A stretch of 64,000 nt of DNA from Agarophyton chilense. Taxonomy: Eukaryota > Rhodophyta > Florideophyceae > Gracilariales > Gracilariaceae. The stretch's first letter is position 1, and each line of letters starts with the position of its first letter. Below are positions 1 to 64,000 of this stretch, in pieces. Below the pieces are notes generated by a model that did no database searches, was not told the DNA's origin, and was given only the letters and a program-made list of their open reading frames with translations. The stretch is from positions 785,895 through 849,894 of the forward strand of contig JARGXX010000077.1 of the NCBI GenBank assembly GCA_030374765.1. The letters run 5' to 3'. A program made the position numbers and the translations under genes.

Positions 1-146
1 CGGTTAGCGATATCCAATACCACCGTGTCAGGGTCTACAGAAACCACACGGTAGGGTCCGTCCACAATTGGCGAAAGCTTGTGCCTACGTTCTTTTTCAG
101 GATTGTAGTATTCCTTTCAAAGGAAGACGAAGTCGTCGGGCTCCAC

Positions 147-905
147 CTAAGGTAGAGGTTTGCGAACCAGATTGTCAAAGTTCTTCTTGTAGGCGCGTTG
201 AGCTTTGTCCATTGCTTTCCGGGCTATCGGCACCATCTTCGTAAGCCACTCCTTCCCGGCTTCTCGGTACAATCCCGGTGACGGGTACGTCGACAGCGTC
301 GATTGAGCCTCGAAGGCGACGGGCGGCGGTGTCCTCGACAGTACCAGTTCGAATGGGGATAACGATGTAACCCGATGTACCTGGGTGTTGTAGGCATACG
401 TGATAGCGTCTGTGTACAAGTCCCAATTTTTGGGGTGATCCGCAACATACGATCTCGAAGCGTTGAGTATCGTGCGGTTAAACCCCTTCACCTGGCCATT
501 CCCCTGAGGGTGATACGTAGTAACAAATAAATTCCGTACATCAAGGATTCGACATACATCCTGAAAGAACTTTGATGCGAATTGCCCTCTGTTGTCGGAT
601 AACAACTGCACCGGCGGTCCATATACGAACAACCAATGGGTCACGAACGCTTGCGCGACGGTAGCGGCGGTGATCCGCTTCAGCGGCACAGTTCTCGTTA
701 GCTTAGATAATCTGTCAGAAATGACAAGCAGATACCGATGACCTCGGGGCGTCCTGATAAACTCCCCTACGATGTCTATGGCCACGAATTCGAGTGGAGC
801 CCGTGCCGGGAACAGCGTCAACTTCTTAGAGTGCTTCCGAAGTTTGACGTCATTCTTGGCGCAATTCGCGCAGGCCCGTCTGACGGCGTAACAATCGAAT
901 GCCAT
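147..905 (-). pseudogene. Gypsy-1 integrase (catalytically dead)
   Basis: This is the integrase catalytic core and C-terminal part, continuing in the frame of the upstream pol ORF after an in-frame TAA near 915. The H2C2 zinc-binding region is split by that stop: the His part (LHLTHY) lies upstream and the Cys part (RACANCAK) here. The first two catalytic Asp are visible (AIDIVG, LLSDNRG). The expected Glu of the GQVERFN-type motif is Lys (GQVKGFN), so strand transfer should be lost. The stop replaces a residue in the usual YYWP stretch. In a working element this protein would insert cDNA into nuclear chromatin. The 146 bases to the left are the start of the post-integrase region; I see no separate gene there. 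Confidence 0.8.
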
Positions 906-914
906 TGCCGGCCA

Positions 915-3842
915 TTAAGAGTCCCTTCTCAACGTGAGGTACAGTTTTCTTCCCCCGGGGTGGGCGCCAACTTTCACATAGTGCGTGAGGTGTAATACCC
1001 TCTGTTGTAGGGTGTGCGGCACCACTATCCTCGGGCGAGGTCCATCGGTCCTGATTAGGTAACCCTGATCGTCGTCCTCGAAAGGTAACTGAAATCCTTC
1101 GTTGAGGCGAGCCCGAATCCGTGTACAGAATGGGTCGAGCTGTTGCTCGCGTATCATCTCCGCTGGAGAGATAGGTATAAAAGAGCCGGTCGGCGAATCC
1201 AGACTCTCGTTGACGAGTATATCGTCACAAACATCATCCGTCAGCGGTTGAGCTCCTCCCTCGAGGTCCGATACCATAAAACATGGGATGTCATCGTCCT
1301 CGTAGGGTTCCGTTTCCGCTGTGGTTCCCAAGCGGGATAGTGCATCAGCCTGAGTGTTCAGCTTCCCTTTCTTGTACAGGATCTCAAAGTCGAATTCCGA
1401 CAGTCGGAGACGCCAGCGCATAAGGCGGCCCGAGGGTTCGGAGATCTCCAGGAGCCAAAGCAAGCATGCGTGGTCCGTATGGACTTTGAAACGAGTACCC
1501 ATCAGAGAGGGGCGAAGTGTAGCTAAGGCCCACACAACGGCTAAACATTCTTTCTCGGAGACCGAGTAGTTCCTTTCATGGACATTCAGGGAACGTGACC
1601 AGTACCCAATAGGGTGACGTTCACCATCCTCAGAGGATTGGAACAGTGCACAACCTACTTGGTTTGCACTAGCATCGGTGTCCACTTCGTAAGGGAGCCC
1701 AGGATTGGGTAGAGCCAAGATTGGCGGTGATGTTACGGCATTCACCAATGCCGTGAAGGCAGACGCTTCCGCGTCGCCAAAAGGTTCCAGTTCAACTGGT
1801 TGTCCCTTCGTCAGGAGCCTGTTGAGGGGGGTGGCAATATCCGCAAAGTTCGGGACGAATCGGCGATACACGTTACACAGACCTAAGAAGGATCGCAACT
1901 CCGTTTGAGTTTTCGGGTGTTTTGCTTCCTTCAAGGATTTCACTCGTACTTCATCGATTGAAAGCTGTCCGGGACGGATGATATGACCCAGATACTTAAC
2001 CGAATCGGTGAAAAACTCGCACTTCTTGAGTTTCAAGGTGATTCCCGCGTCGCGGAGTATCTTCATTACGTCCCTGACGTGTTCGAGGTGGTCATCCAGG
2101 TTGTTGGAGAAGACAATAATGTCGTCTAAATACACTAGACACGTCCTCCACTTGAAGGGAGCCAACAGAATGTCTATCGCCCGTTGAAACGTTGCGGGCG
2201 CATTTGTCAACCCAAAAGGCATCCTCCGGAATCGGAAAAGTCCTTGATGACACACGAAAGCCGTTTTGTCTCGATCTTCCTCCCTAATAGGGACTTGCCA
2301 GTAGCCCGAATTGGCGTCGAGGGTAGAGAAAACAGTAGCGCTCCCAAGGGAGTCGATGTATTCGTCCATCCGAGGGATCGGGTACACATCCTTAATGGTT
2401 ACCTCGTTCAGGCGTCTGTAATCGATGCAGAAACGCCACGATCCATCCGGTTTCGGAACTAACACCACTGGTGAGGCCCAAGCGGACTGTGCAGGTTCAA
2501 TTACGCCCGCTTTAAGCATCTTCTCCACCTGAGATTTCTCCTCTTCCCGAGCTTTCGGTCCAGCCCTGTAAGGGTGTTGGGCAATAGGCCGAGTGTTCGG
2601 TAACAAGTCGATGCGGTGTTCTGTAATCCCAATAGTTCCAAGGGAACCATCCGACATGGGGGTAAATTCACGAAGCATGTGCCTCAGCTTCTCCCTATGA
2701 GATGCGGGTACATGGTTGAGATCCCATTTCTCCAATCCCTGAACAGGATCCGTCTGGTCTGCTCCTGTGATAGGGGCCGTAACCTTCTGAGGTTTAAAGT
2801 GTTCAGCGTGTGGAGCTGCAGTCGTATGCTCACCGTCTTCCGCGATTTCGGCAGTGTCCTCCCCCTCCTTAGGGTCCGCCACACCAAGGACCTCTGCGAT
2901 AGAGATCTTTGTAGGTACGACCGCATGCGGGTGTGGAAGAACAGAACCCAGGATCTGGTGTTTGACCAAATGCTGCGTTGTCTTTCCAAAGTTGGCTACC
3001 AAAACCTTGAAAGGTGTATCCGGTTCCACGGAGACAACCCCATTCGCAAGGGCGAGTTGACGCCGCGTATACAGAGACGGGTTCGGTTGTACCACATGCA
3101 CACCAATTTGCTTGGTAACAACTGTGACCCAAACCGGGGTTTCTGGCGGGATAGCCACTGACTTCGCAACCTTTACCCGTGTAGACACCGGGTCCTTCTT
3201 CACAGATTTCTGCTCGACAGGGAGAGGAACGCGTGTTCGCGCTGCTCCCTGTAAGGGTTTACGAACAATTGGGATCGTAGACCCGTCTTCGAGTTCCACA
3301 GTTCTATTCTGAGGACGGATGGCTTCCACGAAGCGGTCGCAAAAGTCACAATCCAGTATGACTGGTGCTGGAAGTGACTTGCATACAATAAACTCTAGCT
3401 GAACGAGATAGGAGCCTAAACTCACCATGAGGGAAATTGTACCCAGTGTCCGTAGCGGGTTGTTGTTCGCATCGGCGATATCCAAACGTGGACCGGTACG
3501 AACTTGGACCCGGAGCAGCGGGGGTAACAATTCAACATGAATTAAGTTAGGAGCGGCTCCTGTATCCAGGACAGATATTTGACGAACCATAAACTGGTTG
3601 GACAGGCCGAAGTCGGCGAATACTTTATAATTCCGCTTGGCCATTACCATAACTCGATCCGGAATACGGAGATTACGGGACCGTACCCACGGGCGACGGA
3701 GGACACTAAAGTATCCCGAGTTAACGTCGGTGTCAGCCGTTCTCCTTGAAAGGATAGTCACAGCTAGGGAGCGAAGCTGGAGCGCCTCGGGCGTCTTCAA
3801 CTCCCGCTTAGAAGACGCCCCTCCCGCAGGGGAGACTCCCAA
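915..3842 (-). CDS. pol: Gypsy-1 pol: protease, reverse transcriptase, RNase H
   Basis: Retroelement polyprotein of 975 residues. The aspartic protease motif DTGA is at about residues 93-96. The RT core follows (residues ~440-620) with the YLDD catalytic box at 571-574 and FSTLDANSGYW before it. RNase H begins with EVDTDAS at about 719. The C-terminus contains the first half of the integrase zinc finger. The start lies 3 bases after the gag stop and in a different frame, so pol would need frameshifting or reinitiation. This region is otherwise open. It stops at a TAA just before the integrase core, which remains in the same frame, so the stop looks like a single mutation of a longer ORF. Confidence 0.85.
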   Translation of the reverse strand: MGVSPAGGASSKRELKTPEALQLRSLAVTILSRRTADTDVNSGYFSVLRRPWVRSRNLRIPDRVMVMAKRNYKVFADFGLSNQFMVRQISVLDTGAAPNLIHVELLPPLLRVQVRTGPRLDIADANNNPLRTLGTISLMVSLGSYLVQLEFIVCKSLPAPVILDCDFCDRFVEAIRPQNRTVELEDGSTIPIVRKPLQGAARTRVPLPVEQKSVKKDPVSTRVKVAKSVAIPPETPVWVTVVTKQIGVHVVQPNPSLYTRRQLALANGVVSVEPDTPFKVLVANFGKTTQHLVKHQILGSVLPHPHAVVPTKISIAEVLGVADPKEGEDTAEIAEDGEHTTAAPHAEHFKPQKVTAPITGADQTDPVQGLEKWDLNHVPASHREKLRHMLREFTPMSDGSLGTIGITEHRIDLLPNTRPIAQHPYRAGPKAREEEKSQVEKMLKAGVIEPAQSAWASPVVLVPKPDGSWRFCIDYRRLNEVTIKDVYPIPRMDEYIDSLGSATVFSTLDANSGYWQVPIREEDRDKTAFVCHQGLFRFRRMPFGLTNAPATFQRAIDILLAPFKWRTCLVYLDDIIVFSNNLDDHLEHVRDVMKILRDAGITLKLKKCEFFTDSVKYLGHIIRPGQLSIDEVRVKSLKEAKHPKTQTELRSFLGLCNVYRRFVPNFADIATPLNRLLTKGQPVELEPFGDAEASAFTALVNAVTSPPILALPNPGLPYEVDTDASANQVGCALFQSSEDGERHPIGYWSRSLNVHERNYSVSEKECLAVVWALATLRPSLMGTRFKVHTDHACLLWLLEISEPSGRLMRWRLRLSEFDFEILYKKGKLNTQADALSRLGTTAETEPYEDDDIPCFMVSDLEGGAQPLTDDVCDDILVNESLDSPTGSFIPISPAEMIREQQLDPFCTRIRARLNEGFQLPFEDDDQGYLIRTDGPRPRIVVPHTLQQRVLHLTHYVKVGAHPGGRKLYLTLRRDS

Positions 3843-3844
3843 GT

Positions 3845-5875
3845 TTAGTTTTTCGAAGCGGACCCCACCGAATTCGGTGCAGCTGCCTCGAAGGGGACCG
3901 GTTGTTCCCCGTTCGCGGGTACGAGTTCTGTATTCCTGTCAGCAATGTGAGTTCGGAGTATCCTTTGCTCCTCATAGGACCTACTCGGAACTCGAGCTTT
4001 CTCCTCAGGGGTCAGAGCCTCGTACTGAGCGATAATTCGTGAACCCTCCCGCAGGGGAAATGTGCAGTCTGGTGCTTTGTGACCACTGAGGTAACACAAA
4101 TAGCAAATCAGCTCTGCCGGGTTCGGTTGTGGACGTGAATCCACGCGACGTGGTGCTGTATCCCTCCATCCGGGGCGAGAGAACCGATCAGCGGTATTCG
4201 CAAAAGGTAGCGATGCGGCTGGCACCCTCCGTCCTTGGGTATAGAGCGCATGGTCTTCATCCGTAGTCGGAGCAGATGTCGACGGCAACTCAGACGTACC
4301 CATAGATTCGGGGTTACTTCCCATGAAGTGAATGTTATCATTGACCCCCACAGGAGCAGGGCCTCCTGCGAGTGACAAAGACGAGTTACTTCCATCGGCG
4401 AGGAGTGCACGTGTCGGCCGACTCTTTCGGTTCTGCCGGGCACGGAGAGTATCCCCCTCAGCCTGGGCATACTGAACCAGTTCCAAGTAGGTCAGCTTGC
4501 GCTTCTCTTCCAGATGTCGGGCAACCAATGCCCTTATCGAGGGGTCCAAACCATCCACAAACATGGTGCATCTCTCGTAGGCGGGGAATACATTCCCGCA
4601 TCGGTGAAACGCTTTATTCAAGCGAGTTGAATACACCGTTTCGGTTTCCATCAGCTTCTGCCGCGTATCCCTTAATGCAAGGATTGCTTCCTGAATCGCA
4701 TTTCCAGTAGCGTATGACCTCAAGAGGTACTGCACCGCTTCGGGCCAGCACGTGACTCCCCCTTCCGAGGCTCGGGATGATCCACGGACGGAGTTGAACT
4801 GGTCTTCAGCCATCCCCTTTAAGAAATAGGGTAATGCAAGATACGCTTGCGCTTCACTCATACCGAGGATGTCAGCCTCCTGGACGAACCTCGCAAGGAA
4901 ATCGAGCACCAGAATTGGGTCTGTTCCTGTGAACTCCCTCTTCTGTAGAGTGATGCTCAGCCTTTTGATGTAGTCCTTGACCTTACCCGTTCCGCGGGAT
5001 GTTCGATCTCCCGAAGGGTTATCCAACCGGTAATAGCGGTACGATAGCAGCTTCCGATAGAGAGGATTCGTCGGCTTCAGTTCCCTTAGTCCAAGGTGTT
5101 TCCTACCCTTCTTCCGGGTACGGATTGCCCCTTGAGAGGTGTAAGTAGCCTTCGACCGAGTCGCCCGGGATGACCGGCGTCCATCTTCACTATCCGAAGA
5201 TTCGGAGGACGAACTCGATGACGAGCGATTGGGATCGGAATCCGATAAATCCTCTTGGAGGTGAACCCTCTTCTTGGACTTGCGGCGGTCCCGTTTAGCG
5301 GAGCGGTGTTCTTCGTCTTCCGAAACGTTGGGTTTATCCTTCGAGGCTTCTGTGTCTCGGTCCATACGGATAATGGCCTCGAGGGTGTCCAGCCGAGCTC
5401 GGAATCGTTCCGCTTGCACGCGGTGTTCCTCCACGAGGCTCCGGTACTCCTGGATAAAGACCCCAGGGGTACCAAAGCTTTCCAAAAGGGAGTTCACATC
5501 CCTCCTCAGGGTACAAAGGTCATCGGCGACTCCCCGCACCTGGGCGTCCTCCACCTTGAGGCGGAGGGTAGTAACCTCCTGAAGGAGCTCGACGTGAGCC
5601 GCGTTGGCGATATCGATTCGAGTCTCCAGGCACTGTAATTCAGGGTCAGCCCGACTTCGGGGTGCTGCTGAGGGGGTCTCCACCACTGGAGCTGGGCCCA
5701 CAGCCACGACTTCTCGAGGACCTGAAACCACTGAGGGTGCTCTCCGAGTGTCCGGATCGATACCGGAATCGTTCCGACCTTCGGGAATTGAGCTCCTCGA
5801 CCTAGGCGGGGCCGGGGGCACTGAATCCGCTTGACGGTTCGATCCAGTCCTGGAACCACGGGTAGGCGGCGACAT
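3845..5875 (-). CDS. gag: Gypsy-1 gag
   Basis: 676-residue Gag. It has a disordered S/P/R-rich N-terminus, a basic/acidic serine-rich linker, a capsid-like helical middle, and near the C-terminus one zinc knuckle of the form C-x2-C-x4-H-x4-C (CYLCYLSGHKAPDC). This is the structural protein that packages element RNA in cytoplasmic particles. The frame is fully open. The ATG at 5875 is ~210 bases inside the primer-binding site, a normal leader length. Its layout matches the Gypsy-4 gag in this window, including the position of the knuckle, though the sequences are well diverged. Confidence 0.85.
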   Translation of the reverse strand: MSPPTRGSRTGSNRQADSVPPAPPRSRSSIPEGRNDSGIDPDTRRAPSVVSGPREVVAVGPAPVVETPSAAPRSRADPELQCLETRIDIANAAHVELLQEVTTLRLKVEDAQVRGVADDLCTLRRDVNSLLESFGTPGVFIQEYRSLVEEHRVQAERFRARLDTLEAIIRMDRDTEASKDKPNVSEDEEHRSAKRDRRKSKKRVHLQEDLSDSDPNRSSSSSSSESSDSEDGRRSSRATRSKATYTSQGAIRTRKKGRKHLGLRELKPTNPLYRKLLSYRYYRLDNPSGDRTSRGTGKVKDYIKRLSITLQKREFTGTDPILVLDFLARFVQEADILGMSEAQAYLALPYFLKGMAEDQFNSVRGSSRASEGGVTCWPEAVQYLLRSYATGNAIQEAILALRDTRQKLMETETVYSTRLNKAFHRCGNVFPAYERCTMFVDGLDPSIRALVARHLEEKRKLTYLELVQYAQAEGDTLRARQNRKSRPTRALLADGSNSSLSLAGGPAPVGVNDNIHFMGSNPESMGTSELPSTSAPTTDEDHALYTQGRRVPAASLPFANTADRFSRPGWRDTAPRRVDSRPQPNPAELICYLCYLSGHKAPDCTFPLREGSRIIAQYEALTPEEKARVPSRSYEEQRILRTHIADRNTELVPANGEQPVPFEAAAPNSVGSASKN

Positions 5876-6082
5876 GCTGCAGACACGACACCGACGATTC
5901 GGGGTAACGATGAAATTCGATCACGAGATTCCCGGAGAACGGATGACGTAACACAAAACAAAAATAAAAACCAGTTCCACCCTTTCCAAAGGGGACCACT
6001 ACAACCAATCACCACGACGGTGCTTCCTCTTCCAAGAGATATTCCAACACGTGGATGACCAACCCAAAAGTCCGAGAACGGA

Positions 6083-6100
6083 TTCTAAGTCGGGAGACCA
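6083..6100 (-). other. Gypsy-1 primer-binding site
   Basis: On the minus strand an 18-nt site starts TGGTCTCCCGAC, two bases inside the LTR end. It begins with TGG, as needed to pair with a tRNA CCA end. The same site with one base changed sits next to the Gypsy-4 LTR (62805-62822), which supports it as a functional PBS. I cannot name the tRNA. Confidence 0.65.
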
Positions 6101-6102
6101 CT

Positions 6103-7017
6103 TGTGGAGCAAAACCCGGCGACGGGAAGTGCTCTCAAGGTGTTCGAAGCCTTGCTCCCTGGGGGAGGCAGACTCAGAGACAGAGCCCTCCGTTCCACCC
6201 GTAGTGTGGGGTGTAACTCCCCCGGGAGATTCCGGCAGTACCGACGGAGGTGAGGGGTAGAAACCGTTGGATCGGGAATGGGTATGGGTATCCCAAAGAA
6301 TGGGGGAAATCCGGCGAAGAGGAAAAACGGGGCGAGGGTCGGGCACTAACAGGCACCGGACCCGAGAACCAGAAAAGGGGCGAAACAACAAAAGAAACCC
6401 AATACAGGGGCGAAAACATGTCCTCGAAAGGAAACACAAAAAGCACGCAACAAGTAAGCCGAACCCCCACGGGGTATCGTGCACGCAGGTCGTCTGAGCG
6501 GTCCCAAGGGGGTGGTTGCACGGAACCCAAACGTGGGCACTCTCCAAGTGGAGTCGTGTCCCTACGCAGGCGTTGCTAACCAGAGCCCGTTCCGGGTTGT
6601 AAGGCCGAAACGATGGCGACGAAGAACCTCTAAAGGTATCGAAAACCAACCTTGGTTACCATTTACTTTGAGCTTCGGACTGCCAGATCTCATCTCCCTA
6701 AGTAGGGCCCACTAACTAAACTCTACAGTAGTGCACACCTGCTCAGGGCCATACACGTGGAGATCCCACTGTCAGGGCCCAAAAGTCCAACGTTCTAACA
6801 AATATCCAAAAATCGGTGCCAAAATTAAGCCACGTGTATCACGGGGCCAATCCAACCATGGGCCATCCGAATTGTCAATTCATAGGCGAACTCTAACCAG
6901 AAAACAGTGCCACCTCAGCACACCTTAGAGGGGATCATAGTCATAACCCTCGGAGGGTTCAATCCTCATTCTATGAGTTGCATCTTCAAGTATCCCCTAA
7001 CTGGGCGTTGCTCTACA
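6103..7017 (-). repeat. Gypsy-1 5' LTR
   Basis: About 915 bp bounded by TGTGGAGCAA and the near-inverse TTGCTCTACA, the TG...CA ends expected of an LTR. It lies directly upstream of the PBS and ends where Gypsy-2 coding sequence begins. The second copy is outside the window, so the length rests on the terminal inverted repeat and the Gypsy-2 breakpoint. ORFs inside it look like shadows. Confidence 0.65.
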
Positions 7018-7021
7018 TCGA

Positions 7022-8876
7022 CTAGTAGAAACTCTCGCGTATTGTGCTTTCGGTCCCGTCCTGGCCCCGGTGGCCCATCGTGCCACCATGTGACACTATC
7101 AGCACTCGGAGCTGTAGCTCCGCATCATCCTCAGGCACCCAGATGCGACTCCCTTTCTTCCAGAGCCGATTATCCGGATCGAGTGCCAGTCCAGCTTTCG
7201 GTGAGCTTGATCTTTCCTGCGCGTCACGAAGCGAGGATATAATTGGCCATTCTATATCATCAGCAGCTGGCGCCATTTGTGCTGTAGTCTCTAATAGAGA
7301 GCAGATAGTGCGCATAGGGTGATGCTGCTCAACGCGGTAACCCTTGCACCATCTTGTGAGCATATCTGCGCAGACGTTCTTGTCGCCATCGATGTGCTCA
7401 AGTATGTAGTCAAACCAAGATAGAAATACTGCCCAGCGTTGCACCTTACTCACAATATGGCGGCCGAGTGCCGGCTCGAAAGCGAGCGGGGCAAAGACGA
7501 AGAGGATATTGCGGTGGTCTGTGTGGACGTGCGCTGGTTGCTCGTTGAAGAAGAGGTAGTCCATTTTGTCGAACACTTGCATAATAGCAAACCCTTCCTT
7601 CTCGAACATACTCCAATTCCGCTCGGCCTTCTTGAACTCGGCGCCGAGGAAAGCGAGGGGCTCATGGCGTTGCTCCTCGATTGGTAGAGCGAGCTGGTCT
7701 AGCTTGGTCTGTGTCACCACGCCGGACCAGAAATATTCCGACGCATCAGTGTAGACGCATAGAATGTACCCTTCTTTCGGGTATGCCAGCTCAACCGCGT
7801 TGCGAAGATTGTCTTTCAAGGCTCGAAAGGCCTGTTCGTGCTCAGCGCCCCAAGCCAAACTGCGCAACGGCACATCCTTGATAGACCTCTTAGTCCTTCG
7901 GCCCTTTAGCTTATAAGCCCTCTCGAGCACGGCCGTTAGCGGAGCGACAGTGCGCGAAAAGTCTGGTATTGCGTTCTGCATCCAATGGCAACAGTGCACA
8001 AATGAGCACAACTCCCCGGCCGTTATGGGAGAGTGCATGTTTCGGAGCCCCTCCACCTTGGCGGGGTCCATCTTGTACCCTTCACCGCTGACTATTCTGC
8101 CACACCACTTGATGGAGCGTTCGAGGACTTTGCACTTCTTAGCGGAGAGGTATAGCCCAACCTCCTCGCATATGCCAAAGAAAGTTTCTAATCCATCAAG
8201 TAGCTCTCCCTCCTCCTTGGCATGGAGGAAAAAATCGTCCAACCAAGCCTTAAGCTTACTCCGTAGCTCAGAAAATAAAGGCTCGATCGTGCTCTGGAAG
8301 TGAGCCGTAGCGTTAGTTAGCCCAGGCAGAGTCCTCGTAGAGGTGTAGGTACCCTGCGGGGTTACCACCCCACACTTCTAAAAGCTGTCGGGGTGGAGCG
8401 GGAGTTGCCATTAGCCGCTAACGAAGTCCAACACCGCGAAGCACTTACTTCCAGCAAAGTCATATAGTTCTGACTCGACGTGCAGCATGGGCCAAGCTTG
8501 CTTGACCGTGGCAGCATTGACCGGCCGGAGGTCGATGGCCATGCGGAACTGCGCCCGCGATCCCAGCTTCGGTATTAGGAGCGGTGCGGCTTGCCATTCG
8601 GCATCGGGGTTTGGAACAAAAAAAGTCCATCTTGACCAACTGGTCCACGTACCGTTTAAGGTACGCCCTCTGCGCAGCGGGATACCGCCGCGCCTTCACC
8701 TTGACGGGCTTTTTCCCTGGCAGGGTTGCAACCCTTAAAAGTCTGACCTTGGCTGGGGGGGATTTGCCCAGCCTAAGTCGAAAACCTGCCGATACCTTTT
8801 GTGTAGGTCGGATAGCATCTGCGCCCCAGCCTCGCTCAAGACAGCTTCTTGGGCGGCGACCACGCCGGCATGCCAA
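7022..8876 (-). pseudogene. Gypsy-2 reverse transcriptase/RNase H
   Basis: From the C-terminal end of the protease region the RT reads through several frames. The N-terminal RT (residues like RMAIDLRPVN) is present but shifted around 8,640, and stops occur near 8,410 and 8,380. The open 448-residue part at 7022-8368 holds the catalytic box as WLDDFF, the connection domain, RNase H (CVYTDASEYFW, HTDHRN) and the beginning of the integrase zinc finger (SHGGTMGHRG). The final TAG probably replaced a Trp codon of the usual aromatic-Trp pair. Immediately beyond is the Gypsy-1 LTR. Confidence 0.75.
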
Positions 8877-9832
8877 GCCTCTGTAAGCTCGTCAGGGTCA
8901 TCCTCGCCGAGGTCGACATAAACGTCAGTCTCCTCCAGGCAATCCTTATCAGCTCCCCCTTCGGAGTGAAAAATTCCATCATCCCAGAGTGCCGCGATCA
9001 GACTCGGCGGGTCCTCGTCGTTAACGCGCACGGCATTGCGCATGGCAAGCTCGTTCTGCTTGCGCGCGTGTTTCTCCAGCAGCGACGGCATGTCCGCCAC
9101 TCCATCTAGACGCTCTGCGGCTGCCTGCAGCAAGATCTTATTGTCCAACCCCAGCGCAGCGAGGTCCTCTCTTCCAATCAGCACGCACGCAATCGGCTGG
9201 TCGACCACGTGCCACCACATCTTGCGGAGCAAAATCTTCGAGCCATGACGAATGCGTAGAGTCACATCCAGCTGCACCTTCTCCGACGAAGTCAACTTTG
9301 CTTCACCCTCGAGGACGGTGTCGAAAGACTTGGTGTTATTCAAAGACACCTTATTTAAAATAAACCCATTTTGGTTCAGCTCCTCGGCGATCTTTTTGGG
9401 AAGGACATTGATGTCCGACCCTTGATCCGCCATCACCACGATCTCAATCGCTCCAGCCCCAAGCGTCGCGCTGAACAACGTCTCATGACTGTCGATGGCC
9501 GCAGCACCAACGCGGCTAACAGCTCCATCACTCCTTCCACCCTTGGTGTCAAACTTGACTTTTTTCGGGCGGTTTGCGCGATACTTCTCAATCAGCTCTT
9601 TCTTACGCACATCCGAGGTGTTCTTACAATTACGTAGAAAGTGGTGCTCGTGGCACCTCGGGTTCAGACAAGTCGGCATCTGAAACTTGCGCGTATTGGT
9701 GCCGGGCTTGTTACGGTTCATATTATCAATAACCGACGAGCCAGATGCACGACCATTCTTCTGGTTCTTTCTATGCCAGGAGGGCTTGTCATCGACCTTG
9801 CCCGGACGATGGCGCACGTCCATGCGCTCCAC
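8735..9832 (-). pseudogene. Gypsy-2 nucleocapsid and protease region
   Basis: An open stretch of 365 residues. It begins with a basic linker and a zinc-knuckle-like motif (CLNPRCHEHHFLRNC, spacing not canonical), then a protease-like segment with ADQGSD in place of the usual DSG/DTG, followed by an acidic linker to the RT. It continues the frame of the upstream gag fragment through two stop codons. The non-standard protease triad is seen in related divergent gypsy lineages, but a mutation is equally possible. Confidence 0.65.
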
Positions 9833-9988
9833 CTTCTCGACAATGGTCGCTTCCTACACCATGATCTCGACGTTCTTGAAGAAATCCGTCTTGTTAATTT
9901 GCTCCTTGCTTCTCATCTCAATAAGGTCTTCCATGTGCGTCTTCAGCAGCGCCGGCTTGGTCCTGGTCCTCTGGTGAGAGATGGCCAC

Positions 9989-10477
9989 CTAGGGACACTT
10001 GTACAACACATTCTTATACCCCTCAGCCTCCAGCGCCTCCTCATAATCGAGGACCAACTGCCAGATTCGGCCACGAGCATCACGGATCGTCATGTCCATC
10101 TTGATGTTCTTAACGATGCGCTCCCAGTCCTCCTTGCGGAGATCATTGAACGCAACCTCTGTGCGGGCCTCAAGAAAGGCCCGCAGCTTCTCCTCAGTAA
10201 CCCCAGTCAGCGACGTAGCCTCCAGAAACTTACCGCGCCAAAGCATCCTCTGAACGAGCGGCTCAATCGAGCTCTTCAGAGAGATCGGCTTCAGCGACTC
10301 GTCGCCAAGCGACTTCTTCTCTTCAACCTGCGCCTCATAAAGCTCACGGTTCTTGAGGAACTTAGCAGTAGACGGAATGTCTATGCTCTTCAGTCGGGGA
10401 GCCTCCAGACCGACCACAGTGGTCTGTCTGACGATCTCAGAGTCAGCCCCGGTATCTTTACATGTTCGATCAGACAT
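9989..10477 (-). pseudogene. Gypsy-2 gag N-terminal fragment
   Basis: 162 open residues from ATG at 10477 to an in-frame TAG. It is helical and charged, with no motif I can name; the assignment rests on position and on sharing one frame with the nucleocapsid/protease stretch downstream. A second stop lies near 9,860. This is probably the start of a single Gag(-Pol) polyprotein of more than 500 residues. Confidence 0.6.
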
Positions 10478-11239
10478 ACCTGCTTAGAAAACAAACAAAC
10501 ACACGAAACTTAGAAACGATAAACGCGAAAAAGTAATTACTGTGCCGCCTCGTGGGTTAGGTGCGCTTGCTTGCGTGCGTCGGGTCGATCCCGATGCGAA
10601 AAGGAAAAACGTTGATGCTCGCGTGCGTGCGAGAATTACGTCAGCTGGAGAAGAGAGTCAGATGGCAAGTTGCAGTACGTCAGTCCGTTTCTTCGACTGA
10701 GTATGTTGCCTTTAATAAAATTGACCTACCGTCTATCTGCGTCCCTTCACCGTCCTCTCGACAGATCACTGGGCGACAGAGTCGACGGGGGTCGACTCGT
10801 TTTTGTGAGCCAAGATAGTGTCGCTTTGTTCACGACCTTTCCCAACGGGAACACCATCTCGATACAGATTTGATTCTGACCGTTTGAGATCCGGCTTGGC
10901 GATTTGTGCCAAAGCCAGTCAGGCACAACATCGCGTAGAGAATGGAACGTTGAATTGAACGCTGCAGTGAAAGTGGTCGCACACAAGCAGGTATGCAAAG
11001 CAGTCTCAACAGCCCCGTTATAAGCGGAATAGAGACAGCGTAGCCAAATGAGATGGAAGGCATCAACCGTCAGAGTAAAGTTCTCATACAATATCCTCCT
11101 AGCTTTTGCACGGATTTTGGGTAGAGGCACTATGTAAAGGTGAGATGCATTACACAATATGTTCCCTTCAGAACTTCACTTCGAAAGTCAAAGACATAGA
11201 TATAGAGAGAAGGAGACATGTTCAACACCTCTCTCACGA
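10478..11239. other. Gypsy-2 leader/LTR area and unassigned DNA
   Basis: The first part should contain the Gypsy-2 leader and LTR, but I find no second copy and no convincing TG...CA pair. A minus-strand ORF of 136 residues (10747-11157) is open and somewhat protein-like; I do not recognise it and would not call it a gene. Confidence 0.4.
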
Positions 11240-11509
11240 GACGTCTTCTACAACCACCCGATTCTGCATCTCAAAGTGCGAGCGATTGTATCGTGATTTA
11301 TGTTATGCCCCGCGTATCCCACCAAACTCTCAAGCCTATCATTAGAGCACTTAATGTTGGGACGTTCTGTGCGCACCTAATCTGTCTTCCATACACTTGC
11401 AGACTTTTCTTCTTCGTTTTCTCGTCCAACATGATTCTTGAAAGAATTCTCAACAAGCCATTTACGGGTTTGCACAAGCGAGGCGAGCACATCGTGCTTG
11501 ATGACCTCC
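11240..11509. repeat. 270-bp dispersed repeat, copy 1
   Basis: This stretch, from the GACGTCTTCTAC end to CTTGATGACCTC, recurs at 43466-43735 and 50624-50893, upstream of the two kinase copies, with a few percent divergence. Flanks differ on both sides. It could be a short transposon end or a fragment copied from the kinase upstream region. No complete coding frame is present. Confidence 0.8.
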
Positions 11510-11559
11510 TGCTTTGACTGCCACCTACGTGTTATATGTCATTCGAGACCGGCGGTTTG

Positions 11560-12440
11560 CAACTGCTGCTCAATGTTGTTTTTCCCACGATATGCGAGCA
11601 GGCTTTTGATTACCATCCGATCACCAAGACATGATAGTTGAAGACTGTAATTCTTGTGGCTCTTGGTACCCTTCCAGAGCAGAAGCAGTAGGCATCCAGT
11701 TCGAAGAACACATGGAAGAGACGGAAAGAGTGGTTCTGAATATCGATGGTGTTGCAACACACACAGACCCTGGGATCGGAACGCAGAGTGGCATAGATGT
11801 AGCAGCAATTCCAGAGAAGTGGTTACCTCTCAGCACATGGGAGGTGACAGAACATCCATTTACAGACCACCATCCCTGTCTCATCACCGTCGACATTGAG
11901 AAAAAACATACATACAGAGAAAGTGGAAACGCTGTAGTATACAGAAAGCAGATTGGAATAATTTCTCTCTAGCGGAGTAAAAGATAGACTGTATGATAAA
12001 GAGTAGTACAACAAAGAACAAAGATGAACATTATCAACTTTTGTATGAGGCAATTCTATAAACAGCAAGAAAGTCCAATCCGTTTGGAAGACGAAAAAGA
12101 GAAGCGCCATGGTGGAGCCCAGAAGCCTCAAAAGTTGTTGAAATGCGAGCTTTCTAATAGAGGGAATATAGAGAAAATCTCTGCGAAGAAAGCAAAGAAG
12201 CGTTACAAAGGGCACACAGTATCATGCAAAAATGGTTATCGATAAACTGAAACGAGAGGCATGGAGAGAAATGACAAGCACACTACGACAAATCTACGAA
12301 GACGCGAAACTATGGAGGATCGCGAAGACCACAAACCAAGGCAATCAAGGAAATACGACATTATGTCCCCCGGGAGGTGAACAATTACTGGATAAGAAGC
12401 GGGCTACGTAGTTTGTGAAATCAGAAATCAGAAAGGTAAG
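11560..12440 (+). pseudogene. LINE (non-LTR retrotransposon) endonuclease fragment
   Basis: The frame at 11631-11972 reads like the end of an apurinic-endonuclease domain of a LINE ORF2. It has a degraded metal-site motif (VEDCNSCG where GDFN is usual), a THTDPGIGTQSGIDV segment, and a TDHHPCLITVDI segment matching the SDH-type catalytic motif. Further on, in shifted frames, an APWWSPEASKVVEMRA segment matches the Trp-Trp motif of the linker before the RT. There are several stops and shifts and no RT, so this is an old 5'-part fragment. It runs into the left end of the palindromic element. Confidence 0.6.
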
Positions 12441-12647
12441 AATTCATGAGAAAGGTACACTGCTACGGAACGGCTACCGAAGAGCGCTTAACGACTATCA
12501 CAGAAGATCAATGAAATCTGTAGTGACCGAAATTATAATAGCACACCCCCACATTTTTTATGTCTCTCGACTTCCTGGGGAGTGTTTCAAATGAGAGGCG
12601 GTCGACATCGACAACCAATAAAACAGGTATCAAAAGCTGTGCCATCG

Positions 12648-12845
12648 TCAGTGTTCTCGGAATGCTAGTTCAGTGGTCAAAAAAGGACGAATTGAAATGA
12701 CCGAAAAACCATTGAATTTATCCAAATTTGGAGGTGTTAATTTCCGAAAATATTTTCATTCGTTCATTAGTGCTAGTTTGTATGGGAAGGAAAACTAGCA
12801 CATATCTGCAGTTTTTCTAGTTTTGATGGAGGTAAAACTAGCATG
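12648..12845 (+). promoter_or_regulatory. Left subterminal region with AACTAGC/GCTAGTT motifs
   Basis: Five copies of the GCTAGTT/AACTAGC core lie within ~180 bp of the terminus: 12664, 12772, 12793, 12817 (partial) and 12834, in both orientations. Clustered short subterminal motifs are typical transposase-binding sites in DNA transposons. The right arm has the mirror set (about 33,089-33,270). Confidence 0.5.
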
Positions 12846-13144
12846 AATCTTTCTGTCGCCGCAGTTTAAAGGTAAAAGTAGAGAAGTGGTGCAGGAGCAG
12901 ATTCAATCTTTGTGCGCTCTAGATTGACAGATTAGTACAAACAACCGGTCCCAAAATGGACCTCAAAATAGAAATTGAACATTTAGTACCATCCATATCA
13001 ATCGCAATAGAATCGCAGCCCGACCTGGCAGACCTCACGTGCCTTGCATTCTATATTATTCTCCACCTGCCCTGTGTGCGCCATACTCTCTCTCCGTCTA
13101 CGCCCCCTACCAACTTCTTTCCCACCACCTCTCCTCCACCCACC

Positions 13145-16100
13145 ATGCCTTCCTGCTGCTTCAACGGTTGCTCCTTCTTCGCCCGAGAAATCCCCGCCCT
13201 CCAGCGGCACCAGAGAAGGTGGCCTCATCGCCTCTCCGCCAACAAGCGCTTTTTCTCCCCTGGCGGAAATGAACCCAACTTCCCCCCCCGCACAAAACGC
13301 CACAAGTCCACCTCACAACTCCCCCCTCATCCTCCTCCCTCACATCGCCCTTCCGACAACGTCCTTCTCGCACACCATGACTCCTACCTCCAAGACCAGC
13401 TCTCTCTCTCCCTCCACACCCAGGACGCCATCCACGTCGCCACTGCCCCTCTCGGTTCCCCCTCCTCTCTCGCTCTCTCCCCCGTCCCTCCTTCCACTCC
13501 CCCCCTCGACAACCCCCACCTGGAGAAAATGGTCCTCTACATCTCCTCCATCGCCTCCAAGCTTGGACAACGAAAGGCTGACGAACTCCTCACTCTCCTT
13601 AATGATCCCCACTTCTCCGAATCAACATTCCAGAACTCAGTCTCCTCCGCAAAGCAATTCCTCGAGCTCCAGGCAGACCTCTTCCACCAGAGAATCAGGT
13701 CCATTGGTTTCGCCCCCTCCACCATCTTCGATCCCCACAAACGCTTCTCCGCAACACTCTTCCAGAAAGACGCAATCCATGTCCTCAAACAACAGCTCGC
13801 CCTCGCACACTTCAAGAACACCTTTTCCACCCCATCTCTCAAACATCCGCCTCCGGCTCCCCCGCCTTCGCACACCCCATGGCAGCCACCCTCGGCTCAA
13901 AAGTCGTCCCCGCACTCAAGACCGCCATCATGCATTCCACAAAAGATAACATCGTCTGGCATCTCCCTCACTCCACCGGTAACGACTCCTTCATCGGCCT
14001 CGTCCAAATCTACTCCGACAAGTCCTCTACCTCTCTCAAATCTTCTTCCATCACCTCCTACCCCCTCGGCATCACCCTTCTCAACTTCTCCGACTCCTTT
14101 CGCCGCAAATGCATCTCCGACAATCTCACACTCCTCGGCTATCTTGCCACCCCCTTCACCCCAATCACTCCTTCTCCAGATGCAGGTATCATCACTCATT
14201 CCTCCTCCATCCCCCGCCAAACAAAAATGGAACTCATACAGCAGACCATCTCCTCCCTCCTTCAACCTCTCTTCTCTTCCGCCCTCCCCGGTTTCCCCTT
14301 CCGCGACGCAGACGGCGTTCTTCGTCAATGCCACCCCATCATCGCCAGCTACTGCGCAGACATTCCCGAGGCAAAAGATATTCTCGCCATCTCCCACGGC
14401 ACCCGCCCCCAGCACCCCTGCCACAGATGCTCTGTCCCTCGCTCACAACTCCACCAACACTTTCACGCCCATCCCCCTCGATCTCTTCCCCTCACCCTTG
14501 CAGCCCGCAACAAACACTTCTCCCTCCTCAAGGACTCCGAAGCAGCTCTCCTCGCCCGCAAGCCAAGAGTCTCGCGGAACTTCTAGGAACAAGCTCTCCA
14601 AGCACTCCACTCCCTCTCCCTCGCAAATTACCCCTCCCTCTTCGAGTCTTACCCCCTTTTCAACTTCACCCCCCTCCTCACCCCATACAACATCTTCCCG
14701 TTCGAACCACTCCACAACTTCCACCTCGGCGTTTCCAAACTCATCAAGCTCGCCGCCATCGAACGTCTCAGATCCGAACACCTCTTCACCACCATCAGCT
14801 CCACAAACTCCCGCCGTTCCTTCCACTCCGTCCGCACCTCCATCCTCAAGCACTCCAACTTCATCCTCACCGCCATCGAAATCATTCCCCAGCTACCGGC
14901 CTCCACATCGACTTCTCTACTTCCGAAAGCGGGCAGTCCCTCAACGGCTTCTTCACAACTGACGGCGTCCGCGGCATGCTAGAAGCAAAAGACTACCGCG
15001 CCCTCGACATGGTCTTCCCCTTCATCGGCGCCTTCTTCGACGGCTGCTGTGACGAAGCCAATTCCGCTCCCATCACAACCGTCTTCTCCAAGTACACAGA
15101 CCTCCTCCTCACCTCCATGTGCTACAACTCCGTCCCCGAATGGACCACTTCTCGTCTTGCCAAACTCGCCTCCCAAATCCATTCCTTCAAGCACAGAGCT
15201 GTCGATGTTCTCGGTCCATACCATACCTCCAACCTTGGCACCCTCAAATTCCACCTCCTCGATCACATCGTAGACGACATTTGACGCTTTGGGGGTCTCC
15301 ACTTCAACGATGCAGGCATCTTCGAAAAAGCCCATACTTTCTTCAAAGCACGTTACACCCGAACCTCCAAGCGCAGACCCACCGCGCACAACGAAACCAT
15401 CCGTGCCATCGAACGCTCCGATGCCGTCCACAATTGGATTTCTCTCTCCGCTGATCCTTCCGTCACCTCATCCTCCCATGCCCCTCCTCCTCCCTTCCAA
15501 GCCCGCAAACCAGGTTTCGTCCGTGATGGCAAGCACACCTCCTTTTCCGATCTCATCACCGCTCACAAATTCCTTCGAGCAAACCCCCACTCAACAATCT
15601 CTTCCCTTCAGGACCTCTTCTCCCCAGACACTATCGCCATCATCTCACAGATTGGAACCCTCGCACTCCCCTCCTTCGTCACACTCACACTCGAAACACT
15701 AGCTCTCAACCAGGACTCCCCCACTCTCCGCCAAACCCGTCTCACATTCGTCAATTCCGCATACGTCGTCGGCGGCTTCACCCCAACCCTACACGACTAC
15801 ATCGCCGATCGAAACGAGCTCGCCGTCAAAGATCCCCCTCTCCCACTCATTCAACGTATCTTCGCTGCTCCCTCCTTCGGTCCCTCTAAAACCCCAAAGT
15901 TCTCCCACATCCTCGTTGCCGGTTCCAGCTTCTCCAACCCCACTCCCACCGCCTGGGTCTGCAAGCTCAACTCTCTTCTTCGCTTCACCACCCCTTCTTC
16001 CCCTTCCACTCATAACGAGTTCGCCTTCGTTCAGTTCCTCGAACTCGTTCCACCCCAGGATCAAGTCGATGTCTCTCTCAATTGCATCTGCCTCCGATGG

Positions 16101-16406
16101 GCAACAGACGACGAACAAAACCACACCGCCCACCCCCTTCCTATCTCAAACACTTCCAACTCCGACAACGTCTCCCCCTGGTTCGGCCTCGTACCATCCT
16201 CTTCCATTCTCGGCCCCGTTCATGTACTTCGCCAAAACTACCCCGCACCCCCCTTCACCCCTCGATTGCACTGGCGCGTCCATCGATTTTACCTCAACAG
16301 ATTCTACCGAGACCCAACTGCAAAGCCCTACTTCTCCAACACCACAACTGGTGGCACAACACCACCACTGGGTGGCACCCATAATAATACCTCCCAAGGC
16401 ACATGA
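13145..16406 (+). pseudogene. KDZ/Plavaka-like transposase, left arm
   Basis: The N-terminus has a C2H2-type finger (CCFNGCSFF...HQRRWPH). The body has CADIPEAKDI and HPCHRCSVPRSQL, PLHNFHLGVSKL, a C-terminal LLDHIVDDI-RFGG segment and FEKAHTFFKARY-TSKRR, the pattern I know from Plavaka/KDZ transposases. The protein would be near 1,085 residues and would act on the element's ends. Here it is broken four times: a -1 shift near 13,831, TAG at 14584, a -1 shift near 14,880 and TGA at 15282. The TAG and TGA also occur in the right arm; the two shifts do not. An in-frame ATG further upstream at 12956 is an alternative start. An AATAAA follows the stop at 16410. Confidence 0.65.
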
Positions 16407-16493
16407 TCCAATAAAATAGTCACCGCTGCTTTTCTTCCATAGCCGACCCCTATCTTGCTCCACCTCCTTACCCCCTTATCCCCCCGTACCTTA

Positions 16494-19127
16494 TCACTCT
16501 CCCACTCCTTGTCTACTCCCCAACGCTAAGCGCTTGATCCGTGGTTCTTCTGGTCCACATGACGCTATATAGCAATCTGACACCGCTCCAAGTCTTCTCG
16601 TGAGATTCTCCATGAAAAACTCCTCCCTTATCGCCAGATAGATTTTCTCTCTCGACGATATCCATAGCCCAACCGTCGCGATTCTCTCCTTATTCCCACT
16701 CACATCTCTACGATTCCCTCCACAGAATCCATCATTCTCAAACTCCTCAGCATACTCATCCTTCACCATGTTCCAGGGAACCCTCAATATGTCCTCAACA
16801 GCCAGTGGCAGAAACCTCCCAAACAGCGTCGAGAACAAAAGTTGCCTTTGGCCTCCCCGCCCAACGTCTCTATCCATCGTGGTCACCACACATCCAATCC
16901 ATGCATCAAGTCGCGCAAGATGCATCACCGTCCCATCCACATACTGCCTTTCTCCATTTCTGTGACTCTCTACCGCGTAGCCCATAAACTCCTCCAACAC
17001 TTTCAACGACACCTGATTTCGAAAATACATATCTGCCTCACCAAAGTCCCCCAAGTTCTCAGACACCTTCGATCCAGAATAAGTAATATCTTCAATCGCA
17101 CTCGTTCTCCACGCACACAGCTTACCTCTCCCATCCTCCTTCGACCCCATCAACTTCTCCTGCGCCTCCTCAATCTGCTTCTTCAACTGCGCCCAAAGCT
17201 CCGTCTCTTCAGTCACCTTAGCTCGTTTCGCCATCAAATCATATCCAAGCATGGAAAACAGCTTATCACGCGCTGCTCGCTTCCGCACCCCAACCACATC
17301 GCTCAATGTCTGCTTCATCCTCTGTCTCAAGCACCTATCCACACTTACATTTTCCAAGCACTTCTCTCTCCTCCCCGCCTCCCTTATCGACTCCCATTTC
17401 TCTCCCATTAACTCAGTCTCTACCACGTGCTTCAACAACAAATGGCTCCCGCCCTCTGTCGACGGCGTATACGGTCTCATCTCATATGCAACCTCAATTG
17501 GACATCTCGGAACCATTTCCTTCTCTCCCACCACAAACATACTTTTCTCCCTACTCTCCCCAACCGCCTCACTTCTATTCTTCCAGCTTCGACCCACATT
17601 CTCGTTGTCGAAGCAAAGTTCCGATGCCTCCAGTTTTGCATAATGAAGAATCCTATCATACACACGACGTGCAAATCCATAAAAGCATTCCTGCACTCCA
17701 ATGTCATACTTTCGTCGCCGCGTCACGCCTCCCTCCCCCCTCCCTTCCCCAGCGATTCTACCTTTCAACGCCTCCCTCACACTCTCAATCAGCACATTCT
17801 GCTGCTTCATTTCCTCCCTCGCCCGATCCAGCTCTGTTTGGGTCATTTTCAAACTCACCATCACACTGTAGCTGTCTTCCTTCATACGTCCCATTTGTCC
17901 CTTCAACACATTCATCTTCTCAATTAGCATCGACTGCGGCAACAAACCTATGTCATCACCATTTGCTTCATCTTCCACTATACGGACGGCGTTCTCCACG
18001 ACATTTAAATTCGCATTCTCCCCGTTATCATTATTCCTTGTGAATACAATGGTTCTCCTTACTCGCATACCTTCCGGCGTCCTTCGCCTTGCGTTCACCT
18101 CAAACCCTTCAACTCCTAAACCCACCCCTCTCCTCGGTGGCAAACGCTCGACATCTTCTCCCTGATGAGAAAGAACTGCTGCTCTTCCATCGCCTCCCTC
18201 TCCTGAACCACGTGTTCTCCCTCCAGCAAACCCCCTTCTCCCCCCCTCACTCACATGCACTTCTCTGCTTTCCCTTTCGTCTATCGCTCTTCTTCCTGTA
18301 ACTCGAACACTCCCCATTCTTTCCCTTGCACGCTCTCTCCTTTCTTCCACGTATTCCAAGTTCGCCCCCTCCCATCTTTCCGCCTGTTCCCCCGCGGTAA
18401 CTCCAACACTCTCTCCTTCTGTTCTCTCTCGAACGACTCTTGCGCCCGCGATTAGACCACTACTGGGTCCACCTATTCTACCTTCCCCACCACGGCTACT
18501 CTCTATTCTCCCTTTCTGTATCTCATCATCACCGTCCTCTTCCCTCATACCCGTAAACGATGCCCCTGCTTCTTCAACGCCTCTGAGGCGGGATCCACGT
18601 TCTCCGATCATTCTCTCTCCCTCCTTACGCCCCTTCGTCCTCTCATTCGGAATCTCTTCACCTCCTTCAGGTGCAGAGCATGGATTTACCGGCTCCACAT
18701 CAGCTGAAGACGTGAGTACAGCACTTAGAGTCCGCTCGGATGCATCCCCTCTCCTTGTCCTCCCTGGAGCTCTGCTCGCCCTCCCCCGCAATCCACTTCT
18801 AGGTACACGCGTGCGGTTGCTTCGCACGCCATCCCGTTTTCCATCGCCGCTCCGCACCATCTCTCCCGTAGGCGACGTGATTTGCTCCACACTCTCCTCC
18901 ATCACCGTCTCCTTTGCGCGAACTGCCCTTCCTTTGCCCCCACTCGCCTCTCCTTCCCCACCATCTTGCCTTGATCTGCCTCTCAGGCGCACGCCTCCCT
19001 TCTCTCCACTCGGGCCCTGGAGCCTACGCCCCTTGTCTCTTCCGCCCTCCGCATCCCCTCCATGCCGCCGTGATTTTGTACCGCGCCCGCTAGTGTTCTC
19101 GCTTCTCGATTGGCGCTTCGGAGCCAT
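16494..19127 (-). CDS. 877-aa basic/coiled-coil protein of unknown function, left arm
   Basis: Fully open frame; I choose the ATG of MAPKRQS because the right arm has a stop in place of a Trp codon just upstream of it. The N-terminal ~380 residues are rich in Arg, Gly, Glu and Ser with no fold I can see. A predicted coiled coil follows at roughly 400-455 (heptads with QMGRMKEDSYSVMVSLKM). The C-terminal ~400 residues look globular and helical, with a moderate number of Cys and Trp. I do not recognise a family. It is transcribed in the same direction as the methyltransferase gene upstream and is convergent with the transposase (stops 88 bp apart). It is intact in both arms, unlike its neighbours. 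A nucleic-acid-binding partner of transposition or replication is a guess. Confidence 0.75.
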   Translation of the reverse strand: MAPKRQSRSENTSGRGTKSRRHGGDAEGGRDKGRRLQGPSGEKGGVRLRGRSRQDGGEGEASGGKGRAVRAKETVMEESVEQITSPTGEMVRSGDGKRDGVRSNRTRVPRSGLRGRASRAPGRTRRGDASERTLSAVLTSSADVEPVNPCSAPEGGEEIPNERTKGRKEGERMIGERGSRLRGVEEAGASFTGMREEDGDDEIQKGRIESSRGGEGRIGGPSSGLIAGARVVRERTEGESVGVTAGEQAERWEGANLEYVEERRERARERMGSVRVTGRRAIDERESREVHVSEGGRRGFAGGRTRGSGEGGDGRAAVLSHQGEDVERLPPRRGVGLGVEGFEVNARRRTPEGMRVRRTIVFTRNNDNGENANLNVVENAVRIVEDEANGDDIGLLPQSMLIEKMNVLKGQMGRMKEDSYSVMVSLKMTQTELDRAREEMKQQNVLIESVREALKGRIAGEGRGEGGVTRRRKYDIGVQECFYGFARRVYDRILHYAKLEASELCFDNENVGRSWKNRSEAVGESREKSMFVVGEKEMVPRCPIEVAYEMRPYTPSTEGGSHLLLKHVVETELMGEKWESIREAGRREKCLENVSVDRCLRQRMKQTLSDVVGVRKRAARDKLFSMLGYDLMAKRAKVTEETELWAQLKKQIEEAQEKLMGSKEDGRGKLCAWRTSAIEDITYSGSKVSENLGDFGEADMYFRNQVSLKVLEEFMGYAVESHRNGERQYVDGTVMHLARLDAWIGCVVTTMDRDVGRGGQRQLLFSTLFGRFLPLAVEDILRVPWNMVKDEYAEEFENDGFCGGNRRDVSGNKERIATVGLWISSREKIYLAIREEFFMENLTRRLGAVSDCYIASCGPEEPRIKRLALGSRQGVGE

Positions 19128-19451
19128 GGTTGAAGAGAGAGAGAGCGATCGTGGTATGGTCTTCCACGCGTTGCAATGCGATGGATGGGAGAGAAGCTTC
19201 GAAACATTCTGCTTCCAAAAATATACCTCCACCCTTTTCGTGTTCTCAGAAAACCCCCAAACTTTTCAGATATTTTAAATATGCGCTCGAACGCACCAGA
19301 TATTGGGAAAGTATTCTCCTTCGGTGTACATGACTTTCCTTTAGCATATGTACTACGTCACGCTTTGACGTTATATGTAGCGACAAACATAGTAAAAGCC
19401 CACAATATCTGGTACACTACAATGAAGTAAAGTAACAAAAGCGATGCACTT

Positions 19452-22400
19452 TTAATCGATTACTATGACTGGCGTGTTATTCATACTCCAGATATACTCT
19501 GTCCCATAATCCGCGAACAGCTCCTCTCCTATTTCTATATCTCGAATTGCTTGCACAGAAAGCAATCTATAGTCTCTCAACTGAAATGGGGTCCGCCCCG
19601 TCCCCGGAGTTCTGATGACCCGAACATTTGCAGTTCGGCGTCTCATTAACCCTTCTTCAACCGCATCCCTGTCCCTATCCCCTTCCACATACTTGGGGTC
19701 GTTAATTGTTCCCCCCAAGCAAAATGGAGCAGGGACAATCCACACCGGAATAAGAGACACCCCACTAATTCTTCCTGGTAGCTTGTGAAACACTTCCCCT
19801 CGGACGCTTATCTCCATCGCTTACTGCCGAAAACGATCAGCAGTCGCTTTCAATAGCCCCCCTCCGTATGCCTTATGAACTTCCTTCCACTTTGAAAGAT
19901 TATGGTACACCAAAGTCCCATAAAAGTAACAAACAGTCTCACCTTGTATCACCCGGCGTGTTGTGTACACACCAACTCCAGCATTCGGGTGCCTTATCGT
20001 CGACTTTGCAATCCGACAACCACATACTGTCGCCTCCACTGCCAGAATAGCATTCCAATCCAACAGTGACATCTTTCCTTGAAAACTTTTTGGCCACTCA
20101 TACAGCGCCTGCCGTCGCCCAATCTCCGATATATTCTTATCCTGCCACATGGAGGAGAGAAAATCCACGATATGGGGTGGAAACATCTGATGCTCGGGAA
20201 ATCCGGTAGGTGTTTTCCAGGACTTCGAACGCTTTATGACGACGTCCGGAAACAAGCATGTCACTCGAGTAACAGCGTTCCGAACATCTTGCGTTATATG
20301 AATGTCCGTCTCGTTGTTCCGCATGCATGACGCAAATTTCACTGTAGCGGCGTGCTTCGCATGAGCAAAGCACTGCGGATCTGGCTCACACCCTAGAAAC
20401 TGACGGTGCTTTTCCAGTTCCATGCATGCCATGGCCGTTGAAAATGTTCGGGCGAAGAGGTCCACCACTATGTCTCCCGGCTGAGAAAACCTGCTGATGA
20501 GCTCCTTCAGAAAAGCGCGTGACTTCTGTTCCGCCCGCACTTTCTGATACGTAACTGCTCCTTTGGCATTCTTCCTTCTCCATAGAAGTGTTTCACCATT
20601 AGACATGGGAGGCACTTGGTCAATCACGCTATGGTAACCCGGATATCGCGATGGTACATAGCTGAAGTTCTCATAGTTCACCATGCCATGTTGTTCGGCG
20701 TAGGACAACCCGCTGCGAACTCCATGAATGGCGTACTCTGTTCCGGGAAACAGGGAGCACGAACTACGTCCGGGATTACGCATCGGATTGCCTTCAGAGC
20801 GAATGAAGTGCAACTGGACCTTGTCCACGACAAACGACCTGCTCTTCTGTCCATTCTCATCCTTTGCAGCAATTCGACCCAACACTTCTTTCCATTCGTT
20901 CACCTGCTCAACCGCGCAGAATATAACGAAATGCCCTCCCGGACGCAGAAGTTTAGAGATGAGCTTCGCCGTCTTCACCATGTCTTGCCGGTTCAGAACG
21001 TCGTACCAGCTGTTTTTCCTGTTCTTCTTCGCACGTATATTATACGGCGGGTCCGTGAGAACTAACTGCACTTTCCCTATCGGAGAGACCCCATTGCTGC
21101 GCAATGTCTCGTCAATCTCCACCAGGTTCTCGAAAGTACAATTGTACATTCGACAGTGCTTATCCATCTCCGACTCGCACTTTTGGAGAGACATTATATC
21201 ATCCAGAGAGGTAAGGTCGTGAGGCGGCAGAATGTCCACCGACTCAGATTCGACCGACCTTGGTCCAGCTGTGGAAGAATGCTGACCAACACCCATGTTC
21301 TCTTCCTCATTCCCGGTCCCACCCTCCACTCCCTCTCCACCCTCCACCGCCGGAGCCTCCGAATCTTTCTCAGGGGGTACAACTTCTATCTCGTCTTCTT
21401 CCATAACCATAGTAGGTTCCGCCTTTGTCGCAGCCACCACTTCCACCTCCACACTCCCTCGCAGCTTTAGTGGCGATATGTATTCCGAGATGGTAGAGAT
21501 AAGAGAGTTTGAGAAGCAGTCGAATCTCTCCGCAAACACTCTGGGCAAATTGTATGTAAACGGTTTTAGAACGTCCCATCTTTCCGGAGCTGATATAGAG
21601 TAAAGCTGCTCATTCACCACCACTTTGTGCAGGTCAGCGAGAAACTCTTTGGCCAACATACGAAGTGGAGTGTCAACGTACTCCGGCAGGTTTTACGCCC
21701 ATGGGATGACATCCTCCTCCAATAAAGTACGGTTTCTACCAGGAAGGAGTCGTTGGGCCATGTCCTTGTGAGAGAACCCATCCCTTCTGTTTCCGATTGC
21801 CTGGAACTGCATATCAGAATATCGTAGATGGATAAAGGGCAAAACCATGAATTCCACGCCAGGGAATCCCAAATACTGGGCGAAGCTGTCCCACGCGTTA
21901 TTGACGAGCTGCACACCAAAACCCACACGCTGAGCTACTGGTTTGTCATAAATCGTCACCTTCGAAAATGGCGTATCGTAGGTTCTGTCCCGCTTTCTTC
22001 GCTTACGGGAGACTCTTCTCTTCTCCATAGAGACCGACTGAATACAAATGAAGAACAGCAACCTCTGGAACATTGTCGGGAAGTCGGTCGCGAATGGAGC
22101 CCGGCATTTGCTCGCCTTCTTTCGGGTTGTATCCAGACCTTTGAAGAACTCTGTCAAAGTGACATTCTTCGGGATGCCCTTGAACTCCACCGCCTCGTAC
22201 GCGTTCCAAAAGTCCCTCACGCGCCTATCTGGGTCCCCATCCCTTATATCCAGCAACCTCGCCGAGAAATAATTCTGATAGTTCGAGCCCCTCATTCCTA
22301 CAACTCGGAGCTCATCTTCTGTGTAATTGGTGTGGTCGGGATCTAGGAGAGTATAAAAAAACTTCGCGGTCTCCAGTAGGATGTGGCGATTGGCAATTGC

Positions 22401-22583
22401 GAAATCGATTAATGCAGTGTGCCCCACTTTTCGCGGCTCATCTTCCTCCCGCCTCGTTGATGCGTAACGATCACGCATATCCAGACACGCCCTGATAACT
22501 TCATCCCCCGTACCAAACAGTTTACCCATTTCGAAGGTGTCTGCCGCAGGCGATGAAGAAGTTCTCGTGGGTTCTGGAGCCAT
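19452..22583 (-). CDS. N-domain / DPPY DNA methyltransferase / SET protein, left arm
   Basis: One frame of 1,043 codons interrupted by two TAA codons (after IPWA and after DRFRQ). Part 1 (296 residues) is an unknown, mostly helical domain. Part 2 (612 residues) has an acidic linker and then a beta-class amino-methyltransferase: TDPPYNI at 202-208, RPGGHFVIF at 239-247, and the SAM-site region VVDLFARTF at 398-406, without the usual FxGxG glycines. From residue 546 a SET domain begins (GVGVYTTR 561-568). Part 3 completes it (TINDPKY, IEIGEELFADYG). Motif order IV then I is that of N6-adenine/N4-cytosine enzymes. It would modify DNA and, if active, lysines of histones. The SET tail is complete in this arm. 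Whether the TAAs are read through, mark separate genes or are mutations is open. Confidence 0.65.
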
Positions 22584-23351
22584 TTATGTACGTGTTCGAA
22601 CAACCTCACGGGCGGTCGTCACGAGAGCCTGAGTGAAAGAGAGCAGCGGGTGCGGGTGGGGACGGGTGGGTACGGAAAGATTGTGAGTACGGTTGAGGAG
22701 CGCGCACGGAAGAACGGTTGTTGCGGAACGACTTCGCAGCTATCCTGATTGCATTCTGTCGGCCGTCAGAAGTGCGCTCCGACTTCATCGGGGTCCCGAT
22801 GAAGTCCCCGCGCACCTCTGTCGGCCGACATAATACATATAATTTTGTACTTTTTAGGACGCCCAGGTGTACACGGTGCACTCTGTCGGCCGACAGTCGA
22901 CCAACATCTCAAAAACGCATCATGCGGGATGTTATGGCGTATTTGTCGGCCGACAGGGGTGCCCTGCGACTTCATCGGTCCACCGATGAAGTCGCAGCAC
23001 ACCCCTGTCGGCCGACAATTCACCAACCCGCGCACCTCTGTCGGCCGACAGAGTGCACCGTCTACACCTGGGCGTCCTAAAAAGTACAAAATTATATGTA
23101 TTATGTCGGCCGACAGAGGTGCGCGGGGACTTCATCGGGACCCCCGATGAAGTCGGAGCGCACTTCTGACGGCCGACAGAATGCAACCAGGATAGCTGCG
23201 AAGTCGTTCCGCAACAACCGTTCTTCCGTGCGCGCTCCTCAACCGTACTCACAATCTTTCCGTACCCACCCGTCCCCACCCGCACCCGCTGCTCTCTTTC
23301 ACTCAGGCTCTCGTGACGACCGCCCGTGAGGTTGTTCGAACACGTACATAA
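22584..23351. promoter_or_regulatory. Central divergent control region with iteron-like palindromes
   Basis: The ~770 bp between the two methyltransferase starts hold a 12-bp perfect palindrome TGTCGGCCGACA at 22819, 22884, 22944, 23006, 23039 and 23104, and one-mismatch forms at 22757 and 23167. Start-to-start distances are 62, 65, 60, 62, 33, 65 and 63, close to six (or three) helical turns. Three hairpins with GACTTCATCGG-type arms lie at 22781-22806, 22966-22995 and 23128-23154. The middle one is the centre of symmetry. The arrangement suits a dimeric protein's operator array for two divergent promoters, a replication origin, or both. I see no gene here. Confidence 0.75.
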
Positions 23352-26300
23352 ATGGCTCCAGAACCCACGAGAACTTCTTCATCGCCTGCGGCAGACACCT
23401 TCGAAATGGGTAAACTGTTTGGTACGGGGGATGAAGTTATCAGGGCGTGTCTGGATATGCGTGATCGTTACGCATCAACGAGGCGGGAGGAAGATGAGCC
23501 GCGAAAAGTGGGGCACACTGCATTAATCGATTTCGCAATTGCCAATCGCCACATCCTACTGGAGACCGCGAAGTTTTTTTATACTCTCCTAGATCCCGAC
23601 CACACCAATTACACAGAAGATGAGCTCCGAGTTGTAGGAATGAGGGGCTCGAACTATCAGAATTATTTCTCGGCGAGGTTGCTGGATATAAGGGATGGGG
23701 ACCCAGATAGGCGCGTGAGGGACTTTTGGAACGCGTACGAGGCGGTGGAGTTCAAGGGCATCCCGAAGAATGTCACTTTGACAGAGTTCTTCAAAGGTCT
23801 GGATACAACCCGAAAGAAGGCGAGCAAATGCCGGGCTCCATTCGCGACCGACTTCCCGACAATGTTCCAGAGGTTGCTGTTCTTCATTTGTATTCAGTCG
23901 GTCTCTATGGAGAAGAGAAGAGTCTCCCGTAAGCGAAGAAAGCGGGACAGAACCTACGATACGCCATTTTCGAAGGTGACGATTTATGACAAACCAGTAG
24001 CTCAGCGTGTGGGTTTTGGTGTGCAGCTCGTCAATAACGCGTGGGACAGCTTCGCCCAGTATTTGGGATTCCCTGGCGTGGAATTCATGGTTTTGCCCTT
24101 TATCCATCTACGATATTCTGATATGCAGTTCCAGGCAATCGGAAACAGAAGGGATGGGTTCTCTCACAAGGACATGGCCCAACGACTCCTTCCTGGTAGA
24201 AACCGTACTTTATTGGAGGAGGATGTCATCCCATGGGCGTAAAACCTGCCGGAGTACGTTGACACTCCACTTCGTATGTTGGCCAAAGAGTTTCTCGCTG
24301 ACCTGCACAAAGTGGTGGTGAATGAGCAGCTTTACTCTATATCAGCTCCGGAAAGATGGGACGTTCTAAAACCGTTTACATACAATTTGCCCAGAGTGTT
24401 TGCGGAGAGATTCGACTGCTTCTCAAACTCTCTTATCTCTACCATCTCGGAATACATATCGCCACTAAAGCTGCGAGGGAGTGTGGAGGTGGAAGTGGTG
24501 GCTGCGACAAAGGCGGAACCTACTATGGTTATGGAAGAAGACGAGATAGAAGTTGTACCCCCTGAGAAAGATTCGGAGGCTCCGGCGGTGGAGGGTGGAG
24601 AGGGAGTGGAGGGTGGGACCGGGAATGAGGAAGAGAACATGGGTGTTGGTCAGCATTCTTCCACAGCTGGACCAAGGTCGGTCGAATCTGAGTCGGTGGA
24701 CATTCTGCCGCCTCACGACCTTACCTCTCTGGATGATATAATGTCTCTCCAAAAGTGCGAGTCGGAGATGGATAAGCACTGTCGAATGTACAATTGTACT
24801 TTCGAGAACCTGGTGGAGATTGACGAGACATTGCGCAGCAATGGGGTCTCTCCGATAGGGAAAGTGCAGTTAGTTCTCACGGACCCGCCGTATAATATAC
24901 GTGCGAAGAAGAACAGGAAAAACAGCTGGTACGACGTTCTGAACCGGCAAGACATGGTGAAGACGGCGAAGCTCATCTCTAAACTTCTGCGTCCGGGAGG
25001 GCATTTCGTTATATTCTGCGCGGTTGAGCAGGTGAACGAATGGAAAGAAGTGTTGGGTCGAATTGCTGCAAAGGATGAGAATGGACAGAAGAGCAGGTCG
25101 TTTGTCGTGGACAAGGTCCAGTTGCACTTCATTCGCTCTGAAGGCAATCCGATGCGTAATCCCGGACGTAGTTCGTGCTCCCTGTTTCCCGGAACAGAGT
25201 ACGCCATTCATGGAGTTCGCAGCGGGTTGTCCTACGCCGAACAACATGGCATGGTGAACTATGAGAACTTCAGCTATGTACCATCGCGATATCCGGGTTA
25301 CCATAGCGTGATTGACCAAGTGCCTCCCATGTCTAATGGTGAAACACTTCTATGGAGAAGGAAGAATGCCAAAGGAGCAGTTACGTATCAGAAAGTGCGG
25401 GCGGAACAGAAGTCACGCGCTTTTCTGAAGGAGCTCATCAGCAGGTTTTCTCAGCCGGGAGACATAGTGGTGGACCTCTTCGCCCGAACATTTTCAACGG
25501 CCATGGCATGCATGGAACTGGAAAAGCACCGTCAGTTTCTAGGGTGTGAGCCAGATCCGCAGTGCTTTGCTCATGCGAAGCACGCCGCTACAGTGAAATT
25601 TGCGTCATGCATGCGGAACAACGAGACGGACATTCATATAACGCAAGATGTTCGGAACGCTGTTACTCGAGTGACATGCTTGTTTCCGGACGTCGTCATA
25701 AAGCGTTCGAAGTCCTGGAAAACACCTACCGGATTTCCCGAGCATCAGATGTTTCCACCCCATATCGTGGATTTTCTCTCCTCCATGTGGCAGGATAAGA
25801 ATATATCGGAGATTGGGCGACGGCAGGCGCTGTATGAGTGGCCAAAAAGTTTTCAAGGAAAGATGTCACTGTTGGATTGGAATGCTATTCTGGCAGTGGA
25901 GGCGACAGTATGTGGTTGTCGGATTGCAAAGTCGACGATAAGGCACCCGAATGCTGGAGTTGGTGTGTACACAACACGCCGGGTGATACAAGGTGAGACT
26001 GTTTGTTACTTTTATGGGACTTTGGTGTACCATAATCTTTCAAAGTGGAAGGAAGTTCATAAGGCATACGGAGGGGGGCTATTGAAAGCGACTGCTGATC
26101 GTTTTCGGCAGTAAGCGATGGAGATAAGCGTCCGAGGGGAAGTGTTTCACAAGCTACCAGGAAGAATTAGTGGGGTGTCTCTTATTCCGGTGTGGATTGT
26201 CCCTGCTCCATTTTGCTTGGGGGGAACAATTAACGACCCCAAGTATGTGGAAGGGGATAGGGACAGGGATGCGGTTGAAGAAGGGTTAATGAGACGCCGA

Positions 26301-26481
26301 ACTGCAAATGTTCGGGTCATCAGAACTCCGGGGACGGGGCGGACCCCATTTCAGTTGAGAGACTAGATTGCTTTCTGTGCAAGCAATTCGATATATAGAA
26401 ATAGGAGAGGAGCTGTTCGCGGATTATGGGACAGAGTATATCTGGAGTATGAATAACACGCCAGTCATAGTAATCGATTAA
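23352..26481 (+). pseudogene. N-domain / DPPY DNA methyltransferase / SET protein, right arm
   Basis: Mirror copy of 19452-22583. The N-domain (23352-24242) and the methyltransferase/SET-start part (24276-26114) give the same protein as the left arm with no difference I can find, including both in-frame TAA codons at 24240 and 26112. The SET tail (26118 on) loses 2 bp near 26364 and stops early at 26366, before the IGEELFADYG segment, so this arm cannot make a full SET domain. The first ATG at 23352 lies ~240 bp from the nearest central palindrome. Confidence 0.65.
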
Positions 26482-26805
26482 AAGTGCATCGCTTTTGTTA
26501 CTTTACTTCATTGTAGTGTACCAGATATTGTGGGCTTTTACTATGTTTGTCGCTACATATAACGTCAAAGCGTGACGTAGTACATATGCTAAAGGAAAGT
26601 CATGTACACCGAAGGAGAATACTTTCCCAATATCTGGTGCGTTCGAGCGCATATTTAAAATATCTGAAAAGTTTGGGGGTTTTCTGAGAACACGAAAAGG
26701 GTGGAGGTATATTTTTGAAAGCAGAATGTTTCGAAGCTTCTCTCTCATCCATCGCATTGCAACGCGTGGAAGACCATACCACGATCGCTCTCTCTCTCTT
26801 CAACC

Positions 26806-29439
26806 ATGGCTCCGAAGCGCCAATCGAGAAGCGAGAACACTAGCGGGCGCGGTACAAAATCACGGCGGCATGGAGGGGATGCGGAGGGCGGAAGGGACAA
26901 GGGGCGTAGGCTCCAGGGCCCGAGTGGAGAGAAGGGAGGCGTGCGCCTGAGAGGCAGATCAAGGCAAGATGGTGGGGAAGGAGAGGCGAGTGGGGGCAAA
27001 GGAAGGGCAGTTCGCGCAAAGGAGACGGTGACGGAGGAGAGTGCGGAGCAAATCACGTCGCCTACGGGAGAGATGGTGCGGAGCGGCGATGGAAAACGGG
27101 ATGGCGTGCGAAGCAACCACACGCGTGTACCTAGAAATGGATTGCGGGGGAAGGCGACCAGAGCTCCAGGGAGGACAAGGAGAGGGGATGCATCCGAGCG
27201 GACTCTAAGTGCTGTACTCACGTCTTCAGCTGATGTGGAGCCGGTAAGTCCATGCTCTGCACCTGAAGGAGGTGAAGAGATTCCGAATGAGAGGACGAAG
27301 GGGCGTAAGGAGGGAGAGAGAATGATCGGAGAACGTGGATCCCGCCTCAGAGGCGTTGAAGAAGCAGGGGCATCGTTTACGGGTATGAGGGAAGAGGACG
27401 GTGATGATGAGATACAGAAAGGGAGAATAGAGAGTAGCCGTGGTGGGGAGGGTAGAATAGGTGGACCCAGCAGTGGTCTAATCGCGGGCGCAAGAGTCGT
27501 TCGAGAGAGAACAGAAGGAGAGAGTGTTGGAGTTACCGCGGGGGAACAGGCGGAAAGATGGGAGGGGGCGAACTTGGAATACGTGGAAGAAAGGAGAGAG
27601 CGTGCAAGGGAAAGAATGGGGAGTGTTCGAGTTACAGGAAGAAGAGCGATAGACGAAAGGGAAAGCAGAGAAGTGCATGTGAGTGAGGGGGGGAGAAGGG
27701 GGTTTGCTGGAGGGAGAACACGTGGTTCAGGAGAGGGAGGCGATGGAAGAGCAGCAGTTCTTTCTCATCAGGGAGAAGATGTCGAGCGTTTGCCACCGAG
27801 GAGAGGGGTGGGTTTGGGAGTTGAAGGGTTTGAGGTGAACGCAAGGCGAAGGACGCCGGAAGGTATGCGAGTAAGGAGAACCATTGTATTCACAAGGAAT
27901 AATGATAACGGGGAGAATGCGAATTTAAATGTCGTGGAGAACGCCGTCCGTATAGTGGAAGATGAAGCAAATGGTGATGACATAGGTTTGTTGCCGCGGT
28001 CGATGCTAATTGAGAAGATGAATGAGTTGAAGGGACAAATGGGACGTATGAAGGAAGACAGCTACAGTGTGATGGTGAGTTTGAAAATGACCCAAACAGA
28101 GCTGGATCGGGCGAGGGAGGAAATGAAGCAGCAGAATGTGCTGATTGAGAGTGTGAGGGAGGCGTTGAAAGGTAGAATCGCTGGGGAAGGGAGGGGGGAG
28201 GGAGGCGTGACGCGGCGACGAAAGTATGACATTGGAGTGCAGGAATGCTTTTATGGATTTGCACGTCGTGTGTATGATAGGATTCTTCATTATGCAAAAC
28301 TGGAGGCATCGGAACTTTGCTTCGACAACGAGAATGTGGGTCGAAGCTGGAAGAATAGAAGTGAGGCGGTTGGGGAGAGTAGGGAGAAAAGTATGTTTGT
28401 GGTGGGAGAGAAGGAAATGGTTCCGAGATGTCCAATTGAGGTTGCATATGAGATGAGACCGTATACGCCGTCGACAGAGGGCGGGAGCCATTTGTTGTTG
28501 AAGCACGTGGTAGAGACTGAGTTAATGGGAGAGAAATGGGAGTCGATAAGGGAGGCGGGGAGGAGAGAGAAGTGCTTGGAAAATGTAAGTGTGGATAGGT
28601 GCTTGAGACAGAGGATGAAGCAGACATTGAGCGATGTGGTTGGGGTGCGGAAGCGAGCAGCGCGTGATAAGCTGTTTTCCATGCTTGGATATGATTTGAT
28701 GGCGAAACGAGCTAAGGTGACTGAAGAGACGGAGCTTTGGGCGCAGTTGAAGAAGCAGATTGAGGAGGCGCAGGAGAAGTTGATGGGGTCGGGGGAGGAT
28801 GGGAGAGGTAAGCTGTGTGCGTGGAGAACGAGTGCGATTGAAGATATTACTTATTCTGGATCGAAGGTGTCTGAGAACTTGGGGGACTTTGGTGAGGCAG
28901 ATATGTATTTTCGAAATCAGGTGTCGTTGAAAGTGTTGGAGGAGTTTATGGGCTACGCGGTAGAGAGTCACAGAAATGGAGAAAGGCAGTATGTGGATGG
29001 GACGGTGATGCATCTTGCGCGACTTGATGCATGGATTGGATGTGTGGTGACCACGATGGATAGAGACGTTGGGCGGGGAGGCCAAAGGCAACTTTTGTTC
29101 TCGACGCTGTTTGGGAGGTTTCTGCCACTGGCTGTTGAGGACATATTGAGGGTTCCCTGGAACATGGTGAAGGATGAGTATGCTGAGGAGTTTGAGAATG
29201 ATGGATTCTGTGGAGGGAATCGTAGAGATGTGAGTGGGAATAAGGAGAGAATCGCGACGGTTGGGCTATGGATATCGTCGAGAGAGAAAATCTATCTGGC
29301 GATAAGGGAGGAGTTTTTCATGGAGAATCTCACGAGAAGACTTGGAGCGGTGTCAGATTGCTATATAGCGTCATGTGGACCAGAAGAACCACGGATCAAG
29401 CGCTTAGCGTTGGGGAGTAGACAAGGAGTGGGAGAGTGA
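26806..29439 (+). CDS. 877-aa basic/coiled-coil protein of unknown function, right arm
   Basis: Intact mirror copy of 16494-19127. About ten residues differ between the arms, several in the disordered N-terminus (for example VMEESV against VTEESA) and LPQS against LPRS before the coiled coil. There are no stops or shifts. Conservation of this frame while neighbouring frames decay suggests recent selection or recent copying. The family is not recognised. The gene ends 76 bp before the mirrored transposase stop. Confidence 0.75.
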   Translation: MAPKRQSRSENTSGRGTKSRRHGGDAEGGRDKGRRLQGPSGEKGGVRLRGRSRQDGGEGEASGGKGRAVRAKETVTEESAEQITSPTGEMVRSGDGKRDGVRSNHTRVPRNGLRGKATRAPGRTRRGDASERTLSAVLTSSADVEPVSPCSAPEGGEEIPNERTKGRKEGERMIGERGSRLRGVEEAGASFTGMREEDGDDEIQKGRIESSRGGEGRIGGPSSGLIAGARVVRERTEGESVGVTAGEQAERWEGANLEYVEERRERARERMGSVRVTGRRAIDERESREVHVSEGGRRGFAGGRTRGSGEGGDGRAAVLSHQGEDVERLPPRRGVGLGVEGFEVNARRRTPEGMRVRRTIVFTRNNDNGENANLNVVENAVRIVEDEANGDDIGLLPRSMLIEKMNELKGQMGRMKEDSYSVMVSLKMTQTELDRAREEMKQQNVLIESVREALKGRIAGEGRGEGGVTRRRKYDIGVQECFYGFARRVYDRILHYAKLEASELCFDNENVGRSWKNRSEAVGESREKSMFVVGEKEMVPRCPIEVAYEMRPYTPSTEGGSHLLLKHVVETELMGEKWESIREAGRREKCLENVSVDRCLRQRMKQTLSDVVGVRKRAARDKLFSMLGYDLMAKRAKVTEETELWAQLKKQIEEAQEKLMGSGEDGRGKLCAWRTSAIEDITYSGSKVSENLGDFGEADMYFRNQVSLKVLEEFMGYAVESHRNGERQYVDGTVMHLARLDAWIGCVVTTMDRDVGRGGQRQLLFSTLFGRFLPLAVEDILRVPWNMVKDEYAEEFENDGFCGGNRRDVSGNKERIATVGLWISSREKIYLAIREEFFMENLTRRLGAVSDCYIASCGPEEPRIKRLALGSRQGVGE

Positions 29440-29527
29440 TAAGGTACGGGGGGATAAGGGGGTAAGGAGGTGGAGCAAGATAGGGGTCGGCTATGGAAGA
29501 AAAGCAGCGGTGACTATTTTATTGGAT

Positions 29528-32500
29528 CATGTGCCTTGGGAGGTATTATTATGGGTGCCACCCAGTGGTGGTGTTGTGCCACCAGTTGTGGTGTTGGAGA
29601 AGTAGGGATTTGCAGTTGGGTCTCGGTAGAATCTGTTGAGGTAAAATCGATGGACGCGCCAGTGCAATCGAGGGGTGAAGGGGGGTGCGGGGTAGTTTTG
29701 GCGAAGTACATGAACGGGGCCGAGAATGGAAGAGGATGGTACGAGGCCGAACCAGGGGGAGACGTTGTCGGAGTTGGAAGTGTTTGAGATAGGAAGGGGG
29801 TGGGCGGTGTGGTTTTGTTCGTCGTCTGTTGCCCATCGGAGGCAGATGCAATTGAGAGAGACATCGACTTGATCCTGGGGTGGAACGAGTTCGAGGAACT
29901 GAACGAAGGCGAACTCGTTATGAGTGGAAGGGGAAGAAGGGGTGGTGAAGCGAAGAAGAGAGTTGAGCTTGCAGACCCAGGCGGTGGGAGTGGGGTTGGA
30001 GAAGCTGGAACCGGCAACGAGGATGTGGGAGAACTTTGGGGTTTTAGAGGGACCGAAGGAGGGAGCAGCGAAGATACGTTGAATGAGTGGGAGAGGGGGA
30101 TCTTTGACGGCGAGCTCGTTTCGATCGGCGATGTAGTCGTCTAGGGTTGGGGTGAAGCCGCCGACGACGTATGCGGAATTGACGAATGTGAGACGGGTTT
30201 GGCGGAGAGTGGGGGAGTCCTGGTTGAGAGCTAGTGTTTCGAGTGTGAGTGTGACGAAGGAGGGGAGTGCGAGGGTTCCAATCTGTGAGATGATGGCGAT
30301 AGTGTCTGGGGAGAAGAGGTCCTGAAGGGAAGAGATTGTTGAGTGGGGGTTTGCTCGAAGGAATTTGTGAGCAGTGATGAGATCGGAAAAGGAGGTGTGC
30401 TTGCCATCACGGACGAAACCTGGTTTGCGGGCTTGGAAGGGAGGAGAAGGGGCATGGGAGGATGAGGTGACGGAAGGATCAGCAGAGAGAGAAATCCAAT
30501 TGTTGACGGCATCGGAGCGTTCGATGGCACGGATGGTTTCGTTGTGCGCGGTGGGTCTGCGCTTGGAGGTTCGGGAGTAATGTGCTTTGAAGAAAGTATG
30601 GGCTTTTTCGAAGATGCCTGCATCGTTGAAGTGGAGACCCCCAAAGCGTCAAATGTCGTCTACGATGTGATCGGGGAGGTGGAATTTGAGGGTGCCAAGG
30701 TTGGAGGTATGGTATGGACCTAGAACATCGACAGCTCTGTGCTTGAAGGAATGGATTTGGGAGGCGAGTTTGGCAAGACGAGAAGTGGTCCATTCGGGGA
30801 CGGAGTTGTAGCACATGGAGGTGAGGAGGAGGTCTGTGTACTTGGAGAAGACGGTTGTGATGGGAGCGGAATTGGCTTCGTCACAGCAGCCGTCGAAGAA
30901 GGCGCCGATGAAGGGGAAGACCATGTCGAGGGCGCGGTAGTCTTTTGCTTCTAGCATGCCGCGGACGCTGTCAGTTGTGAAGAAGCCGTTGAGGTACTGC
31001 CCGCTTTCGGAAGTAGAGAAGTCGATGTGGAGGCCGGTAGCTGGGGAATGATTTTCGATGGCGGTGAGGATGAAGTTGGAGTGCTTGAGGATGGAGGTGC
31101 GGACGGAGTGGAAGGAACGGCGGGAGTTTGTGGAGCTGATGGTGGTGAAGAGGTGTTCGGATCTGAGACGTTCGATGGCGGCGAGCTTGATGAGTTTGGA
31201 AACGCCGAGGTGGAAGTTGTGGAGTGGTTCGAAGGGGAAGATGTTGTATGGGGTGAGGAGGGGGGTGAAGTTGAAAAGGGGGTAAGACTCGAAGAGGGAG
31301 GGGTAATTTGCGAGGGAGAGGGAGTGGAGTGCTTGGAGAGCTTGTTCCTAGAAGTTGCGCGAGACTCTTGGCTTGCGGGCGAGGAGAGCTGCTTCGGAGT
31401 CCTTGAGGAGGGAGAAGTGTTTGTTGCGGGCTGCAAGGGTGAGGGGAAGAGATCGAGGGAGATGGGCGTGAAAGTGTTGGTGGAGTTGTGAGCGAGGGAC
31501 AGAGCATCTGTGGCAGGGGTGCTGGGGGCGGGTGCCGTGGGAGATGGCGAGAATATCCTTTGCCTCGGGAATGTCTGCGCAGTAGCTGGCGATGATGGGG
31601 TGGCATTGACGAAGAACGCCGTCCGCGTCGCGGAAGGGGAAACCGGGGAGGGCGGAAGAGAAGAGAGGTTGAAGGAGGGAGGAGATGGTCTGCTGTATGA
31701 GTTCCATTTTTGTTTGGCTGGGGATGGAGGAGGAATGAGTGATGATACCTGCATCTGGAGAAGGAGTGATTGGGGTGAAGGAGGTGGGAAGATAGCCGAG
31801 GAGTGTGAGATTGTCGGAGATGCATTTGCGGCGAAAGGAGTCGGAGAAGTTGAGAAGGGTGACGCAGAGGGGGTAGGAGGTGATGGAAGAAGATTTGAGA
31901 GAGGTAGAGGACTTGTCGGAGTAGATTTGGACGAGGCCGATGAAGGAGTCGATACCGGTGGAGTGAGGGAGATGCCAGACGATGTTATCTTTTGGGGACT
32001 GCATGATGGCGGTCTTGAGTGCGGGGACGACTTTTGAGCCGAGGGTGGCTGCCATGGGGTGTGCGAAGGCGGGGGAGCCGGAGGCGGATGTTTGGAAGAT
32101 GGGGTGGAAAAAGGTGTTCTTGAAGTGTGCGAGGGCGAGTTGTTGTTTGAGGACATGGATTGCGTCTTTCTGGAAGAGGATTGCGGAGAAGCGTTTGTGG
32201 GGATCGAAGATGGTGGAGGGGGCGAAACCAATGGACCTGATTCTCTGGTGGAAGAGGTCTGCCTGGAGCTCGAGGCATTGCTTTGCGGAGGAGACTGAGT
32301 TCCGGAATGTTGATTCGGAGAAGTGGGGATCATTAAGGAGAGTGATGAGTTCGTCATCTTTTCGTTGTCCAAGCTTGGAGGCGATGGAGGAGATGTAGAG
32401 GACCATTTTCTCCAGGTGGGGGTTGTCGAGGGGGGGAGTGGAAGGAGGGAGGGGGGAGAGAGCGAGAGAGGAGGGAGAACCGAGAGGGGCAGTGGCGACG

Positions 32501-32789
32501 TGGATGGCGTCCTGGGTGTGGAGGGAGAGAGAGAGCTGGTCTTAGAGGTAGGAGTCATGGTGTGTGAGAGGGACGTTGTCGGAAGGGCGATGTGAGGGAG
32601 GAGGATGAGGGGGGAGTTGTGAGGTGGACTTGTGGCGTTTTGTGCGGGGGGGAAGTTGGGTTCATTTCCGCCAGGAGAGAGGAAGCGCTTGTTGGCGGAG
32701 AGGCGATGAGGCCACCTTCTCTGGTGCCGCTGGAGGTCGGGGATTTCTCGGGCGAAGAAGGAGCAACCGTTGAAGCAGCAGGAAGGCAT
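29528..32789 (-). pseudogene. KDZ/Plavaka-like transposase, right arm
   Basis: Mirror copy of 13145-16406. The central and C-terminal frame is cleaner than in the left arm: 31348-32406 reads unbroken through the region where the left arm is shifted, and the A run near 31,054 is full length. It still has the shared TAG (near 31,346) and TGA (near 30,652). The N-terminus carries its own damage: a shortened C run after the zinc finger (near 32,650) and a TAA replacing a Gln codon (near 32,543). No arm therefore holds a whole transposase. The finger is CCFNGCSFF...HQRRWPH as on the left. Confidence 0.65.
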
Positions 32790-33288
32790 GGTGGGTGGAG
32801 GAGAGGTGGTGGGAAAGAAGTTGGTAGGGGGCGTAGACGGAGAGAGATTATGGCGCACACAGGGCAGGTGGAGAATAATATAGAATGCAAGGCACGTGAG
32901 GTCTGCCAGGTCGGGCTGCGATTCTATTGCGATTGATATGGATGGTACTAAATGTTCAATTTCTATTTTGAGGTCCATTTTGGGACCGGTTGTTTGTACT
33001 AATCTGTCAATCTAGAGCGCACAAAGATTGAATCTGCTCCTGCACCACTTCTCTACTTTTACCTTTAAACTGCCGCGACAGAAAGATTCACGCTAGTTTT
33101 ACCTCCATCAAAACTAGAAAAACTGCAGATATGTGCTAGTTTTCCTTCCCATACAAACTAGCACTAATGAACGAATGAAAATATTTTCGGAAATTAACAC
33201 CTCCAAATTTGGATAAATTCACTGGTTTTTCGGTCATTTCAATTCGTCCTTTTTTGACCACTGAACTAGCATTCTGAGAACACTGACG

Positions 33289-33974
33289 CACTGTACCTAC
33301 TTACCGATAATGGTTCAAACCTGGCATCGAAGTTCTTCGAAGCAGTCTGTAACCTTTTGGGTATCAAGCACTATTTCACTACTACCTACCACCCGCATTC
33401 GAACGGACAGATCGAGCGTTTCAACCACAAATTGGTATCAAGGCTACGACACTATACGGAAGAGCACCAAACTGGGTGGGATGAGCTGGTGCAACCGCTC
33501 ACTTACTTCTATGACCTTCAGGTACACCGGTGAACGCAGACCACTCCCTTTGATTTGGTTCTTTCCCGAGACCCCCCAGGTATTGTAGTGCAAGGAGATC
33601 ATACCACCAGCACTGCAGCTGGCGCACTGAACACTGCCCAAGTCAAGCGAAATACCCTTGTAAGTTGGAGGAGGGCTCTCAAACATGCAGAGAGCGGCCT
33701 CACTGCAGCCCAGAAGCGGTACAAGGACGACTACGACCGTAGGGTAACCAAAGTGGTCTCTGTATCCTCGGGACAATATGCCTACATAGACAAACCGCCT
33801 TCAGGTAAAAGACCACGACCGGGTGATGAAGCGGACGATGAAGATATTGATAGAGATATCAATTCGAAGCTTCTACCCAAATCATTGGGACCTTACAAGG
33901 TATTGAACGCATCAGACCACACCCTTAGTGTTGGACAGGACGGAATACCGAATACTGAATACAATATCAATTGA
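33289..33974 (+). pseudogene. Gypsy-3 integrase fragment
   Basis: Starts inside the catalytic core just before the second Asp (LYLLTDNGSNLASKFF) and includes the catalytic Glu (NGQIERFN). A TGA near 33,531 interrupts the frame (QVHR-stop), and a shift near 33,960 separates the C-terminal region from the chromodomain frame. The first half of the integrase is absent, cut at the junction with the transposon. Confidence 0.8.
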
Positions 33975-33975
33975 C

Positions 33976-34452
33976 CGTATTACGGTAGCACCTGAAACGG
34001 TTCAACATCGCATTGGGGCAGGCACCTCAGCCCGAGAGCCCAGAGCGGTAGCTCTGCGCACTCGACCCTCGGAGGACCACACCCCAATTGAGGTGAATGA
34101 TGAACTTCAACGGAATGATCCGGATTACAACCCTCTAACAGGGACGGAAATGGAACCTCACACGGTAACAGCGGGAGCTTCCGACCCGGCTCCCACACAC
34201 GAAGCTCCCAACTAGAAACATATGAACCCTCAAGGTAGCGTTCCCCCGAAAGATCAGGACCAAACCTCAGAGGAATTTCCCGTTGACCGTCTGGTGGGCC
34301 ACACGCGAACCTACAATGGTCTGAAGTACACCGTCAGGTGGTACGGCTGGGGCCCAGAAGTGGACACCCTCGAACCCCCAGCCGCAATACCTCCACACTT
34401 CCGTATCAGGTATTGGCGCCGTCGCAAGGAGCCGATGCTTGCAGACGGCTAA
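33976..34452 (+). pseudogene. Gypsy-3 integrase tail and chromodomain
   Basis: After the shift the frame continues through a proline/acid-rich linker, one TAG at 34213, and then a chromodomain: VDRLVGHTRTYNG, YTVRWYGWG, VDTLEP and a terminal RYWRRRKEP. Chromodomains on integrase C-termini define chromoviruses and steer insertion to marked chromatin. The stop of this frame (34452) is only 25 bp from the stop of the antisense gene. Confidence 0.75.
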
Positions 34453-34477
34453 CCTTAGACCTTCGTGATACTCGGGC

Positions 34478-37080
34478 TTAAGGAAAGGGGAGAAAAGACG
34501 TCGTTTTTCGCAGAAGGTGGACGCATATGCGTGTCAGATTACCTACAAGGGAGGGCACGAAAGAACAACCAAATGTAACAGTAGAGGAGACAAGAAGAGA
34601 CAACAATTTACTTTGAGAAGGACCTATCGGTTTACGAGCACTGGGATCAGAAGGACCCGTGTTATTGACTACCCACGGAGGAAAACTTTCAGAAATGCTA
34701 GTAGCCATCGACCTAGGAGGTAGCGAAGGAGCGGTAGCCCCGCCACTGGGGAGAGGAGTCGAAATCAAAAGAGGATGAACGAAAGGAACCGCCGGAGCGG
34801 GTTGCAAAACCGCAGGGTTCAAGTTAGCACCTAGAAGGGGATCCGTCAAAGGACCAGATGGCGCAGCAGCAGAGACGCTTACCAGATTGGCAACCTGACG
34901 GGTGGCCAGTTGGTACATGTCCAACCGGAACTGATTCCGGAACTCCCCAAGTTGGTTCAGCGCCTTCATGTATTGCGCATGGCGCGGCAGCAAACCTTCA
35001 AGGAGCGTTAATGCAGCAACCACGGAGGTAGGTCCAGCCCTCTGAAAGTTGGTGACGCAAGACTGGCGAATTCGAGCCAGCAAACCGACCACAGCCGGAG
35101 AAAATCCATCATAGGTTGAGGCGGAGGACGAGCAATACCCGCCAACAGAGGTCGAACCGGACCAGCAACCCGCGAAGAGCTTGGTCGAGTAGGAGTCATA
35201 CCCGTAGGGATAGGCGACTTACGACCTTGAGGTAACGGCTCGGACGGGAAGGGACCAGCATAACGACCAACTGGTGTCTCCACAGTACCGTGATAAGGTT
35301 CAGGGCTCGCGGGAGATCCATAAACAGGAGGCTCCCCGGGATAATATTCGGCGTGGCGAGGCACAATCTTCCAAGTTGTGGGATTGAAAGCCTCCCAACC
35401 TTGATGGGAATCCCAATGGTAATTCTTGTTCTGCTCGAGGTACGAGTCCAAATCCTTCACGGTATAATCGGTCCCCTCCACGATGTTCTCGTAACCAAAT
35501 CGGGAAATATCCTGGGCAACCCTCGGAGGTATGAAGAAGATGCGATCTACAGGTTGAACATCATCTCGGTGCATTTCAGAGTCAGGATTGCGACAATCCC
35601 AATCGATACCGTAACGGGCGGCCTCCAGAGCCAGGATGGCAGCCAATACGGTCCACTCCGAGAAAGCAATCGACCAAATGAGGTAATACCGCTCTAGGTT
35701 CCGGGAAATCTGACTCCCGAAGTACGACAAGACCGGCGGAGTGGGCACGCTCAGTGATAACGGAACCTCATAGGACTCTCACCACTCTGGTCGAAGCACG
35801 TACCAATCTCGTCTGTCCTTCGTAGGTTGTGAGAAGTACTCGACGTTATTAAACATAGGCATAACGCGAGTGCAAGAGTTGCGAGTGCGAACGCGACTCT
35901 CCGTCACTGCATCCTCGCCCCACCTACTACGGTCAGCCCAATTGATGGTGGTGAAAGGCCGATTCAGGGAAACCAAGTCAGGTGAAACCGGAAGGTAAAT
36001 CTCCGGAATAGACGGGTACTGCCACACTTGCACCACCAATCGACGGTAGTAATCAAGCTCCGGTTCGATGCGCACATACGGTAAGTCGCTCGTATATATC
36101 GGCGGGATGAATTACCTCAAAGGTGTATGACGCTGCCGACTCTGGTAACATTCCAGTCGACCCTGACGAGGTTGAGACTCTTGGTCCGGTTTTTTCAAAA
36201 GCAGTAGAACGGAGCGAAGGCGCTCGCAGTCCCAACGGGACAAACCCAAGTAGGTATCAAATTGTGGTCTGGTAAGAGCTGTCGGCAGTGACGAATTCCC
36301 CACCACCACAGGCCAATCGTGCTTCAACAGGTCATTGTTCGTCACCTGGTCGAAGGTAATACCAAAAGGTCCATACTGACTCGTCGTCCAGTTCGCCGCA
36401 CCGAACGCGAGATTGTGAGCCCAATTGGTTTGGGTCGTCGAAGGAAGGCCACCGCTGCGTTGGTACGGGTCAGACGGAGTCCCAGGGGAAAACTGAGTCG
36501 CAGGGACAGGCATGCTGCGAAACCCAATGTTGGTAGGCGTTCGCGAAGTCGAGCGAGTCACCCTCTTGGTAATACCACTGCGTCCACGGACACGAGATGG
36601 GCCGCTACCTGACATGGTTGGGAAGGCCATAGCTTGACCCGACGAACGAGGTGATGACTCGACCTCCACCGCCGCGGTGAACACCAGCGGGTATTCATCC
36701 TTCTGAAGTAAAGCCTCCTCGGTCCGTTCTGAGGGGACGGCCAACGGATCCAACCTTTCCGGCGGTACCGACACTCACCTTTCGGGTACAACAGTGGCCG
36801 GCGTGCGGTCGCGAGTGGGTCCAGACCTTTGAGGTATCGTGGAACGGGACCAATCCGACCTTAAAAACATAACGGCAGAGGTATCAATCCCCTCGGAATC
36901 TCCGACTTCTTCAACCTCAATGGTAACCGGCATCTCACGTCTCTCGAGCGCTGGTGCTGCTTGTGGGGACGAACCACCCCTTCGAGGTATCGGTGACGAA
37001 TCCACGATGCGGCGCGAGGTGCACCGACGTGGTACAGAATGGGTTCGAACGCGTGCGCGGAGGCGGCGCGATCCTGTCAT
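34478..37080 (-). pseudogene. Gypsy-3 antisense gene (conserved with Gypsy-4)
   Basis: From ATG at 37080 one minus-strand frame runs to 35008, broken by TGA at ~36,775, TAA at ~36,112 and TGA at ~35,779, then shifts near 35,100 into the frame that ends at 34478. It is about 860 codons. Segments TPPVLSYFGSQ, EWTVLAAILALEAARYG and FFIPPRVAQDI match the Gypsy-4 antisense product in the same order. No signal peptide or membrane segment is evident, so it is not an obvious envelope gene. The first stop sits in AAAGGTGAGT, a good splice-donor match, so an intron is possible. Function unknown. Confidence 0.6.
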
Positions 37081-37763
37081 TGCCTTGAGGGTAAACCGGA
37101 ACGCAAAACTGGAAAAAGGTCGCGTAATTACCGACGGGGCCGCTCAACACGAATAAGGCCTCACAACCGGAAGCTTTCACGACGGACCCAGGCCAACACC
37201 TCAATGGTTGTATCGACGCAGGCTCGGGCCCCACCGGCGCGACGAGTCAATCCTTACAAGGTAGACGAGACCTGAAAGGTCGAGAAGCCAGGAAACCTTC
37301 AATGAGAAGCCGGACAGCACGGTTACGGTCGCGACGCCGCCAATTAAGGGCAGAACTACCTGAAGGGTTGTCGAGCCGTGGGAACGACCAGGCGGGACAC
37401 GGCGCTGCGCAGGGACCTAGGAGGGAACTGAAGTTTGAGTAACCGGGAAAAGGTGTGACACCAACTTGGTTAGACAGGGGAGCTATGCGGAAGCAGAATC
37501 GCAAGCAAGCAGGCCCATTACCGAAACGGTGTCCGCGAGCGCGCTAGTTACACTGCATCGCCCTCATGACATTCCCTACCTGAATGGTTGTCGCTCAATT
37601 CGGGCGCAGACGTCGTCGCGCGCGCTCCCCAACCGATACTGGCCCCGAGTTCTGAACCTCAAGGGATCGCGCGTCGCGCACAGACACCACTCTGATGCCC
37701 GCGCCGCTTTTGCTCGCTACCACTTTATGGTTTGATGGAAGGTGACACGGGGCGTGCCTCACG
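37081..37763. other. Gypsy-3 region between antisense gene and LTR
   Basis: About 680 bp without a convincing gene. It is expected to hold the antisense gene's promoter and leader. In Gypsy-4 the same interval is only ~100 bp, so there may be an insertion or a longer leader here. Confidence 0.4.
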
Positions 37764-37778
37764 GGTAGGAAGGGGGTC
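37764..37778 (+). other. Gypsy-3 polypurine tract
   Basis: GGTAGGAAGGGGGTC directly before the LTR start at 37779. This is the expected plus-strand primer and resembles the purine run beside the Gypsy-4 3' LTR. Confidence 0.6.
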
Positions 37779-38243
37779 TGTCGTGTAGTGACAGAAGGTC
37801 TGAGCCTTTGAGGTTGTCAATATACTACACTAACCCTGTAGGTGATGGATGCGAGGGATCATCGGCCATGCAGCTCCGGGCGAGCTACCATCTAGGTGTT
37901 GTCAGCCACGTGTAGTGTTGACATGTACCTTCTGGTTGAGTAATTGTTAGTACCTGTAATTAGAATTATATCTATTTTAGTACAGTAGTGGAGTGGCCAC
38001 CTGGAACTGTAGCCAGTGCTGGCCAGGTCTCTGACACTAGGTCAGAGACCGTGCCTTGCTGGCACCTCCCGGGTGATCTGGAGAGTGCAGTCCACTGCAT
38101 ATAGGCAACTGCACCTCCCCCATCCTTATCCAATAAAGACAGGCATCACTAGGGTCACGACTATACCTTTTGGTTCATTGTTTCTCAACTACCACACAGG
38201 CTTTCCCGCGCGTCGACGCCTACCATCGTTCTCCTACACGATA
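37779..38243 (+). repeat. Gypsy-3 3' LTR
   Basis: About 465 bp from TGTCGTGTAG to CTACACGATA, near-inverse ends. It contains an AATAAA at about 38133. Its first ~205 bp recur in inverted orientation at 38408-38615. The right end is judged from the terminal inverted repeat only. Confidence 0.6.
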
Positions 38244-38325
38244 TAGGCTAGTCGCCCCGCCGTTTGCCCATGCGGGTTTTCACGGTGCCCTGTTACCATC
38301 GAGGTTTACTACGTCTACCTTCCAA

Positions 38326-38375
38326 GGTTGAGCGTCAACACGCTCCCTACGGTTGAGCGTCACTACGCTACCTAG
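38326..38375. repeat. Two-unit 25-bp tandem repeat
   Basis: GGTTGAGCGTCA begins two successive 25-bp units that differ at a few bases. It lies between the LTR and the inverted LTR fragment. The rest of 38244-38407 shows nothing else. Confidence 0.7.
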
Positions 38376-38407
38376 AAAAGACAGTATCATACCCCAGAGG
38401 TGATTGT

Positions 38408-38615
38408 ACGACATACTAAAATAGATATAACTACAATTACAAGTACTAACAATTACTCAACCAGAAGGTACATGTCAACACTACACGTGGCTGACAACAT
38501 TTAAATGGTAACTCGCCCGGAGCTGTAGGCCGATGATCCCTCACATCCATCACCTACAAGGTCGGTGTAGTATATTGACAACCTCAAAGGTCAGCCCTTC
38601 TGCAACTATACGACA
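38408..38615 (-). repeat. Inverted LTR fragment of the Gypsy-3 family
   Basis: Reverse complement of the first ~205 bp of the LTR at 37779 with scattered substitutions. Together they form a stem of about 190 bp flanking ~420 bp. It stops at the LTR terminus (CGACA, 38615), next to the mariner fragment. Confidence 0.75.
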
Positions 38616-39060
38616 GGAGGCGTATCAGTAATGGTTTGGACTGGAATCTCTACAAAAGAAGCAACTGATATGGATTTTGTTGAAACTACAATAAACTCTG
38701 TGAAGTATGCTGAGGTTCTGGAAAACTATCTTTTACTTTTTGCATACTTTATGCACGGAGGCGTCATTTTTCAGCAAGATAAGTCACCTGTACATAAGTC
38801 CAATTATATGTAACAGTGGTTCAATATTCTAAATATGTCGGTTATGAAATGGCCTGCGCTCTCTCTTGACCTCAACCCTATCGAGAAAATTTGGGAAATG
38901 TTGGCTTTAATGCATTATGGGCAAGGAAGGCAATTTGATACAGTTTTTGATCTAAAAATTGTATCAAAGATTTTTGGGAAAAGAGTGACTGTTAGACTAT
39001 CAATCTTTTTATAGAATCAATACCAAAGCGTTGTATAAGTGTTATACAGGCTTAAAGAGC
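38616..39060 (+). pseudogene. Tc1/mariner transposase C-terminal fragment
   Basis: Reads GGVSVMVWTGIS, then FQQDKSPVHKSNYM, a stop, WFNILNM and WPALSLDLNPIEKIWEML, the hallmark C-terminal half of Tc1-like transposases (NAPVH and SPDLNPIE motifs). The catalytic Asp of the QQD motif and the Glu of NPIE are present, but stops follow MYM and later positions. The N-terminal DNA-binding part is absent. The AT-rich 200 bp downstream probably includes the element's end. Confidence 0.8.
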
Positions 39061-39574
39061 AAAAATAAACTACTGAACTCGCGTTAGAATAAAAAGGATG
39101 CAATAAATGATATGTTTTTGAAATAGTTTTTTCACTCGAAAATTTTTCACACTGATTTTGTTAGTTTTACTGTAGGCAAAACGTCGATTTTTGGAAAATT
39201 TGCGCGAGGGATATGATTTTGAAACAGACTTTACAAAAAAGCAGAGAATGCTTGTTTGCGTTTTGTTCATTTCAGGTTGCACCCAATAGCCGCTGAGCTC
39301 TTTTCTGTCACGCAATGTCACTCACACGGTTGCAAGCATGTCAGCTTACAAGCGAGAAACCTCTTTTTTTACGGACATATTGCCAAATAATCTTATATTA
39401 CCGGATTCATCAGAGGCAGTTGCAAGAGAAAAGCTGCCTGTTGTTCCGAGAACATGCGCGTGGTCCAAGTCCTTTGTAAGCATAGCTTTCTGAGAATCAT
39501 TTGATACATTTGCGACGACACAAAACTATTTGGGAATTCTTGTAATACCCAGTATGGAATTTATACGGACCTTA
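39061..39574. other. AT-rich spacer
   Basis: The end of the mariner relic and then DNA without a gene I can support. It sits just downstream of the first kinase duplication unit. Confidence 0.4.
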
Positions 39575-39685
39575 CAAAGAGAAAACGGCATCGCGTCAGT
39601 TAGTTTAGTGGTTGGATTCGAAATATGGCTAGCAATCTAACTACAATTACGGGCAGTTGCCCCGTGGTCGATTACATCTCCTCAA

Positions 39686-42685
39686 TCACTGTTCAGCCGT
39701 GCTGCTAACATCCGGAACATCTTGGATAGACGTTGGTGACGGGACTAAAGGTTTGGAAATAAACATGTCGGGCACAAGTGAGCTAACATCACACAACTGA
39801 GATTTGTCGACTTGGCTCATCTTGAACGCAAATTCTGTCTCAATGGTGCCGTTCTCACTGACCCCTGTCTCCATGGTGTCTTTCTCATTGACCTCTATCT
39901 TAGGAATGTTGTGCTCACTGGCACTGTCCGCAGTCTCTGGGTTCAATGATGGGGATAAATCACCAGTTACATCTGTCTCTTCCGGGAGTTCCTTCGCCAA
40001 TGCATTCTGTGTGATACATTCCTCAACCTCCTTACTATCAGTTTCGGGGGTTGATATCACATCCTCTGCTACAGCTTCGGTAGTCTGTGCTTGAGTGGAG
40101 CAATTATTTGCGCCTTCCGGGTCACTCGCGTTGGTGTCCGCCCTTTCAGCCTCTATGATTTCCGGGGCCTGTTGTGTTTCTGCCTGTCGTATTTCCGACG
40201 GACGTTTCGCCATAATACCGGTCGGACCGTTAACAGCCGATTTTCCCTCGGCGCTGTCCCGTGCCTCAGTACTTTGTTCAGGTTTGTCGTCGTGTACGAT
40301 GGCGAAAACCGCACTGCACTCTTCAGACCGCGGCTCTTTCGCGGTGTCACCACTCGATTCGGCTTTCAATCGGTTCTCATCAGAAGATTTCTTAGCTGGT
40401 CCGTTGCTTTTTGTTTCTCTAATCTCCTGCGAAAAACCGCTTGATGAGCTGAAGCTGTCATCTTCTAACGCCAGATCGGTCGGAGTGGGCTTTTCGTGAG
40501 GCGCTTCTCCCGTGTGAACCACTTCTTCAACGTTTTCCGGTTGCGAAGCAATCGCACATTCAATTTTAGCATTGGCGATTGTATCCTTCGGCATATTGGC
40601 CTCGCTAGCAGCCACGGCTGGGCGATTCGGAGACTTGGAGTTGTCATTGCTTGATGACTTTAACAAGGAGAGGAGATGCGGGTAATGATGGGATGGGGGA
40701 AGTCGGAAGCTCATTGTCCGTGAGATGTTGCGTGCACTCGAACTAGAAACGCTGCCTTTTGCCTTTGTCGTAGAACTAGCCTTCGAAACAGTTAAGGGCG
40801 TAGCAGGCAGCGAAACACTGCCCTTTTTCGCAGGGACTGGATGGGCGGAGGGCGTGCTCTTCGGAGGGATGGGTTGGGGCTGCTGCACGCTGCTTTCTGT
40901 GTTCACCGAGGATGGCGACACCTGAGAACTCATGTCAGTGTCCAGGACATCTTTTCCACTGCCCACGGAGTTGGTGGTCGTCAGTAAACCGGCAGCAGAG
41001 GTCGAATCGGACACGGAACCGCCTCCTAAGGTGTCTACCTTTGATTCAGGGATGACTTCCTTCGAGACCTCCTTCGCGGCAGAGGACGGTTCAGGGTGCG
41101 CGGAGATTTCCGCTAGCCGCACCTTGTACGGCTTGGGCGAGCGGAAACAGTAACCTGCCAGAATACCTCCCCTTTTCTTCTCCATTGGGGGTTTGGGGCG
41201 GTTTTCAATGTTGACGCTCGGCCCAAGCATAGAAACATATTTCATGTCCTTCTTGACGTCTTCCTGGACGGCGGCCATGGCTTTCCGTTGTTCCTGGCGG
41301 CGCTTCTTAGCTCTAGGACTCAACTGATCATCATCCAGTGATTCGCGACGGAAGCGGAGTCCACTGCGCAATGGACTGTCAACAGTTCTGGATCTTACGG
41401 CACTCCAGTCGATATCCTTGAACCAGTCGTGGAGTTTGATTTCCTCGAGACCCATGCTTCCGGTTCCAAGTCTCTCCGACGGCCGACGTTTAAGAAGCGC
41501 AGAGATTAAACCACGCGCCTCCGATGAAAGCTCCGTAGGGAAGAATATTGGTGCTTTCTCGATGCGTTCGTAAATTAGATTGTGGTCGTCGTGATAGAAG
41601 GGGGTTTTTCCAGACATGAGCTCATACAAGAGGATACCTAGGGCCCAAAAATCCAACGACATGTCGTATGAGTCGCCACGGATCATTTCCGGGGCCACAT
41701 ACTCCTTCGTGCCGCAGAAGGTATTAGTGCGACATAAGTTGCCATTCTCTTGGCGAAGCACCTTGGTCAAACCAAAATCGGCGAGACGTATATGGCCGTT
41801 GGCATCGATGAGGATATTTTCCAGCTTTAAATCGCGGTAAACGATGCCGAGGTTGTGGAGATGCTCGATGGCAAGAATGACTTCACAAGCCACAAAGCGC
41901 GCAGACTGCTCATCGAGTGGATTTGGTTTCTGGTTGAGAAACTCAAACATGTCACCGCCTCCACAATAATCGGTAACGAGAAAAAGACGCTTCGCGCTTT
42001 GAAAGGCGTAACGCATGTCGAGGACGAAGGGATGATTTCGAACGGTTTGCAGAACAATGCGTTCCTCCATGGCTTGGCGATAAGAAGTATGGCTTTGGAA
42101 CACATAATCCTTTTCGATGACCTTCAACGCAAGGGTTTCGTTTGTGGTGGTATCAAGCACTTTGTAAACGCGTCCCGAAGCACCTTTGCCAACGTGCTTG
42201 ACGACTTCAAAATCAGAAAGGTTCTTCTTCGGTTGATTGAGGCAGGTATTGAGGGCATCCACCCACGTCTGACGTTGGTGCTCAGAATCAAAGATAAGGC
42301 GTGTGTTCATCTTTCCTTTGGTCTTGAGCACAACAGTGTTCTTCGGGCGTTGCAGAAAGCGCGTGGCCTCTGTCGCGAAGGACATAACGTGCTTGGCGGG
42401 GATTTTCTGCGCTATGGACGAGAGCGTTGTGAACTGCTGATGTTGCACAGAATCCGAAGTGATGGAGGGCGGCGAGTATTGAACAAGCTGTTCCAGAGGG
42501 TAGAGTAGCAGAACGTCATCACGGAGTTCGGCATAGTAGCGAGATGAGGAAAAGGAAAATGCGAAGCGGACAGTTAACCAGGCGGTGAGATGGATAGTTA
42601 GGGAGCGGGTTAGGTCAAGCGAATGGGTGATGGCGTTGCGGCGGCGAACAAATGCCCTGAAGCGTTCGAACGGGGGGAAAGGCAT
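39686..42685 (-). CDS. PH-domain AGC protein kinase (Akt-like), copy 1
   Basis: A serine/threonine kinase of 999 residues from the chosen ATG. Residues ~30-152 look like a PH domain, a phosphoinositide-binding module. The kinase domain spans ~159-423: Gly loop GKGASG 166-171, ATP lysine ALKVIEK 188, YRDLKLEN 283-290, DFG 303-305, activation-loop threonine in NTFCGT 321-326, and APE after it. The TFCGT loop and PH-kinase order point to Akt-type AGC kinases acting at membranes. The ~550-residue Ser/Glu-rich tail is disordered and I see no clear hydrophobic motif. An ATG at 43171 would add 162 low-complexity residues; I treat that as leader. No intron is needed. Confidence 0.8.
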   Translation of the reverse strand: MPFPPFERFRAFVRRRNAITHSLDLTRSLTIHLTAWLTVRFAFSFSSSRYYAELRDDVLLLYPLEQLVQYSPPSITSDSVQHQQFTTLSSIAQKIPAKHVMSFATEATRFLQRPKNTVVLKTKGKMNTRLIFDSEHQRQTWVDALNTCLNQPKKNLSDFEVVKHVGKGASGRVYKVLDTTTNETLALKVIEKDYVFQSHTSYRQAMEERIVLQTVRNHPFVLDMRYAFQSAKRLFLVTDYCGGGDMFEFLNQKPNPLDEQSARFVACEVILAIEHLHNLGIVYRDLKLENILIDANGHIRLADFGLTKVLRQENGNLCRTNTFCGTKEYVAPEMIRGDSYDMSLDFWALGILLYELMSGKTPFYHDDHNLIYERIEKAPIFFPTELSSEARGLISALLKRRPSERLGTGSMGLEEIKLHDWFKDIDWSAVRSRTVDSPLRSGLRFRRESLDDDQLSPRAKKRRQEQRKAMAAVQEDVKKDMKYVSMLGPSVNIENRPKPPMEKKRGGILAGYCFRSPKPYKVRLAEISAHPEPSSAAKEVSKEVIPESKVDTLGGGSVSDSTSAAGLLTTTNSVGSGKDVLDTDMSSQVSPSSVNTESSVQQPQPIPPKSTPSAHPVPAKKGSVSLPATPLTVSKASSTTKAKGSVSSSSARNISRTMSFRLPPSHHYPHLLSLLKSSSNDNSKSPNRPAVAASEANMPKDTIANAKIECAIASQPENVEEVVHTGEAPHEKPTPTDLALEDDSFSSSSGFSQEIRETKSNGPAKKSSDENRLKAESSGDTAKEPRSEECSAVFAIVHDDKPEQSTEARDSAEGKSAVNGPTGIMAKRPSEIRQAETQQAPEIIEAERADTNASDPEGANNCSTQAQTTEAVAEDVISTPETDSKEVEECITQNALAKELPEETDVTGDLSPSLNPETADSASEHNIPKIEVNEKDTMETGVSENGTIETEFAFKMSQVDKSQLCDVSSLVPDMFISKPLVPSPTSIQDVPDVSSTAEQ

Positions 42686-43171
42686 GGTGATGCTCGAAGT
42701 GCAAGAGTCACAAAAAAAAGTATTAGGCGGTGAAGGGGGGAAGGTAGAGGTAGAGATGAGTGACTTGGCGTGCGAGATGGGACAAATAGAGGAGCAAACA
42801 GTCACACGTCTGCAGTAGCGGGCGGTAGCAATATGATTGGGGAGGATGAGGTGGATCGTGACCAAGAAAGCGACGCGACGCAGCGTACGAGGACGCTTTG
42901 ACAAGAAGCAATGAGTGAGGCAACGGAGCAATGAAGCAAAGAGACGACGAGACAAGACGTAATGGCGAAGAAGGGCGACGGAAGCAAGACTCGGTAGCCG
43001 GTGTGTTGAACAAAGCGAGGCTGAAGAAGACGAGAAGCTGGGTCGGAAGTGGTGGGGCGAGGAAAGGGGAGGGGAGTGAACACCCAAGCCAGGCAGAGCT
43101 TTCTTATAGCAGCAGCAACACAGACGCGGCGGTGAACAGTGACGGAGAAGTGCATTATTATCAGCAAACAA

Positions 43172-43465
43172 TCAGCAGGCCACGCACAAGAAGACGCGCA
43201 AAGGCAACGGCAGCACCGACAGCAGCGAAAAGCAATCAGCGAAGCTCAAAGGAGAGGGGCAGCGTAGCGAAAGTGACACCCGCCAAAGGCAAGCGGTTAG
43301 AGAAAGGCAGCTGCAAGTTGCACCCCCACGCCAACCCAAAGCGGTGCACACACGGCGCGACCATTTCGTTTGCGCTTGCATTGGAGCGCACGACTGGTGC
43401 GCACCCACACGGCGCCGCCTCCGCCTTCCGCGCCTGACGCCTCCGCCGCGCGTCCGCCGCACACA
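43172..43465. other. GC-rich sequence upstream of kinase copy 1
   Basis: Probable promoter/leader of the kinase. Arg/Ala-rich ORFs here on both strands are composition artefacts. Confidence 0.4.
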
Positions 43466-43735
43466 CGACGTCTTCTACAACCACCCGATTCTGCATATCA
43501 AAGTGCGAGCGATTGTATCGTGATTTATGTTATGCCCCGCGTATCCCACCAAACTCCCAAGCCTATCATGAGAGCACTTAGTGTTGGGACGTTCTGTGCG
43601 CACCTAATCTGTCTTCCATACACTTGCAGACTTTTCTTCTTCGTTTTCTCGTGCAACATGACTCTTGACAGAATTCTCGACAAGCCATTCACGGGGTTTG
43701 CACAAGCGAGGCGAGCACATCGTGCTTGATGACCT
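43466..43735. repeat. 270-bp dispersed repeat, copy 2
   Basis: Matches 11240-11509 with few differences and lies ~780 bp upstream of the kinase ATG. Confidence 0.8.
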
Positions 43736-46202
43736 CAGTAGTTACGGCATTGTGATGGAGAGAGGTCCAACTAATGAACATGAATCTGATGGTATAGGCT
43801 AGAACCCATCTTTTGAACGGATGGATTGCTATCCTGCAACCTTGTGAGGAAATTGCTTGGAAAGAGTCCACCTACATACACACCTGATGAACATAACCAA
43901 TATTTGAGATGACAAGTCAATCGATTACAATACACCCCTGGGCAACCTGCTTCATGAAGCGCATGTGCCTGTGAAGAATGCAAATGAAACCATCCAGTGA
44001 GCCGATTGCTGCTGCAATTGCTTTACAGGCCCACAGGTGCAGTTGAGACTATTTTGTATAGAAATCCAGTTGAATTGCGAGCGAGAAGCCCAGCAAATAA
44101 TTGTGTGATTGTTGCGAAGAACACAAATCTGCACCATGCCAGCATCATCAGGACTAACTTTCTCTTCTCCGCACCATCTGCACTTGTCGCTGTCAAACAT
44201 GTGGCATGTGACTATGAAATGGACCAGACACTATGACGCACAGCTTTTCGGCACATCGGTGCAACACACATTCACATTCTGAGTGTGCCAGGGACACGTT
44301 CACTCGTCCAGCTATATTGTATGGTGTTTTTGGCTCGACAGTTTATCACGAGAAACATGCAAACAATTGCCTCTCGTCTTCAATGAAATCTAGTTTCTTC
44401 TAGGATAAGAATTATTTCGATAGGACTTAAACTTGATGTAAGCCATGCATCAATTTCTTTTGCGTGTTACTAAGCAAGCTGTATATGTTAACTGCACTGG
44501 TCACGCAACGCAACAGCTTTCTTAGACCACATCTTCAACAACATTACTCAAGTAAAAACTTCTTTCGCCCACAACGGAGCATGAGTTCTGTTCATACAAC
44601 CTTGTCTTACTTGACTCTAACTCAAAAACACTTACTTTCACAACTCCAAAAGCAAGGTTGAAGACGCATATTTGCATCTCCAGACCATAGCCCATATTCT
44701 CTAGAATGGATTCAAGCACGCTTGTTATATTATGATTTCCCGTCGTATTAAACGCAGTACGAGCGGTAGAAAGAGCCTCATTATATCCAGAAACAAAAGC
44801 AGCCGCCTAACCCTCTCTAAACTCCTGCAAACCCTTGTGCTCCTTTGCTTGCATAAGGCATAAGCTTTTTTGCGTATTCCATTCGCAATGTCTTTGAGGA
44901 TTTTGGTCTCGGATTGAGAGGACAAGAGAGCGCGGTAGTGCAACAAAATGAAGAGAACTACAACACTCTGTGAGAAGTCTGCAACACAAAGTCGAATTGT
45001 GTACTAATATACGAAGACTTATCATCATTTTCCTTATGCTTTCGCGGGCTCTGCTTTGTGCTCTCGAAGCGTAAGCAGACATTGCTACTGCAATCTCCCC
45101 TTTCCTTTTCTTGACAATCACCGTCGTGTTCAAGAAGTCTACTGCACGTTCCTCACCAACAATTAACTGCGCTCCTTCCAGTAGCCATGAGCTGACCAAA
45201 AGGTTCTTGTGCCCCATGTTCTACGGGGTTGTACGAAATGTGAAAGAGTTGTTCACCGCGATTTGTGTGTATAAACTCCATACATATATTAATTTGCACG
45301 TACTCCTGTTAAGACAAATCCAGTGTTAGAATTATGAATCAATAGAGACGAAAATGACGGTGAGAAATGCACATACATGCAAAAGTTCTGCTTTCTATAA
45401 ATGCAAAGTGGTGGAAGGTGTTTGGACAATGTTTACGGATTGGAAAACAGCTTCAGCGTTCAAAACAAACCTGTATTTGCGTATGGTTCTCATCATGTGA
45501 TGTCTGTTCTGAGGGGCATTGGAGCTTATCTATTGCCTGCACTATTGAGTCCGTTTGCGATGAGATTGCATTCACATTTTCTTCCCTCGCACCACCCAGT
45601 TCTGTTCGCAGACTTGTGGGCTGCTGCATACAAACCTTTCCGTCACTATGAACGATACTCTCTGTTTGTGATTTAAGTCCGAACTGAGTTGATATAATCT
45701 GAAAGGAGTTCTCAATAGCGCCAACTATCTTCTGACGGGGTTGCTGATTCGCTCCAGAAATGCGGTCGCTTCTTTGCATCTGAGAGACAGCAACTCTCTC
45801 TCTCTCTCATAATGCTTTTCGATTCGGTTCATCGACTGGTGTCATAGCACGTAAAACTTCTTTCCGACGAGGCTGCTCCGCACGAGTTTGCGAGTTCATC
45901 GCAGCAGCTGCTCGTTTGCGAACCATCTCGATGTTCACCGAAATGAGCAAACCTAAGGCAAGCACCTAGCTCACGACAGTACTTGCTGATGCTAGCCTGA
46001 GAAAGAACGGAGAGTCGAAAGATGAGATAGATTAATATATTCCAATGTTTGAGAGTGAAGCTTAGAAGTGGCTGTCTGTACGTTCCTTCGTTTCGTACCG
46101 GCGATTAGTCTTTCTCTTCGTGAGCATCTCATAGAGTTTCAGTTGTAGAAGTTATCATAGCAAGTTCAAGACATTCAAGGCCTTGGCTCGGGGCGTAACG
46201 TC
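43736..46202 (-). other. Kinase upstream region with broken minus-strand coding pieces
   Basis: Several minus-strand frames look protein-like but do not join: 43952-44200 (with CRWCGEEK), 44522-44719, 44807-45217, 45453-45779 (Gln/Ser-rich, coiled-coil-like), and a short frame from ATG 45926 to a TGA at 45807 directly followed by a GA repeat that is in frame with the 45779 stretch. They could be exons of one gene or remains of one. I recognise no domain, and the same pieces occur in unit 2. Confidence 0.3.
45793..45808. repeat. CT/GA microsatellite, unit 1
   Basis: Short pure CT run; the unit 2 counterpart at 52951-52980 is about twice as long, so it has changed since the duplication. Confidence 0.85.
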
Positions 46203-46237
46203 GAGTCAATGCACATCATTCTGAGTTTCACCTCGTT

Positions 46238-46609
46238 TTGTTCATTATGTACAAGTGCAAAGTTTGTAGTAGAACTTTCCGTCATTCCGTCTATTTTGGG
46301 CGTCCCGTTAAACATTCGAAACGTTTGCAATGGAAATCACACAGCAATTGTCTTGCCGAATCGCAAGCCTCACAGCAAACAGCGACATCTCTTCCTGTAA
46401 TTCCGGTGGGTGACGTAGATAACGTAGATATTGCGAATATGACGAACAGCCCTACGTTCGAAGATTGTCATCAAAGAGGCGTGTGTCCATCCCACGAACA
46501 TTGGAACCTTGTGGCAGACGATGTGTTCCCATTCTTTGAAGCCTATAAGGCCTCAACGCAACCTCTGTATCCCAAGCTGAAGAAACCAAGCCGTGGTCCG
46601 TGGTCCTGA
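46238..46609 (+). CDS. Small ORF with a CxxC/His motif, unrecognised
   Basis: 123 residues, beginning MFIMYKCKVCSRTF with a Cys-x2-Cys pair and two His further on (VKHSKR, WKSH), which could be a zinc finger, then an acidic part ending in a Pro/Lys-rich segment. It may be the N-terminus of a larger lost protein such as a transposase. Unit 2's counterpart is cut off by Gypsy-4. I cannot assign it and am unsure it is a gene. Confidence 0.3.
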   Translation: MFIMYKCKVCSRTFRHSVYFGRPVKHSKRLQWKSHSNCLAESQASQQTATSLPVIPVGDVDNVDIANMTNSPTFEDCHQRGVCPSHEHWNLVADDVFPFFEAYKASTQPLYPKLKKPSRGPWS

Positions 46610-46888
46610 ACATATCCACCCCTCGTGCACTACTCTGTCTATTGCGACATTGCCTGACTCATCAGATGGCCCTCTGTGTGTCCGAGAGTACTGCTTTGAT
46701 GGTTTTCGAGATTGAAGGCAACTTACCGGAGTCGTAACGAGATTTACATCGTATCTTTGCTAGCGTCGAGGCATTCGAGAGAAAACGGCGGCATCGCGTC
46801 AGTTAGTTTAGTGGTTGGATTCGAAATATGGCTAGCAATCTAACTACAATTACGGGCAGTTGCCCCGTTGTCAATTACATCTCCTCAA

Positions 46889-49843
46889 TCACTGTTCAGC
46901 CGTGCTGCTAACATCCGGAACATCTTGGATAGACGTTGGTGACGGGACTAAAGGTTTGGGAATAAACATGTCGGGCACAAGTGAGCTAACATCACACAAC
47001 TGAGATTTGTCGACTTGGCTCATCTTGAACGCAAATTCTGTCTCAATGGTGCCGTTCTCACTGACCCCTGTCTCCATGGTGTCTTTCTCATTGACCTCTA
47101 TCTTAGGAATGTTGTGCTCACTGGCACTGTCCGCAGTCTCTGGGTTCAATGATGGGGATAAATCACCAGTAACAGCTGTCTCTTCCGGGAGTTCCTTCGC
47201 CAATGCATTCTGTGTGATACATTCCTCAACCTCCTTACTATCAGTTTCGGGGGTTGATATCACATCCTCTGCTACAGCTTCGGTAGTCTGTGCCTGAGTG
47301 GAGCAATTATTTGCGCCTTCCGAGTCACTCGCGTTGGTGTCCGCCCTTTCAGCCTCTATGATTTCCGGGGCCTGTTGTGTTTCTGCCTGTCGTATTTCCG
47401 ACGGACGTTTCGCCATAATACCGGTCGGACCGTTAACAGCCGATTTTCCCTCGGCGCTGTCCCGTGCCTCAGTACTTTGTTCAGGTTTGTCGTCGTGTAC
47501 GATGGCGAAAACCGCACTGCACTCTTCAGACCGCGGCTCTTTCGCGGTGTCACCACTCGATTCGGCTTTCAATCGGTCCTCATCAGAAGATTTCTTAGCT
47601 GGTCCGTTGCTTTTTGTTTCTCTAATCTCCTGCGAAAAACCGCTTGATGAGCTGAAGCTGTCATCTTCTAACGCCAGATCGGTCGGAGTGGGCTTTTCGT
47701 GAGGCGCTTCTCCCGTGTGAACCACTTCTTCAACGTTTTCCGGTTGCGAAGCAATCGCACATTCAATTTTAGCATTGGCGATTGTATCCTTCGACATATT
47801 GTCATTGCTTGATGACTTTAACAAGGAGAGGAGATGCGGGTAATGATGGGATGGGGGAAGTCGGAAGCTCATTGTCCGTGAGATGTTGCGTGCACTCGAA
47901 CTAGAAACGCTGCCTTTTGCCTTTGTCGTAGAACTAGCCTTCGAAACATTTAAGGGCGTAGCAGGCAGTGTTTCGCTGCCCTTTTTCGCAGGGACAGGAT
48001 GGGCGGAGGGCGTGCTCTTCGGAGGGATGGGTTGGGGCTGCTGCACGCTGCTTTCTGTGTTCACCGAGGATGGCGACACCTGAGAACTCATGTCAGTGTC
48101 CAGGACATCTTTTCCACTGCCCACGGAGGTGGTGGTCGTCAGTAAACCGGCAGCAGAGGTCGAATCGGACACGGAACCGCCTCCTGAGGTGTCTACCTTT
48201 GATTCAGGGATGACTTCCTTCGAGACCTCCTTCGCGGCAGAGGACGGTTCAGGGTGCGCGGAGATTTCCGCTAGCCGCACCTTGTACGGCTTGGGCGAGC
48301 GGAAACAGTAACCTGCCAGAATACCTCCCCTTCTCTTCTCCATTGGGGGTTTGGGGCGGTTTTCAAGGTTGACGCTCGGCCCAAGCATAGAAACATATTT
48401 CATGTCCTTCTTGACGTCTTCCTGAACGGCGGCCATGGCTTTCCGTTGTTCCTGGCGGCGCTTCTTAGCTCTAGGACTCAACTGATCATCATCCAGTGAT
48501 TCGCGACGGAAGCGGAGTCCACTGCGCAATGGACTGTCAACAGTTCTGGATCTTACGGCACTCCAGTCGATATCCTTGAACCAGTCGTGGAGTTTGATTT
48601 CCTCGAGACCCATGCTTCCGGTTCCAAGTCTCTCCGACGGCCGACGTTTAAGAAGCGCAGAGATTAAACCACGCGCCTCCGATGAAAGCTCCGTAGGGAA
48701 GAATATTGGTGCTTTCTCGATGCGTTCGTAAATTAGATTGTGGTCGTCGTGATAGAAGGGGGTTTTTCCAGACATGAGCTCATACAAGAGGATACCTAGG
48801 GCCCAAAAATCCAACGACATGTCGTATGAGTCGCCACGGATCATTTCCGGGGCCACATACTCCTTCGTGCCGCAGAAGGTATTAGTGCGACATAAGTTGC
48901 CATTCTCTTGGCGAAGCACCTTGGTCAAACCAAAATCGGCGAGACGTATATGGCCGTTGGCATCGATGAGGATATTTTCCAGCTTTAAATCGCGGTAAAC
49001 GATGCCGAGGTTGTGGAGATGCTCGATGGCAAGAATGACTTCACAAGCCACAAAGCGCGCAGACTGCTCATCGAGTGGATTTGGTTTCTGGTTGAGAAAC
49101 TCAAACATGTCACCGCCTCCACAATAATCGGTAACGAGAAAAAGACGCTTCGCGCTTTGAAAGGCGTAACGCATGTCGAGGACGAAGGGATGATTTCGAA
49201 CGGTTTGCAGAACAATGCGTTCCTCCATGGCTTGGCGATAAGAAGTATGGCTTTGGAACACATAATCCTTTTCGATGACCTTCAACGCAAGGGTTTCGTT
49301 TGTGGTGGTATCAAGCACTTTGTAAACGCGTCCCGAAGCACCTTTGCCAACGTGCTTGACGACTTCAAAATCAGAAAGGTTCTTCTTCGGTTGATTGAGG
49401 CAGGTATTGAGGGCATCCACCCACGTCTGACGTTGGTGCTCAGAATCAAAGATAAGGCGTGTGTTCATCTTTCCTTTGGTCTTGAGCACAACAGTGTTCT
49501 TCGGGCGTTGCAGAAAGCGCGTGGCCTCTGTCGCGAAGGACATAACGTGCTTGGCGGGGATTTTCTGCGCTATGGACGAGAGCGTTGTGAACTGCTGATG
49601 TTGCACAGAATCCGAAGTGATGGAGGGCGGCGAGTATTGAACAAGCTGTTCCAGAGGGTAGAGTAGCAGAACGTCATCACGGAGTTCGGCATAGTAGCGA
49701 GATGAGGAAAAGGAAAATGCGAAGCGGACAGTTAACCAGGCGGTGAGATGGATAGTTAGGGAGCGGGTTAGGTCAAGCGAATGGGTGATGGCGTTGCGGC
49801 GGCGAACAAATGCCCTGAAGCGTTCGAACGGGGGGAAAGGCAT
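46889..49843 (-). CDS. PH-domain AGC protein kinase (Akt-like), copy 2
   Basis: 984 residues. The PH and kinase domains show no difference from copy 1 that I can find. The tail lacks 15 residues (45 bp, near 47,800) and has scattered substitutions, including GLNVSKA-type changes around 47,950. All catalytic motifs (GKGASG, ALKVIEK, YRDLKLEN, DFG, TFCGT, APE) are present. Both copies are open, so both may be expressed. In this copy the distal upstream region has been separated by the Gypsy-4 insertion ~3.2 kb from the ATG. Confidence 0.8.
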   Translation of the reverse strand: MPFPPFERFRAFVRRRNAITHSLDLTRSLTIHLTAWLTVRFAFSFSSSRYYAELRDDVLLLYPLEQLVQYSPPSITSDSVQHQQFTTLSSIAQKIPAKHVMSFATEATRFLQRPKNTVVLKTKGKMNTRLIFDSEHQRQTWVDALNTCLNQPKKNLSDFEVVKHVGKGASGRVYKVLDTTTNETLALKVIEKDYVFQSHTSYRQAMEERIVLQTVRNHPFVLDMRYAFQSAKRLFLVTDYCGGGDMFEFLNQKPNPLDEQSARFVACEVILAIEHLHNLGIVYRDLKLENILIDANGHIRLADFGLTKVLRQENGNLCRTNTFCGTKEYVAPEMIRGDSYDMSLDFWALGILLYELMSGKTPFYHDDHNLIYERIEKAPIFFPTELSSEARGLISALLKRRPSERLGTGSMGLEEIKLHDWFKDIDWSAVRSRTVDSPLRSGLRFRRESLDDDQLSPRAKKRRQEQRKAMAAVQEDVKKDMKYVSMLGPSVNLENRPKPPMEKRRGGILAGYCFRSPKPYKVRLAEISAHPEPSSAAKEVSKEVIPESKVDTSGGGSVSDSTSAAGLLTTTTSVGSGKDVLDTDMSSQVSPSSVNTESSVQQPQPIPPKSTPSAHPVPAKKGSETLPATPLNVSKASSTTKAKGSVSSSSARNISRTMSFRLPPSHHYPHLLSLLKSSSNDNMSKDTIANAKIECAIASQPENVEEVVHTGEAPHEKPTPTDLALEDDSFSSSSGFSQEIRETKSNGPAKKSSDEDRLKAESSGDTAKEPRSEECSAVFAIVHDDKPEQSTEARDSAEGKSAVNGPTGIMAKRPSEIRQAETQQAPEIIEAERADTNASDSEGANNCSTQAQTTEAVAEDVISTPETDSKEVEECITQNALAKELPEETAVTGDLSPSLNPETADSASEHNIPKIEVNEKDTMETGVSENGTIETEFAFKMSQVDKSQLCDVSSLVPDMFIPKPLVPSPTSIQDVPDVSSTAEQ

Positions 49844-50329
49844 GGTGATGCTCGAAGTGCAAGAGTCACAAAAAAAAGTATTAGGCGGTGAAGGGGGGAA
49901 GGTAGAGGTAGAGATGAGTGACTTGGCGTGCGAGATGGGACAAATAGAGGAGCAAACAGTCACACGTCTGCAGTAGCGGGCGGTAGCAATATGATTGGGG
50001 AGGATGAGGTGGATCGTGACCAAGAAAGCGACGCGACGCAGCGTACGAGGACGCTTTGACAAGAAGCAATGAGTGAGGCAACGGAGCAATGAAGCAAAGA
50101 GACGACGAGACAAGACGTGATGGCGAAGAAGGGCGACGGAAGCAAGACTCGGTAGCCGGTGTGTTGAACAAAGCGAGGCTGAAGAAGACGAGAAGCTGGG
50201 TCGGAAGTGGTGGGGCGAGGAAAGGGGAGGGGAGTGAACACCCAAGCCAGGCAGAGCTTTCTTATAGCAGCAGCAACACAGACGCGGCGGTGAACAGTGA
50301 CGGAGAAGTGCATTATTATCAGCAAACAA

Positions 50330-52950
50330 TCAGCAGGCCACGCACAAGAAGACGCGCAAAGGCAACGGCAGCACCGACAGCAGCGAAAAGCAATCAGCGA
50401 AGCTCAAAGGAGAGGGGCAGCGTAGCGAAAGTGACACCCGCCAAAGGCAAGCGGTTAGAGAAAGGCAGCTGCAAGTTGCACCCCCACGCCAACCCAAAGC
50501 GGTGCACACACGGCGCGACCATTTCGTTTGCGCTTGCATTGGAGCGCACGACTGGTGCGCACCCACACGGCGCCGCCTCCGCCTTCCGCGCCTGACGCCT
50601 CCGCCGCGCGTCCGCCGCACACACGACGTCTTCTACAACCACCCGATTCTGCATATCAAAGTGCGAGCGATTGTATCGTGATTTATGTTATGCCCCGCGT
50701 ATCCCACCAAACTCCCAAGCCTATCATGAGAGCACTTAGTGTTGGGACGTTCTGTGCGCACCTAATCTGTCTTCCATACACTTGCAGACTTTTCTTCTTC
50801 GTTTTCTCGTGCAACATGACTCTTGACAGAATTCTCGACAAGCCATTCACGGGGTTTGCACAAGCGAGGCGAGCACATCGTGCTTGATGACCTCAGTAGT
50901 TACGGCATTGTGATGGAGAGAGGTCCAACTAATGAACATGAATCTGATGGTATAGGCTAGAACCCATCTTTTGAACGGATGGATTGCTATCCTGCAACCT
51001 TGTGAGGAAATTGCTTGGAAAGAGTCCACCTACATACACACCTGATGAACATAACCAATATTTGAGATGACAAGTCAATCGATTACAATACACCCCTGGG
51101 CAACCTGCTTCATGAAGCGCATGTGCCTGTGAAGAATGCAAATGAAACCATCCAGTGAGCCGATTGCTGCTGCAATTGCTTTACAGGCCCACAGGTGCAG
51201 TTGAGACTATTTTGTATAGAAATCCAGTTGAATTGCGAGCGAGAAGCCCAGCAAATAATTGTGTGATTGTTGCGAAGAACACAAATCTGCACCATGCCAG
51301 CATCATCAGGACTAACTTTCTCTTCTCCGCACCATCTGCACTTGTCGCTGTCAAACATGTGGCATGTGACTATGAAATGGACCAGACACTATGACGCACA
51401 GCTTTTCGGCACATCGGTGCAACACACATTCACATTCTGAGTGTGCCAGGGACACGTTCACTCGTCCAGCTATATTGTATGGTGTTTTTGGCTCGACAGT
51501 TTATCACGAGAAACATGCAAACAATTGCCTCTCGTCTTCAATGAAATCTAGTTTCTTCTAGGATAAGAATTATTTCGATAGGACTTAAACTTGATGTAAG
51601 CCATGCATCAATTTCTTTTGCGTGTTACTAAGCAAGCTGTATATGTTAACTGCACTGGTCACGCAACGCAACAGCTTTCTTAGACCACATCTTCAACAAC
51701 ATTACTCAAGTAAAAACTTCTTTCGCCCACAACGGAGCATGAGTTCTGTTCATACAACCTTGTCTTACTTGACTCTAACTCAAAAACACTTACTTTCACA
51801 ACTCCAAAAGCAAGGTTGAAGACGCATATTTGCATCTCCAGACCATAGCCCATATTCTCTAGAATGGATTCAAGCACGCTTGTTATATTATGATTTCCCG
51901 TCGTATTAAACGCAGTACGAGCGGTAGAAAGAGCCTCATTATATCCAGAAACAAAAGCAGCCGCCTAACCCTCTCTAAACTCCTGCAAACCCTTGTGCTC
52001 CTTTGCTTGCATAAGGCATAAGCTTTTTTGCGTATTCCATTCGCAATGTCTTTGAGGATTTTGGTCTCGGATTGAGAGGACAAGAGAGCGCGGTAGTGCA
52101 ACAAAATGAAGAGAACTACAACACTCTGTGAGAAGTCTGCAACACAAAGTCGAATTGTGTACTAATATACGAAGACTTATCATCATTTTCCTTATGCTTT
52201 CGCGGGCTCTGCTTTGTGCTCTCGAAGCGTAAGCAGACATTGCTACTGCAATCTCCCCTTTCCTTTTCTTGACAATCACCGTCGTGTTCAAGAAGTCTAC
52301 TGCACGTTCCTCACCAACAATTAACTGCGCTCCTTCCAGTAGCCATGAGCTGACCAAAAGGTTCTTGTGCCCCATGTTCTACGGGGTTGTACGAAATGTG
52401 AAAGAGTTGTTCACCGCGATTTGTGTGTATAAACTCCATACATATATTAATTTGCACGTACTCCTGTTAAGACAAATCCAGTGTTAGAATTATGAATCAA
52501 TAGAGACGAAAATGACGGTGAGAAATGCACATACATGCAAAAGTTCTGCTTTCTATAAATGCAAAGTGGTGGAAGGTGTTTGGACAATGTTTACGGATTG
52601 GAAAACAGCTTCAGCGTTCAAAACAAACCTGTATTTGCGTATGGTTCTCATCATGTGATGTCTGTTCTGAGGGGCATTGGAGCTTATCTATTGCCTGCAC
52701 TATTGAGTCCGTTTGCGATGAGATTGCATTCACATTTTCTTCCCTCGCACCACCCAGTTCTGTTCGCAGACTTGTGGGCTGCTGCATACAAACCTTTCCG
52801 TCACTATGAACGATACTCTCTGTTTGTGATTTAAGTCCGAACTGAGTTGATATAATCTGAAAGGAGTTCTCAATAGCGCCAACTGTCTTCTGACGGGGTT
52901 GCTGATTCGCTCCAGAAATGCGGTCGCTTCTTTGCATCTGAGAGACAGCA
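50330..52950. other. Upstream region of kinase copy 2
   Basis: Same content as 43172-45790, including the 270-bp repeat at 50624-50893 and the broken minus-strand pieces. No additional gene seen. Confidence 0.5.
50624..50893. repeat. 270-bp dispersed repeat, copy 3
   Basis: Unit 2 counterpart of 43466-43735. Confidence 0.8.
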
Positions 52951-52980
52951 ACTCTCTTTCTCTCTCTCTCTCTCTCTCTC
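52951..52980. repeat. CT/GA microsatellite, unit 2
   Basis: Expanded relative to unit 1 (45793-45808), with one interrupting T. Confidence 0.85.
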
Positions 52981-53086
52981 ATAATGCTTTTCGATTCGGT
53001 TTATCGACTGGTGTCATAGCACGTAAAACTTCTTTCCGACGAGGCTGCTCCGCACGAGTTTGCGAGTTCATCGCAGCAGCTGCTCG

Positions 53087-54265
53087 TGTAACGCAATGCG
53101 CTACTCGGGAGACAAGCCGCGGGCGGCGAGAGCTACGCACAGGCAGAGCCTGGAAAGCCGGGGTCGGCTATCTGGCCCTAGAGTCCGCAACGACTCAAGA
53201 GAGGCGTCGTCTCACAGGCGAGGAGTGTCGACTAGAAACAGACTCCTATCGTTCCACAGGAGCTCTAGGCGCCCGGAAGACGTGCTCGGAGTGGTGTCGA
53301 TCCGACACGAACCGAAGTGATCGGCCTGGATATACGCCGCGTAAGACGAGTAGCCGGGGCGAGCCCCGGGATTGTACCAGAGCCCGGACTAGCGCTACGA
53401 CCCTAACGTCGGAAACGACGCACCAACCACTTCCCCCAACGGGTGGCGATAACAAAGCAGGGCAAGCCCTGAGATTGTACCAGCGCTCAGACGAAAGCGT
53501 CTGCTTGGTTATGCCGACTGGCGCCACAAAGTGGTAATCACTCACACCCAACGGGTGACGATAGCAAAGCAGGGCAAGCCCTGGGATTGAACCAGCGCCC
53601 AGACGAATGCGCCTGCCGGGCTTTACCAGCTGCACCTGGAAGTGATACTCACTTATCCGAGGCTCCCGATCCACACCTCGGTATCCAACGGATACGGGTC
53701 TACAATCTGCTCGGGCAGTAGAACTGCCAGCGGTCCAATAGACCGAGCGAAAGTGCAATGCGCCACGCGGCGACCGATGGCCGTGAGGGCAAGGACTGGA
53801 CGGGTAATACTCGATAGGCTAAAACGCGAGAGATACCTCTGCAGCAGTTGATCAGACTGCTGCCTGTCTTGTCGGCGTCGACTGGGAACGAAGGTCTGAT
53901 AACCCTATAGTCTCAAGACACGAACTAGTAGTTCGGAGGCGTCGCTCGCCTCTTGGACTTTACTTCGGTCTAGTCCCCGGCGACCCGGCGCTCAAGTACC
54001 GCCGGCCGCTTAGCAGTTAGCCATTACGATAGATTACAACTAATAAATACAATTAAAAATTACAAGGCAGCAGTGCAGAGCACTGTATGGTGCCAACCAC
54101 ACGAACTAGCTGCCGGCCATTGCCACACGTATGACACCTAGCGCCATGCACGGTATTCCATCCTGGCGGTATGCCAGCTATTACGGCGTCGTCACTGCTT
54201 AGTGTAAGGAGGTCGGAGGAGGGTGGCTACTTGTCCTCAATAAGGGCCCGGCGCGTTGCGTCACA
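53087..54265 (-). repeat. Gypsy-4 3' LTR
   Basis: 1,179 bp, ends TGTAACGCAA and TTGCGTCACA (inverse with one mismatch). It contains internal repeat units at 53436 and 53548 (~112-bp offset, about 70 bp each) and a tRNA B-box match on the element's sense strand at 53583-53593. Confidence 0.9.
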
Positions 54266-54280
54266 TCACCCCCTTCCCAG
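54266..54280 (-). other. Gypsy-4 polypurine tract
   Basis: On the minus strand CTGGGAAGGGGGTGA abuts the 3' LTR. This is the standard position and composition for the plus-strand primer. Confidence 0.7.
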
Positions 54281-54369
54281 CTTGTAGCGTCCCCGCTACA
54301 GCCAAGAGTGATCCCGATCACAAGACAGCACCGCATCGCTGATATTGCTTCAACTGTGCCACGCACAGT

Positions 54370-56190
54370 ATGATAAGAACGGATCCCTGCAAGCGCCGCC
54401 GCGATGGCCACCGCGAACCGCTCTTCGATCGATCGCTTCAACGGGTTCGCTGGGCCTCAGAGACAACCTTGTCTCGTCCTGAAGTCCCAATAGGACTCGC
54501 GAAAGTAGCCACATGGCTACGAGATGTCGCAGACATCGAAGAGTGCTTCCGTTCGTACACCTTCAGAGAGATGGCTAGCCATCCTTCATCGGACCTGACC
54601 GTGTGGGGTCGCCGTCACTTCTTGCCGCTGCTAATCGAACGACGAGCGCGTCTTTCCGCGTTCCGCCGCTTAATTTCCGATGACTTCATCGGCCGGGTAG
54701 ACATCGAGTTCTACCGACGTCCGGCGGATGAGCCGTACGTAGCGAGGACGCTACGCGAAAGCTTCCTGAACAGGGTTGAAAGTTGGGCGGACGACCGCCC
54801 TCTGGTTCACAAGCTTTGCTTGCCTTTCCCGTACCTCTGCGAGGATGCTGAGGGGATTCCCTGGCTGACCACCTTCGAGGAAGTCCACAACGGCATGGGT
54901 GCCGAGGAGATTGAGCGCATCCTACGGAATCCGAAAATACTCCGGGTGCTGCCTCCGACGGTCACCCGTGACAACGGAGCCAATTGGGTCCTCGACCCCT
55001 GTAGGCGCGATGCGTCAGGCGACTTTGTCGCAAGGGTACTACCTCCGATGGACGCTTGGCTCGACCAAATCATGACGTACACGCCACATTCTTGGCGACA
55101 ATTCGAGCGCATGCGCCGCCATAAGTACCAGGTTCTGGTAGCCTACCACCAAGTCGAGGTCGACTGCTTCCAGAAAGATGTCATCCGCGACATATCATGG
55201 CCTTAGCCATCGTGGTGGGAGGAAGTTGAAGTCCCCTACGGGTTCTTCAACGAAACTCCGCCGGTAGTCGTCTACCGTGGCTCATACTTCACGACGTATC
55301 CTGGATACCAAACAGTGCTCCGCACTGAATGGGCCTGCTCGGTGGCACGCCATCTCATCTATGAGGCCCGCGCGGGTCGCTTATGGTGGATCCCTCCACC
55401 GGTACGCAAGGACATAAGAGATCTTAATCTCACTGGCGTCGAGCCCGATCTGGCTGATGACGAGCGACGCAACGCCGAAGCGAAGAGTCTGGAGACTCTA
55501 CTCGAATTTATCGACAAGACCTGGTGGTCTTCTCTTCCAAAAGACGGGGTGTTTCCTGACTTCCCTGCGACGCCACGCGTCCGAATGTGTGGCGCCATGC
55601 GCCCTGCCCACAACGATGGAGCAACTCCGGTGCATCGCGGCTGTGATTAGGTTGTCTTCAACCCAATCCTTTGGACTCTGGACATTCCAGAACAATACCT
55701 AGTCATCCATGACCAAGGAGGCAACCTCGTTGTGGAGAATCCGCGGGCGGACTTCATCGCTCCTCTCTCTGTAGGCCGGGTATCTACCTCGTCGAACTCG
55801 ACGAATTCGGTACGCCTTGCAGAATGGCGTCGCCAACAACTAGCGAAGCTAGCCTCCGAACCGAAGGATGTCGACATGGTCGACCAACCGTTGGTTACAC
55901 GGCCAAAACTTGGATTGGTGCCCGCACCGCCAAGTGAGCTTGCAAAAGAGAACTCCGCTGCAGCTCTACTGGATGCCCTCAAGGGCTACGGGGTGACGAG
56001 CCTTGCTCAACTCCAGGCCAGGATGGCCAACAACCCTTCGTCAACGCCGGGACCTGCTGCAGTAGCCGCACCAACCACTTCGACTACGGGGGCTATCCCT
56101 GATATCAGCAGCACTGCCGTGCCTGCAGGGCCGTCGACAGCTCCTGGGGACGAACTCCTAGATAGTGAGGAGGAATTATCTCAAGTGTAG
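54370..56190 (+). pseudogene. Gypsy-4 antisense gene (conserved with Gypsy-3)
   Basis: A single plus-strand frame of ~606 codons, antisense to the element, interrupted only by TAG at 55204 and TAG at 55648. Segments TPPVVVYRGS, TEWACSVARHLIYEAR and WWIPPPVRKDI correspond in order to TPPVLSYFGSQ, SEWTVLAAILALEAAR and FFIPPRVAQDI in Gypsy-3. The C-terminus is Ala/Pro/Thr-rich. No zinc finger, signal peptide or membrane helix is visible. It starts ~105 bp from the 3' LTR, so the LTR could supply an antisense promoter. It lies between chromodomain and LTR, where other retroelements keep env or extra ORFs. Function unknown. Confidence 0.65.
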
Positions 56191-56365
56191 CTGTCCAAAC
56201 CTTCTTTTCATAAAACAAATGCGTTCCCTTGAATACCTGCCTGCCTCCTTTGCTCTATCATTCCAGTAGGTTAGCCATCTAGCGAATGTGTTGGGATTGG
56301 TACGGGCTCTGCTCCAGCCGCAATAGCGGGGAGCCCGCACAGGTCCAACAGTTTCAGTGTTGTGT

Positions 56366-56660
56366 TTACACTTGCGAGTTTGCCTCAGCGGGTTCCACTA
56401 GGTCATGAGTGGAGCCATGATTAGCTCGCAGAAGTATCTCATCCCGGTCGGGGACGCTGATCTTCCGTCGTCGGCAGTAGCGAGCCACGAGGTTCCACGG
56501 CAGGCTATCAGCGGTGTGGAAGGTGTCTTCCTCTGCTGTATATCCGAGCCACCGAACTTTGTACTCGCGTTTCTCCGCCGCTCCCTGGGTATGACCCACT
56601 ATCTTGTCTATGACGCTTTCGTCATCTCCCGTCACCGCGGGCGGCTTAGACGCCCCAATG
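56366..56660 (-). pseudogene. Gypsy-4 chromodomain
   Basis: Contains VIDKIVGHTQGAAEKR, EYKVRWLGYTAEEDTF and VARYCRRRK, a chromodomain. It continues the integrase in another frame after a 1-bp shift near 56,775. The 175 bp between its stop and the antisense gene's stop hold nothing I recognise. Confidence 0.8.
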
Positions 56661-56661
56661 A

Positions 56662-59600
56662 CTACGTGGTCCAGGTTATGACGCTCCTCGAGTCCTTCGT
56701 TCTCAATAAGAACCGTGTGGTTTTCCTCGTCACCGCTGATGACCTTGTAAGGTCCAACGACAATTTACGGGAGATCTTCTCACCTGGAACCTCTGGCTCC
56801 CTAGGGTCTAAGTGCCTCCGCAGGTACACATACGTACCGGGTTCCGGCATTCGCTTCTCAACGACGCGAGCATCGTACCGCTGCTTGTAGCGTTGCTGCG
56901 CTTTAGTTAAGGCACCGGTCGCGCGCGACAGCAGTTGACGCAGCTGTGTCAAAAACTGCATCTTAATCTCGCGAGGAGCCTTCCCTTTTAGGGTTCCGAG
57001 TCTCTGTAGAGCCAGCGGCTCCGGGGCGTTAGCGAGTACCAACTCGAACGGGGAATGGCCGGTGCTAGAATGGACTTGTGTATTGTACCCAAAGGTCAGC
57101 GCATCGCTGTAAAGGTCCCAGTTGTGCTGATGCTCAGCAACATAATGCCTCAAGGCAGACAACATGGTTCGGTTGAACCTCTCGACTTGACCGTTGGTCT
57201 GCGGATGGTACGTGGACGTGAAGAGGTTCTTGATGCCAAGGATTTGGCAGGCGCTCTGGAAGAACTTCGAGGCGAAGTTAGATCCATTGTCCGACAGGAG
57301 AGTGACGGGTGGTCCATAGACAAACACCCAATGGGTGCAGAACGACCTTGCAATTGCGAACGCATCGGTGTTCGACAAAGGGATGGTCTTCGTCAACTTT
57401 GTGAAGCGGTCACAGATCACCAGCAAGTAACGATTACCTCTACTCGTAGTCTGAAGTGGCCCCAAGATGTCGATCGCGACACTTTCCAGCGGTGCGGTCG
57501 CCGGGAACAGCTTCAATCGGGAGCTTTTTCTCACAAGAGAAATCCTCTCCTTCACACACGAGTCACACTCGTTGACCAAACGGTACACATCGGCGGCCAT
57601 GCTTGGCCAGTAATAGCGTCGACGCATCGTGGCGTACATCTTTCGTCCTCCCGGGTGTCCTGCGACACGGGGGTAATGATGCATATGCATCACGCGCTCC
57701 CTTAGCGATTTTGGTGTGAGCACCTGCTCGCTTTGATCTATTCTAGCTTTTCGGACTAATAGTCCATCGTGGTCCGTGTACACACGGCATTTAGGGTCAT
57801 GGAGAGACCGTTCTCTCATGTCCTCACAGAACGAGTCTGTGGCTTGCTCGGCGAGCAATTCTTCTAGCGAAACCGCCGTCAGCTCATGTTCTTCAACGTC
57901 GAAGGCGGCATCCCAAGGATGCGAGGCATTGCAGAACGTGATGCTCGGGCCTGTAGCCTCCGGCTCACACACAAAACAGGGTATGTCCTCTGAAGGTCTC
58001 ATAGCGGTCTCACCATCTGTGGGCATGTGCGACAACGCATCGGCCGCTTGGTTTTCCGAGCCCTTCTTGTAAATGACTTCGTAATCATACTCTGCGAGGC
58101 GTAACCTCCATCTAGTTAGGCGGCTATTCGCGTCGGAGTCCGACAATCCGAGAACCCATCTCAAGGACTGGTGGTCGCTGATCACTGTGAAGTGCGTGCG
58201 CTCTAAGTAAGGCCGTAATATGGTCAGCGCCCACACAACTGCGAGACATTCTCGCTCCGTAGTGAAGTATCTCCTCTCGGTGGCGGACAAGGTCCGGCTC
58301 CAATACCCAACTGGATGACGGATTTCGTTATGAACTTGCGTCAAGACGCAACCAATCTGGCCAGCACTGGCATCGATCTCCACCGTAAACGGGCGGTCTG
58401 CCCTTGGTAGCTTTAACACTGGCGCGTGCGTCAGTGCTTGCTTAAGCATTTCGAACGCTTCTAACTGCTCAGCTGTGAGCTGCGGCAATCGAGGTGAAAC
58501 CTCTTTCTTCGTAAGCTCCGTCAGCGGTGCAGCAACTTTCGCGAAATTTCGCACAAAACGTCTGTAGACGTTGCACATTCCGAGAAAGGATCGAACTTCA
58601 GTCTGCGTCGCAGGTGGTCGCGCCTTCTGGAGAGCCTCAAGGTTCTTCGTGGCAACTTCCAACAGGCCCGGTTTGATTACGTGGCCAAGGTAATCTACTG
58701 ACCTCCGAAAGAAGTGACACTTCTTCAACTTCAGGGTTAACCCTGCGTTTCTGAGAACAGTGAGTATCTCGTCCACATGTCGTATGTGTTCGTCCGCATT
58801 TTTGGAGAAGATGATGACATCATCAATATACACCAGGCAACATTGCCATTTGAATCCTGCTAGCAGGATATCCACGATTCTCTGGAACGTTGCTGGGGCG
58901 TTGCAAAGCCCAAAGGGCATACGAGGGAACCTATAGGTCCCTGCGTGACACGTGAACGTGGTTTTGTCCTGATCTTCAGGCGCGACGGACAGTTTCCAAT
59001 ACCCGCTATTGCAATCTAGCGTGGTAAAGAACTGGGCCTCGCCCAAGCTGTCAAGACACTCGTCTATGCGGGGTAGGGGATAGGTATCCTTCACGGTAAG
59101 GGCGTTGAGGCGCCTATAATCTACGCAGAAGCGTAGGCTTCCGTCGGGTTTCGGAACAAAGACAACTGGGCTTGCCCACTCTGACCTGGCCGGTTCGATG
59201 ACACCTGCATCAAGCATACGCTTCACTTCGGCGAACTCGTGTTCTCTAATCTTCGGTCCAGCTCGATAAGGCTGCGAGTGAACAGGGGTTGCCCCTGACA
59301 TCAACTTGATCCGATGAGGAGGTCCTCGAATCTCTCCAAGCTTACCGCTCCACATGTCTTCATGCTTACCAAGCATCCCTTTCACGGCACGCTGCATCTT
59401 TGGCGAGATCTCCGAGAGATCTATCGAGTCCAAGAGGCTCGTTGGAGGCTCGGTCGTCTGAGACTCTCTAGTGTCACATGCCGGGTGTGGCCTGAGGTTT
59501 CCGGGTTCCGGTTCCTCGGGTTGTCGATCGTGCAGGATTGTGTAGATGTCTGACGGGCGCTGCGGAACAGCACGACCAAGGACTTGTCCTTTACAAAGCG

Positions 59601-59742
59601 TCACTTCGTGACGAGCGAAGTTGGCGACAATAACTCTGAACGGTCTGTTGCTGCGAACGTTTGCGAGCGACGCCATTCGCCAGACGAACGCGATATTTGT
59701 CGAAGAGCTTCTCTTCTGGCTGGAGGAAGAAACTTCCTCCAT
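56662..59742 (-). CDS. pol: Gypsy-4 pol: RT, RNase H, integrase
   Basis: 1,026 open residues. RT has YIDD at 305-308 and TTLDCNSGYW at 240-249; RNase H has EIDASAGQ near 455 and SDHQSL at 522. The integrase zinc finger uses HMHH (686-689) and CDSC (726-729), and the catalytic triad is intact: D758 (AIDIL), D818 (LLSDNG), E854 (NGQVERFN). All enzymatic cores look functional. The protease lies upstream across a frameshift near 59,690, and the chromodomain lies downstream across another. Confidence 0.85.
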   Translation of the reverse strand: MEEVSSSSQKRSSSTNIAFVWRMASLANVRSNRPFRVIVANFARHEVTLCKGQVLGRAVPQRPSDIYTILHDRQPEEPEPGNLRPHPACDTRESQTTEPPTSLLDSIDLSEISPKMQRAVKGMLGKHEDMWSGKLGEIRGPPHRIKLMSGATPVHSQPYRAGPKIREHEFAEVKRMLDAGVIEPARSEWASPVVFVPKPDGSLRFCVDYRRLNALTVKDTYPLPRIDECLDSLGEAQFFTTLDCNSGYWKLSVAPEDQDKTTFTCHAGTYRFPRMPFGLCNAPATFQRIVDILLAGFKWQCCLVYIDDVIIFSKNADEHIRHVDEILTVLRNAGLTLKLKKCHFFRRSVDYLGHVIKPGLLEVATKNLEALQKARPPATQTEVRSFLGMCNVYRRFVRNFAKVAAPLTELTKKEVSPRLPQLTAEQLEAFEMLKQALTHAPVLKLPRADRPFTVEIDASAGQIGCVLTQVHNEIRHPVGYWSRTLSATERRYFTTERECLAVVWALTILRPYLERTHFTVISDHQSLRWVLGLSDSDANSRLTRWRLRLAEYDYEVIYKKGSENQAADALSHMPTDGETAMRPSEDIPCFVCEPEATGPSITFCNASHPWDAAFDVEEHELTAVSLEELLAEQATDSFCEDMRERSLHDPKCRVYTDHDGLLVRKARIDQSEQVLTPKSLRERVMHMHHYPRVAGHPGGRKMYATMRRRYYWPSMAADVYRLVNECDSCVKERISLVRKSSRLKLFPATAPLESVAIDILGPLQTTSRGNRYLLVICDRFTKLTKTIPLSNTDAFAIARSFCTHWVFVYGPPVTLLSDNGSNFASKFFQSACQILGIKNLFTSTYHPQTNGQVERFNRTMLSALRHYVAEHQHNWDLYSDALTFGYNTQVHSSTGHSPFELVLANAPEPLALQRLGTLKGKAPREIKMQFLTQLRQLLSRATGALTKAQQRYKQRYDARVVEKRMPEPGTYVYLRRHLDPREPEVPGEKISRKLSLDLTRSSAVTRKTTRFLLRTKDSRSVITWTT

Positions 59743-60340
59743 CGGCGCACCTCGCCAAGACGATGGTTTCAGAGCTAGGAGAAAGGGCTATCTTCCGTGC
59801 GACGTGAATACGTCTGCAATGGTAGAAGGGGTCCTTCTTTAGCTTCTTTCCCTCACCCTTCGGTGGTGTGTGACGCCAATCAGATGCCGGTCGTCGGTAT
59901 ATAGGAACAGATGAGTTTTTACTCATATATAGGGTCCCCCTCTTAGGGTGGATAGCGTCAACATGCTTATCGATGAAATCACATCCTAGGATCACGTCTG
60001 TACTCAGACGTTCGGCGACCAGGAATGGCACGCGTGCCAGATAGTCCGCGATGCGGACGGTTAGCACGGTGGTGCCGCGTATTTTGAGGGCATGCCCTCC
60101 TGCGTCGTTAAGTCCGAGGGTCTTCTGAGCGGGTGCCAATGGGGTTATCCTCAACCCCGGAACTGCATCCTGGTGGATGAGGTGAGGAGCGGCCCCTGTA
60201 TCCAATACGGATAAAACCTCCATGGCATCGTCTTTGGTAAAGCCCACACGGGCTACAACTTTGTAGTTGAAGCGTCCTATTTTGAGGACGGGGTCCTGTT
60301 GCGGCGTAACAACTTCTGCACACTTGTCTAATAGACACTT
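59591..60340 (-). pseudogene. Gypsy-4 protease
   Basis: Aspartic protease with VLDTGAAPHLIH and the downstream VILGCDFIDKH segment. The frame extends up to about 60,400 beside the gag stop and ends out of frame with RT at 59591, while the RT frame picks up the same sequence (ASLANVRSN) slightly upstream. One indel near 59,690 therefore separates a once-continuous Pr-RT polyprotein. Confidence 0.8.
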
Positions 60341-60402
60341 GGTAACGATTTCGTCACCTTCGTCTCTGATATCCGGAGTCTTAGAAGAGGAGACTTGGGC
60401 CT

Positions 60403-62722
60403 CTAAGTCCGGGGGACGTTTCCCTCAGCTTGGGGCTCAGCGTTGTCCTTGCGAAGGACCTGGGGTTGCGCGGACACCGCGCTAGGTCGTAGGGCCTGGT
60501 ATCCTCTTCGTGGAGGCGTGAGTCCTGCCACGAAGTAGACCATCGCCGGAATCCTTGCCGCTATCTCTGGAGAGGCCTCAATTATACGCTGTCGAGCCTG
60601 CGCTCGCATGGCCGGAGTGATCCACTCGCAATCAGCGACCACGTGGTCGGGATTGGCGCATAAGTAACAAGCTCCGTAAGCTTCGCGTTGAGGCGCATGC
60701 TGGCTCCGCTGGAGCCTTCGATCAACCCATCCAACGCGCTTGGGCTGCGCCCACTCCTCCATACGGGTGTTATAGTTTGACACTACCGGAAGCGCGGGGT
60801 CACTTTGTCCCAACGGGTCAGATTGCGGAAGGGTTTCCGCCTCTGTTGTGCTACAACTGTAGCTTGGGTCCGTAGGCGGACCCTCTACATCGGTGCCGAT
60901 ATGCAGTATGGCGTCGTCGCCAAGATTACGGCCTGTCAGAGCCGTATCGGTGGAAAGTGTCGTACCCTCCAGTGACATCACCGGTGCATTAGCCTGATAC
61001 GGCTTGACATTCAACGGATGCCTGAGCGGTCGCGTCAGCCGTGACGTATGTCCATGAGACATAGCCAGTTCAACCACAGCGTCCAAGGTCGTAAATCGAT
61101 CGCGGTGGAGCTGGCGGTCTCGTGTCACACACGAAGCGACGCTGGGCAAGAGCCCTTCGATAAAGGAAGCAATTTGCTCTTCCTGTGAATAAACCCCACA
61201 AAGTCTCGAGAACTTCAGGCAGACACGCTGTCCGAAAGACTGCTCAGTCTCACCAGCCCTCTGGCGTAGTAATCGGAGATCACGTACTAGATCCTGGATA
61301 TACTCATCCTTCGCGTAGCTGCGTAGCAGCCTTTGGATAGCCTCTGGCCATGACTTGATTCCCGTGGAGGAATCGTCAATCGCGTCCGCGTGCAAAGTAC
61401 TGTCGTACGCTATACGGGCATTGCCCGTCAGGAAGTACGGGAGTACTAACTTTGCCATACCTTCGGAGATTCGGTTGTTATTGGCCTCGCGTTTGAACGC
61501 GGCTAAAAAGGTCAGGACTGACATAGGATCTGCTCCGTCGAACCGACGGTTCGCCATGGTGGTATTGAACCGCTTGACCATAGAAGCGACACGTCGCTTA
61601 ACTTTCGAGCTCTCGCTTGTTGCTCGATTATCTAACCGATATGTCTTGTACGACAAGACTTTCTTGAAGCGGCTATTAGCAGGGTTAATCTCTGCGAGAT
61701 TGTGCTTCTGCAAGTCCGCACCGGACTCTGAGCTCGAGGATGATATATCATCCGTGGACGAAGATTCCGAACCGGATTTGCGCTTCACCTTAGAGCTTTT
61801 GCGCTCCTGCTTGGCTCTGGAAGCCCTGGGCTTGTGTGAGGGAACCTCACCTTCTGATGGAGAAGTACCATGCTTCATAAGGAATGCCACCTGGCCTTGC
61901 AGGGCAGCTCGTTGGAACTCTAGGTCCTCGACCTTCTTGTCCAGGTTGACGATTCGAGTCTCCAGGCCCTGGAGCTCCTGTCCATTAGAAGTGACACCTC
62001 CTCGTTGTGTGGCATGCAACACCTGGAGGGGGATCTCGAACGCAAGAAAAGATTGAAGGCGTTGTTGCAGCGCAGCTTGCACTTCACCTACAACCTTTAC
62101 AGTTAGTTCGGCGAGTCGAGCTTCGAGGGATTCCCTCCAACTCCGCTCAGCCTCGTTAACCTGCTGGGTCACGAGCCTGGGCACGAGGTCTACGACCTCG
62201 GCAACGACGAGCTGTCGAACTTGCACCGGTACTACGTCCATTGGAAGTCTTGGGGATGGAGTTTCATCCACGTTGATGGGAATTCCTCCCGAGGGTGGGG
62301 CATGAAGACCTTTTTCAGGGGGAAACACCTTACTGGGACGAACGGTATCAGTCGTCGTAGACTGTTTTCGCTGGGGGGTCCAGCCTCGGTAAGGGAAGGG
62401 GAGTGAACTCCACCCTAGGCGAGGTAGCAAGAGCTACCGATGGTGTGTTCACTGGCACACTAGGACCTGCAGGTCCGGAGGAAGAAGGTTCTTCCACGAC
62501 TGGGGAGGGTGAGAAGGCTGCATCTCTCGCAGTCGCTGACTGCACCTCCCCGGGCGTCGGGCCATGGGCTAACTGGGCAACTCGGAAAAGTTTCGGGGGT
62601 TTGCTTCCGCCGAGTGCTGAGGCGTTGTTCTTTGTAGAACTAGCCTCTCGACCACTGACCGAAACGGACTGATTGTCGTTCGAAGTCGAACGCCTGAAGG
62701 AAGCACCCGATCGGGTGCTCAT
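60403..62722 (-). pseudogene. gag: Gypsy-4 gag (one frameshift)
   Basis: ATG at 62722 opens a Ser/Pro-rich N-terminus for ~120 residues, then a 1-bp shift near 62,360 leads into the 675-residue frame ending at 60403. That part has a heptad-like segment, a Ser-rich acidic stretch, a capsid-like helical core and the knuckle CYLCANPDHVVADC (C-x2-C-x4-H-x4-C). The order parallels Gypsy-1 gag. Confidence 0.8.
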
Positions 62723-62804
62723 GACTGGGTCCGGGTGACGACCTGGGCAAAAAGACGAGTATCTCCTTGAATTTGAAGAAGTGAGAGTGCGTAGTCTCTT
62801 GTGT

Positions 62805-62822
62805 TTCTAAGTTGGGAGACCA
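62805..62822 (-). other. Gypsy-4 primer-binding site
   Basis: Minus-strand TGGTCTCCCAACTTAGAA, four bases inside the 5' LTR. It differs at one base from the Gypsy-1 site. The tRNA is not identified. Confidence 0.65.
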
Positions 62823-62826
62823 GAAA

Positions 62827-64000
62827 TGTAACGCAATGCGCTACTCGGGAGACCAGCCGCGGGCGGCGAGAGCTACGCACAGGCAGAGCCTGGAAAGCTG
62901 GGGTCGGCTATCTGGCCCTAGAGTCCGCAACGACTCAAGAGAGGCGTCGTCTCACAGGCGAGGAGTGTCGACTAGACACAGACTCCTATCGTTCCACAGG
63001 AGCTCTAGGCGTCCGGAAGACGTGCTCGGAGTGGTGTCGATCCGACACGAACCGAAGTGATCGGCCTGGATATACGCCGCGTAAGACGAGTAGCCGGGGC
63101 GAGCCCCGGGATTGTACCAGAGCCCGGACTAGCGCCACGACCCTAACGTCGGCAACGACGCACCAACCACTTCCCCCAACGGGTGGCGATAACAGAGCAG
63201 GGCAAGCCCTGAGATTGTACCAGCGCTCAGACGAGAGCGTCTGCTTGGCTATGCCGACTGGCGCCACAAAGTGGTAATCACTCACACCCAACGGGTGACG
63301 ATAGCAAAGCAGGGCAAGCCCTGGGATTGAACCAGCGCCCAGACGAATGCGCCTGCCTGGCTTTACCAGCTGCACCTGGAAGTGATACTCACTTATCCGA
63401 GGCTCCTGATCCACACCTCGGTATCCAACGGATACGGGTCTACAATCTGCTCGGGCAGTAGAACTGCCAGCGGTCCAATAGACCGAGCGAAAGTGCAATG
63501 CGCCACGCGGCGACCGATGGCCGTGAGGGCAAGGACTGGACGGGGGAATAATCGATAGGCTAAAACGCGAGAGATACCTCTGCAGCAGTTGATCAGACTG
63601 CTGCCTGTCTTGTCGGCGTCGACTGGGAACGAAGGTCTGATAACCCTATAGTCTCAAGACACGAACTAGTAGTTCGGAGGCGTCGCTCGCCTCTTGGACT
63701 TTACTTCGGTCTAGTCCCCCGCGACCCGGCGCTCAGGTACCGCCGGCCGCTTAGCAGTTTAGCCATTACGATAGATTACAACTAATAAATACAATTAAAA
63801 TTACAAGGCAGCAGTGCAGAGCACTGTATGGTGCCAACCACACGAACTAGCTGCCGGCCATTGCCACACGTATGACACCTAGCGCATGCACGGTATTCCA
63901 TCCTGGCGGTATGCCAGCTATTACGGCGTCGTCACTGCTTAGTGTAAGGAGGTCGGAGGAGGGTGGCTACTTGTCCTCAATAAGGGCCCGGCGCGTTGCG
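62827..64000 (-). repeat. Gypsy-4 5' LTR (cut by window edge)
   Basis: Matches 53087-54260 with scattered substitutions and three or so 1-bp indels (for example near 63,757 and 63,884). The window stops about five bases before its end. Confidence 0.9.

Follow-up and report, generated by a model that had tools for sequence, protein, structure and literature searches.

The genome of Agarophyton chilense harbors a family of DNA transposons of approximately 18 kb, and it is this family, not the palindrome found in the window (the whole 64,000-nucleotide stretch of DNA analyzed here), that is the thing to name. As read from its sequence, the element is a Plavaka-type transposon that carries a predicted DNA methyltransferase fused to a predicted SET domain between its terminal repeats. 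The palindrome looks like what rearrangement has left of two copies of the 18-kb element, and its fold-back shape appears to be accidental. We give this explanation as a whole, namely a putatively self-marking transposon family and a palindrome produced by recombination between hairpin arrays, a probability of roughly two in three.

The full-length element on contig C105 comprises 18,008 bp, and the element is present in dozens of copies. Its termini are imperfect terminal inverted repeats (CGTC[T/A]GTG...). A search with the terminus pattern, allowing up to 2 mismatches, gave 242 matches in the genome (126 forward and 116 reverse) and none on either strand with the control. A 2-bp target duplication was present in all 11 copies for which both flanks were read. 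The Plavaka-type transposase is located at one end, and five cargo frames lie between the termini: those of the DPPY methyltransferase-SET fusion, of a protein in which ParB-like and HxD..H..R motifs were recognized and of an 877-aa protein, plus a reductase-like frame and one more. Near-identical copies that keep intact genes point to recent movement of the family. We also considered compact copies as ancestors; the only one read, of 4.8 kb on C3, appears instead to derive from the big element by internal deletion. Its matching parts are 94-98% identical to that element, and approximately 1.9 kb of it is unrelated filler.

The transposase spans several frames in each half of the palindrome, at 29527-33011 on the minus strand (right copy) and at 12923-16406 on the plus strand (left copy). 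A profile search of this outer frame matched the Plavaka domain PF18759 at E 7.6e-21 within 31351-32406, and the left copy was matched as well (C77:799878-800417). The domain scored 81.5 bits against a cut-off of 26.3, and PF18759 had 123 matches in the genome. The KDZ/Plavaka-like label of the sequence-only reading thus stands in its second half; the KDZ half is outdated, as the available part of Kojima 2025 (PMC12730594) places Plavaka in the CACTA/EnSpm-Mirage-Chapaev-Transib clade, outside KDZ. In Plavaka transposases, C(2)C and H(3-4)H motifs lie between the second D and the last E. An uninterrupted transposase of 1087 aa is encoded on C10, with a CxxC motif (CHRC) at 426, an HxxxH motif (HLLDH) at 704 and, as the presumed last E, a residue at 728 that was chosen by eye. 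The termini of the element match neither PlavakaA (TGT..ACA) nor PlavakaB (CATCA..TGATG), and we therefore place this predicted Plavaka-type element outside both described subgroups.

In the window, self-alignment paired two inverted arms, 12646-22896 (left) and 23038-33288 (right), at 99.27% identity over 10,254 columns with 69 mismatches and 5 gaps. This match is far above chance in the assembly and bears out the earlier description of inverted arms of approximately 10.25 kb around a short centre (22897-23037), which contains a 76-bp palindromic unit. The arms had been taken for a whole element, whereas they are transposase-side halves of two copies of the larger one, the left reversed (minus strand) and the right on the plus strand, as indicated by the inverted alignment and by outer ends that coincide with the family terminus. 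The half missing from the window holds two more frames besides a 1228-aa gene. The terminal inverted repeat of the transposase-side end, CGTCAGTGTTCTCGGAATGCTAG, is located at 12646-12668 on the plus strand, as supported by the terminus-pattern count and the sharp family boundary, and that of the other element copy is located at 33266-33288 on the minus strand, at the family boundary and with 1 mismatch to the first. The left outer end breaks a host repeat, X (12522-12645), of which 4 fetched copies (L067-L070) continue past the junction. The right outer end breaks another, Y (33289-34400), of which 3 fetched copies (L064-L066) do so; by inspection, Y is the integrase-like part of a retrotransposon. 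In the search with Y, 39 other rows started at query 59-66, the junction being at query 60.

The two arm ends thus interrupt different host repeats, with no target duplication in common (AT vs CA), and we therefore regard the palindrome as two joined insertions. Two copies inserted head to head in different host repeats would have recombined at their hairpin arrays, with loss of both 5' halves and of the intervening DNA, and later gene conversion would have evened out the inner arms. Head-to-head pairs of elements 34-58 kb apart were found on C98, C105 and C99. The innermost 3 kb of the arms had 34 shared and 0 private changes, and the inner 9 kb had 83 shared and 40 private changes in a gradual pattern. 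In the outermost 1.3 kb, 2 shared changes stood against 24 private ones; this, together with the differing host repeats, disfavors a single fold-back duplication of one copy.

There is a lesser but real chance that the palindrome does not exist in the organism and that the assembly erroneously joined a single copy inserted in repeat X to a separate single copy in repeat Y via the hairpin array. Such an error is consistent with arm ends in different repeats, with a self-complementary array at the centre and with the lack of private changes in the inner 3 kb of either arm. Further, among the 74 matches listed in the genome search, the pair in the window was the only one on opposite strands within 10 kb, and no other palindromic pair was present. 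However, the arms differ at 69 positions, and a collapsed repeat that was used twice would more likely have produced identical arms and then a sharp break than the gradual pattern of the inner 9 kb. The proposal of the sequence-only reading that the 20.6-kb palindrome is the working form of a transposon ending in inverted arms is very improbable, because, although both outer ends are family termini, they lack the 2-bp duplication that flanks each of the 11 ordinary copies checked, are embedded in different host repeats and delimit the sole such pair among the matches listed, and both methyltransferase-SET genes are broken.

The remnant array of approximately 76-bp palindromic hairpin units (TGTCGGCCGACA...ACTTCATCGG..CCGATGAAGT...) was located by self-alignments at 22750-23185, the junction of the halves. 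A misassembly at the array would give the same appearance. The number of units varied among the 13 of 30 loci readable by a forward-strand scan, and the unit on C105 folds into a strong hairpin that is interrupted by a single 3x3 internal loop. Fourfold-site GC skew ranged from -0.90 to -0.24 on the left of the array and from +0.39 to +0.94 on the right, regardless of gene direction. This flip at the array is like that at a replication origin. An origin at the array would generate an extreme skew centred on it, perhaps accumulated in an extrachromosomal phase, which is suggested because point changes after insertion seem unable to sustain the skew. Taken at face value, the skew would give this eukaryotic transposon a replicon-like signature. 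The fuller proposal, that a Plavaka-type transposon uses one fused protein to mark both its own DNA, by a modification other than 5mC, and its own histones, and also carries its own origin at the hairpin array, is doubtful.

The methyltransferase-SET gene had been reported in each arm. An N6_N4_Mtase frame is indeed present in each, but the gene is broken in both, and a SET domain match was not reported in the frames of the window at E<=1. The left copy (19452-22583, minus strand) has 2 internal stops, and the right copy (23352-26481, plus strand) is split by a length change and stops into frames at 23352-24242 and 24276-26114. What is left of the gene in the window is thus frames of 296 and 612 aa and internal stops, whereas other copies have an uninterrupted frame of 1043 aa. 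The 612-aa frame matched N6_N4_Mtase at E 5.8e-16; the intact 1043-aa frame scored 66.9 bits for N6_N4_Mtase (cut-off 26.7) and 23.4 bits for SET (PF00856; cut-off 22.4). DPPY stands before the motif-I GT, with D511, P512, P513, G712 and T713 invariant in 14 rows and Y514 kept in at least 90%; we take this order of motifs to be that of a beta-class DNA methyltransferase. Relatives with solved structures at E<=1e-3 were 8 sequences named DpnA, CcrM, MboIIA, RsrI or methyltransferase, and the target of methylation would probably be N6-adenine, possibly N4-cytosine. The canonical SET motifs are NHxxxN and GEELxxDY; in the SET part of the fusion, GEELFADYG is present and IND...AN stands where the NH motif is expected. 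The fusion had 21 relatives at E<=1e-3. Scans of viral contigs with methyltransferase-SET and dioxygenase-like alignments confirmed no viral relatives, and the scan of genome contigs for relatives gave none.

A second methyltransferase-SET lineage (SET, 25.9 bits) was found near contig ends, where it adjoins a helicase of telomere-linked type in 10 of 10 copies among the matches listed. The neighboring helicase has the Pfam domains OrsD, DEAD and Helicase_C and is presumably of the telomere-linked RecQ type with an OrsD zinc finger, known in fungi; we know of no methyltransferase-SET partner described for such helicases. Of 31 matches, 25 were no more than 30 kb from the end of a contig, 2 were at 51-61 kb and 4 were on contigs without a distance. 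Four tandem TTAGGG repeats were not found, and the chromosome-end location is inferred from contig ends. The second lineage may point to adoption of this type of enzyme near chromosome ends as well.

The 877-aa gene that had been noted in each arm is present as an 877-aa frame on the right (26806-29439, plus strand) and as a 912-aa open reading frame starting from GTG on the left (16494-19232, minus strand). Its product, which has 4 relatives, has a basic N-terminal part and resembles a coiled coil in weak matches only, the best in Pfam being to Syntaphilin at 16 bits, below the cut-off of 25. The 1228-aa gene, whose product shows ParB-like and HxD..H..R motifs, lies on the opposite side of the hairpin array from the halves in the window in the two elements read; it is interrupted by a stop on C105, is intact on C10 and gave 45 genome matches when pieces are included in the count. 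An HxD...H...R motif set in a double-stranded beta helix characterizes 2OG-Fe(II) dioxygenases; in the 1228-aa protein, HTD, FHAGAGY and RYHMYLVPD are conserved in two sequences. At E<=1, a 1041-aa piece of this gene had no Tet_JBP match in Pfam, and a dioxygenase-like reading was not supported by any sequence match in Pfam, NCBIfam or PDB. According to section 3.2.3 of Kojima 2025 (PMC12730594), some TET/JBP types are detectable only via structure-based comparison, and the 1228-aa protein is possibly a distant TET/JBP relative.

We propose that the transposase moves the element by a cut-and-paste mechanism and that the methyltransferase and SET domain would mark the element's own DNA and nucleosomes, either keeping chromatin open against silencing or timing transposition after replication. 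RIP or decay through 5mC was rejected as the source of mutations, since C>T changes per site were fewest at CpA (0.122) and, by a slight margin, most frequent at CpG (0.190), with values of 0.159 for CC and 0.167 for CT. CpG depletion in the element is weak (o/e 0.85), and a six-frame search of the genome, with introns disregarded, found no C5 methyltransferase.

Purifying selection was not detected among 28 copies of the fusion gene: singleton N/S was 2.51, close to the neutral expectation of 2.57, and thus the present copies drift. This drift and the frames broken in many copies would suit a cargo of passengers, genes caught between the termini that bring the element no benefit and are now decaying. 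However, transposon genes usually drift neutrally after insertion, the motifs of the fusion are kept at 28-50% identity in 13/21 relatives aligned and also in the second genomic lineage, whose copy on C34 was read and is intact, and the fusion gene is intact in 12 of 28 other aligned copies, the youngest included; we consider passengers rather unlikely. Less probable still, the ParB-like and methyltransferase-SET proteins might mark target chromatin at integration sites or block competing elements instead of marking the element itself. Bacterial adenine DNA methyltransferases, which make up the relatives with solved structures, act on short motifs wherever these are present. However, the known precedents are interpreted as anti-silencing in the available part of PMC12730594. 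A fused DNA methyltransferase-SET protein in a cut-and-paste transposon, in a genome in which no C5 methyltransferase was found, would make non-5mC self-marking testable by long reads.

Transposons with TET/JBP erasers, SET genes or DNA methyltransferases are already known, each separately; Iyer et al. 2014 reportedly dealt with KDZ and TET. Among openly licensed papers, we found no description of a DNA methyltransferase-SET fusion in a Plavaka element, and the gene cargo of the 18-kb element looks new. In Amoebidium, the available text (PMC11244446) describes giant Plavaka repeats and, separately, a Dam methyltransferase gene within adintovirus-like insertions; the Plavaka cargo there consists of tyrosine recombinases, and section 7 does not mention a methyltransferase-SET fusion. 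DIRS elements with Dam-like adenine methyltransferases and the DNMT retrotransposons of Symbiodinium and charophytes likewise encode their own DNA methyltransferase but, as far as the available part of de Mendoza 2018 (PMC5890265) describes them, are retrotransposons with other methyltransferase classes and no SET fusion. Further comparisons rest on the available part of Kojima 2025 (PMC12730594). KDZ and other TET/JBP-carrying fungal transposons are also DNA transposons with a base-modifying enzyme, and possibly share a dioxygenase-like cargo with the new element; in contrast, the latter has no reported Tet_JBP Pfam match and its enzyme is predicted to add a methyl group, and its target duplications are 2 bp, unlike the 8 bp of Zisupton (KDZ). 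PlavakaA and PlavakaB share with it PF18759, CxxC and HxxxH before the last E, and short target duplications (2 bp in PlavakaA and 2-3 bp in PlavakaB), but differ in termini, in its 18-kb size and five cargo frames, and in its methyltransferase-SET gene in place of a recognized TET/JBP gene. HarbingerS and oomycete MuDR elements with SET genes (cited in PMC12730594) likewise bear a SET domain on a transposon, whereas that of the new element is predicted to be fused to a DNA methyltransferase and lies inside a Plavaka-type element.

The two arms in the window (12646-22896, minus strand; 23038-33288, plus strand) were inverted copies in the assembled sequence, with 99.27% identity over 10,254 aligned columns, as the sequence-only reading had described. 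The methyltransferase that it had described (Pfam N6_N4_Mtase in the inner frame, E 5.8e-16) and the KDZ/Plavaka-like transposase (an outer frame matching Pfam Plavaka at E 7.6e-21) were both recovered, and the 877-aa frame gave no Pfam match above a cut-off. The palindrome itself did not hold up as the unit of transposition. No target duplication was found around it, its flanks being AT and CA. Its left end interrupts a host repeat (12522-12645), of which 4/4 fetched copies (L067-L070) are continuous across the junction; its right end interrupts another (33289-34400), which by inspection appears to be the integrase-like sequence of a retrotransposon and is continuous in 3/3 fetched copies (L064-L066). 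Thus, the outer ends stem from separate insertions, each in its own target.

The same reading had proposed a search for further copies. One with the methyltransferase frame yielded 74 genomic matches, and the full element proved larger than the arm. The matches comprised 64 rows at 82-100% identity, among them both of those in the window and several pieces of one copy, and 10 rows at 42-43%. On the transposase side the boundary was sharp: all 39 rows other than the query's own place stopped at query 387-397 in a DNA search, the boundary lying at query 389 (window 33288). When the far-side DNA of an array of ~76-bp palindromic hairpin units was taken from contig C105, 40/40 listed rows (C105 itself counted) began at query 1 or 2. 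A terminus pattern with <=2 mismatches had 126 forward and 116 reverse occurrences in the genome (~100 of these places were listed) vs 0 and 0 for the control, and each of two terminus variants marks one end of the element. The full copy on C105 (875169-893176; L035, L033 and L034) spans 18,008 bp. A 2-bp target duplication (TA, TT, TG or AA) was present in 11/11 copies with both flanks read. Loci L003 and L005-L009 were 99.6-99.97% identical to the C105 methyltransferase-SET gene (L004), and by these sequences the element is judged to be recently moving. Uninterrupted, this frame is 1043 aa long in other copies; it was intact in 12/28 of them, and no selection was visible among element copies. 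A compact 4.8-kb derivative (C3:24930-29760; L071) shares the element's termini and hairpin units; its transposase is truncated, and ~1.9 kb of it is unrelated filler.

Gene order was read from two copies, C105 (whole) and C10 (L072, L059, L031 and L032; lacking ~14 bases at the 5' end). The 5'-most frame is reductase-like (NCBIfam 2-dehydropantoate 2-reductase, E 8e-4, 18.7 bits vs a cut-off of 360; in Pfam only ApbA_C, E 0.038); it is followed by a 275-aa frame and, on the opposite strand, a 1228-aa gene (L035:6777-9899 on C105, where a stop interrupts it; L059:1498-5184 on C10, intact). The hairpin array separates this gene from the methyltransferase-SET gene, after which come the 877-aa gene, split over two frames on each of these two copies yet open in the window's right arm, and, on the opposite strand at the 3' side, the transposase (1087 aa without interruption on C10, counted from the first C/H-rich motif).

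We polarised the arm differences against C10 and C105. There were 85 shared changes, some of which may sit on the branch leading to C10 and C105, 36 private to the right arm and 28 private to the left; two differences at the very centre were non-polarisable and lie outside these counts. The outermost 1.3 kb held 2 shared vs 24 private changes, and the inner 3 kb held 34 shared and 0 private. This gradient is consistent with a head-to-head joining of two copies, followed by homogenisation starting at the centre. Recombination between two hairpin arrays could have joined them and deleted the intervening DNA, since every unit of an array is an inverted copy of itself. Among the listed genome matches, head-to-head neighbours spaced 34-58 kb occur on C98, C105 and C99 and could be precursors. 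Misassembly at the array, whose remnant lies at the junction of the two arms, is an unlikely account of the palindrome, if a serious one.

The window is the final 64 kb of contig C77 (assembly 79.8 Mb, 135 contigs). It also holds a direct 7.2-kb duplication (39578-45915 and 46778-53087, ~99% identical; a 270-bp part of it recurs at 11240-11508), each copy bearing a protein kinase frame (1161 or 1146 aa); an inverted repeat (37778-38616; arms ~205 bp, 91% alike, 431 bp between); and an LTR-type retrotransposon (53087-64000) with reverse transcriptase, integrase and gag frames and 1.18-kb direct repeats (98.4% identical), within the second of which the contig terminates.

Along the 18-kb element, GC skew started at ~-0.45 at the 5' end, switched sign at 7.8 kb, where the hairpin array lies, and reached +0.56 near the 3' end; outside the palindrome the window had a median |skew| of 0.035 and a maximum of 0.323 (42 one-kb bins). 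At fourfold-degenerate sites on C10, plus-strand skew in the three frames on the left of the array was -0.90, -0.24 and -0.50, and in the three on its right +0.39, +0.76 and +0.94 (the 877-aa gene as its 583-codon frame). The sign is constant on each side, although genes of both orientations occur there, a pattern for which codon preference or transcription by itself is not a ready explanation. The skew predicted from point changes in resident copies lies close to zero: -0.04 (95% -0.21 to 0.13) vs 0.16 observed for the methyltransferase gene, 0.05 (-0.38 to 0.445) vs 0.47 for the right half, and, in a third prediction from 37 changes with no interval attached, -0.11. Replication in a fixed direction, outward from the array, would explain the skew. 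However, the right-half interval comes close to the observed 0.47, skew is weaker in the 275-aa frame (-0.24), and the compact copy is skewed in its transposase part only. The reversal at the array (C105, C10, window 22750-23185) resembles a replication origin inside a transposon.

In its intact form, the METHYLTRANSFERASE-SET protein scored above the Pfam cut-off for N6_N4_Mtase (66.9 bits) and for SET (23.4 bits vs 22.4). Its alignment profile matched the solved adenine methyltransferases DpnA, CcrM, MboIIA and RsrI, and two further structures named just "methyltransferase". From these relatives, adenine is the probable target; cytosine N4 is possible. In a 5.8-billion collection, 21 relatives from the sources lgn, ena and jgi passed E<=1e-3, and DPP and the motif-I GT were invariant across the protein and 13 of the 21. 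In a tree of 19 relatives (P0020 and P0021 left out) and the two host lineages, P0001 grouped with the element's protein, and P0002 was the partner of the second lineage (support 100/100 in either case; long branches elsewhere in the tree); therefore, the lineages split long before the copies in this genome.

The second lineage comprises the matches at 42-43% identity. Nine of the ten lay <15 kb from a contig end (the tenth, on C92, ~57 kb away), and 10/10 were oriented away from the nearer end. C34, the one of these places that was read (1-20000; L056-L057), and the sole source of the array described here, has a 772-bp tandem array, then an intact 1141-aa methyltransferase-SET frame and, ~0.9 kb beyond, an OrsD-RecQ-type helicase frame of 1880 aa, also intact, with the domains OrsD, DEAD and Helicase_C. 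The distance from methyltransferase match end to helicase match start was 2,331-2,332 bp in 10/10 places. Of 31 helicase matches listed, 21 had no methyltransferase-SET partner among the matches listed, both lists holding best-scoring candidates only. Skew was milder (fourfold -0.29 and -0.36 on C34).

The 1228-aa protein had one detected relative, P0022 (30% identity), with HTD, FHAGAGY and RYHMYLVPD conserved between them. It carries a ParB-like DGHHR motif and an HxD..H..R motif; a weak ParB-like match was obtained in P0022 only (PHROG E 0.018). No match in Pfam, NCBIfam or PDB supported a dioxygenase, and "dioxygenase-like" is therefore a motif reading, not family membership.

The cargo would mark the element's DNA and nucleosomes, allowing escape from silencing or timing of movement. 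A search for C5 methyltransferases, positive in 10/14 control genomes, found none in this one; therefore, any DNA mark is likely not 5mC. In the parts consulted of PMC12730594, PMC5890265, PMC11244446 and PMC11258239, we found no description of a Plavaka-type element with methyltransferase-SET cargo. Those parts report TET/JBP cargo in 11 transposon lineages, with PlavakaA and PlavakaB told apart by termini and target duplication (Kojima, 2025; PMC12730594, where SET genes of HarbingerS and oomycete MuDR elements are also cited); DNMTs in retrotransposons (De Mendoza, 2018; PMC5890265, which cites Dam-like methyltransferases in DIRS elements); and Plavaka-flanked giant repeats in Amoebidium (PMC11244446). 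The 6mA writers of Mucorales (PMC11258239) belong to other families, MetB (PF02384) and MT-A70.
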